From positions 10,294,501 to 10,358,500 of the forward strand of contig OZ019759.1 of the NCBI GenBank assembly GCA_947034885.2: 64,000 nt of DNA, written 5' to 3'. Below, piece by piece: positions 1-64,000 of this stretch (position 1 is the first letter of the stretch; the number at the start of each line of letters is the position of its first letter). Under the pieces are notes generated by a model that worked only from the letters and a program-made list of their open reading frames with translations, ran no database searches and had not been told where the DNA came from. This stretch comes from Thuidium tamariscinum. Its lineage: Eukaryota > Streptophyta > Bryopsida > Hypnales > Thuidiaceae. Both the position numbers and the translations under genes were made by a program.

Positions 1-2319
1 TCTGCACACATGAAGCCACACGTATGGTACAAATACTACTGTATGTCATTTCATGTGCCATAGAGCAAGGAAGGAGGTGCGCGAGGAACCGTAGAACACA
101 GCCTAAACCCTGATAATCCTCACTTGCAATTTTTAATGGAAAGACAATGCACGTGAAGTGCTAAAAGCAATGTCATTCCCCCAAAATTTGTCGTGCAGGC
201 AATGCACAATGCACACGCAAACAAAAACAATGAAAAAATGAGCGAGAAGAGCCCTCACCAGCCGAATGAAGCCGAAAGACCAGAAGCAACGACACCGACC
301 TTACAAACCCCGGAGCTTCCATTACCTTCTGGAAATGGACGCGGTCACCCTGGAAGCCATCCTCGCACTTGTCATGATGGCTGCAAGTGTTGTGATGGCA
401 TTGTGAAATTGACAACCAACTGCTAAGGCCATCATTGCCGGTAAACCCCAAAACCCTAGAACAGGTGGAGGTAAATTCATCGTTACGATTCACTAGAAGA
501 TGTAGTCGTGATTTGAATTGTCAAAACTAAACCGCCAATTCTTCTAACTGCAGGTGTGCGTCGTCTGAAACAGCAGGAATCCACGTAGCTTGAAGTCAAA
601 ACACTAAACCCCGAGGCAGTCATTGCAAATGGGTCGGGGAAATAGAACAGAACTTTGGCACGGCGCCCCATTGCCCACCTGTCCTACCGGACCTACCCGT
701 CTACCGAAGTTGAATCCGAACCTTGGTCGCGGGCAAGTTCTGCTTTAGTAGGTCAACAACTACACAGGTGGCCCGAAATACAGAAGAATCACTGTAGGAG
801 ATGTTGTAGACTGTCTTATCAACAGTGTTGGTCATGATTTTAGAATTAAATGAACTAAACACTGTAACGTCCATTCCATGAAAGCACTCTATTATTTAAA
901 TGATGAAGGCCAGTGAGCCTGAACATCACATAAACCCCTGACAAAAACCCATAAATTTGCAATTGCAAATTTTTTCCTAAAATTAGTAAACACTAAACTA
1001 AAGAATGGGTTCCCAATGTATTTTTGCCATACTGTTATTGAGAAGTTTCCTTAGGAGTGAGAATAAAGCAAATACGAAAGGGCTAAACTATTGTTCCATA
1101 GTGCAGAAATTCATCAAAAGTTTTCACCCACAAATCTATGAAGAGTTTGCATTACTTCTGAATTACTTTTTCCCAAAATTGATACAAGAAGGTATATCAC
1201 TTACATTTAGCTAAGAAGGTGGAAGACATGAAAAGGATTTGCATTTTCCCACTAAAATCTCCAAGAACTATAAAATTTTAGTATACCTATTACATAAAAG
1301 GGAAGTTTGTATTGACAATGCAACTTTGCTTTGAGGGGCCCTTCAATGGAAGTGATGAAGCATAGCCCAGTTGATAATGCATTCCTATTTTGGAAATGCT
1401 GCCTAATCTTATTAGAACTCAGTCTGCTATGGTGCAAGCGGGCGTCCGTCATCTTCTAAATATGTAGTAAGTGAATTAATGAGTTTGTATGATCTGGAGG
1501 ACAGAAAAAATGAAGTATTTGAAGCTACTAAAATGGAAAGTGATTTCAAATGTATGTTGAACTCCTAATACTCCTAATACTCCGTGAAGGAAATGATGTA
1601 CTTATAGGTTGTGTACAAATCATGCCCAAAAAATATTAAAGAATAACTACAAGAGAAGGGGTGTTCTAAGTTTAGTCCTAGAGATACCATTTAAAGTAAT
1701 GACCTCTGTAGGAAACTTTAAGTAACAAAAAACAAAGACTTCGAATGATATGGTGAAGCACAGAAATCATGCATGTAAGACGGATGAAGACATTCATGGA
1801 AGGTGGACATGGGACTGCAAAGGCGAAACATTGGACGTGACCCTTTTCCTAATTTTTTGGATTCTAAACTTCTCTTGGTTTCATCGGGGACGTTGAAGTT
1901 TAATAATGTGTCCTCCACCTTTGATCCAAGAATGTCCTCCATTTCTCAAGTGCCCTTGAAACTCTAACATTGATGTTAAATGTATTTGAAAATTTGAAAT
2001 TAAATTTCTTGGAGGACTAGTGACAAGTTCAAGCTCATCAGTAATTTTAGAGCAGTGGATTTCTAAGACAAAGGGGAGATAAAGAGTACTGAAGTTACCC
2101 TCCAGTCTGAACCCAGTCAAAAAACGTAGTGCAAACATGCCCTAACGTTCATAAACCAACAGTAACAGTGGTACAAAACATTAGCTGAATCATCGAAATA
2201 CAATGGCTGCTGGGCAGTGTTCAAAACACTTCGAACCCCGGTCAGCCCCGCCCCTCCTGCTAGACCTTCCCCAACCAGCACGGCCGCGACCCTAAACCCG
2301 AGGAGGAAGGACCGTGAGG
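1..2319. other. Left flank, no supported gene
   Basis: AT-rich plant-like sequence with only short chance open frames and no recognisable domain. It holds a small direct repeat of ctcctaatactc near 1,564-1,583. The far right (about 2,120-2,319) could be the 3' flank of the broken RING-type gene that starts at 4,700 on the minus strand. Confidence 0.4.
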
Positions 2320-4700
2320 TCATGGCAGGCCCCTTAAAAAGGGGTGCGAAATAGTGAACGCCCAAATGGAATGGACAAGGGATGCTTTTACAATGCATGT
2401 GATATGGAAAGTGTGGCGACATTGGCTCATGATTAAAGCTCCCTCGGGACCAAATGCACCTTGGCAAAGGCTACATTGAGCCTTTAAGATTTTGGAAGGA
2501 GGATCACAAACATGCACTACTATCTTTTCATTCTCTTTGATGTGTGCTGAAAAGGTGTTGTAAAGCATCCATCCTTCCTCTATTTCCAAGGCCTAATTGA
2601 TTAAGGAAAGGTCTTTCTTCTTTACATGGTTTAGGCGCTCAAACATTACATCCATGTCTCCCCAACATGTAATGTCGGTAGACACCCTTGGATGCAATTC
2701 AAACATCTTCTTCAACTTATACAAAGAAGTCTCCACGACATTGCATTCTTCATCCAACTTCAATGATAATTTGAGGAGCCCTTTCATTGTTTGGAATACT
2801 ACGGAGGGTTTGTCTTGAAGTTTTTGTACTTAAGCCAACCAGCAAGAGTTTGAATTGCCCTCCGGCAATTGTAATTGTATGCCACATACTCGTTTCAATC
2901 GTTCAAGCTCCAAATGGGCGCTGATTTTCTCGTGGATGGCCTCATCCAATTTGAGCTTCAACTCTACAATATCATTGCCTTCGGTTTGCATCAAAGCATC
3001 TTGAAATGTTGAATTAGGCTTCACAATGATGGCAAGTTCCTTCCCTTTCCATTTAGAACTGTCATTAACCTCACGTGACCTCGCTTGGCTCAATTTCTCC
3101 ACTACTTTGGCCTTCTCAAAAGGAAGAGAAAGTTGATTGCTCTCTTGTGATGCCTTCACAAATGAGACTCTTATACGATTTTTGAGGGGTTTACCCGCTT
3201 TTAAGTAGTGTATATTGTCCTCCAAATCTAAAAGCAAGCAAGTTGTCTTCTCCAATTTATCTGTGGTTCACTCTTTGTACGTCTTGAACTGTTGCTCCAA
3301 GTGGTCACGCTCTTTCTTCAATTTCTTATTTTTTTCTTTCAAGGCTACTAAACGTTTGAGGTTTTCCCTCTTGTCTTCTAGAAGCAACAACACATACAAG
3401 GAGAACTTTTGGTAAGACAAAGCAACCTTCAAGAAGTCAGGTGACAATGCAGCAAAATACTATGACATTTCTATCATAGAAGAAGTCGTTTCAGCTACAC
3501 CTCGGGCTGCATATGACAACGTTGCTATGGTTTGAATGAATTCCCCTAATCCACCTTGTTCATTAGCTTGACTTGAGGTGCTTGGTTCATTTGCAGACTC
3601 ACATTGCCCTTGCTCTTCTTCAAATGCCTCCAATTGAATAGAGCACTTCAATAGGTCTTTGAGTTGATTGGCATTCAGTATCTATTGGAGAGTGTCTCGT
3701 TGGAGTGTACTAAGAGCGGACAAATGTAGATGCTTGCTCTCATTTTTTGTGTCGGTAGTAATTTGATTTACTGCCACGTTATCCAACTGCTTTTCATTTT
3801 GGTGGGATGGAGGTACTTTAGTTGTTGGACTAAATATTGGGCTAGACATCATTGCCACTCCCTTGTAGTCACCAAAGGTTAAGCTGTCTAGGACCCTGCT
3901 GTCAATTAGATTATCGATTACAACATTGGCATGTGCAACTTGTTCACCCATTAATCGTCGTGCCGGTTCACGTTCCCCAACCTCTTCCATATGTATTTGT
4001 TGGTTTTGAACAATGATTTGTTCGATTCATTTGGTATGGCCATCAAAAAAGTAGGAGGAGTTACAAACACCTCTCTTTCAGCACCTCCGAAACAATCATT
4101 GTTTATTTCAGTTGGAGACTGCAAGACATTCAATTGAATCGTGTCCCTTCTGACATTCCCCCCCTCAGAAGTCACATTGGCCACATTTGTTGATGCCCCC
4201 AACTTGTACAAGTTTGGAATATCTTTTTGATTCCTCGGCAGTAAAATTAGATAATGAGTAGTGGCTGGATATGAAGTCCAATTCACCTTGTGGACCAATA
4301 CGAGTTCTGCATACACCATGGACGCCAAGCTGTAGTTTATGTAGCCTGTACTTATTGGTCTCTTACCAAAAAGGGCCCGCCACACTTCTTTTGATCGTAG
4401 AATAAAATGTGCATTATTGCAAGTTTGTGGCTTACAACAGAAATCTCGCATGTGGTGTTTATGACTCTTCCGAGGCCAGAACTTGTCAATGTGGTACATT
4501 TTCACATACTTCTCGATCATTTTGCAAGTCCAATATTCCTCTCCCTCCTTCTCCCAATCAGTCTCCGCCTTGATGTTAGGATCATCCAAAATCTCATAGT
4601 GAAGCCCATGAGCAACCCCCCTTCTCTTGACCTTCTTTTGACCATGATCTTCACCACCACTATGTGCACCACCTTCCCCAACCATGTTTGACGATTTCAA
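2320..4700 (-). pseudogene. Broken large ORF with coiled-coil region and incomplete RING-H2-like end
   Basis: Read on the minus strand from the ATG at 4,700, this is one long coding stretch without introns. It is interrupted by a frameshift near 3,950-4,010 and by in-frame stops near 3,680 (TAG), 3,458 (TAG), 3,257 (TGA), 2,828 (TAA) and 2,591 (TAG). If joined it would be close to 790 residues. The N-terminal part has a Cys/His/Trp-containing region I do not recognise. The middle (about 3,400-2,830) is rich in Lys, Glu and Leu and looks coiled-coil. Near 2,475-2,395 there is a C-x2-C-x14-C-x-H-x2-H-x2-C arrangement, the first six ligands of a RING-H2 finger; the last C-x2-C pair is not visible in frame. 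RING-H2 proteins are usually E3 ubiquitin ligases, but no function is claimed here. It ends about 220 bases before the left end of the 17-kb transposon. It may be part of another element. Confidence 0.5.
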
Positions 4701-4917
4701 GTTGTAAGTGCTTGAATGAAAATTGTCTTGGAATCACAATAAGTGAATATTGTAAATTGCACAACCTTCCAAAGTCCTATGGTAATCACATAATCTTGTA
4801 ACATCAAAATAATGACCCCTTCTCTCCACCACGTAGGATGCAATTGGGACTTAAAGTAACAATAGCATGTCCGACTTGGTGCCGAAGGAGAGAAAAAGTA
4901 ACCTCCAAGCCCAACAA

Positions 4918-5120
4918 CGCCGCTAGCGTTCGAGCGTGGAGCAGTGAACCTGTGAGCTGCGAGTGGGAAACTTGTGAGCGGTGAACATGAAGTAGCCTTT
5001 TTTTTAGAAATTTGGACTAGAATTTTTTTTCAATCAATTTTTTTTCCAAAAATCAGCAAAAAATTACTATTTATAGTAAATTTTGCTACCTATGACCGTG
5101 TCTCCTATAATCGTGGATTT
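4918..5120 (+). repeat. Left terminal inverted repeat of copy 1
   Basis: Starts near the GCTAGC at 4,922-4,927, followed by TGTGAGC-type units to about 4,985. Diverged internal similarity continues to the 'acctatgaccgtg ... ataatcgtgga' stretch (5,088-5,116), which matches 'cacctatgatcgtgga' inside the right end. It is less conserved than the right end, so it is an older or more mutated terminus. Confidence 0.6.
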
Positions 5121-5449
5121 TCATGAAATCTCATATTTTTGGACCATTGATAATGTCATCTATACATTTGAGTTTTAGGATTTAGAATCCGGAAGGGAGA
5201 TAAAAAACAGGCCAAACACTTCAAATACAAAAGTAAGTGTGCCTTGTTCTAGGGGTTAGGAGTTTTTTGGAGTTAATAAAATGAAAATGGGAAACTTTAA
5301 AAACTGGATAGAAAAAGAAAGTTTGCATATATATGTGTTGCAAAGAAAGTCAGTGTTCATGATTGGACTGCATTACTTTTTTATTTCATTTGCAGCACAT
5401 GGAGAAGAATACAACATGAATGTACTACACTCCAAATAACTAATCATAT

Positions 5450-8400
5450 CTACTTTGAAATAATGATGATTCCTGCTCGAACTAGGAGTACCTTCAACTC
5501 ATTAAAGCTATAACTAGGTGCATGAATGAATTTGTCATCATGGATATCCATCTTGCAGAAGTACCTATACAAATAATACAAGTGCTTACAATTCACGTAT
5601 TGTGCTCGGCCTCCCACAGCAGATACGGTCATATTGACAAAGTCAGGGCATGTGCATGTAGGGAATGTATCCATAGTAACTCGATATACGTTTTCGTTGG
5701 GCTCCACTCCAATCTGCAGCACCACTATTGCACCAAGTCCAGGAAGAGGTACAAGGGTCACTCCTAGAATTTCCCCTCTAATATTTGAAGCACTTTCCCA
5801 TTTGTTGCGTTGCTCTACGGTTGGAGGATTTGCAAGTCTTTTGATAGTTCGGTTGTTCCTCACTGTAGGGTGCACATCTGCATTTGGTGGACATGGTTGG
5901 GTGAAGATAGGCTCAAAAATCTTAGACATGGCAAAAAGTTCACGTGGTGACAATGTAGGCAATTCTTGAAGCCGGAAGCCGGCATGTTGTAATAGTAAGG
6001 TTTCTTCACGATTCAAATTGGTCCCCGTTAGAATAGGCCAAATTTCAGGCAACTCTGGCCTATCAATGACCCACTTCCTCTTTGTACCTTTCACGCATCG
6101 TTCAATGTCATCCCAACAAAACCAAAAGTCCACGACCACCGGGCACTTAGTTCCATATTCTTCTTTCCTACCGCGATAAGTAGGAGCAGGGGTTCCTTTT
6201 CCACCCTTGGCAATCCTTGAGGTACACTTGATGTTTGATGTCCGTTGTTGAGCCTAGCATCTTGCATTTGATTTATGGATGATCCTTGCAATGTGCCACT
6301 TGGATGTGTCACAATCGGTTGCAAATGCTACTGTCACATAATTGAAGGTATTGACTTCATTGCGATTCCCAATGCCTTCCATTGAATTTTTTGCAACCTT
6401 TGTAGACCTAGTTCTGACCCGGGGTTGCAAAAAGTTGACTTTGTCTGGTCTATGTGAATCTCCAGCATCACCAATAGGTACATCAAGCCTCCTCTTTGTG
6501 CTCCCAAAAAATTCTTCTCCTTCTAGATGAGATACTCGAGTTCCCACACCATGTGCTTCTGGCAATGTATTCAATGCCTCAGCAATTTTTTTTGGACACC
6601 CATTGCGCCTAGCCGCCCTCAACCTCAATTCTCCCTTTGATGGTCCTGACCCACATGCATGTCCTCTAAGGTATGCTCGGTAGTTTGTCATTTGCATCCA
6701 AGCCCGAATACTGTCATCACATGTGGCATCGAATAAATTGTTTCCTTTTTTCCCCGACATTTGTAGCCACTTGTTATGGATCGTTTTCAATAGATTACAA
6801 AAAGGCATGTCTGTCATCTCTTCCAAAGTAAGACCCTACAATTCCAACCACATGTAGACATGAATCAAAATACAATTCACTATTATTATACAAATTATAT
6901 CTAAAATTTCTCTCTATACTTCTAAGAATTTCAGTATGGTTTAGGGCTTAGGGAAGTACAATCACAAAGAAGAAACAAATAGTATTTATTTATATAAATT
7001 ACAGAATCCAAATATCTCATTGGAGAAACTAAATTGGAAACATAGTACCATCAACTAGTACTTCAACCTAAGCCCAATTTTGACCCTCGTAACATTATAT
7101 TTTTCTATAATTAACTAGGTTAGGGAATCCGTCGGATTCGACAGATTTGATATATAATATCATTTTATAGTACAGTGAAAATACTAAATGATTGAAACTT
7201 CAAGCAATTAGCACTTTCATGAATGCCTTATTGTAAGATTTATAAAAAGTACACTTATAGCCGTTGCAAGCAACAAGTACCTTATTGATTCCCTACACTA
7301 CTTCCTTTAATAAATCTTCCAATTCTCCACTATAAATTATCTTTCAAAAAAATTTAAAATTATTTGTATTCAAATTTTTAATTACAAAGACATTAAAAGT
7401 AAAAAAAAATAATCTCTTCTATATAATTGAAGTGAACAATTGTCTAATTAAATAAGAATACAAAATATAATTTGAAAACCAAAATAAGATCCACATACCA
7501 TTGTCATGAAGCCTCCCCACTGTAAATAACGAAAATGCCAAAATGCCAACCAATGCTCGAAGTGATGAAGTGAGTCTTCTGTTGTAGCTCCAGATGATAA
7601 CCACCATGACCAAATTGCAAGATAGTGCACCTCCGCTTCATTCAAAGTCTTGGATTCTTTGTACTACTTACATAGTGCAATGTGTTGATGTTGTAGTCCT
7701 TGCTTGATGTGTTTCTGGGTGTGCTTCTGAAGACAATTACTCCAATGCAGTAGGCATGTTCTCTCACGATTCTTCATAATGTCATTTGCGGAGCCACTGC
7801 CATACACAATGCGAACTGCATTCCAATTGGCCATTGTGCTATCTGCCATAAATCCTTTAAAATTTGGCTTAGTCACTCCGTGTTTCTCCATTATAGCATT
7901 CAGTGACCTCCAGAACTGTACTTGAATCTCTGTATCTTCTGATTGCATATTGCACACTACAATGGTCATGACCTTCTTGTACTGAGAGTCGTACACGTGG
8001 CATGCCATGGTGGTCCAGTCCTTCACGCACTTCACGTGGTCGAACATCATCCACGCATTTTGTAGATCACCTTCAGGTTGCATACGCCTTACCAAGTCCA
8101 CTCCACTTCCAAACCCTTCAGTGAGCATTTTGAATACATAAACCTTCTCTTTGCCTTGGCCTGGGAAGACACTGTCGTGTATGAACTCGAACTTCGATTC
8201 CTTCTTCATAGTCATAATGTTGTCAATGACCCCTCCTTGGTTGTTTGAGCGGAATGAGGAGATGATATTCCGTATACTAGGACTACTTAGAAACTGGAAG
8301 CGATCCATGACCTCTTCCATTTCCTCTCCCTTTAATATCTTCTTCTCTACTGCTTTGTGGTGAAAAAGGTGGTTTATAAGGAAGTCTTTGCTAGCGGATA

Positions 8401-9658
8401 AAGCTATGGCAGAGTTTGTAGCTGAAGGAGTTTTGGCAACTTGTTCTGCTATTAGTTCGGTAATTTCGTTTGTAGAATCTCTATACATGCCTTCTGCTAT
8501 TGGGTGAGTGTGGTTTCCTAGGTGAATAGCAGCCCTAGTCATATTTGGGTTATCACTATAGCAGTAGTAAATTCTAGCATCACAGGTGCTGAGGCATGTA
8601 GGTATTGTTTTGCAAACTTTACAAACTAGTTTGCAATCTTTGGGTGGAACGACTCCTACTGCACAAGGAAAAATTGTAGAACCTATCCATTCTGTTTCAT
8701 TTTTCCTAGAAGTCCTAGACAAGTATTTGTAGCTAGGGTTTTCACAAATAAGATGGCCAGCACAGAATGACTTACGAAACTTCAAATTGTCCGAGTTGTG
8801 GATGTTTGTTGTCACTAGCTTATACCACCCATGTCCGTCATACCGCTTGTCCATTCCCTCCAAGTTCTTAGCTGCAGATGAAGAAGAAGAGGCCCGACAT
8901 GGCGGTAGTTCAAAGATGGCATCTCCGTCGTAAGTAGGTGGTAGGAACTCCACTTGGTGGTGCTTCACAACGTTCATATCTAATGTTGAAAGTTCGTTTC
9001 TTGAACAGTGAAGACCAGAAAGTCTCTTCAAGCACTTCATAATACTGGTTATACTAGCCACACTTGGATGACAAACTTGTTGTGAGAAGGTACGTTGCTC
9101 AGAAGTATTAGTGGAGGTGTTCTGTATAGAGTACGTAAGACTGATGTCATTGGACTCTTTCTTGACGAAGGAAGGTTCCATGTTAGGAGTCAAGGAAGGA
9201 AACTCGCCTTCTGACTCACTAGATAGTTCTACAATAGTCCCCAACAACTCTACCATTGCTTCAGTAGGCAATTCATTTTGTGTCAATGTAGGGAAGCATT
9301 TTATAGGAGCGGTAGGATTAGTACTCTCAGGTCCAAAAGATTTGTTCACTGTAGAATTATCAAACTGGCGACTTGCTATCTCAGTGGACGAAGCTAACAT
9401 GGACAAAAGGAGACCGTAAGCCCTATAGTTCCCAAGACCTAGATACCAACAATGCCCTTCATCAGAGAGACATTTTGAAAGTGGGATTGACTGAAGTAAT
9501 TCACCAGACTCAGAATGGCCCTCTTCTTCAACATAGATAGATGACTCTACAAACTTGAATCGAACATGAAGCAAGTGGCTAAATACAATAGCACGACCTC
9601 CTAGGTCTAAAGGAAAGACTAACGGAACCTGATGACTATCTACACGAATGCTTGCCAT
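5450..9658 (-). pseudogene. Mutator-like (MULE) transposase with SWIM zinc finger, copy 1
   Basis: Two exons. Exon 1 is 9,658-7,499, starting at an ATG conserved with copy 3. The intron is 7,498-6,836 (GTATGT...AG) and exon 2 is 6,835-5,450. The first third is acidic. Next comes a Cys/His-rich region (about residues 280-400) resembling the WRKY-GCM1/FLYWCH-type fingers of MULE transposases. Then comes a DDE-like core with Asp in the MMFDHVK region, a second Asp in FMADS, and a C-x2-H (CLLHW) typical of MULEs. Exon 2 ends with a SWIM finger, C-x-C...C-x-H (CTCPDF ... NCKHLYY, near 5,640-5,580). It would catalyse cut-and-paste transposition of the element in the nucleus. It is broken by TAG at 7,664-7,666 and TAG at 6,254-6,256; copy 3 has sense codons (CAA and TGG) at these points. 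The gene is transcribed divergently from gene 1. Confidence 0.8.
7125..7147. repeat. GTCGGATTCGAC palindrome in transposase intron
   Basis: Degenerate form of the element's recurring palindrome, inside the only transposase intron. The equivalent site in copy 3 (62,863-62,886) is closer to perfect, with the full GTCGGATCCGAC core. Confidence 0.7.
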
Positions 9659-9732
9659 GTCGCTCACAATCGACTATAAGATAGAAATGTAGGTAAAAAT
9701 GGCTTGAGAGAGTGAAAAAAAAGATATATGGG

Positions 9733-9742
9733 TTTATATAGG
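9733..9742 (-). promoter_or_regulatory. Putative TATA box of transposase gene
   Basis: On the minus strand the sequence reads CCTATATAAAC about 75 bases before the ATG at 9,658. The matching place in copy 3 (about 60,261-60,271) reads CCTATATGAAT, so the box is recognisable but altered there. Confidence 0.4.
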
Positions 9743-10130
9743 GTTTTCAAGGGTACATTGATTATTTGTAAATGATGGAAGCAAGGACAATATGGGTTTA
9801 GGGTTAAAGGGTAGAGGAGCTATAAAGTTTAACAATAATTTCAGATGTAAACATTACATTAGAATTAGTGAATACAAGGTTTGTACTACAATCATTACTT
9901 AGTTTAATTAAATGTAGCACCTGAAATTTTCCATGTACTATTTAGGTTTTCAATTCTAGAATGATCTTATCTGTATTGAAGTCTAGGGGACTTAGATATT
10001 TTGGCGTTGGAATTCTGGCGGTTATTGAAATAATTACTATGCTGGCAACTCATTTCAAACAGCTCCAAGTCTCCAACAGATCTCATTCAATACATGAATC
10101 TGTAATTCTACTAACATTGACGGCGTTCTC

Positions 10131-10360
10131 ACGTCAAGTTGCCTCGGGCAGTGCGAATTTCGAATTTCAAGAATTGCCGGCGTTGTCCCATCAAGTTGCC
10201 TCGAGCAGTGCACATTATGAATATCAAGAATTGCCGGCGCTGTCCCGTCAAGTTGCCTCGAGCAGTGCACATTACGAATATCAAGAATGCCAGCGTTATC
10301 TCATCAAGTTGCCTTGGGAAGTGCAATTTTCAAATTTTGAGAATTGCCGGCGCCAGAATT
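10131..10360. repeat. Four tandem copies of a 57-bp repeat between divergent genes
   Basis: The marker TCAAGTTGCC recurs at about 10,134, 10,191, 10,248 and 10,304 (spacing 57, 57, 56). Each unit contains GCCGGCG, TCAAGTTGCCTCG and a short AT-rich tail. The array lies between the transposase ATG (9,658) and the gene 1 ATG (10,634), so it is a candidate bidirectional regulatory array. Copy 3 has the same number of units. Chance open frames run through it on both strands and should be ignored. Confidence 0.75.
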
Positions 10361-12403
10361 GATATGTCATATGACACGCGTGAAGTTCAAAGGCGGCGGA
10401 ACGTAGAGAAGTATACAAGGGAGTCTAACAATATAGGAATTCATTTCGTTGTCACCTTTGGACTTTGGAGTGGAGCTCTCATTTCTGTTTAGAGCAGGAG
10501 TACCTACTTGTTATATATGCACATGATTTTAGAACACTCAAGTGCACTTTCTGTCCTTTCAGACCGAAGCAAGAGTCATAGGAAACATTGCTCTTTCTTC
10601 TATTCTTCTAGAAAAGCTTTGAGAAGAGCCAAGATGACTCGTGCGAAGAAGACCCTATCAAAGCGAGGACGTGGTCAGTCGAGTGAGTCGTAGAGGTCTC
10701 ATTCTATCGAGGGAGAGGGACGCGACTATTTGTCAAGTGCTGAGGTCCAAAATGTTGATCCTATGCAAGAGTACCTGGAAGAAGTGCACGCCGAGGACGA
10801 GGGCCCGAAGTCACGAGATACGTCTAATGTAAGTCTATTCCGCGCATCCATTTAGCCTTTTCCATTCCTAGTTGTAAGCGTTGTAAACATTGAATCAATT
10901 CAATGAATAGCAGGTCTTAGGGTGCCAACATAATTGTCATTAATTATTTGGTCAATTACAGAAATCGAAGGGGATGCAATTGTAGCAAGTAGAAAAAGAA
11001 GAGCCATTCTTGTGCATGATGTTTGAATGCCAACTATGAGAGCATTGTCAGGACATTGTTTAGAGTAGAAATGATAGAGAGGATTGAGTGGGTTTTTGTA
11101 ATCCATGTGAACATTGAGTTCTAATTAAGGCTTAGGGTCGGAGGAGAAGTTGAGACATTCTATTGTATAAATAAAAGAAATTCCCTGAGTACTATTTCAA
11201 CAAAGCTTAGACATTTTCTTATATTCATTCGAACCTATAGTGGAAATTGAGAGATTTAAATATCAGTATAGGGATTTGGGTATTGGGTCTTACACCAGAC
11301 TTTGCAACCATGCAATAGAGGCTCAAAAATAGACATGAGAATTCTGGAGAAGTCACTTCTCTCTTATGATGGAGCTTCATGTGATTTGTTTTTTATTCTT
11401 CAATGTATGGTTGGAAAACAATACACCCTAAATTCCATACTAAGTGTCTAGGTGTCCACAAATTTACTTCAAAATAAAAATAGGTAAAAGAACTACTATG
11501 CTGAAAGTAAATAAAAATCTGAAATAATGATAAAATCAAGCATTCACCAAATGGTGGTAAGATACACTTCAAGAAGTGAGCTGTCAATGACTTTATAAAT
11601 AGAGCAATGCCATTTTTTGGATTTACTCTACATATTTTTTTAAATATGCATAGATGCTTTTCCAAGTGCCTACGATCAAAAAAAGGAATTATAGTTGAAT
11701 TTGTGTTTGAGAATTTATAAGTAATTCAATAATGATTAAAAAAATATGAACCAACTTCTATTAGATTCCACATTCATTTTTCTTTGACTGAAAAATATTT
11801 AAAAAAAATTTTAAGCTCAGTAAATACACCCTAAAGCCAGATCAGTCCTAAGGTGATCGGTTTGTAAGCATCCCGGATTCATCCAAAATCAGATTTTGGA
11901 TTTTGGATCGACGAGGCAAAGTCTATGATCAAGAATAGCCTGGATCATGAACATTCCTCGAGGAATGTTGGGAGAATTTCCTCCATACTTTCTCAAATTC
12001 TGAAGAGGCAGGGAGTCCTCACCTACCAAATTGAATGCTCTCAGAAAATTCCAAAAGTATCCGGGAATAACACAGCGGCACCCAATCGAGTGCCTTCACT
12101 GGAATCTTGAAAGTCAATGATTTCCGAAAGTTTTGCTCAATCCCTGAGTCGGATCCTGCGCGCCGCCTCCATTCTAGCGCGTCCCTGTTCCATCCCTCAC
12201 TTTCACCACCGAAAACCAGCAATCAATAAGGACTTTGGAAGCTCCTTCTAGATGATGATAGCGTTGGAATGTTGGCGGCTAAGGCTTTCGTTGATTTGCG
12301 CTCCGAGCTTCCTTTTCAAACTGGTTTTTGAATGCAAAATCTCTTGCCGTGACACTCGCCTTTCACTTAGTCCTCGCCGAGGTCTCATTCACTCTTGTTG
12401 CAG

Positions 12404-12832
12404 ATGGCGAGGACTACCAAGAGCCGGGCGCAAGTTGGAGAGAATCCTGATGAGCAGGTGGCGCAGTATGAGGTAAGACGGGCTCACCGACTCAGTTTTT
12501 TTCCTTGTGCGCAGCTGGGAGAGAGCACAGACTTGGTGTGCGGTCTTGCAATGTGTTGCATTCTTGTAATTCGCGGTAGTGATGAGAGAGATGTGAGCCT
12601 TCAACTAAGATCTGGAGATCTAAATCCAAAAGACTATCAAGGCAAGAGCGCGCGCCAAGCCTCTGAATCCTCACTTGAGTTCCCTGTCACAAGTCTTGAG
12701 TTGCAAACGACCAGAACTCAAATTCCATTCAGTCATTCTCATGCCCGTGTGACCGTGTTGCAGATGGCGAGGACGACGTGCAACCGACAACAAGTTGCTG
12801 ACAGTGTGGACAATGAAGAGGCGCACCATGAG
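12404..12832 (+). repeat. Duplicated 69-nt exon of gene 1
   Basis: Two exons of exactly 69 nt (12,404-12,472 and 12,764-12,832), starts 360 bp apart, each preceded by GTTGCAG and followed by GAG|GTA. Both begin ATGGCGAGGAC and keep frame. Copy 3 has only one such exon (57,682-57,750, also 69 nt). Flanking intron similarity is weak, so the duplication is not recent. Confidence 0.6.
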
Positions 12833-13107
12833 GTAGCATTCTCTCAAACCCAAATTCTGTCTTATTTTTTGATGAGTTCGAGGAAGCAGGTAGAGATTCA
12901 TTGCCCATCTTGTGTGGCGCGAGTGCGTGAGAGAAATGGGGCACGTAGTCTTTGAGATGAGATGGCGGTTTTAGAATAACCGCGTGCCACGCTTGCGCTG
13001 CGTGTCGCGGCGTGCATCTCGGGGGGGTCTGGAACTCCACGGAGTGCGTAGCTCACGCGCACAAAGGAACTCCCTGCGTGTCTTGTGCATGTTTCGGGCG
13101 CTGCACG

Positions 13108-13470
13108 CACTATAACAAAACATGGTCGAAAAAAACCGCGTAGAAATTTTTTTGTGGTTTTTTTTGCCATGTTTTTGTGCGCGTTTTTCTTTGCGCGTTG
13201 CGCGTAGTGAACAGCCAACTTTGGCAGCAGTTTCCCACTGCAATTTTTGGATTTAGGAAGTGTGTCATATATCAATGAAAAGGTATTCAAAATATCTTTT
13301 CATTGATATATGACACACTTCCTAAATCCAAAAATTGCAGTGGGAAACTGCTGCCAAAGTTGGTTGTTCACTACGCGCAACGCGCAAAGAAAAACGCGCA
13401 CAAAAACATGGCAAAAAAAACCACAAAAAAATTTCTACGTGGTTTTTTTCGACCATGTTTTGTTATAGTG
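13108..13470. mobile_element. 363-bp CACTA-type foldback MITE with 3-bp target duplication
   Basis: A near-perfect inverted repeat with arms of about 175 bp around a centre near 13,289. It starts CACTATAAC and ends GTTATAGTG, the CACTA terminus of the En/Spm superfamily. It is flanked on both sides by ACG (13,105-13,107 and 13,471-13,473), the 3-bp target duplication expected for that superfamily. It has no coding capacity. I see no counterpart in copy 3, so it inserted into the gene 1 intron of copy 1 after the copies separated. Arms this similar suggest a young insertion. Confidence 0.85.
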
Positions 13471-13486
13471 ACGTGGCACTCCCCTA

Positions 13487-14100
13487 AGCCCGCGCCACGA
13501 ACGCGCCAGGCACAGACGCGCTAGGTACGCTCCGTGCCGGCGTCACGGACATGCCGCGCACGTGCCAGGTACGCGCCAAGAGTGGGTACCCGGGCCAGAG
13601 CGAGCACCAGAGTGGGCGCCAGAGTGGGTGCCTGCGCCACGGATGCGCCAGGACGCACCGTGCCCGCGCCACGGACGCGATGTGCCTGCGCCGTGGACGC
13701 ACCAGGGATGTACCGAGAAACAGAAGTCAAATTTTCGAGTTAGAAGCGCCGCGTCCGTGCCGTGCCCGTGCCACGGACACGCCACGGACGCGCTAAGGTT
13801 GCGTCATGCCTGCGCCATAGGCGCACCAGGGATGCACCGGGAAACAAAATCAAGTTTTCCTTCAGTACAGACGTACGCGTAGTATTCATTAGCACTCCAG
13901 GGTCAATGCAGAATTTTTGGTGAATCCTTGAGGCGTCAGAATTCGAGTTAGAAGCGCTGCGGACGCGCTATAGACGCGCCACGGTCGTGCCGTGCACGCG
14001 CTAAGGTCACGCCACGATTGCACCAACCACGCACCACAGACGCGCCGAGCCTGGGCCGTGGACGCACCAGGGATGCACCCGAAAAAAAAAGTGAAGTTCT
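13487..14100. repeat. GC-rich degenerate minisatellite
   Basis: Built from variants of CGCGCCACGGACGCGCC, in sharp contrast to the AT-rich surroundings. A longer module, GACGCACCAGGGATGCACC followed by a GAAA-rich AAGT stretch, recurs near 13,694, 13,822 and 14,056. Many overlapping open frames result from the repeat and are not genes. It sits in the gene 1 intron. Confidence 0.7.
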
Positions 14101-14217
14101 CGTCCAGTACACGTAGTATTCATAAGCACTCCAGGGTCAATGTAGTCCAGGGTCAATTTTTGGTGACTCCTTGAGGCTTCAGAATTCGAGTAAGAATGCG
14201 CGTATAGAAAAAAATAG

Positions 14218-14246
14218 TGAGCTTCGTGGGTACCACGGAGCTCACT
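14218..14246. repeat. Short hairpin with GGTACC centre
   Basis: GTGAGCTTCGTGG ... ACGGAGCTCAC, an imperfect 29-bp inverted repeat. Its arms match the outer arms of the larger intronic hairpins downstream, so it looks like a reduced member of that set. Confidence 0.6.
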
Positions 14247-14463
14247 GATTTTCTGAAATCGTCCTTAGTTTCCAAGAACCAAGGAGCGGGTCAGTCCAAA
14301 TATGACAAATTCTTTGAGAATCCTCAGAAATGGAAACCGAAATCGGACTCGCGCATCTTGTAACTGAGGCTTCCGTGTGATCCTTGCTATGTATCTTCAA
14401 GTGTAGATATCTTTTGCAGTGGTTTTCAAGAGAGCTAAATTATAGCTTCATTGCAGGCAGCTC

Positions 14464-14574
14464 AAAAAAAAGAGTGACGTTTGTGGGTAGCACGGGGCTC
14501 ACCGCAAAACCAAGTCAGACCCGACTTGGTTTTTCAGTGAGCCTCGTGGTACCCACAAACGTCACTCTTTTTTT
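14464..14574. repeat. Intronic hairpin 1 (about 111 bp)
   Basis: Long inverted repeat. The outer arms carry AGAGTGACGTTTGTGGGTA and its complement, the inner arms carry CAAGTC / GACTTGG, and the centre is a degenerate GTCAGACCCGAC. It lies in the gene 1 intron. Confidence 0.8.
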
Positions 14575-14787
14575 GTGTCCACATTATTATTTGAGATCGT
14601 ACGAGCGGGTCCGAGATAAAAATCCCCATAAACTTGAATCTGGAATTAGTGGCGTCGAGAAATTTGTTGTTTGCCTCCCGTTGCAAATGCTGCCACGATC
14701 GGGTTTCTGAGTTTTCTCGAGTACTGATATCTGTTTATTCGATAATCTTGCAATGTTGAATCAAACCGTAATTGCAGGTATTTGTAG

Positions 14788-14893
14788 AAAAGGAGTGTGA
14801 GCCTTGGGTACTACAAGGCACATCGGAAAACCAAGTCGGATCCGACTTGGTTTTACAATGTGCCTCGTGGTACCCTAGGCACCCACTCTTTTT
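14788..14893. repeat. Intronic hairpin 2 (about 106 bp)
   Basis: Inverted repeat centred between 14,840 and 14,841 on a perfect CCAAGTCGGATCCGACTTGG. Outer arms include GGGTACTACAAGGCAC / GTGCCTCGTGGTACCC. Confidence 0.8.
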
Positions 14894-15249
14894 TTTTCAT
14901 TTTGAAAATTTATTGAGGTCAGTAGCTTCCGGTTGGTTCTTTTCTTGAGTTTGTGTTTTCTTCCTGTTCGAAAGAATCTTGGTTGGCACTGCAGCTAACT
15001 CACAGTGTTGCCCAAGTTTACTCTTTTAGTTCACCTTCAGGACCCTGAAATCGTCACAAACGTTGACTAGTTGAAGCCCTCAGTGTCTTGCTATGGGGCT
15101 CTCAGTATTTGAATTTGTATCTCTCCGTAGCCGAAGAAGCCAGATTTGTTTCATTTTTAGCCCCCAACATATGAGATTTCACTTTAAGACTATGATCATG
15201 TTTGGCCTTCATTAGAATTTGTAAATATTTCGAGAAAAATGGGTTATTC

Positions 15250-15322
15250 TGGGGTACTACGAGGTGATTTTGAAAACCAAGTCGGCTCCAACTGGGTTTT
15301 CAAAGTCACCTCGTAGTACCCA
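15250..15322. repeat. Intronic hairpin 3 (about 73 bp)
   Basis: Arms GGGTACTACGAGGTGA / TCACCTCGTAGTACCC around a slightly degenerate AAGTCGGCTCCAACT centre. The counterpart in copy 3 (56,152-56,221) has a perfect GTCGGATCCGAC centre. Confidence 0.8.
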
Positions 15323-16325
15323 AGAATTCATATCTCTTTTTAACTTTTTTATTTGATTATATTTTGATACTTACATAAATTTCTCTTTGTTCAGACTTTT
15401 GTTGTAGATAAAAGTGTTGGTAAGGAAAGTGAAGAATTGAAGCAACAGGTACACTTACAATCACAGTGGTGAATTATCTTGAAGTAATGTCTTGATTTGC
15501 TAATGATTTTCATAAAGTGACCCCAAAGACATGATTTAAATGATAGGAAATATTTAATTAGAATTTAATTTGAAACTAGAAATTTAGCTAAATGCATTGT
15601 TTATATTTTATTGAATCATTTTTTTGCAAATGAATGCTAAGTTTAATCTTTTGTGTCCAGGGTGGCCAAGGACAGGGCAAGTGTCAGAAGGTTTTATCTA
15701 TAGAGGAAAAGAGTCCTATGAAGCAGATTGTCCCTGATATGGACGTTGGTGGACCATCCAAGCCCTAGATGTGGCCACAGCCAGGGGTGTCCATTTCACT
15801 TGACCAAAGTGATGCAAACCAAAATTTGGTGAGTTTTGATGACGTCATGGATGCTGCGGAATATGCCGTTGACGCATTTGAAACAAGTGTACTTAGTGGG
15901 ACTAGGGGCAATGGCCCATGGTTCTCATCTTTCAACTCTGAGGAGGAGTATCCCTCTGATTATGAGCTCTCCAACTCTAGCAGTGTAGAGTTTTTCGATT
16001 TGTACACAGGGGAGAGTGTGGTGAATATGGACTTGTTTCAGTTCGATGAAATCATCATCCTCAGCTCTGATGAGGATGAGGATGAGAATGTTCAAATCAT
16101 AGACTAGATGGAGTTTTGTTCTCAAAAACACTATATACCAGGCCAGGCTTTATCTTTATTCAAGCTACATCATTTTTGTAGATGTATTTGATAATCCAAT
16201 TGCAAGTACTATTTTCCACTTGAAGTAAACTATTTTTCTTGTTGTTCCAACACTTTCATTGCAATTCATATTGTTTTTGTTTTCTATGAACATTCCATGT
16301 ATTGAACTTGGAATTGTTCTTCTAG

Positions 16326-19300
16326 ATGGACATTTCCCCAGCCAAAACCATGGAAGTGGAAACAATATTTGAAACGCCTTCCTCTCAAAACCAGAGACAA
16401 CCAGAGATTGAGCAAGGAGAAGGAGAAGGAGAAGGAGAGGAAGGAGAAGACATGGACATTGTCATTCAAGACTGTGAGGAGGAGAAGGTGATGTCAGAGG
16501 AAGAACTCCGGCATATTCAAAAAGGTGATGTTGTGAAGCTTTTGGGACAACTTCGGATGAAGCCTGAAGAGGTATTTCGAATGCACATACCATTGTGCAG
16601 GCTTGTGGCAATGCCAATGGTCAGACCCGCATTGGCATCTGATATCCTGTAGCTAGAGCAAGAGTTTGCAGGTGGAGGGTACCGAGATGGTGCTGCGGTA
16701 TTCTATGTGTCAGCTACAAACGAAGATGGGAACACTAAAGAGTTCATCCAACAGGAGATGGATAGTTGGGACCCCATTTGGAAGGAGAAGAATGAAGTCT
16801 TCAAACAGAAGTTCGAGTCGAAGCCAGAGCTTCAATTCTTGAAGAACTTGAAGATCTTCATTTGCGATGGGAACCACAGACGAATTACTTGGATGAATTA
16901 CATCTCTAAGCACTCGGAGGAGCACTGCAATGTCGATTCTATCATATTAGACACGAAAGGTCGGAATGAACTGGTCATGCAAGTCATGCATGACGTAAAC
17001 AAGTAAGTTCTTTCTTTCATATTGTTTTTATTTTTCAAAAAAATATTGAATTTGAATGTTGTATTTTCTTGGAGGTAGTTTAGATCTTCAGCTTATATTG
17101 CATTGATTGGCTTTCAGGTCTGTAGAAGACTCCCACGTGAAGACGAACTTGGTACACACCTTGTACCAAATTCAGAAGTACGGAATGCTACCCATAGCAA
17201 AGTTTGCAGCTTTACTTAGGCCTGCAGAGAGGAAGAGGTGCCTTGAGCACAAGGTCACTAAAAAATGGTATTCAATTCAACCCAGGGTCTTCACCTCTTT
17301 CATCTTCCGGGTAAGGTCTTTCAACTTGTTTTTGATAAATATATTTTTATTTTAAAAAATCATTAATGTCCATATTGACTTCACATCTATCTGGGTTTCT
17401 TGTGCAGCAAGAAATTTCACAAGCTACAGATGCAGCTGTAAGAAGGTACATGGAGGCCACACAAGAGACTGGAAGTGTACCACTACAGGCAACCGAAGCA
17501 ATGAGGTTGGGAGCAAGGGAACGAACAAAGGCAGCCATGGTGAAGATGTTCAAATTGCTAGCGGTGGCCAACCCAGCGAACGGAGTGGACTTCCTTAAAG
17601 AGGTACAATTCAGTAATTAGTCTCCAACTTCACTTAAATTGTTCAAAAGACAGTTCAAATCCATATTGAAAAACTAACTGAAATCTTCTTGTAGGTGGAA
17701 AAGCATTGGGGCAATTACGAGGTGCCTGAAATGACTTTGGAGCAGCTCCAGTTGGTCGCCACCTGCAAGATGACTGCAAAGCACAAGACAAAGATACTTC
17801 AATGGTGGAACTCTTCTACTCTTTCACGCGAATCAAGAAAGTTGCCACCAAAACCTGTCTCCGAACTCTTACTTCCTCAATTTCTGGTGAAGTGCACTTG
17901 GTATGCTAGGGTAAGTGTTCAATATCTTTTCAAGAGTGTTTTTGATATTAGGGGAATTCCAAATCCTCTATGATGCCTTTAAAATGGCATCAGTTGGGGT
18001 CCTTCATTGAATTTGAAGGTGTACTTAGCAAAGACGCACTCTACTTTTTTCCCGTAATTTTCATGTATTTTGACACTGCAATTTTTCTGAAGGTAAATGA
18101 TTTTAATTAGATAACTAGACTTTAGGTACTACTTATCATTTGAATTATAGTACCATAATCGGTTTTTCTTGCTAGCGACAAACAATAAACAATTAAGTAG
18201 TAATGGTTTATGAGTTTCTCAACTTATTAGTGAGAATTTGTTTTCTTAAATATTATAGGTACTTTATATTCTAGAAGTTTGCACAATCTAATTCCTTACA
18301 TTGAATAATAAAACACTTGGTAGTTGTTTTCATTAAAATATTTGGTAATACAACTGAACTTTTTGACTATATCCCATTTTTCAGATAGAAGATGCTACAG
18401 TGGAGTTCTTCGACAAAATTGTAAAGGAAGACAACCTTTCCATCGACTACAACACAAAACCAGAACCAGAGCGGCTACCAGAGTACATAGAAGGATGGAG
18501 GTAGAAGATTTGGGAACATGGCTTCATGAATTACTTCAAGGGATAGAAGTACTTCAAGAGGGGCCAAACTTTTTCATCTCACGAAGGCTCTAACGATGTG
18601 GTGCACAGAGTCCTTTATCGGTATGTCATTTTCTTTACTACTTGGAATTTTGTGGCATCATTGTATACTTTGTAATTATAGAAATTCTATAGCATCTTCT
18701 ACTTCATTATAAATCTTGAATTTGTATTGTCTTGGCTACTTTTCCACCCTTCAAAGGACTGCAATTTACAACTTCCATGATATATTTTGCTTTTACTCTT
18801 TCATTTTGAGATTGAATAGTGCTCCATATAACTCATTATGATTGAATTACAGGTACTTCAAGTTAGAGCTTGAAGCAAAGGGGGCCATTGCAAAATTGGA
18901 CATCCCTCAATTCCTTCCACGCTTCCTTGACCGCAACTCGCCTTCATGCATATTTAGCCCACATCAATTGCGCACCTACACTACTACTCATCTCTCTGGC
19001 ACGGGTTGATACTTGGACTGCACACTAGAGTTCACTCATAATTCGGAGGTTGAGCTCAGGGCATTACAGGAAGGCAAGGGGATAGATTTGGAGGCTGTTG
19101 ACGAGTTCATCGGCATGGATGATGATACCAGGAAGAGGGCCATCAACAAGAGGGATGCACTGGACCGAAAGAAAGAAGTGAAGAATCAACTCATCGTGGA
19201 GGCCAAGGAGAAAAAGCAGGCGGAGAAATCAGCAAAGAAGGCGGAGAAAGAGGCCGAGAAGGCGGAGAAAGAAGCCGAGAAGGAGAAGAAAGAGAAGACT

Positions 19301-21369
19301 AAGGCCAAGGGAAAGAAGAAAGTGGAAGAGAAAGGGCAAGTCTTAGCTTCCTCCACTGTGGATCAAACACAAGGCGGAGTACCAAGGAAAGTCACCATCT
19401 CACAGCTCACTGAAGATGTCATTTCACGAGTCACACAAGCCATGGTCCTCTCCGACGATGATGTGCCAGAGATTGAGGATTTAATCCTTAATATTTGCAT
19501 TGAGGACATCGCCATGGATATGGAGGACAAAAGACAGGGTGTCTACGACGAGGTCTTGAAGTACTTGGTTAAGGTGATCTCTTCGAACATCTTTGCTAAA
19601 ATTTATTTTACTTGTTGTCAATGATATGAATGCTATGTACCAAAGTTGCTATAATGAAACATTGAAGACAAATTTCTATGTGGTCCACAATTACATTTTG
19701 TATTTACGATTTTTTGTATTTGAAAAAATTAGTAAGACAACAGGCAGAATTTACAATTCCGTCGGATCCGACGGAATCACATAAACCGCTATTTTGTTCT
19801 GTATTTCCCTACTCAACATTACCCACATTCATATGGTTTTGTTTTCTCTAGAAATAGTTGAACATATTGACAAATGTAATTTCTTTTTCAGCTCAGACTT
19901 TTATTAAAATGACCCTAAAATTCCTAATGTTGTACTAAATATTATGAATCTGCTTTGAAAGATAGAAAAGTATGCAATACTAATATAATGAAATTCTATT
20001 GAAATATGCTTTTGCAGATGGCAGTGGGCAAAACTCGCATGTTTGAAGGTGTGGCAAATGCAAGGGCTGGTGTTGATGTCATCTTTATTGACTGTCCAAA
20101 GAACTTGCCTGTACCAGGCATTTCTCTTACGTCGAAGGAGGTGCCAAATTGGAATGCGGATTTAGAAGCTAATGCTTTGCAATCCGCATGCACCTTTGCA
20201 GTAGAGCATCTGCACGATGATGGATGCATCATTGTGTTTCACTCCTTCAGCATTGCATCTAGGGAAGATCTAGCAGGAGTTTGCGAAGCATTTGACTTCA
20301 AGAAGAAGAAGGACTGGCTAGGCATGAACCGCATGCATCTCACCTCGCCAATGGACACCACAAAGACGGTAATTTCAGTACAAATGCTTCAGTTTTTGTC
20401 ACCTATTTTCTTTTAAAATTCTATTCATTGATCTCTAATGTTCTTGTGTCATATATGTTGCAGACACAGAAGTTTGGAGTCACTCTCCTTGTCAAGGACC
20501 TCAAAGCAAAAGGCGAATCCAAATTTTCTTTCAAGCGTACTGAGATGATGAAGAAGGCTGGGGTGGATGTCGAGAATGATGACATGCAGATGACATCTCC
20601 ATGAACGGGAAGAAGCCATGGAGAGGCCCACGTGAAAAAGATCCAAGGTTCTTCACCCTCCTCCTTGAAGCCACAAGCAATGAAGGCGATGTCATTGTGG
20701 ACTACACGGCATCCACAGGTTTGTCTTCAATTTTAATATTTCACACTTCTATGTCATTGTAACAATTTTGTCACCTCTCTAACACATTTTCATTACATGA
20801 ATGCCCTAGGTGCTTGCATTTTGGCTTGTAGAGGAACTGGCCGCAACATTCTAGCTTTTGAGGGGGACAAAGATGTTTTCAATACCATTTTGAAGCCCAT
20901 GAAGAAGTCATCACCCTCAATGGCAGTGGCTCCAACCCCCGAGACAACAGTGGACTTGACAATGGATGTGCAAGACACGCCTATTGTGCCTCGCAAGTTT
21001 GTTCGCAAGGGAAAATCTAGTAAGTAAGTGGAAACTTCTTTCATTCTTTATTATTTTTCTTCATATCACATTTGCAAAGACTAATATAATGTCTTCAATT
21101 TTTGCAGAGGTTGTGGATTGATCTTGAGAGAGGTCATGGAACAAAATCAAAGGCTTGTGGTTAGTCCAGAGAAGCCTTTCGAGCTACCACCGTATGCTGA
21201 GCAGATGGCAAGTGCCTTTGCAAATTTTGGTTATTCCAAATCAAAACGACGCAAAGACACTTACGCCTTCAATGTCTTACAGTTTATAGATGCTTCTGCA
21301 TCTGAGGGACGGGAGTCCTCAGAGTCCTCTACAGGGTCAGATTCAGTGACTGAGTCCACAGCCACTTAG
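16326..21369 (+). pseudogene. Gene 2: ParB-like / coiled-coil / DNA methyltransferase-like protein, copy 1
   Basis: Ten exons with GT-AG borders: 16,326-17,002; 17,118-17,310; 17,408-17,602; 17,695-17,910; 18,385-18,620; 18,853-19,573; 20,018-20,368; 20,464-20,718; 20,810-21,023; 21,108-21,369. If intact it would be near 1,100 residues. Exon 1 has a ParB-like segment with ICDGNHRRI (about 16,863-16,889), like the DGxHR motif of ParB/sulfiredoxin-fold proteins. Exon 6 has a Lys/Glu coiled coil. Exons 7-9 resemble a beta-class N4/N6 DNA methyltransferase: a motif IV-like IDCPKN (20,090) and, later, GDVIVD...AST-GACILACRGTGRNILAFE, matching the SAM-binding motif I. Lesions: TAG 16,650, TAG 18,502, TAG 18,544, TGA 19,008, and a 19-bp deletion near 20,584 relative to copy 3. 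The canonical catalytic residues are altered, so methylation activity is doubtful. Confidence 0.7.
19756..19777. repeat. Perfect 22-bp palindrome, gene 2 intron 6
   Basis: ATTCCGTCGGATCCGACGGAAT, with no mismatch between halves. The identical 22 bp occur at 51,968-51,989 in the same intron of copy 3. Confidence 0.85.
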
Positions 21370-22040
21370 ATTCTTGAGATTGACTAATCTCTTGAATCTT
21401 ACTATTGTATATTATTTGGATTGGATTTGGATTGGATTTGTGTGTTTTATGGCTACTTCTGGAAGTCTCAAATTTCTCTTTCTATTTATTTGATTTTTGT
21501 TTTGAAAACATCTAAGGCAATGGCTCTTGCTAGTTTTCCCAAAACCTACACCAAAAATAAATAAATAAATAAATTTTGAGGCAAGAAGGCAACACGTACA
21601 ATTCCATCAGATCCGACAAACCCTTACATATTGACCATCTAATTCTTTCTCTTCATTATACATCTTAAAATCAATCTTCTTTCAACAACACCTAGATTGA
21701 CTTATTTAGTGAATGAGTTGCATCAAATTAGAGTATTTCCAATGCCTTTTGTGATTTCAAGGTTTGGGTATCCATGAATTTGATCTTTGCTGTTTTCATT
21801 TTGCCTTCACATTCCTTAATTTATCTCTATATAAAAAAGATTTAATATTCTAAATTAAAGCTAATCGACAATATAAACCTAAGTGCTTTGATTCTCACAA
21901 TTAGACTTTATATCCCTACTCTTGTGTATACAATGTCCATGATCATAGGTGTATGCAAAGAGAAAATGAAGAAGAAAACAAAAAGTGACTTCTGTAGTCA
22001 CATCTTTGAAATAGACTTCATATCTTCTTTGTCGCCTAAA
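21370..22040. other. 3' flank of gene 2 inside copy 1
   Basis: AT-rich and non-coding. An AATAAATAAATAAAT run at 21,557-21,572 may serve as a polyadenylation region. A degenerate copy of the element palindrome (CATCAGATCCGACAAA) is at 21,601-21,620; the copy 3 version (50,111-50,130) is nearly perfect. Confidence 0.5.
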
Positions 22041-22198
22041 CGTTGAAAGTCCACGATTATAGGTACTAAACTCTAATTTTTGTTACCCTAAAATCCACGA
22101 TCATAGGTGGTCAACTCAAATTTTTTTCAAAATAAATTTCCCGCTCACAAGCTCACAGGCTCACAGGCTCCTGCTCCCCCGCTCGCCTGCTAGCAACC
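22040..22198 (-). repeat. Right terminal inverted repeat of copy 1
   Basis: The reverse complement begins GGTTGCTAGCAGGCGAGCGG and continues with GAGCAGGAGCCTGTGAGC-type units and 'cacctatgatcgtgga'. It is nearly identical to the left end of copy 3 (49,543 onward) and similar to the end of copy 2 (43,949). Confidence 0.8.
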
Positions 22199-23917
22199 CT
22201 GAGTGAAAGTTCTCTTCCATGACAAGGATGTAAGGAAGTTGGAGGACCGAATAGGTGAGTAATTTGGTTTAATTAAGGACCTTCAACACTAATTGGAGAG
22301 GAAGTCTGAGGAGGTTATTAAAGGGAGAAGACTCTCTTAAATGTGTACAGATACCCTCAGACAAATTATCTGGAGTTTCATAGTCAAGTCCGGTCAAGAT
22401 CCCGATTAGAATCAGACTGGAATCCAGATCCGGATCATGAGTCAAAACCAGATGTTACTTCTCCTCAGCGATTTAAGGAGAAAGGAAAGATTCCAAGGGA
22501 AAGGCTATAGCTGCAATCAAGGTATCAATCAGTAGGAAGCAACCAGCTATAGAAGGATCCACCAAGCTTGTGGATTCCCCCAAAAATGGATAAAAAGGTA
22601 GAACTTATAATTAGCAACTAGAGTAGGTAGAATAATTTTAGGAGTAGATGACTTTGAAAGTTTGTGATAGGTAGAAAATAGTTAGCAAGTTACATTTGAG
22701 CCGGATGCATCTAGACCAGACCGGATCTAGGTTCATAGGATCTGAGATCCACTTTTGGTGGGGGTTTTGGATTCTAGTGGAAGTCAACAAGCCCAAGTTG
22801 TAAGGGAATGTAACGTGGCATTCTCTGGGCTGGTGTTGATTCCCCTTGTACTTTTAGGTTATTCTTGTAGTTGTTTAGTATTTGAATCCAGATTGTAGTT
22901 GAATCCGGTGTGCATTTTGATATCTTGTTTTCGCAAGTTTTTGGTGTTGCAAATACAAATCAGACTCTTTCTGATTCACTTTGAAGTGGACTATGTATAC
23001 TTGATCCTGTTATAGGCTTATTGGGACGATTAGGATTGCAACCTTGTGTAGATAGAAAGTGTGCTCGGATAAACTCAGTATCCGGTCTTTGGAATTGAAG
23101 TGAATTTGGTTTTGATAGGAAGTTGGTGTGGGATCTCTCAGTATAGTTTGGAACAGGTCTAGAAAGTAATCATTAGAGATAGCCACTCGTAGAGTTTGGG
23201 TTTGAGATTGGGAGCATCCGGCCAAATGCCAACTGAAAAGTGATGAGGTCTCTTTAGATGAAAGAAGGACCCGTGAAGGATATAGCTCTCCTATTTAAGC
23301 TGCCGCCCTTATTCTGCCAAAATTTAGGACTAACTCGGTAATCTGTCATTGTAGTAATTGTTAAGAGCAGACAGGAACGCTTGCATGACCTAGACCAGAT
23401 CCATTCCAGGCTTGTTGTGAAGTATTCCGGTCTGGTAGGATTTATCTTGTTGTTTTTCTTCTTCTTATGTTTATAATAGAACTTCTGACACTTTAAAACT
23501 TGAAGGGTAGGAGTATGCTTCCTTCCTGAACATCCAAAAGAGTGGATCCCTCTTGTTACAGAGGTTAAACTTACACTTGGTGACTTATTTAGGAACGAGA
23601 CCAGATTACAATTTCAGGAAATTGGGACAGAAGTTAGAAGAGCCCCAGTTTCCGGTCTAAGGTTCCATATTCAAAAAGAGTAATAAGAAAAATCTAAATA
23701 TGTGGGTATAAGTGGAGAGTAAACTCTCTGCATTCAGAAGTGTGATCCTGTTCTGGTTAGAAGTAAAGATCAAGAAATGCTTAGACCGGGTCAGGATTAG
23801 TCTTTTGCTTGGGTTTTTGTTGTGACCACCAATATAATTTTCCGGTCAATAGTAGACTTACAAACTAAATCTCTTGGGAACGATACACAAGTCACTTTAA
23901 GGTTAACTTAGAGCATT
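22199..23917. other. Retrotransposon-like debris without coding frame
   Basis: No sustained open frame. The sequence is rich in CCGGAT/CCGGTCT motifs and resembles in style the 3' region at 27,700-28,850 (for example 'gtggcattctctgggctgg' against 'ctggcattccctcc'). I read it as the 3' part of an LTR retrotransposon-like element, but could not define LTR ends. Confidence 0.35.
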
Positions 23918-25140
23918 CTAACACCTTAAAGAAGGAATTGTGCTTTCCTGTGCTACAACACTGTGAGCACTTCCAAAAAAAGACCAAAGCATTTTACAAC
24001 CATTGGTCATTGAGGGGTACTTAGAAACAAAATACCATAGTTTACTACTTTTAAATTGTGTTGCACACCCATCATTCCAGACGAAGTGGCGTTTGGGAAC
24101 TATATTGTGCATCATCAAGTAATTCCAATGCAAATTGAAACAATATTGAATCATTTCAGTATCATGTTGTTTGTCTTCCATGATATAAAAATGGTACTCC
24201 GTTAACAACCAGGTATCTTCATCATAAGGATTAGCATTAGGGTTGTGCCGCATACAAATATACACCAAAATACTAATCCGATATGAAAATTAGTGCATAC
24301 TTTGGACTTCATTTTGAATCTCAAATGTATAGTTATCTACAAAGTCAACAATAGAGACAATGCTATCTGATGGAAATGACCTCAAGCAATTTTTGAGCTA
24401 CTGGTCTTGCCATCTAGCCACGAAATTATGTTGTACAAAAAATTGTAGCTTAGGCTTGAAGTATTCAATGAATTCAGCAGGGGATTTTCTTTTGTGTATG
24501 AGAGTCAACTTCTTGGATATTTTCCCTTTTTTAGAAATTGTCTCTTCTAACAAAAATCTCTTTCAATCAACTAAAGTGTCCTCGGACTGTTGTAATTCGT
24601 ACTCACAGAACAGCATCTTACGATCCACTCCACACAAGGAGGATTGGCCAAAAAGGCATTCAAGCTTGTGCCATTCATCAGATTCTCCCTTCGGACATAC
24701 AATGTTCTTCCATAATGTAGTTAAACAAGAGAAAATTTCATAGAGGACAATACACTTACCTAATGCATGCTTGCAAACTTTTCCAAAATTCCTCATGTTA
24801 TAAATAGCTATCTACAATTCATCTGTCTCAACATGATAGATGCAACAACACGTGTTGCGCTCTTTCATTGCCTTGATGAAAAATGGTTTCAAAGTTTTAA
24901 AGCTCCTCAGCCCTATTTCAACACCTTGGTTTTCAGCCTCGAACTTCAAAAAGAAACTCACATGTAAAATTTTCATCAACAGTCCACAATGTTATGGACT
25001 TCATGCACATAGCCATCTGGTTTTTGGGAAAGTAAAGGCTGAGAAGGAGACAATGGACATTTATGATAGGGAAAAGAAAACTATATGGAATCAAGTCCCT
25101 AATTCCTGAGGTGAAGTCCTTGTCACAGTCTGAAAATATC
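23918..25140 (-). pseudogene. DDE-type transposase-like gene, C-terminal part
   Basis: Minus-strand fragments share a pattern I recognise from unclassified transposase-like proteins of mosses and lycophytes: FKTLKPFF ... CCCIYHVE, then WHKLECLFG, then FVDNYTFEIQNEVQS, then RHFVWNDGCATQFKSSKLWYF and LWSFFGSAH. The last two normally precede HGKGxxDGxGA, but that end is frameshifted or lost here near 23,930. An exon probably begins after TTTTCAG near 25,127. Several TAG/TGA stops and at least one frameshift are present. The N-terminal part appears to lie at 29,565-30,048, so the 25.2-28.9 kb block interrupts the gene. The exact superfamily is not determined. Confidence 0.5.
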
Positions 25141-25239
25141 AAAAGAATGACATAGGAAGATAGTTAGTAGATTAGTTCAAATTTTCAAAATTTTTAGTTT
25201 TAGATATGGGGGAAGAAGACATTTAGAGTCTTTTACACC

Positions 25240-25560
25240 CTAAGATCCGTCCAACCGGATTGACCAAGGGCGCTTTCCGGATCAGATTCATGAGTTTCCG
25301 GATCGAATGCTCTCAATGTCCGGAATGGATCTTTACAATGGGCGGAACGGATCTTGGATGGATCGGGTGCAATCCGGATCAGATCCGGATGAAGTTCCGG
25401 AAGAACAGCACCTACGAGTCTACGCCGCCACCTACGAAAACTAGCGTAACGGTCTAGGAACGTCACACCGTTCCAATTTGAACCGGGAACGCCGTGTACC
25501 GACTGGTGTATAAACCCCTCCACCCCCACTTCATTTTCCCTTTTCGATTTGGCAAATCTT
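25240..25560. promoter_or_regulatory. TCCGGA-rich 5' region of gag-like element
   Basis: Clustered TCCGGA/ATCCGGAT motifs (25,270-25,405), then a TATA-like GTGTATAAACCCC at about 25,506, followed by a purine-rich leader up to the ATG at 25,689. This looks like an LTR or promoter of the gag-like unit, inferred from order only. Confidence 0.35.
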
Positions 25561-25688
25561 GGTACGCTTGTGTATAGGTTTTGGAGCGCGTATAGAGAGA
25601 GAAAGAGTGGTGAGTAGTAGAGATCGATTCCGGGTATAGTTTAGGGTCGGTGTTGACTGCGCCGATAGGTTCCGGCTTGGACGGAGAG

Positions 25689-27679
25689 ATGGCTAGTTCC
25701 TCCAATCCGAGACGGATGGTGGTTACCGCCAAGGCGATCTCGCCGGTAATCCCTTCCAATCCGCAGCATTGAAAGGAGTTGGAGGATGATTTAGTGTTCC
25801 TAGGGTGTGAGGGTCTGATCCAGCGCCCTTGGAGCGTCAAGAGTGATGAGATGGTGCAAGAACTCCTCACGGGAGTTCCGAATCAGTATTAGCTGACGGT
25901 GAGAGGTAGACCCGCCACATGGACACCGGAAGTCTAGGCGGAAGTGTACGGGTTTGAGAAAACTGGATTAGGGATGGCTCCCCGAACCGATAAGTTTGGC
26001 GTCTCTAGGTTCCGAAACCCGCCCCACTCGAAGGACGGATATGCCGTCCCGAATTGTGAGAGTGATCGGCATAGGCGGATGTTGGAATTCCTGATTCCCA
26101 TCCTCTATCCTGAAAAGACTATCGGGCGGGTCACCGTCACGATAGCGAACACCATTTTTGGGTGCTTCGAGAAATAGATAGTGAACTGGAGCCTAGTCAT
26201 CCAGTACGTAGTCAACAGACTATTCGAACACGTTTAGAGGAACAAGACCAGTACTATCAGTATCTACTTGTTCCATCTGTACCACCAGAAGGCTGTGTTG
26301 AACGCGCCGGAACAGCTCACCTATGAAACTGGACTTCAGATCTTGAAGTACGACTTGACTGGGGAGTTGGAGAAGGATCCAAATGATTCGGATGACAACC
26401 CAGTGGAGGAAGAACCCCGGGAGTAGCAACCAACCAGTCAGCCAGAACGAAAGCCGAAGCGAAAGAAGGTGACTACTCCAGATAAGAGAGGAGTTCCGGA
26501 GTCGGATCAAACCAGATCCTCTCAGGGGAGGGAGAAGAAGACGGATCACTTTGACGTCATCACCCGACACACCATGATGGCGCAGACTTTCGAGGTCTTG
26601 AGGGGCTGCTCAAGCAGATCTCCATCAAGCTGGGCGGAGTCAAAATCAAAAACATTCCGGAAGCCTTAGACCACCTTCCGACTTCGGAGGTGTTACGGAA
26701 GAAGGAGGAGGAAATCTGAAAGTGGAAGGAGGAGGTCCAAATCTAGGAAGATCGGATCCGGAGAGAGGAAGAGCGGACCCGGGTGGCTAAGGCGGGTTGG
26801 AAGAAAGAGGAAGAAGCGAGGGATGGGCTCCAAGGTTAGGTAACTTGGCTGGAGAGTGACCTCAGCATCGCCAACGGCAAGGTGAGCGAGGCTACCACAC
26901 TGGTCCACAACCTGCAAGGGTTAGTGACCCAACCGACGGATGCAGTGGTAAGGGCCCAACTCTTTTCCGCTCGGTTGATGAAAGAGGAGAATGTCACCGC
27001 ATCCAAGATCCTCACCATCTTGGTGGACTACCAGGCCAAGATGGAGGGAGTTCTGAAGGAGATGAGGGCCTTGGTCGGGTCCCTCAATCTGGAAATGGGC
27101 AAGGGTCTTCCGAACCTGCTCAACCAGCAGGTTTACATTGAGTTGAGCCCCGGAGCGCAAGTGCGGATGTCGACAGATTGGAAGCTGCTCGGAGACTCGC
27201 CGGTCATGAAGAACCTTGTCGAACTTGGACCGGATCTGACCACAGCCGGACTGTCAACCACACCGACGGATCCGCCCACAAAGAAGACAACGCCCCGGAT
27301 TGATCTGGAGATTTGGATGAAGGCTCTCCAGAATTCGGCTAGGGAGAATCCAAATCGGTTCGCGCACATGAAGGAACCAGAGAAGGTTCCGCACAACACT
27401 CCGGTCATCTTGGATGACTCCGACAAGGAAGACGATCCACCTGCCATCATCCGCATCGAAGGTGGGGAACCGAGCGGATTCAAGGGAATAGAGGAATCGA
27501 AAAGCTCGGAGGTGAAATCGGACGAGACTTCAACGAAAGAGGAAAGTGCAACGCCGCCAACCCTGATTCAAAAGAGGCAGACCCGGTCCGCCACCAAGAA
27601 GACCCCAACCGCGAAGGCAACAGCGCGGAGGCATTCGGTTCCGTCCGCGGGTACTTCTTCAAAGCGAGCACGTAAATAG
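25689..27679 (+). pseudogene. Gag-like ORF of a non-autonomous retrotransposon-like element
   Basis: A long frame starts at ATG 25,689 and is cut by in-frame stops, nearly all TAG plus TGA at about 25,770. It shifts frame near 26,600, then stays open from 26,882 to TAG at 27,677. The product would be about 660 residues. It is highly charged, with a Glu/Lys/Arg-rich putative coiled coil (26,690-26,900), an acidic stretch (ILDDSDKEDD) and a basic tail (KKTPTAKATARRHS ... KRARK). I see no protease, reverse transcriptase or integrase motifs downstream. The lack of enzymes suggests a gag-only LTR element or domesticated gag. Its GC content and TCCGGA-rich flanks differ from the neighbours, consistent with insertion into the transposase gene around it. 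Confidence 0.45.
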
Positions 27680-27699
27680 GGCAAGATAGGGTAGTTAGT

Positions 27700-28860
27700 T
27701 GTTTTAAAATTTTGGATGGATGATTCCAAATTGGATTTCCCGCATGTAGGTCCCGATCCGGAACTTTAGGAACAACTGGCTAGGACCTTTCCGGATACTC
27801 CGGTTGGGCCCTGATTGGTTGTTTCGGATTTCTTTTTTGCCTTGTTGGCATTCTGTTTTCTGTTTTAGGCTTTGACTTTTGTTTTGATTTGGGTTTTTAA
27901 GGGTCCAACAAGTTACTTGGCCTGGCATTCCCTCCTAGCGCATGTTCATGTATTTCATTCCTTTCTTTAATCTGAGTCGGCAAGTGGACATTCCAGATCT
28001 GACTTTGTGTGTAAGTCTCTTTTGGTGTATTTGTTTGGAGTATTGAGAGGTAAGAAGGACGGGTGAGGAGGAATCTGGATACTTGGGCAACTGAGATCTG
28101 AACTAAGTGACCAGTTTCTTAGGGCTTGGATTTTGAGCTGTGCGTTTGTGCATAGAGCCTTTAATTCACCGGAACGGCAATCTGGTGTGAGCGTGGAGGA
28201 AGTTCTGGAACCACGAGGGTGGATCCGTGCGGAGTTAAGCAATCGCCCTAGGAAAGTTTCCGTCTGCCGAAAGGTCTGCCAACCATTGAGTCGATCCGTG
28301 GAACTAGGAAAATACTTCATTTTGGGCTTAGATGTCTTTGGATTTGTTGTTGTAGTAAGGTTAAGTGAAAGTAGTCCTGAGTGACTTGCTAACTGGATTG
28401 GCTGAGATCCATCCGGAAAGTTGTGAGGATCCGAATTTGCCTCTACTGCAAAACCGGATATATTTTGGTATCTTTATGTGTTTTGTTTGAGAGAAGAGAG
28501 TGTGAAGTTTACGAGTGGTAAGTCCCTACCCCTCTAAAGATCAAGAGAGGACCCCCTAAGGGTAAAACAGAGGTATCTAAAACTGATTATTGAGTGACGG
28601 AACCGGAATCCGGATTGAGATGGATCCGAGTGAAAGTCTAATCCGGATCCGAGAGAAGAATCCGGAAATAGTTGAGACATGAATCCGGAGAGAGGTGATG
28701 GATCCGGAACAAAATCCGGAAACCAAATAGTATTCCGGATTGTGAGTAGTAACTCGGGTGTTTTTGAGCTGGGAAACCTAGAAACCGGAAAACGTAACCT
28801 GTAGTAACGTCCGGAATCTCGTGGGAAGATATTCCGTGTGATATTATCACATTTGGGTAT
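27700..28860. other. 3' region of the gag-like element with dense TCCGGA motifs
   Basis: Non-coding. Between 28,440 and 28,840 the palindromic motif TCCGGA/ATCCGGAT occurs many times at irregular spacing. Together with the similar cluster at 25,270-25,405 it brackets the gag-like ORF. LTR boundaries are not resolvable by eye. Confidence 0.4.
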
Positions 28861-28899
28861 GATAAAGGTGCTTTCTGCTAGATTGCGCGTACGACAGTC

Positions 28900-29560
28900 C
28901 TTCTAGCAAATTTGTGATACTATACAAGCAAAATTTGGGACTTTAGACATAGGCTAAAGAATACATATGGACTAAACTACAAACATAAGTCAATGCATGG
29001 ATTTCCAAGGGACTCCTGTAGACACAATTCATAATATAGTGACCATGAAGGGACTTTGATGGAGCAATATATGTAGTAAAATTACTGAATAAGGACTCCT
29101 ACAACAAATGGTAGTGACTTTCAATAGAGTTCAGAAACTCTATGATAGTATTAAAGACAACATGACTACTTTGAAGGACATTTAAGTGTTCAACTTCATA
29201 TGAAATTGAGACTTGCATTGTAAATTGTCAACAAAAGAGTGAAACACATTATTTAGGCAGTATATTTTTGGACTTTTCATGCAGTGGTTGAGCATACTTG
29301 GGCAAGAAGTAGGACCCTAAATCCACATACCTGAGACTCCATAAGATAATGCATTGGCTTGTCATCGAATTCTGCACTTTCAATCCGTTTTCATGTGACA
29401 TCTTTTTTATTGGGGCTAACTTTGGTGTTCTCTGCCCACCACTTCAACACAAAAAAATTAACACCTTCTAAGATCCCATCCTGACGCTTTCTTCAAATAC
29501 TTAAACACCAAATGAATCCGGAAATTGCAATATGGTGGCATCTTATCTTAGCCAATACAA
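28900..29560. other. AT-rich stretch between transposase fragments
   Basis: No supported coding frame. Probably intron or decayed coding sequence of the transposase-like gene whose parts lie on both sides. Confidence 0.3.
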
Positions 29561-29564
29561 GGTT

Positions 29565-30048
29565 TCACGGATGAACGTTCAGGGCTTGGGCCACTCCCTT
29601 AGTTGAAGCTTGACTTTGAGCGCAAATAGTTGCCGTCAATAGTGTGTGCTTCGTTGCCAACATAACATTGTTCCGTCCATACTTGTTTTCTCCCAATGCT
29701 TTTGTGACCCCAGCAACAATCTCTTGATGCGCCAAGGCAACTTTTAACATGTAGAATGTAATTAGGGAGGCTCCGCTTTACAAGAGGATGGGAAAGTGCA
29801 TACTCCATTACTAATTTTCTACTACTTGAGGTAGGGCAACTAGTTAGCACTCTCGAAATGGAGCTCACTAAATGTAATCCCAGCCTCCTTTGTTGTTTGT
29901 TGTCTATGCCAACACTCACCTCTGTTTCTTCTTCTAGAGCTCTCACAACCTTAGCCTCCTTCTGCGCAACACATGAAAGTCGTTTTCTTTCTGACACTTT
30001 CTTCTTCTTCTCTTCAACTTCTAAGTCTTCTTTTCCTCTTTTCTTCAA
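29565..30048 (-). pseudogene. DDE-type transposase-like gene, N-terminal part
   Basis: The minus-strand frame from ATG 30,048 begins with a Lys/Glu-rich segment (MKKRGKEDLEVEEKKKKV). It continues with a region ending in IDGNYLRSKSSFN, in the style of the N-terminal domain of the transposase-like family whose C-terminal part is at 23,918-25,140. Same strand and order support one gene split by the 25.2-28.9 kb insertion. Short telomere-like CCTAAACCCTA words upstream (30,116-30,128) are only two units long. Confidence 0.35.
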
Positions 30049-30373
30049 CTTCTAAGTCTTCTTTTGCTTCACCCTAAGACGCCCCTCCATTTCACATGCA
30101 AAACCCATCTTACTAAACCCTAAACCCTACAACGCTCAATGCCCAACCACAAAGTATGATATTCAAACCCTAAGGATCCTAAATTGGTGCTTATGCAAAA
30201 GCCAAAGCCTTGACTAAGCCCCTAGAGTGGAGCCCAAACCCTGAAGACCTAAACTAGTGTTGTAACCGTCGCAATGGAAAACCTAATGCCTTAAAATAAA
30301 AAATTTACTCTAACTATTGCGGATCCTATTCAAAAGCAAATGCACTAAAATTGTAAAATCAATCTCAAACTTG

Positions 30374-30835
30374 CAACCCTCATTGAAAGTAAATGCCCTT
30401 CGATTCTGAACTTAGAGTCAAAATTAGGACTGAAAGCATATCCTTACCAATTCAAAGCTTATCGTGAATAACTCCAAATGAAGTGCCTGTGTGTAATTCA
30501 AAACCTTGAGAGACAACCTCCTCAAATGTCCACAACCCCTAAACCCTAACCTTCACAGAATGATAGCATCAACGCGCAATTGCAACCCACACTAAGAACA
30601 AACTCACAACCCTCACTGAAAGCAAATGCCCTTTGATTCTAAACTTGGAGTAAAAATTTGTACATAAAAGAAAATCCTTACCAATACAAAGCTTATCGTG
30701 AATAACTCTAGACGAAGTGCCTGTGTGCAATTCAAAACCTTGAGAGATAACCTCCCCAAATGTGCACAACCCCTGAACCCTAACCTTCATAGAATGATAG
30801 CATCAGCGCGCAATCGCATCGAACAAACAAATGGC
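30374..30835. repeat. Two-copy tandem duplication, period 233 bp
   Basis: CAACCCTCATTGAAAG at 30,374 recurs as CAACCCTCACTGAAAG at 30,607. Similarity continues through TTATCGTGAATAACTC and AACCCTAACCTTCA to 'atgatagcatca'. It is non-coding. Confidence 0.75.
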
Positions 30836-30839
30836 TCCA

Positions 30840-32060
30840 TAGTAAGCTTAGAGAATCAAAATGCTCTGAAATCAAGAAGTTTCTGTAACAATCTCCACCA
30901 AGTACTATTCAAAAACATATGCTCTAATCAATTACTGAGAAGTTCACGTCAAAAAATCCAAACCTTAGTTACATGGACGTGAATGCCCTCCAATTCAAAA
31001 TTTGGCCTCCACCAAAATACGATCTTCATCATTGTTCAAAAGCCAAACAAAATTTCACAGCCAAAGTAAGAAGCAACCCTAACAACCCCCTCAAACTTGC
31101 AATCCTAACTCAATGGCATTACTATGCAATTGCCGCTCCATTTGTTGAGGAATTCGTCCAAATTCATAATAAAATGGGCGCCAGGCAAAGAATGAATGCC
31201 TGACGGAAGCCCCACACAGTTTTGAAATCCCGTACGCGAGAATGAATTGGCAAGCTGGACAACATAGTGACATCATTAGGGCACATTGCACAGACCAACC
31301 TAACATCAGGGTAACAAAATAAATTTTCACCTCCTATAGGTTACTATATCTTTTAGTGTTTTCTGGAATTTTTTTTTAAAAAGACATCATAACTTGAGCT
31401 TGGGGGACTTTTTAAAAAACAATTGATTAAGTGGCAAAAAGTAGCATGCTCTATTGATTTTTCAATTTTGAAGCTCAATATTAACTCTATTCACATGATA
31501 TGAACAAAGAACACTTGATCATTGGTAGAGAAATACATCCATATAAAAGATAAAAGTCCATTTATCTCTTTTTTGGGACTATGATAGTTTTTGAGTACAT
31601 TTTTAAAAGTCCAGCACCACTTGAAATCATGCTCTACCCTATTGAATTTTGAACATGATATTCTTTTCAATAAAAAGAATATGGCATCAAGTCCTATTCT
31701 TTAAAAAATCCCCCCAAATGCATATATTTGCTATTTCTCAAATAAAATGAAGCACTTAAAGACTATGTGACGTCCATAATGTGACACTTTAGCTTGCTTG
31801 CACCCTGATAACAATAGCCCCCCAATGGAACAACAGTGAGACATATGCATATTCAACTTGAACATATATGCAAACATCAAAGGAGAACACTGACTTTACA
31901 ACGGTTCTTAGTACTATACATCATTTATGTGATGAATACATTGCATAAGAACGCACATTCATTTTGAACATATTTAGCAAAAGAACCCTTGCCACGTTCT
32001 TTACATGAACAAACTCATCACATTCCATGTGCCATTTGCATACATAGTAATTTGTGAGCT
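30840..32060. other. No supported gene
   Basis: AT-rich. Short open frames on both strands (for example 31,091-31,330) have no recognisable motif. It may be the 3' region of the minus-strand cluster to the right. Confidence 0.3.
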
Positions 32061-32066
32061 CCTTAC

Positions 32067-33917
32067 CTTCAGGGGCTCAAATAAAGGCACACGAACATCC
32101 GATATAACTTCAATGCCGCCTATGGTCTACATGTCTTCACTTTGTCCACTTAGTAGTATTGTATCAGTTGACTTTACACCTTGTACCACACCCAAAACAT
32201 TGTTCTATTCTTGTAACAATACTTTCAGAAAGTCCTCTACTTGTGCTTCAGAGGTTTGCGGTTTTGGGTTACTTGGGCCACTTCTGTCGCCCATTTGCAC
32301 ACCAATTCCAAGACTAGTGTCACCTGTAGAAACATCGATGTTCGCAGCATTGTTTGGGACGGACAAACGGGTTTGTTCACTGACTAGACGTGAAGGCTCA
32401 AGAATCAGAATGGCTTGTAGTATGGGAGTACTCGCCTGTGGGATAATTTGAGGACGATTTTCTTAAGCTGTCATAAATGCCTTCAACATATCCTCCATCC
32501 ACTTCTGGGAATCACCAATTCTGCCTTCAAGACGGATCACTGTGTCCTCTATGTCCACAACACGGCTACGAACGTTATTTACATCCACCCTCTTTTGAAG
32601 GCATGCTTTTCTTTTCTCTAGCTGATGCCGTGTGTACTCCTTAGCCACTTCGTTTGTGATTTTAGCTTGGTACGGTTTACAATTGTGTTGTAAAGTCTAA
32701 TGGTGACAAAACAAACAACTGTGCACCCCAATAAAGTACATTAGTGTATATGATTTGACTAATCACGAGGTAAGGATTAGTACCAACAATATTCAAATTA
32801 AAAATGGCAATGAAGCATACGGAAATTCAGACGAGCTGCTGACTTTGTTCCATTCAATATAGGTCGGTGTGAAAAAACCTTGAATAGCATCCATCCTATT
32901 ATGGCATTGCAGCTAGCAAAACATGGGTCTCACTCGAATGAATCTTACTTCCTATACATCTTACAGACAATGACGTCTCCAATATTGAACAACGCATACT
33001 ACCTACTTATGAGGTAGTGCTAACCAGCTTGACGATGGCGTCCTGTTCAATTAGCTTCAGCTAAGCCACTTTCGAGCCCTTGCCCTGTGAAATCGAACGC
33101 ATATGTTTAGACAGAACTTGAGAATCCTCAATGCTATGTTGCCAGATAAGTGTGTTCCACTGCTCCTAAGTGACATCCGTTCGTTTCAGTTGAGCCGCAT
33201 CGATCAAAGTGTTCAACCTCCAACATGTGGTGATTAGAACTTTGGTGACAATGGGGCCGATCCATTTCTCACTGAGTTTGTAATACTGATCCAACATGTC
33301 CCACTCTGTAATCAACAATTCCAAGTTTAAGCGTCCATGTCACATATACTAGCTGTCTTCAAAATTCATCACTCACATAAACATACGCAAACAATGTGTT
33401 GAGCCTGGAAGATTTAGATCATATTCTAGAAACTATTCTATCATGAATCGTGGAACAAACAATTTTCAGCCTATAGTGCATTCAAATTCGCATAATGTTT
33501 CACGCATACTACTTAACTTCAGTGAAATTGACGAGGCATGTTGTACGTACCTTTGTACAATTGCTTGAATAGATGTGACCTCAACGTGGATGGTTGGGAC
33601 TCCCAGTTTGCTGTGGGATCAAGACTCTTTGCGTACTTCTTAATGTCATCCGCCAAGCACTCCTTCATATTGCTCCAAGAAAGACCATTGACGTCTAATG
33701 TCACAGGCTTCTTCATAGCTTTTCCTTGGAATTGTCGACGTGCCCGCTTGGGCTCAGAGTCACTGCTGCTGTCATCATTGTCTCCAAAGACATTTTCATC
33801 TCTGGCCGTGTAATCGTTGCTACTATACAAGTGCACATAAAATGTTATGGATCGCCAAAAATTAGGTATAGTCCTTGGAAGTGACACACATCTCAGACCA
33901 CCAATAACAAATGTCAA
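32067..33917 (-). pseudogene. Coiled-coil / DNA-binding-like gene, possibly En/Spm-associated
   Basis: Three minus-strand blocks. About 33,917-33,519 is acidic (SSSDSEPKRARR), followed by a Trp/Lys-containing segment GLSWSNMKECLADDIKKY. About 33,310-33,000 reads YYKLSEKWIGPIVTKVL, then a WNTLIWQHSEDSQVL segment and SKHMRSISQGKGS, with TAG stops. 32,648-32,067 has a coiled coil (RVVDIEDTVIRLEGRIG), a TAA and two TAG stops, and ends at CTGAAG|GTAAGG (donor at 32,066). The order W...nR/SISQGKGS then coiled coil recalls the plant Transposase_24 (Ptta/En/Spm) type, but the match is by eye and weak. It lies downstream on the same strand as the phosphatase-like and ParB-like genes and may belong to the same mobile unit. 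Confidence 0.3.
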
Positions 33918-34878
33918 ACATGTTGTACAATGTCAATATGGACGGTAACCATCAACTTCTATAAGTGAGTCTGGCTACCACTCTGAGCCTACGTAGGAAA
34001 CAAATGAGGGACTTCGCTAGCCTCGTAAAATGTGGTGTTTCACAAAGGTACAAGTCACTCAAAACATTTTTATGCAGCGAATGGTGATCACTATATCCTA
34101 CCACAATGCTAGGATACCATTTCTATCTAAACTTTCTTATTTCGTACAACAAAAAACACTGTAGAATAAGATAACAACCTTGTCACAGACATCTAATACA
34201 CCTAATGCTTACACATACATGACTTCATAAAAAAAAAGGAGTGGCCACTTACAAAAACTTTTCTATCACGAACATGCTATGGCTCCAATTTTCATGACGT
34301 TTTCATGAGCACTAAAACACTCTCAGAATTCCTAAAGTAAATCACTCTTGGAAGTTATAACACTATATTCATTAAAATGAGAGTATTCCATTTAAATGAA
34401 AGGTCTTGAATACACTTTTTATCAACAAATATACCTAGAAAATTGGGTAGTTGAATTAAACTCCAATCATCATTGTAGCATATTCATAAGGATAATAGAG
34501 TGAACAAAGTCATTACCATGAACAAAAACTCTTGTATTTATAGTAAGTCAAGTATTTTCTAATTTTTTTCACATCACATTCTAATTTCTAGAAATCGTCG
34601 TAAATGTGTATGTATTTGTAGTGAGTGTGATTCACTCATGTAATGTATACTATATGACGCCTAAACAATGCAATAATATTTTTTACTAGTATTTAGCTTT
34701 ACAATATAGATAGATGCTACATGTCCGATTGGGTCTTAATTGTCGCCACGGCCTTTAAACTCTCCGGCCCATGACTATAACCATCACGCAATTTCTTATA
34801 TTGTCAAAGCTCTTGTAGCTTTTGCAACTATATGAACTACCGATCCCATTCATCTTGCATTAGATTAGTGTCTCGGCT
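33918..34878. other. No supported gene
   Basis: AT-rich spacer between two minus-strand genes. I see no repeat or coding frame worth calling. Confidence 0.3.
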
Positions 34879-37348
34879 TCAGGGATCTCCATTGTGTGAC
34901 TTCGTTGTCTTTACACTCAAGACCCCTAGTCGCATATTTGGATGTAAGCCACTATGAGAACGCACAAGAATCTTCTTCTCCCTTGATTCAATAGGTAGTA
35001 GACAGTTTGGTTTCACCGTAGGTTCTTGGAGATGGATTTCCTCATACAGCTTCCTTTGTGTCAATTTCTCGGAACTGGAAGGTGACATCTGCAATGTGAA
35101 AGGATCCCTCAACCGAAGAGGTGAAGAAGAGCATGACTTCAAAAGCAAAGCCATCCGACTTGGCGGACTATCCACTACTCCATCGTCCACGGGCATCACC
35201 AAAAAATCCATTGTGGAGTTGGCTGTGGCTGTGGAACAAAGGAAGTTCCCAGTACTCAAGATTGCATTTTGCCCGTATTCAAGAAAGGAATCAATAGAAG
35301 CTGAGTATGGAAGGGTGACTTTTTGGACCGCATGAACATTCGAATGAACGGTCTGAAAACAAAAAGATTACAAATAAAACATCAAGATTGATATACTTTT
35401 GGGTGAATATACTACCTAATAAAGAAACATAGATAAACAACCTAAAGAGAGAAAAAACAAAGAAAGGTCGAGCTGAGTTGAAGAGGAGTAAAAACATATT
35501 GAAGAGAAAACATATCTCAGAATTTTATTTAGAAATAAGTCCGTACATATTGAGCATGTCATGTGAAAAAATTCTAATTTTTTTCACATGACATTCATAT
35601 TGCAAATTCAAAAGCCAGTATACAATTTAGGTCGGCTCGAGCTGAATTGAACACAAGACTCCATATATCATGATATATCACTAGCGAAGCATCTAGAAGT
35701 CTGTAGACCCTATCTCAAGCTCCTTGAATGCTTGATGACGTCCACTAGCCTATTGAATTTCTTCCAATTCCTCTCATCGCACAACATTTTGTGCCCCATT
35801 TTCCCGGAACTATTATCCCGAAAGGACTTTAAACCATTGTCGCGAGCGAGATGGAGCCGTTGAAACCAAGACAAAAGGTTGTCAAGGAGGAACATGTCTT
35901 TTGGACCGTTGCCCTTGTTGGTCCACGTGTCCGAGAAAACAACATTCTCTGGCTTGTTGAGAATGTGTTTGACCGGATTATCGTCGAACATGACCGCATT
36001 AGTGGGCTTGAACTTCCCTCGGTTGCTAGTAAAAAGCTGACTGAGGTCTTTCAAAAACAGCTCCTTGTTTGTGCCTAGTTCCTTGAATGCTGTGACATAC
36101 CCGGAGCTATCCCTGCACTTGAGTGTAGTGTAGGAGTTTTTTTCGAATACAAAATCAGAGTACTCTAGCCCATTGAAGAGGAATAAGCAAATTTCTTTAG
36201 TAGTGGGCCTTTTCATCAAGCTCCACACTGAGATGTAGGCAAATAGAGATAATTGTCGCAAAAACTCCACACAGTGTGGACGGACATAAACTAATTTTGG
36301 TCCCACAAGCGCGGGGGTGGTTGCCGAATGTGGCTGCCTAGAGTCTTGAAGAGACTTCGGAAAACCCTTGGACTTTGTATCCTTGGTGACATAGAGAATC
36401 CCATTCAGGTCCAGGACGACGTGTAGCCACTTATCCACCAACCTGGAAATCAATGGGACCGGAACAACCTCCAACAATTCCCCATGAGAACATGCAGGAT
36501 CTGATCCCTGCTATCAAAATGAAGAGAGACAATGCTAATCACTAAACCAGCACCCTTAATTGACTTCTCTACTAAAAAACCTGTCAAACCCAGATATCAT
36601 CAAAGTAAATGAAAAAAGATCACAGAAGCCATCCGCCAAGTAAAATAGAAATCATGCATTCACTTCACTAACCTCAACAAGAGGACCCATCATTATATTC
36701 CCATCTTCCAAGGCAACAGGGTTTAAAATCTCCAATTCCATTGTTGTGGCGCTAGGAAGTTCTATGCCAACATGAGCAATTTCATTGGGAAGAATAACAT
36801 TATCTTCACTAGCGGATGGCTTGGAATCCATTGTAACAGGCGCAATGACATTTGCAATGGTGCCCTTTGAAATTTCAAAATCAATGCCATATGGATCACT
36901 CATGACATTCATAGTGCCTACCATTAAAAAGTGGTCAAAATAGAACGTGAGAATGACGTATAAGAATTTCTCTTAAAATGAGTGATATAATACAAAAATT
37001 GATTTTCAAAAATCAAAATGAAGATCCCGATGGTTTTTTCCACATTGGAGATCCGTATAACCAAAAAAAGTCCGACTCCTAAAATCCTATTGACTACGTG
37101 AAGGCTATGATACACATTAGGTTGAGCCGACCTAAAATGCCAAGCACCACATTAGAATTTCAACTGGAGGCACCTGCATATATAGCCGAGTTATCCAAAT
37201 GAGTAGATGCGTCCTCAATCTCAACAAGGACTACATTCACCATTACGCACTCCAAGGGAGTTGCAGCCACCACATCCTCGTCAACATCCATTTGAACGGT
37301 GTTGGTTGCTTCGATGTCATCATCCAAAGGTGGCAGCTGAGTTGTCAC
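34879..37348 (-). CDS. FCP1/NIF-like HAD phosphatase-domain gene
   Basis: Minus strand, several exons: about 37,348-37,160 (acidic), 36,924-36,652, 36,477-35,710 (255-residue open frame) and 35,259-34,879. The large exon has the NIF/FCP1-type HAD fold. VVLDLNGILYVTK (about 36,424-36,386) is HAD motif 1 with Asp-Leu-Asn in place of Asp-x-Asp, common in plant NIF-like proteins. VYVRPHCVEFLRQLS follows, then ISVWSLMKRPT, then MFDDNPVKHILNKPENVVF as the last Asp-Asp motif. Such proteins dephosphorylate Ser/Thr of RNA polymerase II tail or other substrates; the Asn substitution makes activity uncertain. The large exon is intact, unlike most genes here. Palindromes of the TTTAGGTCGANTCGACCTAAA type occur in its introns (37,116 and, degenerate, 35,625), linking it to the ParB-like gene upstream. 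Exon borders are approximate. Confidence 0.55.
35556..35594. repeat. Short perfect hairpin
   Basis: ATGTCATGTGAAAAAA and its exact complement TTTTTTCACATGACAT, separated by about 7 bases, in an intron of the phosphatase-like gene. It has two 16-bp arms and a terminator-like shape, but there is no reason to assign termination in a plant nuclear gene. Confidence 0.6.
37116..37138. repeat. AGGTCGA-type palindrome, degenerate
   Basis: ATTAGGTTGAGCCGACCTAAAAT in an intron of the phosphatase-like gene; one half-site is close to consensus. Confidence 0.55.
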
Positions 37349-38330
37349 CTCAGTATGTTTGAGAGGAAGGGGGGGTTGCTTGCACTATCTTTGCATACTC
37401 TCACTTCTAGTGTAGGTATCAACAAGAGAGGGCAATACAGTTGTTGCGACGAGAGCAAAAGCTGATGCCGTTGGTACAGGTGGCGCAAAATCCATGGGTG
37501 TTGGCATTAGAACTTGGGGATTCGCCGCTGAGGTTCCTGGTCAAGGAAGACCTGATCCAAAATTCAAAAATGACCCAAAAGACCCAAAACCTACACTTTG
37601 TATCATCAAGGATGATGCACCTTGCCTTGCAAGAAAAGAGCTGATTGGAGTGATGCCTTGCAAGTGGTTGACGATGGCTGCCAATGTCACTTGATTTTTG
37701 GCATTATTTGAAAAGATCAATTGCTTGATTTCATCAAGCCGCTCCCCTTGCTTGGCATGCAAAGCAAGATTCTGAGCGCGGTCTTTCTTCCGGGACTCCC
37801 TGATCTTCTCTAATTGCACTCGCATGTCTTCGTCGTCGTCGTCTCTTCTCCTTTTCTTCTGTGCCCTCCCCCGGGCAGGAGTGCTTGTTGGTTGTACATC
37901 CATGGGCTCACTTGATAACGTGGACGATCCCCGCACACTCTTAGAAAGGTTCACAAGTGTGCAGTGCTCCTCGTTTAGAAGAAGCGGGTCTGTGACATCC
38001 GGCTCATCCTCAGTGTGGCCATCGTCATCCGACAATTCTTCCACCTCTACTTCAGGTACCTTCCTCCTTGACGACGGCGCCCGACATCGTGACGAAGAGA
38101 GTGTGGATGAGAATGGGGGCTTCCGTCGATGAAGTTCTTCATCTACAAAATAACCCTTTGGAAGAAGGTCGTCTTGGTCTAGGGATTTGTCCACCTCAAC
38201 AATTTCAGTCCAGTGTTCAGACTCATCAGATGTCCCAACGGCAAAGACTCTGAAGCCCATCATCTGCAGATGAAAAATAATTTGCATAAAAGTAGTATAT
38301 TAGTTCATTAAATATTAGAACCTCTAACTG

Positions 38331-38441
38331 TTTAGGTCAACTCGACCTAAAACAAAGCTCATCAAAATGAACTTGAACTAAACATTTAACAAGTATAAAA
38401 ATAGGAAAAATTCGAGGGAATTAGGTCAGGTCGACCTAAAA
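38331..38441. repeat. Two AGGTCGA palindromes in ParB-like gene intron 2
   Basis: TTTAGGTCAACTCGACCTAAAA at 38,331-38,352 and ATTAGGTCAGGTCGACCTAAAA at 38,420-38,441, both between the exon ending at 38,450 and the exon starting at 38,274 (minus strand). Confidence 0.8.
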
Positions 38442-39846
38442 CAACGTACCATGGTAACGAAGGTTAACTTTGCTCCCCCAAACACTAACAGAATGTTCAA
38501 TGATCCGAGTGGAAATTGTCGAATTGAAGGATATGCAAATAAAACTCCATACGGAGTTCTATATTGTGTATCCTAAACGCAATCTCATTGTACATCTGGG
38601 GCTTATTGAAGACGTCTGTATCAAGTGCCCGGTATGTCTTATACGACAATTGTCAGTCCACTGTGGACTTGTCTTGAAGGAAAATGAGGTACACATTTTC
38701 TACCGCCTTGTTATTATTTACAGAGTAGTCTCCCATTCTCTCATTCTTAGCTGGCGAGTACTCAACGCTATCCATTTTGTATTCTTTCAAGACAGGATTT
38801 TGATGAATGAAGGTCAACACTTGGGTTTGCTCAATGAAATCCACGCAGATGAATAACCATCTTGGGATCTCCTCAAGTGTAGGCTTTTTCATCTCCTAGA
38901 AAGAGGCCATCACCGCGGCAAAATAAGTCTGAAGCGGGGTGCACTTCCCCTTGTTTAGAACCATAGGGGTGTAGCGGAAGTCAATCGCTCCAAGCCCAAT
39001 CCCAGGTACCGTATCAGGCTGCCAAGCACCAGTTGGCCAGTCATGGTGCTTGTCCGTCTCAATCTCATATGTTTTGTAATGCGCTACAATTTGTGGCTTC
39101 ACAATATTGTTATGGCGCTCAAGGAAGGCCTTGAAGAATTGTGCGGCGTATGGAGACAACTCCTCTACTATCTTGTTCTTGGATCTAGTTTGCTTGGCGT
39201 CCTTCCAATAATCTTCACCCGGTTTTTTGATAAGCATGTTCATCGTAGCACTGGTTACGGAGCGACTGGTCTTGAACTACGTCCATTTCTCTACGTTCAA
39301 ATTGTTGAATGCATTCAGCAATCCCAAAGAAGGATCTATCATGTGGAGCTCCCTCTTGACCAAGGACTTTCTCTTGCACCGCTCAACCTAGTCTTCTGCC
39401 GTATAGTAGCTCTTAAGCACTGAAGTAATCATCTTCATAGTCACCTTTGGGTACTGCAAGTTCTGTCTCTTTGGATTTATGTGAAGAATGTACTGCGCAA
39501 GCTTCTTCAAGTCGTCATATGAAAGATTGCCCAACCACTTGAAGAACTCATGTGTTAAGCTCCCATTCTCTGACTTCCACCTTGACTTCTCCTTGGATTT
39601 CAACAGAGTGTCTAGGTCAATCAACTTTCTATGCGCAGCACTAGAAATTACCTCACTCCAAAGGTTATAAATGTCATCTGGTGCCGTTATTATTTTTAAC
39701 TCGTTCATTATTTTGAGTTTCTCATTGGCATCTTTCCCTCTTGATGACTTCTATGATTTCACCACGTCCAACGTCGTGAAGCAGACATTCATTGCTTTGA
39801 CGAATTTCTGTTTGAAGAAAGTGATAGATTATTAGTTTGAATACCA

Positions 39847-39946
39847 AATTAGGTCGACTCGACCTAAAAACTTTGCCTATTTTTGAACATACAGACATCA
39901 CGTTGGACAAGTTTCAATAGAATAATTAGGTCAAATCAACCTTAAT
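39847..39946. repeat. Two AGGTCGA palindromes in ParB-like gene intron 1
   Basis: A nearly perfect AATTAGGTCGACTCGACCTA at 39,847-39,866 and a weaker ATTAGGTCAAATCAACCTTAAT at 39,925-39,946. They fill much of a 118-bp intron. Confidence 0.8.
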
Positions 39947-41426
39947 TTACATACCTTAAATTTTACGGTGTTTTTCTTCGTATCAACGTTTTGACGGGAC
40001 GACCGAAGCTGTGCCGACTAGTGCAGCATCCTTTGGATTTTGTAGACTCCCCATGTTAATCCAGCACATTCTTGCTCCAAGAATGTTAGTAGACCAAGAG
40101 GGCTTTAGAGCTACAAAGTGGTTGACATGATTATAGTAAGCAGAGATTGTCGTCAGGATTTCATTGCTGTCAAACCACATAATGTAGCAGTTCCATTCAC
40201 GAAAATGCTTCAGGATGGCCTCATCTACATTCCTTTCAACCATCATTTTACTTGTTGACACACTGTGCAACCCATTCACAATGTAAAATTTGCCCTCCCT
40301 TAGTGTTTCCCAGTCCTCCTTTTTTGGCTTCTCAGTCTGGTCCACTAGCATGACACATAGAGTCTATTTTCCAATCTTATCTAACATGTGCATCAAAAAG
40401 TGAAACATATCCTCAACAAGCCGCTGCTTGTGGCTTCGGATGTTCACGTCAGCTGGCATAGCTATGAGTTTGTCGATCGGCAACTTCTTCTTTTGATCAA
40501 TTTCAAAAACATATGCATCACTGCAACAGGCCCAATAGTTCTTATACGCCTTCGTCAACTCCTTATAGTTAACCACACGCTTAGGATCATGTACAAAAGG
40601 CACATTAGTCACAATAGACATGAAGCTAAGGTTAGGAGTTTGGGATTCACTTTCATCATTTTCAGGGGTCTTCTGAGCAGAAGTAGACGCAAGATTACTC
40701 TTTTGCCCCCTCGTCGGAGGTGTTCCAGTTTGAATTCTTTGTCTAGTGCCACGACTTTGTTGTGTACCTAGTGTTCCTTGGGAGCTCTGACCTTCAATTA
40801 AACTTGGAGGGTCATGGGAGACAAATTGAGCAGCTGTCTGATTCTTCTGTAGATCCGTTTTTCCCTTCAAGATAGCGAAATCAACAAACAGCTATCTGAG
40901 TCGATCGCAGAGATTCTTGCCACTAACTTGGGCTCCTCTCTTATTCTTCTAGTATCCGGTGTCCACCTTCTTTTCCAATTTTGGAATTTCTCCACTGTAA
41001 GGTGAGTTGTCGAGACTGTGGAGAAAGTTGGATATGTAGAACGGAATCTTTAGAGAGTCAATCACCAGCATGAAATGATATTGCTCTTCGTCCTTTCTCC
41101 CAATCTACGTGGTCACATAGTGGATCTTAATTATTGTTCCAATGTCAGGGGAGACCTCCTTTATTTTTTCTTCGTAGGAGATTGGGTAGAATGGTAGCTA
41201 ATCTTTGTACTTCTGACAAAATCAATATTTGTGTATCATCAAGATTAGCATGAGGGACCAGCATTCAACTACTTCGGGATCCTTTAGCTCCCAGTACTCC
41301 CTTTCATTGCTAAAGTCATCTTCGTCGTCGTCGTCAGCTGCAATGTTCATCCGCTTAAAAAATTGCTTGAGCTTTGGAACTTGCTCTTCCATCCTACTAG
41401 CAAAGGCCACGATCTTCAATTAGGTA

Positions 41427-41813
41427 ATTTAGGTCGAATCGACCTAAAACAACACATAGGTGCTTCTCATCTTCAACGTCTCTCTAGTTTAAGGCTTTCT
41501 TTGTACATTTATAAAGGGTGAAGTTCAAATGGTTTGATTTTTCATTGTCTATTTGTATGCATAACAAAATGATACAAGCTTGAGTATTTTAGGTCAATTC
41601 GACCTGAAATGTTGATTCTGTGATGTTCTAGTTCATTAGTCTTGGGGAAATTATGTTGAGTTTGTTGAAGGACTTTTTTTTAGTTTGTTGATTTCATTGT
41701 TTATATTCCGTAAGTGGATGCTGCTTACTTGTCTTCTGATAAAACGGACTACCGCTGCCATTCAAATATATATATGTACATCTAAACGTCACTTTAGGTC
41801 AATTCGACCTAAA
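41427..41813. repeat. Three AGGTCGA palindromes upstream of ParB-like gene
   Basis: ATTTAGGTCGAATCGACCTA at 41,427-41,446, TTTTAGGTCAATTCGACCTG at 41,587-41,606 and TTTAGGTCAATTCGACCTAA at 41,793-41,812. They lie just 5' of the first recognisable exon, in a 5' intron or promoter region. Confidence 0.8.
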
Positions 41814-41899
41814 TTGATGTGTTGGTGTATTCGACAATGCGATGCTAGAGACTTGAAACACATGTCATAGTCGATCTAAACTGTGAGCAACCTAATTTG

Positions 41900-43948
41900 A
41901 CATTGACATAATCTGACAGTCGTTGCAAGTACAAATTCTATTGTGTTTTTTTAGAATAGTGCAAAATTTGCTTACTTGGTGAATGTGTGTAGTTCCTGGC
42001 CTCGACAGTACTACAAATTGCAGTGTTAATCCTTTTGCTTTCTGCACCTGTGCAATACGATGTGTTTCTTGTTCATTAAATATTTTCAAGGGCACAATTA
42101 TATTGACTCTACAGTCAAAAATGAATACATTCACAAAAAAAAAATTCACCTCACATTTCTCAGAAGTTAAAGACACTCTTACATTGAAAGTCACAAGCTA
42201 GAAATGAAATTTTCCTCCCACAAACCCTAAGCCACTTGAAGTGCTGAAGACCAGCACATTTGATTCAGATACAACTTTGACTCACTACAAAAACAACCTT
42301 GCAGCTGAAAACACCTGCCATTGATAGGCAACTTCAATTTACACTAAAGTTTTGACTTCAAAACAAAAGTGAATTACAAACACATCACTCGTGACTCACA
42401 AACGAATACCAAATTAAAAGCATCAAACCATAAACTCAAACATTCAACATTGTACAACACACATCAATCTCTCCTTCAATACACACACAAAACACATGAC
42501 ACTCATTAGAAACACTTGTCACTCATGAATGACGACCTATTTCCAAGCTCAGTATACCATAATCTCACTGACTCAATAACCTATTATTCATGAACTAAAA
42601 CCTAATTACAAGCTCTATATACCATAACCTCATACCTTGAGACGTGGATTGGAAGGAGACTCTTACGGAATACGTATTTAAGGCCGATCTGCCCGAGCTG
42701 AAGAAAGAGGGATTGCACATGTAGGTGGAGGACAGGAGGACGTTGTGCATCAACGGGAAGAAACAAACAACACTCACACACAAAACATTCTCCCATTGCA
42801 CATCATCCTGAAACCCCAACAATGAAGTAGAAAAAATGCTGACCTCAATTACAAATCCTATCCACCTTCGACCAAACGTGAATGGTGTAATTGGTACTGC
42901 TTCATGTTGGGATGTCATCGTAGGTGCACAGCTTCAGACTAACGCAGCGATAGCATCTATGAAGATTGTGAGCCAAATTGAGCTCAAAACGCACAGAACC
43001 CTAGGTTTGAAAGCCCCTTGATTTGAATCACACTTTCAAAAGCTAAGAAACAAAAAGCACCCTCAAAACTCACATTTGCCTTCCAATCACCCATTCAACA
43101 CCTCAAATAATGTTGAAGCTCAAATTTGAACCCTAAACCCTAAAAGCAAGGGTACATTGCACAGCAAAGGAAAAAAACAAACGGAATGCAAGCAAGAGGC
43201 AGAAATAGAAACTCACCACTTCCACTACCAACTCCGCTTCCACCGCATGCCACGCACCGCATGCCACGAACAACACAGGAATCACCACGAAAACCAAACT
43301 TCCCATTCTAAGAATCCAACAGGGAGGAGCGCGCAGGCTCGGCAATAAAACTACAACTTTCAAACCTGAAACAGCGCAACAAAGCCAAGGAAACGGGCAA
43401 GGACAGAAAGTTCACAGGGGAGCACGATGACAACGGAAACAAACAAATCCTAGAATGTGGAAAAGGGTTCGGGGTTTACTTTCCGCCTTCATGGGTTTAG
43501 GCTCCCTTTTTTCATGCAAGTCATCTATATCCGTAACCATGCACCTAAAGTTGCGGATTGAGTTGGAATTATTTTGGTCTCTTTACTCATTATAATATTT
43601 CCCACAACATTTGGCTTTCTTAAATTACTTCAAACACACTATCTAGAAACAAATTGGGGACAAAACATTTTTCTTCTTCAAGTCTTCGTACCCCTATATC
43701 AAAGTAGTTTACTTTCAAAATCATATGAAATGCAGTGAGAGCAATGACATTCGAAAACCACTTACTGAACTCTATAACATACCTTATTAACCAAACAAAT
43801 GTTTTGTACATGTGACATGTTTCATTTGTTTCTATTCCCAAAAATTCCATAAGGTCACTTAAAAAAGAATGTAAACGATACCCATAAATCATTAAAAATG
43901 TATCTTTCGTACGAATTGTATTCCAAAAAACTGTAGTCTTGAAAACAT
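41900..43948. other. Spacer, no supported gene
   Basis: Mostly low-complexity, CA-rich plant intergenic sequence. A minus-strand open frame from about 43,940 to 43,620 (hydrophobic, with WLIRYVIEFSKWF) abuts the end of copy 2 and could be a gene fragment cut by that insertion. It has no recognisable domain and is not called. Confidence 0.3.
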
Positions 43949-44290
43949 GGTTGCTAGCAGGCGAGCCTAGGAGCGTGAGCTTGTGAGCCTGCGAGCGGGA
44001 AATTTTTTCAAGGAAATTTTTTATTTTGGACCTATGACTGTGGATAGGTGAAGGGGGTCTCATGACCGTGGTTTAGTGTTTTAGGGTGAAGTTTATCAAT
44101 CTTTTCGAGTTAGAATTTGGTGTTTAGGGGAGAACGTTGAAATGTTGTTGGTTAAAGTATAATTCATACAATGAAAAATGAAAATGAATACCATAAAGTA
44201 CCAAGATGTAACTATAAAACATACAAATCCAATCATAATAGAAGGCAACATATAATAGTTTGACTCACGGAATATGTTGATTCCATGAGT

Positions 44291-47200
44291 CTAAATCATT
44301 GAGGACTCAATCTCAGAATGAGAACTCTTTGACAACTTAGAAGACTCTGTACCCTTATATGCTGACCCATCTATAAATTGTAAAACATTTAGGGCATATG
44401 TGTCTTTATGATGTTTTGATTCAGAGGAACCAAAAGTCACAAAGGCACTTGCCATTTGCTTTGCATAGACGGGAAGGTCAAAAGTCTTTTGAAAACTCAA
44501 AAAAAAGACTTTGCTTCAATATGTCGGCATCTTCCAACATCAATCCTCAATGACTGCAAACTAATGTACATAGAGTTACACTTTTTGGTTGATTAATTCA
44601 CCATGCAATTCACTAAAAAATAAAAAATAAATTCAACTTACTCACTGAATTCTTTTTTGCGAGTGAATTTTCGAGGCAACAATGACAATTCATCTTGATC
44701 CTATGACAAGGCTATAACTGGTGCTGGCGCTAGAGTCTCCACTATTGTTGCAGTGGACTTCTTCATGGGTTTGAATATGGCATCGAAGATGTCTTTGTTA
44801 TCTTTCAAAGCCACAATGTGGCGGCCCATGGCATGGCAAACAATAATACAAGCCCCTAGACAAGCCACAAACACACATTGATTAGTTCACTGCATTTTTT
44901 GTTGAGATCATGTTGAATAGAGACATTTGGAAGAAGACACTAACTTGTAGATATGGTGCAGTCTAGAACCAAATCACCCTCATTGTTAGAGTGCTAGTAG
45001 CTTTGAGGAGGATTTGGAAGAAATGCGGATCTTTTTTGCGTGCCCCTCTCCACAGCTTTGCTCCATTCATGGCCATGTCATCTTCATGAGTGTAGTTTAT
45101 GAGCATGTTGTCCTTGGCAATGTTGACACTGGCCTTCTTCATGAAAGAGAAATTAGACTTCCCTTTGTCTTTGAGGTTCTTCACGAGGAGCGTGATTCCA
45201 AACTTTTGTATCTACGGATTAGGTGAGGCAAATGTTGATTAGAAATGCATTGGAAGATGAACATGATAACTGGTTTGCAGAAGCCAAGAGAATGGAATGG
45301 AGTTTACCATCTTTTTGTTGTCAATGGCTGAGGTTAAGTGCATGTGGTTCATGCCCATCTACTCCTTCTTCTTGACCATGTCAGATATGTCACACAATGC
45401 AGCAATGTCGCTCCTCGATTTGATGCCATATGAGTGGAAGACGATGACACAGTCATCGTCTTCGAGATGCTTGCACACAAATCTGAAGGTTGAATGGAGG
45501 GCCTCATCTTTAACGTCTTCATTCCAATTGGGCACATCATCTTTAGGAAAAGACAACCCTAGGATAGGCAAGTTCTCAAGGCAGTCGAAGAAGACAACGT
45601 CCACCCTTGATCAAGAGTTCCACTACCTATAGAAATATTTGTTTTTTGTTGTGGACACTTGCCAAGTGCCAACATGAAGTACATCAGCAAATGAAGAAGT
45701 AGCATGTACACTATTGATGTTGATGAGACAAAATGAACAATGACCAATTTGAAGTTTGAAGTGAGTACTTTCCTCAAGAAGGCCAAGACTTGTAACAAGT
45801 GGGCTTATTGGAGTCCATGTCTTCCACAAGTTCCACGATGGAGACATTGAGGATCAAATCTTTGGAATAGATGAACTCTTTGTTGGTGAAAAGAAATCCT
45901 TGAGATACATGAGTGATGACCTCCTCCAAGAGCTCTGATAAAGTGGCCTTCCTCTTGACTCCACTTTGAGATCCAACCTAGAGTTGAAAGCCATGATCAA
46001 TTGTGGAGGATGCTGGGACTTGGGCGGTCGCCTTTGCCTTCTTCTTCCCTTTGTTGTTGGCCTATTCCTCCTTCTCCTTTTCCTTCTCTTTTTCCGTGAG
46101 CTTGGCAAGTCTCTCCACTTCCTTCTTCTCCTTGGCATCGAGTAGAACTTGGACTCATGCTTTCTTCTTCATGTCGTTAGCATCCCTCCTCTAAATGGCT
46201 TTCCTCCTCTGCCTATTTGTCAAGCCAGTGAACTCATCCACTTCCAAGTCAATGGCCCCTTTGCCCTCCAAGTATTCCCGTAGCTATGCCTTTGATTCAT
46301 GGGTGAATTCCAAAAAAACAGTACAAATACAAGGCTCCTCCATTGAGATGAGCAGTGGTGAACGTGCATAGCTATCTCACGGAGAACATGCAATCAGTGG
46401 AGTTGCGGTCCAACCATGAGGACAAGAATGGTGGCAAGTCCCTTCATTCAATTGCCCCCTTTTCTTCGAGCTCATATTTGAAGTACCTGCCACGCCGATC
46501 AATTGAATGAATAGAAAGAAGTAACAAACTCTAGCAACCAATATCTTTTTGAGTTTCAAATGGTATGTCCTTCGATAACAAACATGATAGAATTGTGAGC
46601 AATAAGGTCAAAGTGTAAGGCAAATGACTTTAAAAAAACATTGACCAATGTTTAAAGCATACTAGAAAAGAACTCTTTGGACCATTAAATTGGAGCCTTT
46701 ACAATTCATGAATGAATTGCCTTTCTCAAAGTAATTAGCACCTTTGAAAATAGGTCTGAATCATTGGTCCCAGATCTTCCTCCTCCATCCCTTGATGTAG
46801 TCAGGCAATGTCTCTTGCTACTACGGGACCATCATGTCAATCTTGAGATTGTCATGTCTGACCATCCCATCGAAGTATTGGACCGAAGCATCCTCGATCT
46901 GTAGAAAATGTTGATTAGAACAAGAAATTAATTTCATGTACAAAAATGTGAGATGCAAAGAAAGTACCTATAAGCACTTCCACCAAAAAAAATAACAACA
47001 TGAATCTAAAATGGTGTGAACAAATGAACTTAACCCTACATACCAAACATACTTGTTGAAGAATGGCTCGAGATGTGATTCAACGACGGGTTTGGCTAAG
47101 AACTTCCTAGCATCATGAGACGGAATGGATGTATTCCACCACTTGAGAAACTTCATTTTGTGGTATGGTGTCGTGCTGCAGGTGACTACCATCTGCAATT

Positions 47201-48679
47201 TCTTGAGCATCATTTCGGACACCTCATTGGAGCTTCAATGCCTCTCCACCTAGACAACCACGAAGCCATTGAATTTCATTTTGAATGCAAGGAAGAATGA
47301 CAGTGAGAGAAGACATGATCAGTGAAGCGATTCAACTAACCTCTCCAAGGAATCGCGTTCCATGAGTGGGATTGGCAACGGTGAGGAGCTTGATCATCTT
47401 GATATAGAATTTGACATTCTTTTCCTTGGCTTCCACCCTCATGGATAGAGTTTTCCCTTTTGCGGTTTGATTCTCAGGTGATGTTGTCTCTGTGTACCTC
47501 CAAAACGTTGCATCTGCTGCCATGGCAATCTCTTGTTGTTTATTCCTATATTTTTTTCAAACCTCAACAAATGAAAGAAACCAAGGCAATAACAAGAAAC
47601 AGAGAGTAGATGTAAAGGAGAGGCCTTTTGTAAGTCTTACCCTAAAGATGAAGGAAGTGAAGACCTCTATAGGTATGGAGTACCACGTCCTTTTTGCTAG
47701 CAGTGCAATACATTTCTTTCTCTCCAAAGGCCTGAGCATTTCATTGAACCTTTCCATGGATAGTAGGCCATACTTTTGCACCCAGTAGAGAGTGTGTACA
47801 AGGTTGGTTTTGATGTGTGAATCCTCCGTAGATCTGTACATTCCATCCAATTTAAATAAGGTAGGAATTGATTGTCATTGTGTAGAACAAGATGCAATTG
47901 AAAATACAATGAATGCAAGACAAGCAAGAGAGAGTAGAATTGTTTTCATGCACCTACTTATTGATGTTGTGCATGACCTACATAACGATCTCAATTTTCC
48001 CCTTTGTGTTTAAGAGAATGTTGTCCACTGCATAGTGCCAATTACAGTTGGTGGCATACATCCTGGAAATGACGTTCATCCATACAAGGAGTCTATGGTT
48101 TCTGTGACAGACAAAAAACTTAGAGTTCTTGAGGCACTTGAGAGCTGGATTGGCATCCAATTGGCTTTCAAACTCTACATTTTTGCGTTTCCACAGAGGG
48201 TCCTATTCATCCATTTCCTCCTTGGTGAATTGTGAGGATTCTCTCACCTCATTGGTGGTAGACACATAGAAGACAGCTACATCATCCTGATATCCACCTA
48301 TGAATTCCCTCTCTAGGAACTGGATGTCGCATGAGAGGGTGGGCAGAACCATTGGTATAGCAAACATCCTACAAAGAGGAATAGAGAGGCGGAAGGTCTT
48401 CTCAGGCTTCATCCTCGAGGCATTGATGGTAGTGATGGAGTTCACCTTCTGCAGCCTTTGGAGGTTGTTTTCAAGGAGGTCCTTTTCTTCATCGTCACCC
48501 ATTTCATTTCCCCCTAACATCCCTACGTCTTCTTTACCCCCCACTCTACATTGATTGAAGTCTCCATCCCCCCTAATGTCGGGTTGAAGGTTATCTTCTT
48601 TTCCAAGAATCTCCATGATTCTATCTTCTTGCCTTTCAACTACCGGTGTGACATCCATTTGCAAATCCAATTCCATCAC
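44291..48679 (-). pseudogene. Gene 2 homologue (ParB-like / methyltransferase-like), copy 2
   Basis: Exon-sized blocks follow the order of gene 2: 48,679 to about 47,978 (ParB-like; the key motif reads VCHRNHRLLVWM, so the Asp-Gly is lost), 47,850-47,557, 47,523-47,332, 47,222-46,968, about 46,900-46,750, about 46,480-45,860 (Lys/Arg/Glu-rich), 45,604-45,359, 45,184-44,963, about 44,866-44,655 and 44,500-44,291. The motif IV-like site reads FFDCLENLP near 45,585. The motif I region keeps DCT-x-ST and then GACIIVCHAMGRHIVA. Introns are in the same positions as in copies 1 and 3. Several stops and frameshifts are present. Its value is comparative: it shows which unusual residues are shared by the family rather than caused by recent decay. 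Confidence 0.6.
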
Positions 48680-48862
48680 TTAAAATAAAAAGGGACATTG
48701 AATGAATGCACATGACATCATTGATCATTGATGAGCCAAAATAGTGAACCCTTTACATCAAATTGGAAGTCCAAAATGACTGTTGTTTTGATTGCAAATT
48801 TTTTTCACTAAGTAGTAGACTCAAGGAGCTCTAAGAACTACAAAGGCAATCTGTGGTGCCAT

Positions 48863-49451
48863 TCAAGTACTAACAACATCAACCCTATTGTCGGTGTTTG
48901 AGTCTGAGTTAAGAATAATGATGAATTCTCCCTCGAAATGGAATCTACCACTATCATCTAAGTCACTCAACTCGTGAAACTCTAGACTTATAATGGACGT
49001 GCATGTCTGTGGCTCTGAGCTATACTCGGTCTCTAAACTCTCGGGAGAAAACTTAACCCTCTTGTGCTTACAATTGAAGTCCGCGACAAGGTGACCTAGC
49101 CAATTAGTATTGCGGGTGTGCATAGAGACATCCAAGGCATCTACAATACAACTTGCTACACTCATGATGTCCTCAAATCTTACTAGATCGGTAGATCCTC
49201 TTCCTCCCCCTCTTCTTCTTCATCTTTGGATTCTCCAACCACCTCCTCAACATCTTTTGAAGTTTTTGCTTCAGATGGACCTCCTTCATATAAGGCTTGA
49301 ATGGATAAAACTTGGTCATTGGCACCGATAACGCCTTTACAAGCATGAATGCCCTCACTCTGACATTCCAACCATGGAGAAAATTAGAAATAGAAAAATT
49401 AAGAGGTTTGACTACAAGAGTTGAAAGAAATTTGAAACAATTGGGTGCCAA
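48863..49451 (-). pseudogene. Gene 1 homologue, partial, copy 2
   Basis: Minus-strand frames at 49,371-49,183 (acidic, EEVVGESKDEEEEGEEED) and 49,165-48,863 (SVASCIVDALDVS ... FIIILNSDSNTDN) correspond to the C-terminal exon of gene 1 (MDAAEYAVDAF ... EIIILSSDEDED). The 5' exons are missing because copy 3 lies immediately to the right. Confidence 0.5.
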
Positions 49452-49542
49452 TTTTGGGCTAATTTCTAAAACACCGAGTGAGGGTCAACAAGTCTGGCTT
49501 AATACTACAAGTTCAAAATATGTATACACGAATGGGGTCCAG

Positions 49543-49700
49543 GGTTGCTAGCAGGCGAGCGGGGGAGCAGGAGCTTGTGAGCCTGTGAGCGGGAAATTTA
49601 TTTTGAAAAAAATTTGAGTTGAGCACCTATGATCGTGGACTTTAGGGTAACAAAAATTAGAATTTAGTACCTATACTTGTGGACTTAGGGTTTAGGCGAC
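49543..49700 (+). repeat. Left terminal repeat of copy 3
   Basis: GCTAGC, then GCGAGCGGGGGAGCAGGAG, then TGTGAGC units, then 'cacctatgatcgtggac'. It matches the reverse complement of 22,040-22,198 almost base for base over the outer 60 bp. Confidence 0.8.
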
Positions 49701-50110
49701 GAAGAAGATATGATGTCTATTTCAAAGATGTGACTACAAAAGTCACTTTTTGTTTTCTTCTTCATTTTCTGTTTGCATACACCTATGATCATGGACATTA
49801 TATACAGAAGAGTAGGGATATAAAATCTAAATGTGAGAATCAAAGCACTTAGGTTTATATTATCGATTAGCTTCAATTTAGAATATTAGATCTTTTTTAT
49901 ATAGAGATAAATTAAGGAATGTGAAGGCAAAATGAAAACAGCAAAGAACAAATTCATGGATACCCAAACCTTGAAATCACAAAAGGCATTGGAAATACTC
50001 TAATTTGATGCAACTCATTCACTAAATAAGTCAATCTAGGTGTTGTTGAAAGAAGATTGATTTTGAGATGTATAATGAAGAGAAAGAATTGGATGGTCAA
50101 TACGTAAGGG

Positions 50111-50130
50111 TTTGTCGGATCCGACGAAAT
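50111..50130. repeat. GTCGGATCCGAC palindrome beyond the 3' end of gene 2
   Basis: TTTGTCGGATCCGACGAAAT, one mismatch outside the core; equivalent to the decayed site at 21,601-21,620 in copy 1. Confidence 0.8.
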
Positions 50131-50357
50131 TGTACGTGTTGCCTTCTTGTCTCAGAATTTATTTATTTGCTTATTCTTGGTGTAGGTTTTCGGAGAACTA
50201 GCAAGAGCCATTACCTTAGATGTTTTCAAAATAAAAATCAAATGAATAGAAAGAGAAATTCAAGACCTCCAGAAGTAGCCATAAAACACACAAATCCAAT
50301 CCAAATAAAATCCAATACACAATAGTAAGATTCAAGAGATTAGTCAATCTCAAGAAT

Positions 50358-53300
50358 CTAAGTGGCTGTGGACTCAGTCACTGAATCTGACCCTGTAGAG
50401 GACTCTGAGGACTCCCGTCCCTCAGATGCAGAAGCATCTATAAACTGTAAGACATTGAGGGCGTAAGTGTCTTTGCGTCGCTTTGATTTGGAACAACCAA
50501 AATTTGCAAAGGCACTTGCCATCTGCTCAGCATAGGGTGGTAGCTCGAAAGGCTTCTCTGGACTAACGACAAGCCTTTGATTTTGGTCCATGACCTCTCT
50601 CAAGATCAATCCACAACCTCTGCAAAAATTGAAGACATTATATTAGTCTTTGCAAATGTGATATGAAGAAAAATAATAAAGAATGAAAGAAGTTTCCACT
50701 TACTTACTGGATTTTCCCTTGCGAACAAACTTGCGAGGCACAATAGGCGCATCTTGCACATCCACTGTCAAGTCCACTATTGTCTCGGGGGTTGGAGCCA
50801 CTGGCATTGAGGGTGATGGCTTCTTCATGGGCTTCAAAATGGCATTGAAAACATCTTTGTCCCCCTCAAAAGCTAGAATGTTGCGTCCAGTTCCTCTACA
50901 AGCCAAAATGCAAGCACCTAGGGCATTCATGTAAAAAAAATGTGTTAGAGAGGTGACAAAATTATTACAATGACATAGAAGTGTGAAATATTAAAATTGA
51001 AGACAAACCTGTGGATGCCGTGCAGTCCACAATGACATCGCCTTCATTGCTTGTGGCTTCAAGGAGGAGGGTGAAGAACCTTGGATCTTTTTCACGTGGG
51101 CCTCTCCATGGCTTCTTCCCATTCATGGAGATGTCATCTGCATGCATGTAATTCATCAGTATGTCATCATTCTCGACATCCACCCCAGCCTTCTTCATCA
51201 TCTCAGTACGCTTGAAAGAAAATTTGGATTCGCCTTTTGCTTTGAGGTCCTTGACAAGGAGAGTGACTCCAAACTTCTGTGTCTGCAACAAATATGACAC
51301 AAGAACATTAGAGATCAATAAATAGAATTTAAAAAAAAAATAGGTGACAAAAACTAAAGCATCTGTACTGAAATTACCGTCTTTGTGGTGTCCGTTGGCG
51401 AGGTGAGATGCATGCGATTCATGCCTAGCCAGTCTTTCTTCTTCTTGAAGTCAAATGCTTCGCAAACTCCTGCTAGATCTTCCCTGGATGCAATGCTGAA
51501 GGAGTGAAACACAATGATGCATCCATCATCATGCAGATGCTCTACTGCAAATGTGCATGCGGATTGCAAAGCATTAGCTTCTAAATCCGCATTCCAATTT
51601 GGCACCTCCTTCGACGTAAGAGAAATGCCTGGCACAGGCAAGTTCTCTGGACAGTCAATGAAGATGACATCAACACCAGCCCTTGCATTTGCGACACCTT
51701 CAAACATGCGAGTTTTGCCACTGCCATCTGCAAAAGCATATTTCAATACAATTTCAATATATTAGTATTGCATACTTTTCTATCATTCAAAGCACATTCA
51801 TAATATTTAGTACAACATTAGGAATTTTAGGGTCACTTCAATAAAAGTCTGAGCTGAAAAAGAAATTACATTTGTCAAAATGTTCAACCATTTCTAGAGA
51901 AAACAAAACCATATGAAAGTAGGTAATGTTAAGTAGGGAAATACAGGACAAAATATCTGTTTAGGTGATTCCGTCGGATCCGACGGAATTGTAAATTCTG
52001 CCTTGTTGTCATACTAATTTTTTCAAATTCAGAAATTCTTCAATACAAAATATAATTGTGGAGCAGAGACAAATTTTCCTTCAATGTTTCATTATAGCAA
52101 CTTTGGTGCTTAGCATTCATATCACTGACAATAAGCAAAATAAATTTGAGCAAAGATGTGTGAAGAGATCACCTGAACCAAGTACTTCAAGAAATCATCG
52201 TAGGCACCCTGTCTTTTGTCCTCCATATCCATGGCGATGTCCTCAATGCAAATATTAAGGATCAAATCCTCAGTCTGTTGCACATCATCGTCGGAAAGGA
52301 CCACGGCTTGTGTCACACGTGAAATGACATCTTCAGTGAGCTGTGAGATGGTGACTTTCCTTGGTACTCCGCCTTGTGTTTGATCCATAGTGGAGGAAGC
52401 TAAGACTTGCCCTTTCTCTTCCACATTCTTCTTTCCCTTGGCCTTAGTCTTCTCTTCCTTCTCCTTCTCGGCTTCTTTCTCCGCCTTCTCGGCCTCCTTC
52501 TCCGCCTTCTTTGCTGATTTCTCTGCCTGCTTTTTCTCCTTGGCCTCCACAATGAGTTGATTCTTCACTTCTTTCTTTCAGTCCAGTGCATCCCTCTTGT
52601 TGATGGCCTTCTTCCTGGCATCATCATCCATGCCGATGAACTCGTCAACATCCTCCAAATCTATCACCCCCTTGCCCTCCAATGACGCCCTGAGCTGAAC
52701 CTCCGAATTATGGGTGAACTCTAGTGTGCAGTCCAAGTACCAACCCGTGCCAAAGAGATGAGCAGTAGTGTAGGTGCGCAATTGATGTGGGCTGAACATG
52801 CATGAACTCGAGTTGCGGTCGAGGAAGCGTGGAAGGAATTGAGGGAGGTCTAGTTTTGTAATGGCCCCCTTCGCTTCAAGCTCTAACTTGAAGTACCTGT
52901 AATTCAATCATAATGTGTTATATGGAGCATTGTTCAACTTAAAAATGAAAGAATAAGAGCAAAATATATCATAGAAGTTGTAGATTACAATCCTTTCAAG
53001 GGTGAAAAATTTCAAGTAGTAAAGAAAATGACATACCGATAAAGGACTCTGCGCACCACAGCGTTAGAGCCTTCGTGAGATGAAAAAGTTTGGCCCCTCT
53101 TGAAGTACTTCGAGCCCTTGAAGTAATTCATGAAGCCATGTTCCCAAATCTTCTGCCTCCATCCTTCAATGTACTCTGGTAGCCGCTCTAGTTCTGGTTT
53201 GACGTTGTAGTCGATGGAAAGGTTGTCTTCCTTTACAATTTTGTCGAAGAACTCCACTGCAGCATCTTCTATCTGAAAAATGGGATATAGTCAAAAAGTT

Positions 53301-55137
53301 CAATTGTATTACCAAATATTTTAATGAAAATAACTTATTATTCAATAAAAAAATTGTATTGTGCAAACATCTACAATAAAAAGTACCTACAATTATATTA
53401 AAGAAAATACATTCTCACTAAGTAGAGTGTGTCTTTGCTAACTACTCCTTCAAATTCAATGAAGGACCCCAACTGATTCCTTTTAAAAGGCATCACAGAG
53501 GGTCTGGAATTCCGCTAATATCAAAAGAAATCTTGAAAAGATATTAAACACTTACCCCAGTGTACCAAGTGCACTTCACCAGAAATTGAGGAAGTAAGAG
53601 TTCGGAGACAGGTTTTGGTGGCAACTTCCTTGATTCGCGGTTTGGGGTAGAAGAGTTCCACCATTGAAGTATCTTTGTCTTGTGCTTTGCAGTCATCTTG
53701 CAGGTGGCGACCAACTGGAGCTTCTCCAAAGTCATTTCAGGCACCTCGTAGTTGCCCCAATGCTTTTCCACCTACAAGAAGACAACAGTTAGTTTTTCAA
53801 TATGGATTTGAACTTTTTTTTAAACAAATAAAGTGACGTTGGAGGCTAATTACTGAATTGTACCTCTTTAAGGAAGTCCACTCCATTCGCTGGGTTGGCC
53901 ACCGCCAGCAATTTGAACATCTTCACCATAGCTGCCTTTGTTCGTTCTCTTGCCCCCAATCTCATTGCCTCGGCTGCCAGTAGTGGTACACTTCCAGTCT
54001 CTTGTGTGGCCTCCATGTACCTTCTTACTGCTGCATCTGCAGCTTGTGAAATTTCTTGCTGCACAAGAAACCCAAATAGATGTGAAGTCAATATGGACAA
54101 TGATGATTTTTTAAAATAAAAATATTTTTATCAAAAACAAGTTGAAGGAGCTTACCCGGAAGATGAAAGATGTGAAGACCTCGGGTTGAATTGAATACCA
54201 TTTCTTAGTGACCTTGTGCTCAAGGCACCTCTTCCTCTCTGCAGGCCTAAGTAGAGCTGCAAACTTTGCTATGGGTAGCATTCCGTACTTCTGAATTTGG
54301 TACAAGGTGTGTACCAAATTCGTCTTCACGTGGGAGTCTTCTACAGACCTGAGAACCATTCAATGCAACATAAGCCGAAGATTTGAACTACCTCCAAGAA
54401 AGTACATTATTCAAATTGAATATTTTTTTGAAAAAAAAAAACAATCAGAAAGAAGGAACTTACTTGTTTACGTCATGCATGACTTGCATGACAAGTTCAT
54501 TCCGACCTTTCGTGTCTAACATGATAGAATCGACACTGCAGTGCTCCTTCGAGTGCTTAGAGATGTAGTTCATCCACGCAATTCGTCTGTGGTTCCCATC
54601 GCAAATGAAGATCTTCAAGTTCTTCAAGAACTGAAGCTCTGGCTTGGACTCGAACTTTTGTTTGAAGACTTCATTCTTCTCCTTCCAAATGGGGTCCCAA
54701 CTATCCATCTCCTGTTGGGTGAACTCTTCAGTGTTCCCATCTTCGTTTGTAGCTGACACATAGAATACCGCAGCGCCATCTCGGTACCCTCCACCTGCAA
54801 ACTCTTGCTCTAGCTGCAGGATATCAAATGCGAATGCGGGTCTGACCATTGGCATTGCCACAAGCCTGCACAATGGTATGTGCATTCTAAATACCTCCTC
54901 GGGCTTCATCCGAAGTTGTGCCAAGAGCTTCACAACATCACCTTTTTAAATGTGCCGGAGTTCTTCCTCTGACATCACCTTCTCCTCCTCACGGTCTTGA
55001 ATGACAATCTCCATGTCCTCCTCTCCTTCATCTCCATCTCCTTCTCCTTGTTCGATCTCTGGCTGCCTTTGGTTTTGAGAAGATGGCGTTTCAAATATTG
55101 TTTCTGCTTCTGTGGTTTTGGCGGGGGAGATGTCCAT
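50358..55137 (-). pseudogene. Gene 2: ParB-like / coiled-coil / methyltransferase-like protein, copy 3
   Basis: Minus strand, ATG at 55,137, stop TAG at 50,358, with the same ten-exon layout as copy 1. This is the best-preserved copy. Only two clear nonsense changes stand out: TAA at 54,948-54,946 (CAA in copy 1) and TGA at 52,580-52,578 (CGA in copy 1). Exon 7 reads GSGKTRMFEGVA where copy 1 has an extra G, so one of the two is frameshifted there. ParB-like motif: ICDGNHRRIAWM (about 54,603-54,568). Methyltransferase-like region: IDCPEN near 51,665, then PWRGPREKDPRFFTLLLEAT, GDVIVDCTAST and, after an intron, GACILACRGTGRNILAFE. The order motif IV before motif I is that of beta-class amino-methyltransferases. 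A regulatory or DNA-binding role remains possible if catalysis is lost. Confidence 0.7.
51968..51989. repeat. Perfect 22-bp palindrome, gene 2 intron 6 (copy 3)
   Basis: ATTCCGTCGGATCCGACGGAAT, identical to 19,756-19,777. Confidence 0.85.
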
Positions 55138-55361
55138 CTAGAAAAACAAAGTTCAGGTTTAATAAATGGAAGGTTTACAGTAGACAAAAAAAATATGAAT
55201 TGCTTGACCAAAGTAATGGACCAATGAATAGAAAAATAGTTTACTTCATTTGGAATATAGTACTTGCAATTGGATAGTCAAATACATCTACAAAAATGAT
55301 GTAGTTTGAATAAAAATAAAGACTGGCCTGGTATATAGTGTTTTTGAGGACAAAAATCCAC

Positions 55362-58300
55362 CTAGTCTATGATTTGAACATCCTCATCCTCATCCTCATC
55401 AGAGCTGAGGATGATGATTTCATCTGACTGAAACAGGTCCATATTTGACACCTCACTCTCCCCTGTGTACAAATCAAAAAACTCTACACTGCTGGAGTTG
55501 GAGGGCTCATAATTAGAGGGATACTCCTCCTCCTCACTGAAAGATGAGAACCACGGGCCATTGCCCCTAGTCCCACTAAGCACACTTGATTGAAATGCGT
55601 CAACGGCATATTCCGCAGCATCCATGACGTCATCAAAACTCACCAAATTTTGGTTTGCATCACTTTGGTCAAGTGAAATGGACACCCCTGGCTGTGGCCA
55701 CATCTGGGACTTGGATGGTCCTCCAACGTCCTTATCAGGGACAGTCTGGTTTACAGGACTCTCCTCCTCAAGAATCAAAACCTTCTGGCGTTTGCCCCAC
55801 CCCTGGCCACCCTGGACACAAAAGGATAAAATTTTATATTCGTTTGCAAAGTCATGATTCTAAGTACTTGTAACAACTCCGAAATTTAAATGCTCTAAAT
55901 CAATTTCAATTCACAAAGAAATTTCTAGATCATATAAATCATGCCTTTAGGATCTTTGACAGATAAATTATTTATCAAGAAAGACACTACTTCAAAAAAA
56001 AATTTCACATGAAATAGATTCAACCTGTTGCTTCAAATCATCATTGTCCTTTCCAATGCTTCCAGTTCTTGCAGCAGGCTGGAAAAAAAATCACAATGTG
56101 AGTACAAGAAAATTAAAAAATTTTAAATTTTAAAAAAAGATGAAAATAATTGGGTACTACGAGGTGTTTGAAAAATTCAAGTCGGATCCGACTTGATTTT
56201 CCCAAACACCTCGTAGTACCCCTCAAATAGCCCATTTTCTTTGAAATATCCACAAATTCAAAAGAAGACCAAATATGATCAAGAAAATTTATTGTCTTGC
56301 ATCTAAATAGCATGTTTTCAGAGGGATATATAAAAAAAATCAAGATTCTATGGAGACAAAGAGGTACAAATTCAAATTGTCAGAGATTCAGTAGGAAAAA
56401 AGAGGGATTTAAGGAATCTTTCCCCGTATCAATCTCAAAATTAAAAATTAGCTTTTACTTTAGAAAACTGGTCCCTGGGCAGCTTCAAGAATTCACAGGA
56501 GACTCACTCTTAGATATCTCAAGTGCCAAAGAAGATAATATCAAACTAAAAGATAACAAAGACTGATGAAAGTAAGTACACTGAAAATCTTCAACGCAAC
56601 GAATTGAATCAAGACCAGTTGATGAAGTCAATGCCAAACAAGGAGAACACGTCGCCAAAAAACCAAAACTGGACTGCTCGGAGGTACGGCAGAGGCCTGC
56701 GGCAGTCTTCACCGCGGAAGTTCGACGACAGCTTTCGGTGAAAATTCAAGAAAATTTTAGAGCCCCGTGGGTACCACGAGGCCCATGGGAAAACCAAGTC
56801 GGATCCGACTTGGTTTTCCCGCGGGCCTCGTGGTACCCACGGGGCTCACATTTTTTTTAATCAACCTGAATCGAAAATGTCAAACATGACTGCATAAAAC
56901 CAAAACTGAATGCGGCCATTGTGACGGAGGTCAGCGCAGGCAGTCTTCACCGCAGAAGCTCCAGGACATGATTCGGTGAAAATTCAAGAAAATATCAGAG
57001 CCCTGTGGGTACCACGAGGCCCGCGGGAAAACCAAGTTGGATCCGACTTGATTTTCCCGCGGGCCTCGTGGTACCCACGAGGCTCACTTTTTTTTTCAGC
57101 TTTATCTACTTCCTGATCAAAAACTAGTTGATGTCACTGTAGCTTCAGATTAAGTCTTCGCTCGACGTGACTACGAGCTCAGGGTCGGTGGCCTCAGCGA
57201 AAGGGATTCAACGTGAAATCTAAACTCGAATGGAGACGCTGAGAAGAGAAATCTGAAAACAAGATTCAGAACCGGCCTTCGCGGAAGTCCAGCGACAGTC
57301 TGGTTCGGGCGAATCACGAGTGCTCTCTCGTGGAGACAGAGCGGGAAGCAGGCTCCGTTCGAGCTGTTCGACGCACCTGCAACACGGCCTCAGATGCGCA
57401 TGCTAGAAGGAACACGACTGCGAATCCAAGCGAGTCCACGGCAGCGAGTTCATGGCGGCACTGAACTAGACTCAGAGTTCTATCGGTCGTCTCCCAATCC
57501 CAAAAGCAGCTCCAGTTGACATTTCTGGAATCCCTCACATACACTCAGATGTTGTTGCCTTTGGCATCGTGAATCCACTCAGAAACTGAACTACAGGACG
57601 CTGAAGACAGGCCGACTAGCATCACAGCTGTTCACGACACTCATGAGAAACAATCAATTGAAATCGAGAAGTAGCAGGTACCTCTGGCTGAGAACCCTGT
57701 TCGTCTTGAGTCCCCGAAGTTTTCCCTCGGCTCCGCGTCATCCTCGGCATCTGCATCAACCTTCCAGTGAGTTCGCGAGAAAGAATTCAGGATTGTGAGA
57801 AGCCTGAAGGTCGCGGCTCAAGATAAGAGTTACAAGGATGGGTTCATGAATTTGAGGCTTGGCGCGCGGCGTCCCTCGACCTCTGACTCACTCGCCAGCG
57901 AATCCAGGAGCGATAGGAGTTGCCTGGATCGAAATTCTCCATGGCTTCCTCGATTTTTGGACTCCATCTGTGTTGGCAGCCTGGAGCAGACTTGCATGCG
58001 CAAGAATTGAGGCGGCCCATGAATGCAAAAGTTTCCAAGTTGGCGCCGATCCATGAATCATGGAATTCTAAGTTTGCATTGACTTTGGAGATTCGATTTG
58101 TAACTGTTGTGTTACGTGTCCTCTTTCTTACTCGGTGACTTTTCATTTCAGTATCTCTGGAGCCGCTGAGGACTGACAAATCCAGCCAAAGCCGGATATA
58201 ACAGCAAGACTGACACGAGCTATTGAAGGCGGGATACACGGCAATACCCAGGACTGACGCAGCTCGCCCAAGACTGATCGATACCCGGAAATACCCAGGA

Positions 58301-59373
58301 CTGACGCAGGTCGCCCAAGACTGATCGATACCCGGCAATACCCAGGACTGACCCATGTCGCCATGGACTGATCGATACCCGGCAATACCCTAGGACTGAC
58401 CCATGTTGCCAAAGACCGATTGATACCCGGCAAAACCCAAGGATTCACACTAAAACCCGAAGAAGTATTGATACCCGGCAATACTTAGTGGACAATAGTT
58501 AGTGTACATTCAACCAAAGACGAAAAATTAAACCAAAGTTTTGAAAGTTTTTTTCATGAATATTGAAGGTCTATATTGTCAAGGTCACGACATGTGTCCA
58601 AAAGTGTCATGAAGTAATAGGGAAGTATTGACTAGGAAAGTAGTATTGACTATGATCAAAATTAAAAGACTCTCAACGTTGGGATATGGATTCAAAGCAT
58701 TTATGGGCTTTGAAAAATCAAAGAAATTTCACTTCTTGGACTAAGAAGTATACAAATTTGCAATTCCCATCTTTCCTATCTTGCTATATGGAAAAAGTTT
58801 TCATAGGCTCATATTCTTTACAATCTGTTCTTCAGTTGCTTAAGCGATCAGATATAGGTGGTTCTACCTTACCTAAACTTCTTTCCTAACACAAAGCATC
58901 AAACAGAATTTATAGATCATATGGATTACAATTTCTTAGTTATATTTCTACTCTCATCCTGCCACTCTATGCAGTATCCCTGTGTTGCTCTATAAGTTTT
59001 GTCGTTTCTACGTACTTTCAAAAATTGCATCCCCTACAATAGCACTAAACAACAAAATTCTCAATCACCATTTTGTTGAATCTCACTGACTTGTTATACA
59101 CTGAATTCATTCAGTGTTGTTCTAATTCTAACTACATCAAATGAAAATCAACAAAAATATGCGTGTAATGGCACTTACAGTAGACGTTTCCTGGGACTCT
59201 ATGCCTTCGTCTTCGACAGGCGTCTCCATTAGGTACTCCTGCACAGGATCTACATTTTCGCCTTCAACACTCATCGATTGGTCGCCCCCTTCTATCTCAA
59301 GACTAAGAGACTTCTGTGACCCACTTGGTTCAGCACGACCTCGCTTTGACAGTGTCTTCTTTGTACGAGTCAT
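55362..59373 (-). CDS. Gene 1: small acidic protein of the transposon, copy 3
   Basis: Exons on the minus strand: 59,373-59,179 (MTRTKKTLSKRGRAEPSG...), 57,750-57,682 (69 nt), 56,078-56,025 (54 nt, ending DDLKQQ) and 55,811-55,362 (ending SSDEDEDEDVQIID and TAG). All introns are GT-AG and keep frame. I see no stop in these exons, so this copy may be intact, coding roughly 255 residues. It has a basic N-terminus, a Glu/Asp/Ser-rich C-terminus and no known domain. The composition suits a nuclear or chromatin-associated protein. It is divergent from the transposase across the 56-bp repeats, and its introns hold three palindromic hairpins. Confidence 0.6.
56152..56221. repeat. Intronic hairpin, copy 3, first
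   Basis: GGGTACTACGAGGTGTTTG and its complement around a TCAAGTCGGATCCGACTTGA centre at 56,177-56,196. Counterpart of 15,250-15,322. Confidence 0.85.
56637..57085. repeat. Tandem pair of hairpin-bearing intron modules
   Basis: A module of about 240 bp occurs twice. Each begins with AAAACCAAAACTG, contains GGCAGTCTTCACCGC and TCGGTGAAAATTCAAGAAAA, and ends in a hairpin. The hairpins are 56,759-56,848 and 56,998-57,085, with arms GTGGGTACCACGAGGCCC / GGGCCTCGTGGTACCCAC and centres GTCGGATCCGAC and GTTGGATCCGAC. Arms are almost perfectly complementary. Confidence 0.85.
58209..58490. repeat. 47-48 bp minisatellite in gene 1 intron (copy 3)
   Basis: GACTGATCGATACCCGG recurs at about 58,272, 58,319, 58,366, 58,414 (GACCGATTG...) and 58,462 (degenerate). 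Units also share CAATACCCAGGACTGAC. Open frames through it are repeat artefacts. Copy 1 has a different, GC-rich minisatellite in the same intron system. Confidence 0.8.
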
Positions 59374-59644
59374 CCTGGCTCTCCTCAACGCTTTCCTCGA
59401 AGAATAGAAGAAAGAGCAATGTTTCCTATGACTCTTCCTTTGCTCTAAAAGGACAGAATGTACAGTAGAATTTCCTACAATCATGAGCACATCAAAGAAA
59501 CACCTAATTTTGCTCTACACACAGATGAGAGTTTCACTCGAAGGATAACCATGAAATGAATCCAGCTCTTTCAAGAATCACCTATGTACTCCTCTTCCTA
59601 AACACCGTCTTTGCTCTTCACGATTTTGCGCGTGTCATATGACA

Positions 59645-59885
59645 TAACTATTTCGGCGCCGGCACTTCCAAAATTTGAAAATTCCACTGCCCGAGGCAAC
59701 TGGACAAGACAGCGCCGGCACTTCCAGAATTCGAAAATTCCACTGCCCGAGGCAACTTGATGAGACAGAGTAGGCATTTCCAGAAATTAAAAAATGCACT
59801 ACCCGAGGCAACTTGACGAGACAGCGCCGGCGCTTCCAAAATTCGAAAATTGCATTGCCCGAGGTTACTTGACGAGACCGCGTAG
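59645..59885. repeat. Four tandem 56-bp repeats between divergent genes (copy 3)
   Basis: CCGAGG marks units at 59,691, 59,747, 59,803 and 59,859. This is the reverse complement of the 57-bp array at 10,131-10,360, with the same number of copies. It lies between gene 1 (start 59,373) and the transposase (start 60,348). Confidence 0.8.
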
Positions 59886-60347
59886 CCAATGTCAGTCAAA
59901 GTACAGATTTGTGTATGCTATGAAATCTGTTGAAGCCGTTCCAAAGAAGTCGACATTGTAATAATTATATACTACCCCACAAATCTACTGACAACATATC
60001 TAAGATTGGAAACTTCTATAAGTTTTAAAATTAATCATTTATTGAGACTCTAATTAGTAACCCAACACTCGAAAACCGTCAGAATGGTAATTTGGGACTC
60101 TACTGTATATTTCGTATTAGCTAATGATAATGTGACGGTTATTTTTGAAATGATTGCTTAGCTCCAGAGCCCCTCTACTGTACACACTATCAATGCTAAA
60201 TTATAATCCATATTGTCGTTGCCACTTTCATTTACAAGTAATGAATGCACCCTTGAGAACCCTATATGAATCCACATGTTTTGTTTTTTACTAAGCCCTC
60301 AATTCATTTGTACCTACATTTCTATCTTATAGTTGATTGTGAACAAC

Positions 60348-63300
60348 ATGGCCAGCATTCGTGTAGATGGTCATGAAGTTCCTTTAGTGTTTCCTTTAGA
60401 CCTAGAAGGTCATGCTACTGTATTTAGCCACTTGCTTCATGTTCGATTCAAGTTTATAGAGTCTTCTATCTATGTTGAAGAAGAGCGCCATTCTGAGTCT
60501 GGTGAATTACTTCAGTCAATCCCGCTTCTAAAATGTCTCTCTAATGAAGGGCACTATTGGTCTCTAGGTCTCGGAAACTATAGGGCTTATGGTCTCCCAT
60601 TATCTATGTTAGATTTGTCCACTGAGATAGCAAGTCGCCAATCTGATAATTCTACGGTGAATAGACCTTCAGTGAACGGACCTCAAAATGCTAATCCTAC
60701 TACTCCTATAGGATGCTTTCCAGCATTTGTACAGAATGAATTGTCTGTTGAAGGAAAGGTGGAGTTGTTAGGTACTGTTGTAGAGCTGTCCAGTGAGTCT
60801 GAAGGCCAGTCCCCTTCCTTGACTCTAGAGATGGACCCTTTTTTGGTCAAAAAAGAGTCCAATGATATGAAACTTACGAACTCTGTACAGAACACCTCCA
60901 CTAGTATTTCTAAGCAACATACCTTCTCACATGAAGTTTGTCATCCTATTGTGAGCAATGTAACAAGTATAATGAAATGCTTGAAGGGACTTTCTGGTCT
61001 TCAACGTTCAAGAAATGAATTGTCAGCATTAGATATGAATGCCGTCAAGCACCACCAAGTGGAGTTTCTACCACCCGATTACAACGGAGATGCCATCTTT
61101 GAACTACCGCCGTGTCGGGCCTCTTCATCTTCATCTGCGGCTAAGAACTTGGAGGGAATGGACAAGCGGTACGACGGACATGGTTGGTGCAAGCTAGTGA
61201 CAACGAACATCAACAACTCGGACAATTTGAAGTTCCGTAAGTCCTTCTGCGTTGGCCATCTTATTTGTGAAAACCCTAGCTGCGAGTACTTGTCAAGGAC
61301 TTTTAGGAAGAATGAAACAGAGTGGAGTGGTTCCACAGTATTTCCATTTGCAGTAGGAGTCGTTCCACCCAAAGATTGCAAGCTAGTTTGTAAAGTCTGC
61401 AAAACAGTTCCTACATGTCTCAGTACCTGTGATGCTAGAATTTACTACTGCTATAGTGATAATCCAAATATGACTAGGGCTGCTATTCACCTAGGAAATC
61501 ACTCTCACCCGGTAGCAAAAGGCATGTATAGAGATTCTGCAAAGGAAATTACTGAACTCATAGCAGAGCAAGTTGCTAAAACTCCTTCAGCCACGAACTC
61601 CGCCATAGCCTTATCTGCTAGCAAAGACTTTCTTACGAACCACCTTTTTCACCACGGAGATGGAGAGAAGAAGATATTGAAGGGAGAAGAAATGGAAGAG
61701 GTCATGGATCGCTTTCAGTTTCTAAGTAGTCCTAGTATACGGAATATCATCTCCTCTTTCCGCTCAAACAACCAAGGAGGGGTCATTGACAATATTATGA
61801 CTATGAAGAAGGAATCGAAGTTCGAGTTCATACACGACAGTGTCTTCCCAGGCCAAGGCAAAGAGAAGGTTTATGTATTCAAAATGCTCACTGAAGGGCC
61901 TAGAAGTAGAGTGGACTTGGTAAGGCGCATGCAACCTAAAGGTGATCTATAGAATGCGTGGATGATGTTCGACCACGTGAAGCGCGTGAAGGACTGGACC
62001 ACCATGGCATGCCACGTGTACAACTCTCAGTACAAGAAGGTAATGACTATTGCAGTGTGTGACATGCAATCAGAAGATACAGAGATTCAAGTACAGTTCT
62101 GGAGGTCACTGAATGCTATAATGGAGAAATATGGAGTGGCAAAGCCAAATTTTAAAGGATTTATGGCAGATAGCGCAATGGCCAATTGGAATGCAGTTCG
62201 TATTGTATATGGTAGTGGCTCTGCAGATGACATTATGAAGAATCGTGAGAGAACGTGTTTACTACACTGGAGTAATTCTCTTCAGAAGCACACACAGAAG
62301 CACATAAAAAGCAAGCATTACAACAACACATTGCACTTTGTAAGCAATACAAAGAATCCAAGACTTTGGATGAAGCGGAGGTGCGCTATCTTGCAATTCG
62401 GTCATGGTGGATATCATCTGGAGCTACAACAGAAGACTCACTACATCACTTGGAGCATTGGTTGGCATTTTGGCATTTTCGTTATTTATAGTGGGGAGGC
62501 TTCATGACAATGGTATGTAGATCTTATTTTGGTTAAAAGATTATATTTTGTATTCTAATTTAGTTAGAAATCTAAACCCATTTAAATTGTATAGAGAAAA
62601 TAATTTTTTATTATTTTAAATATTTTTCTAGTTAAAAATTAGCCTACAAATAATTTCAAATTTTAAAAAATAATTTTGAATACAAATTTGAAAGTTTTGT
62701 TAGAGGAAGCAGTGTGGGAAATGAATGAATTATCCATTGGATTCAATGGGTATAAGTATACCTTTTATGAACCTTGTGGTAAAGCATATATAGAGATACA
62801 AATTTTTGGTAAGTTTTAATAATTTAGTATTATTAATGCACTAGAAAGTGATATTGTATTTTGAATCCGTCGGATCCGACGAATTCCTAAACCTCTTTAA
62901 TTTTGAAGAAATATATTGTTCCCTAATACAAATATTGGATGCCGTTGATAAACTAGTTGATGGTACAATGTTTCAAATTTTTTGGGCCAAGTGACAATTT
63001 TGGATATTCCAAATATACCCACCACTATTTGTTTCTTATTTTCAATTGTACTTCTCTAAACTTTAACGCCATACGCAAATTCTAAGAAGTACAGGGAGCA
63101 ATTTCAAATATAATTGGTGTAATAATAGTGAACTCTATTCTTATTCATATCTGCCTATGGTTGGATTTCAGGGGCTTACTTTAGAGGAGATGACAGACAT
63201 GCCTTTTTGTAATCTATCGGAAACGGTCCATAATAAGTGGCTACAAATGTCAGGTAAAAAAGGAAACAATCTATTTGATGCCACTTGTGATGACAGTATT

Positions 63301-64000
63301 CGAGCTTGGATGCAAATGACAAACTATCGAGCATACCTTAAAGGAAATGCATGTGGGTCAAGACCATCAAAGGGAGAATTGAGGTTGAGGGCAGCTAGGC
63401 GTAGTGGGTGCCCAAAAAAAATTGCAGAGGCGTTGAATACATTGCCAGAAGCACATGGAGTGGGAACTCGAGTACCTCATCTAGAAGGAGAAGAAATTTT
63501 TGGAAGCACAAAGAGGAGGCTTGATGTACCTATTGGTGATGCTGGAGATTCACATAGACCTGACAAAGTCAACTTTTCACAACCTCGGGTCCGAACAAGG
63601 TCTACACAAGTTGCAGAACATTCAATCATGAAAGGCATTGGAAATCAAAACAAAGTCAATACCTCCAACTATGTGACGGTAGCATTTGAAAGCGATTGTG
63701 ACACATCCAAGTGGCACATTGCAAGGATCAGCCACAAATCAAATGCAAGATGCTGGGCTCAACAACGGACGTCAAACATCAAGTGTACCTCAAGGATTGC
63801 CAAGGGTGGAAAAGGAACCCCTGCTCCTACTTATCGTGGTAGAAAAGAAGAGTATGGAACTAAGCGCCCGGTGGTCGTGGATTTTTGGTTTTGTTGGGAT
63901 GACATTGAACGATGTGTGAAAGGTACAAAGAGGAAGTGGGTAATTGATAAGCCAGAGCTGCCTGAAGTTTGGCCTATTCTAATGGGGACCAATTTGAATC
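60348..64000 (+). pseudogene. Mutator-like transposase, copy 3 (partial, window edge)
   Basis: Starts at ATG 60,348 (MASIRVDGHEVPLVFP). Exon 1 is 60,348-62,512, the intron is 62,513-63,171, and exon 2 runs from 63,172 with an open frame to the window edge. Exon 1 has the Cys/His finger region and the DDE-like core with FMADSAMANW and CLLHW. Damage: TAG at 61,950-61,952 where copy 1 reads CAA, one extra A in the AAAAA run near 62,307-62,311, and TAG at 62,489-62,491 where copy 1 reads CAG. Exon 2 is undamaged in view, and TGG is kept where copy 1 has TAG. The SWIM finger would lie beyond the edge. The lesions of the two copies fall at different sites, so the parental gene was recently intact. 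Confidence 0.8.
62863..62886. repeat. GTCGGATCCGAC palindrome in transposase intron (copy 3)
   Basis: GAATCCGTCGGATCCGACGAATTC, nearly perfect over 24 bp. It is in the single transposase intron, as in copy 1. Confidence 0.85.

Follow-up and report, generated by a model that had tools for sequence, protein, structure and literature searches.

Head-to-head transposons of Thuidium tamariscinum that pair a ParB-like gene with family-specific palindromes

Two otherwise different transposons, both represented in the window (the whole 64-kb stretch of DNA analyzed here), each carry both a ParB-like gene and a palindrome private to the unit. This combination, proposed in a sequence-only reading of the window, was borne out by genome-wide enrichment of the palindromes. 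Across families, palindrome and protein differ together, which suggests that each transposon may recognize its own copies. We put it at slightly better than even that the product of the ParB-like gene, here called the accessory protein, is a self-recognition factor for its own transposon family, most likely acting against silencing in the manner of VANC.

Two-gene architecture of the transposons

Both units are two-gene transposons in which a transposase gene and a ParB-like gene are arranged head-to-head. Among 66 scored unit 1 transposase matches, 55 lie no more than 20 kb from a unit-1-type ParB-like exon, and the arrangement is head-to-head in 54 of these 55. For the unit 2 type, where the best 150 of 387 ParB-like gene candidates were scored, all 38 pairs of neighboring transposase and ParB-like genes are head-to-head. 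Transposases without a ParB-like place nearby make up 11/66 cases for unit 1 and 10/48 for the unit 2 type. Divergence appears to be quicker in the accessory protein than in its transposase: for 14 transposases at 78–83% identity to the query pair, the ParB-like domains are 43–57% identical.

Unit 1 is a MULE-like element represented by copies A, B and C. Copy A (4915..22201) is an inverted copy of 49547–64000 and is bounded by terminal inverted repeats, imperfect and roughly 100 bp long; its right end, ...GCTAGCAACCCTG, is common to copies B and C, and its left end, placed by resemblance, is approximate. Copy B (49540..64000, minus strand) is inverted relative to copy A and extends beyond the window end, and copy C (43946..48679, minus strand) is a diverged, decayed relative. 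The transposase-like gene (5453..9673, minus strand) consists of open segments 7667–9673, 6257–6835 and 5453–6253, the last of which contains a SWIM-like motif. As for MULE traits, the terminal inverted repeats are thus seen in imperfect form, the match to the SWIM profile (E=0.11) is below the cut-off, and no clean target-site duplication, which in MULEs would span 9–11 bp, was found for copy A. On the plus strand lie a ParB-like exon (16326..17003) with an ICDGNHRR motif, damaged in copy A by one in-frame stop, and a methyltransferase-like part (20003..21024), in which DCPKN stands in place of the DPPYN of an adenine methyltransferase. The ParB-like open segment of copy B is at 54463–54945.

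The ParB-like/methyltransferase-like gene region of unit 2 spans 35713..41813 on the minus strand, with ParB-like exon pieces at 39986–40363 and 40367–40891 on the same strand; the reading frame is interrupted in this damaged copy. A further upstream part of the element (41600..43700) adjoins unit 1 copy C and matches sequence found beside genes of unit 2's family elsewhere. The candidate partner transposase of the window copy lies outside the window. In another copy of this family (family I), locus L080, the partner gene (506–3358) encodes a DUF7869 protein (PF25273, E=1.6e-41).

Private palindromes and their placement

The unit 2 palindrome, TTTAGGTCGANTCGACCTAAA, has eight window sites at up to three mismatches, compared with 0.00 expected from 100 shuffles. 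Up to four mismatches yield nine sites (35626, 37116, 38331, 38420, 39848, 39925, 41428, 41588 and 41793), all confined to 35626..41813; elsewhere in the 64-kb window there is none, even with up to six mismatches allowed. All nine avoid the ParB-like exon pieces as we assigned them. Genome-wide, the palindrome occurs 789 times at up to two mismatches, compared with one occurrence of the control. For both units this control was the pattern read backwards, which is likewise palindromic and identical in composition. The palindrome is present in 30/30 family I loci examined, the window copy among them, and of the exact sites among the matches listed, 54/56 have either a DUF7869 transposase or a family I ParB-like gene nearby. 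In the 30 family I copies, column identity is 0.81–0.82 at the sites, 0.77 in exons, 0.61 in non-site intron and 0.51 in non-site upstream DNA.

For unit 1, the core AAGTCGGATCCGACTT is found 221 times genome-wide versus once for the reversed control, and for 44/50 exact sites among the matches listed, a unit-1-type ParB-like exon is no more than 3 kb away. Among the same matches, no cross-match between the two units was seen at distances of up to 5 kb. In the window, GTCGGATCCGAC-core sites occur at 7131, 14514, 14835, 15281, 19761 and 21606 in copy A (0–2 mismatches) and at 50114, 51973, 56181, 56798, 57036 and 62869 in the inverted copy B (0–1 mismatch). Three further core-like matches, each with two mismatches (12148, 26501 and 27265), have no palindromic arms. 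The cores at 14514, 14835, 15281, 56181, 56798 and 57036 are the centers of longer near-perfect palindromes; those of copy A are 93 nt long (starts 14482, 14803 and 15249; 14482..15341) and lie upstream of the ParB-like gene. A perfect 22-bp palindrome, ATTCCGTCGGATCCGACGGAAT (19756..19777), sits between two of this gene's open segments. The site between open segments of the transposase gene (7126..7147) has four mismatches to the 22-bp form, one of them in the core. A degraded site 3′ of the ParB-like gene (21601..21622) has six; here the core at 21606 has lost its palindromic form, and the corresponding core is intact in copy B.

Unit 1 sites are sparser, and 7/30 unit 1 loci have no core inside about 1.5 kb. 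A de novo palindrome search at four unit 1 loci (L009, L010, L017 and L030) returned 2–3 copies against 1–2 in shuffles. Since this is no better than shuffles, the unit 1 motif rests on the window core and the genome-wide count. Its sampling leaves out unit-1-type families at about 66–73% identity, and a unit-1-type relative in L080 (63% identical) has neither the core nor a repeated palindrome in 2.8 kb.

Where the sites lie within an element was determined for ten unit 2 relatives. Together these have 91 sites of their own motif: 59 precede the ParB-like ATG, introns 1 and 2 hold 26, two follow the second exon and four fall in coding sequence. Non-coding DNA accounts for 41% of the length, yet it holds 87/91 sites. 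In 10/10 of these unit 2-type loci, the own motif is present in intron 1. Therefore, the earlier description of the palindromes as kept in introns was right in that coding sequence is avoided; the majority, however, is upstream rather than intronic. Its corollary, that intronic placement lets a protein tell element DNA from mRNA or cDNA, did not hold up, the sites being found in upstream DNA, in introns and 3′ of the transposase. Because avoidance of coding sequence accounts for the pattern, no such discrimination is needed.

The preponderance of upstream sites, together with others upstream of the transposase, agrees with autoregulation, in which the palindromes would be operators or enhancers of the head-to-head promoters and the accessory protein an ordinary transcription factor leaving silencing unaffected. 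On the other hand, promoter control needs no sites in introns 1 and 2 or 3′ of the transposase, and we consider autoregulation unlikely. It is highly improbable that the ParB-like protein tethers or segregates element DNA outside the chromosomes, or that the palindromes act as RNA hairpins. The motif does resemble ParB, and the palindromes could fold into hairpins, with arms of up to 55 bp in those upstream in unit 1; unit 2 sites, however, are mostly upstream of the gene and not in transcribed introns, and all sites are strand-symmetric. The hairpin function was set aside on these grounds.

Co-variation of palindrome and protein

Co-variation between palindrome and protein had been set beforehand as the test of the proposed pairing. 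It was found; the opposite outcome, no co-variation, did not occur. In the other unit-2-type families sampled (ten loci) and in two contigs from another organism, the 21-bp plan is constant and the palindromes differ. The half-sites are TTTAGGTCGA, TTCAGGT, TTCAAGT, TTATCTTCGA, TTATCCTCGA and TTATCATCGA/TTATCGTCGA in the other families and TTCAGCTCGA in the other organism. Divergence of the palindrome follows that of the protein (Mantel r 0.83, p 0.0001, 14 loci), also when each family or subfamily is represented by a single locus (r 0.79, p 0.010, 8 loci). Moreover, 13/13 exact family III sites among the matches listed lie at most 3 kb from a gene of that family, and further genome-wide counts against composition-matched palindromic controls were 77 versus 0 and 1140 versus 5.

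Co-variation across families is also expected from shared descent and alone does not favor the ParB-like protein over the transposase. It might thus be the transposase that reads the palindromes, as internal recognition or transposition-enhancer sites, with the ParB-like gene a passenger; indeed, the transposase gene of L080 is also flanked by sites (84, 250, 416, 3733 and 3856). Yet the transposases of families I and II are about 80% identical while their sites differ and their ParB-like domains are about 53% identical, and the same kind of site accompanies two transposases of no evident relation. We therefore think it quite unlikely that the transposase is the reader.

The accessory protein and its possible role

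The accessory protein is under purifying selection. In five of six comparisons with measurable dS, dN/dS is 0.04–0.14, and in the sixth it is 0.37; the values are 0.08 and 0.13 for the unit 1 ParB-like exon (two pairs of relatives) and 0.12 for the methyltransferase-like exon. The name 'ParB-like' reflects the NGQHS / DGNHRR motif and the layout, both judged by eye. Neither the ParB-like nor the methyltransferase-like domain has a significant match in Pfam, NCBIfam, PHROGs or PDB; tblastn against phages with the two domains gave nothing significant, and no relatives were found in the viral contigs searched. At best, the ParB-like domain matched DUF6551 in Pfam (E=0.019, 2/9 members), with no match in PDB. 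The unit 1 methyltransferase-like part aligned in register with two PDB entries for the adenine methyltransferase DpnA, not significantly (E 1.4 and 1.5), and single exons gave unrelated PDB matches that were equally insignificant. A homology link between the ParB-like domains of units 1 and 2 was set aside, as hhalign gave a non-significant probability of 1.6% with 18 aligned columns, which are the two motifs.

The methyltransferase-like half seems to lack DPPY, which is absent in every member read from the presumed motif IV, a place assigned by eye. This position reads DCPKN in unit 1 and DFR(N/S/T/Q/Y), DGRQ, DTRQ or DLR(I/E) in the unit 2 types.

Based on these features, we propose that the accessory protein combines a putative ParB-like domain with a permuted (beta-class) DNA-methyltransferase-like domain that, without its catalytic DPPY, is presumably inactive. 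Probably as a dimer, it would bind the two-fold symmetric, family-private site repeated across that family's non-coding DNA. By coating copies of its own family alone, it would most likely exclude or remove host silencing and leave these copies accessible for expression and transposition, in the way VANC acts on VANDAL elements.

In self-marking, by comparison, the fused methyltransferase would be active and modify adenine (or N4-cytosine) in the palindromes of its own family, thereby labeling element DNA to protect it from silencing or to assist transposition. The methyltransferase-like layout has indeed been retained under constraint, GANTC or GATC is at the centers of several palindromes, and the authors of PMC12477816 propose binding and epigenetic modification. 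Against this stand the missing DPPY at the presumed motif IV and the fact that GANTC is not conserved in families II and III. Self-methylation, one of the roles offered earlier, loses ground with the missing motif, and we retain self-marking as an improbable explanation.

Parallels can be drawn with several known systems. TnpA of En/Spm binds repeated element sites, which are subterminal, and opposes silencing; here sites are likewise repeated but dispersed and internal. Bacterial ParB proteins have palindromic target sites (parS) and a DGxHR-type motif, and fusions of ParB with a beta-class methyltransferase exist. Comparable traits are seen or predicted here, but in a transposon context, with introns and with no significant sequence match. 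VANC proteins are of the DUF1985 type; for the accessory protein, no DUF1985 match was among the Pfam results.

A close likeness is to VANC/VANDAL of Arabidopsis, where a transposon-encoded protein recognizes a family-specific short non-coding motif in an element with a transposase (PMC5735166, PMC10398659). The motifs that VANC proteins bind lie within introns, between genes and in the non-coding DNA of the termini (PMC5735166), and the VANC21 target is YAGTATTAY (PMC5735166, PMC10398659). A short non-coding family motif that co-diverges with the protein is also found in the families of our units. Unlike in VANC/VANDAL as described there, the target is palindromic here, the protein (ParB-like plus methyltransferase-like) looks unrelated, and its transposase partners are of two different kinds, DUF7869 being one.

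As to novelty, the system had been put forward as undescribed. In this it was partly anticipated: the consulted part of PMC12477816 describes a ParB-like plus DNA-methyltransferase accessory protein in an Ectocarpus Sola1 transposon and mentions similar ones as reported from green and red algae. The two-domain idea, large transposons and the strand opposite to the transposase are shared. In contrast, the Ectocarpus-type methyltransferase has 4mC or 6mA as its predicted product; a catalytically complete N4C/N6A methyltransferase was not found in the members read here, the position being judged by eye. In addition, that part of the article does not mention target sites, and the transposases here are MULE-like and DUF7869. 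What we add is predicted target sites. No pairing of such a protein with family-specific palindromes was found in the literature surveyed, which was mostly open-access, with two algal works cited by PMC12477816 falling outside it. The algal accessory proteins, described there by domains, thereby gain a concrete type of target to seek.

With somewhat less than even confidence, we suggest that a prokaryotic-type ParB–DNA-methyltransferase fusion may have lost catalysis, become a reader of transposon self and non-self, been taken up by two unrelated plant transposon superfamilies and radiated with a palindromic code. If so, the half-site codes would number at least six, including one from another organism, a single genome would contain some two thousand sites, and the whole would be an anti-silencing system parallel to VANC with a different protein as its base. 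To our knowledge, sequence-specific escape from silencing has essentially one worked example, VANC, and escape without genome-wide unlocking is an open question. Protein/site pairs are now available from several families of one genome and from one other organism; since they come with predicted binding sites, recognition and swapping are testable at once. Finally, exons of cytosine methyltransferases are present in the host genome (27 matches), which we counted in favor of the anti-silencing reading.

Private palindromes inside and outside the window

The DUF7869 element (unit 2) carries the palindrome TTTAGGTCGANTCGACCTAAA, which occurs nine times in the window at up to four mismatches and eight times at up to three, where 0 would be expected. 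Unit 1, the other two-gene element, carries sites with the core GTCGGATCCGAC at six places in copy A (4915..22201), one of these decayed, and at six matching places in copy B (49540..64000). All window palindromes of both units lie outside the exon pieces assigned to element genes. The upstream palindromes of unit 1 at 14482-14574, 14803-14895 and 15249-15341 are near-perfect hairpins centred on the core; such core-centred hairpins, 58-110 bp long, are present in the window copies and in 19 of the 30 fetched loci L009-L038. Their outer arms vary between copies, yet complementarity is largely kept, which suggests either compensatory change or arm-to-arm conversion. Another inverted repeat, with arms of 180 nt that are 98% complementary and a spacer of 3 nt, is located at 13108-13470.

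Copies A and B are inverted relative to each other, and copy C (43946..48679) is a third, decayed copy. Unit 2 is located between copies A and C; its upstream part, adjoining copy C, reaches at least 43700. Going further, the first DUF7869 match lies past the window end, at position 10372284 of contig C11. The unit 1 copies appear to have split unit 2 within the window. An ORF of the NIF type (CTD phosphatase-like; 35713-36510, minus strand; profile match E 6e-13) has a unit 2 palindrome on either side (35626 and 37116) and was possibly captured by the unit 2 element.

Genome-wide searches covered 363 Mb in 19 contigs, and each motif read backwards, which is likewise palindromic and has the same composition, served as control. 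The unit 2 motif was found 789 times at up to two mismatches (control, 1), the unit 1 motif AAGTCGGATCCGACTT 221 times at up to one mismatch (control, 1), and the motifs of two further unit-2-type families, TTCAAGTAGNNNCTACTTGAA (family III) and TTATCTTCGANTCGAAGATAA (family IV), 77 times at up to one mismatch (control, 0) and 1140 times at up to two (control, 5), respectively. For units 1 and 2, the exact sites among those listed were compared with a subset of ParB-like gene places. In unit 1, 44 of 50 such sites have a ParB-like exon of the unit 1 type no more than 3 kb away; of the remaining six, C2:11164200 and C5:288311 have a unit 1 transposase nearby, and the other four have no explanation. 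Of the 56 listed unit 2 sites, 17 have a gene of family I (the family of the window's unit 2) at a distance of 5 kb or less and 43 at 20 kb or less, and 54 are accounted for once the DUF7869 transposase is counted too. Each of the 13 exact family III sites has a gene of its own family no farther than 3 kb away. Within a 5-kb radius, none of the listed sites of either unit had a gene of the other unit. The private palindromes are real, general and strongly non-random.

Two-gene arrangement and placement of sites

A family I copy on contig C2 encodes a DUF7869 protein of 951 aa (E 1.6e-41). Its gene is separated from the ParB-like gene by about 13 kb and is flanked on both sides by the same palindromes. 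Of 948 candidate DUF7869 transposases, 48 were scored; for 38 of these a ParB-like gene lies 30 kb away or less, always head-to-head (38/38; median distance 14.7 kb). Twenty-four of the 38 match the query at 86% identity or more, and their partners match the window's ParB-like piece at 70-84% (family I); the other 14, at 78-83%, have 13 partners at 50-57% (family II) and one at 43% (family III). Similarly, 66 of 1009 candidate unit 1 transposases were scored, and 55 of them have a ParB-like exon of the unit 1 type no more than 20 kb away, head-to-head in 54 cases and at a median of 7.5 kb. By sequence, unit 1 looks like a MULE: its transposase has a SWIM-like motif (E 0.11) and its TIRs are imperfect; a target duplication was sought, and none was found.

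Placement was scored in ten loci whose exons could be read (L040, L052, L070-L076 and L078, of which L071 and L072 are near-identical copies; L069 and L077, with interrupted exon 1, were set aside). Own-motif sites are non-coding in 87 of 91 cases, although 59% of the length is coding (with sites treated as independent, binomial p 2.5e-29). Upstream of the ATG there are 59 sites; introns 1 and 2 hold 16 and 10, and 2 more follow exon 2. Therefore, sites occupy non-coding DNA generally and introns are not special. The sequence-only reading had the palindromes kept in introns, which is too narrow: intron 1, which ends GT...AG in nine loci (in L074 no acceptor was assigned), has at least one site in 10/10 loci, but most sites are upstream.

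Families, half-sites and co-variation

All 30 fetched family I loci, the window copy included, have 2 to 6 sites (up to four mismatches) in about 3.4 kb, and at the same threshold the motif was not found in 30 unit 1 loci. Pairwise identity in the 30-locus alignment is 0.81-0.82 in site columns, 0.77 in exons, 0.61 in non-site intron and 0.51 in non-site upstream DNA, a contrast somewhat inflated by site columns having been picked by motif match. The unit 1 core was found within about 1.5 kb in 23 of 30 loci at up to two mismatches (19 exact); seven lack it at that distance and threshold.

Ten more unit-2-type loci, whose ParB-like pieces are 54, 43-44 or 30-38% identical to that of the window, have 3 to 14 copies of their top repeated palindrome, compared with at most 3 in shuffles. 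L070 alone is weak (3 copies vs at most 2 in 25 shuffles), but the same motif has 6 copies in L069. The half-sites are TTTAGGTCGA in family I, TTCAGGT in family II, TTCAAGT in family III, and TTATCTTCGA, TTATCCTCGA, TTATCATCGA or TTATCGTCGA in family IV, all on one 21-bp two-fold symmetric plan. In a matrix of motifs against loci, counts are family-specific. The family codes are unequally far apart, since related motifs cross-match once the threshold is loose: family I and III sites are also picked up by the short family II motif, and family IV variants match one another. Two contigs (L081, L082) filed under an uncultured Synechococcales genome (AVDCRST_MAG81), a public cyanobacterial metagenome-assembled genome, also encode this gene, with about 50% identity; because its exons are split, these contigs are probably eukaryotic contamination. 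Both carry a different palindrome, TTCAGCTCGANTCGAGCTGAA, with five sites each.

Co-variation of the ParB-like protein and its palindrome across families, the check proposed from sequence alone, is borne out: half-site distance correlates with ParB-like domain distance (for 14 loci, r 0.83 and p 0.0001; for 8 loci, r 0.79 and p 0.010), a correlation that, taken alone, does not distinguish recognition from shared descent. However, within an element the half-site is shared across sites, and the DNA between sites is largely dissimilar among family I copies, a pattern that a trans-acting reader would enforce.

Accessory protein, likely mechanism and genomic distribution

The domain at the end of exon 1 contains F(Y/M/W)(I/M)(I/V)NGQHS in unit 2 types and (I/V)FICDGNHRR in unit 1. 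In agreement with the first reading we read this domain as ParB-like; profile searches gave no significant support, the nearest match being DUF6551 (E 0.019, 2/9 members). By eye, the second half resembles a permuted DNA methyltransferase, with the motif IV position followed by a glycine-rich segment like a cofactor-binding motif. The sole PDB matches of the unit 1 composite were two DpnA adenine-methyltransferase entries (E 1.4 and 1.5), in register at both motifs, and the unit 2 profile weakly matched two arginine methyltransferases (E 0.13 and 0.16). DPPY is absent from the members read. Of 14 dN/dS comparisons, eight had saturated dS; the others gave 0.04 (dS 2.3, near saturation), 0.08, 0.12, 0.13, 0.14 and 0.37, the last from one very close pair. 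Because of these low values the accessory protein, its second half included, appears to be maintained.

Passages of PMC12477816 show that the protein class, ParB-methyltransferase accessory proteins of transposons, is already known; our literature search did not find private co-varying palindromes, plant occurrence or catalytic-motif loss for such proteins. Two other papers (PMC5735166, PMC10398659) describe VANC proteins, which cause VANDAL elements to lose methylation and bind short motifs, specific to each family, in the introns and in the intergenic and terminal non-coding DNA of these elements. The logic is the same in units 1 and 2, but the protein is another one and the predicted target is palindromic. 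By analogy, self-recognition serving anti-silencing is the most likely mechanism: the accessory protein would bind its putative sites, thereby recognize its own element and counteract silencing of its own family's copies. In the same genome, cytosine-5 DNA methyltransferases gave 27 exon matches and the GRAS family 65, with none of 14 control genomes having any of the latter; on these matches the genome is taken to be that of a plant.

Another repeat, with a 279-aa ORF at 26840-27679, has 27 of its 40 scored copies on C11, which represents 17.5 of 363 Mb and also has many copies of units 1 and 2, as might be seen on a sex or otherwise degenerate chromosome. At C6:24.94-25.65 Mb, four sets of unit 1 genes and unit 2 transposases, nearly identical to one another, recur about every 0.2 Mb, as in tandem segmental duplication.
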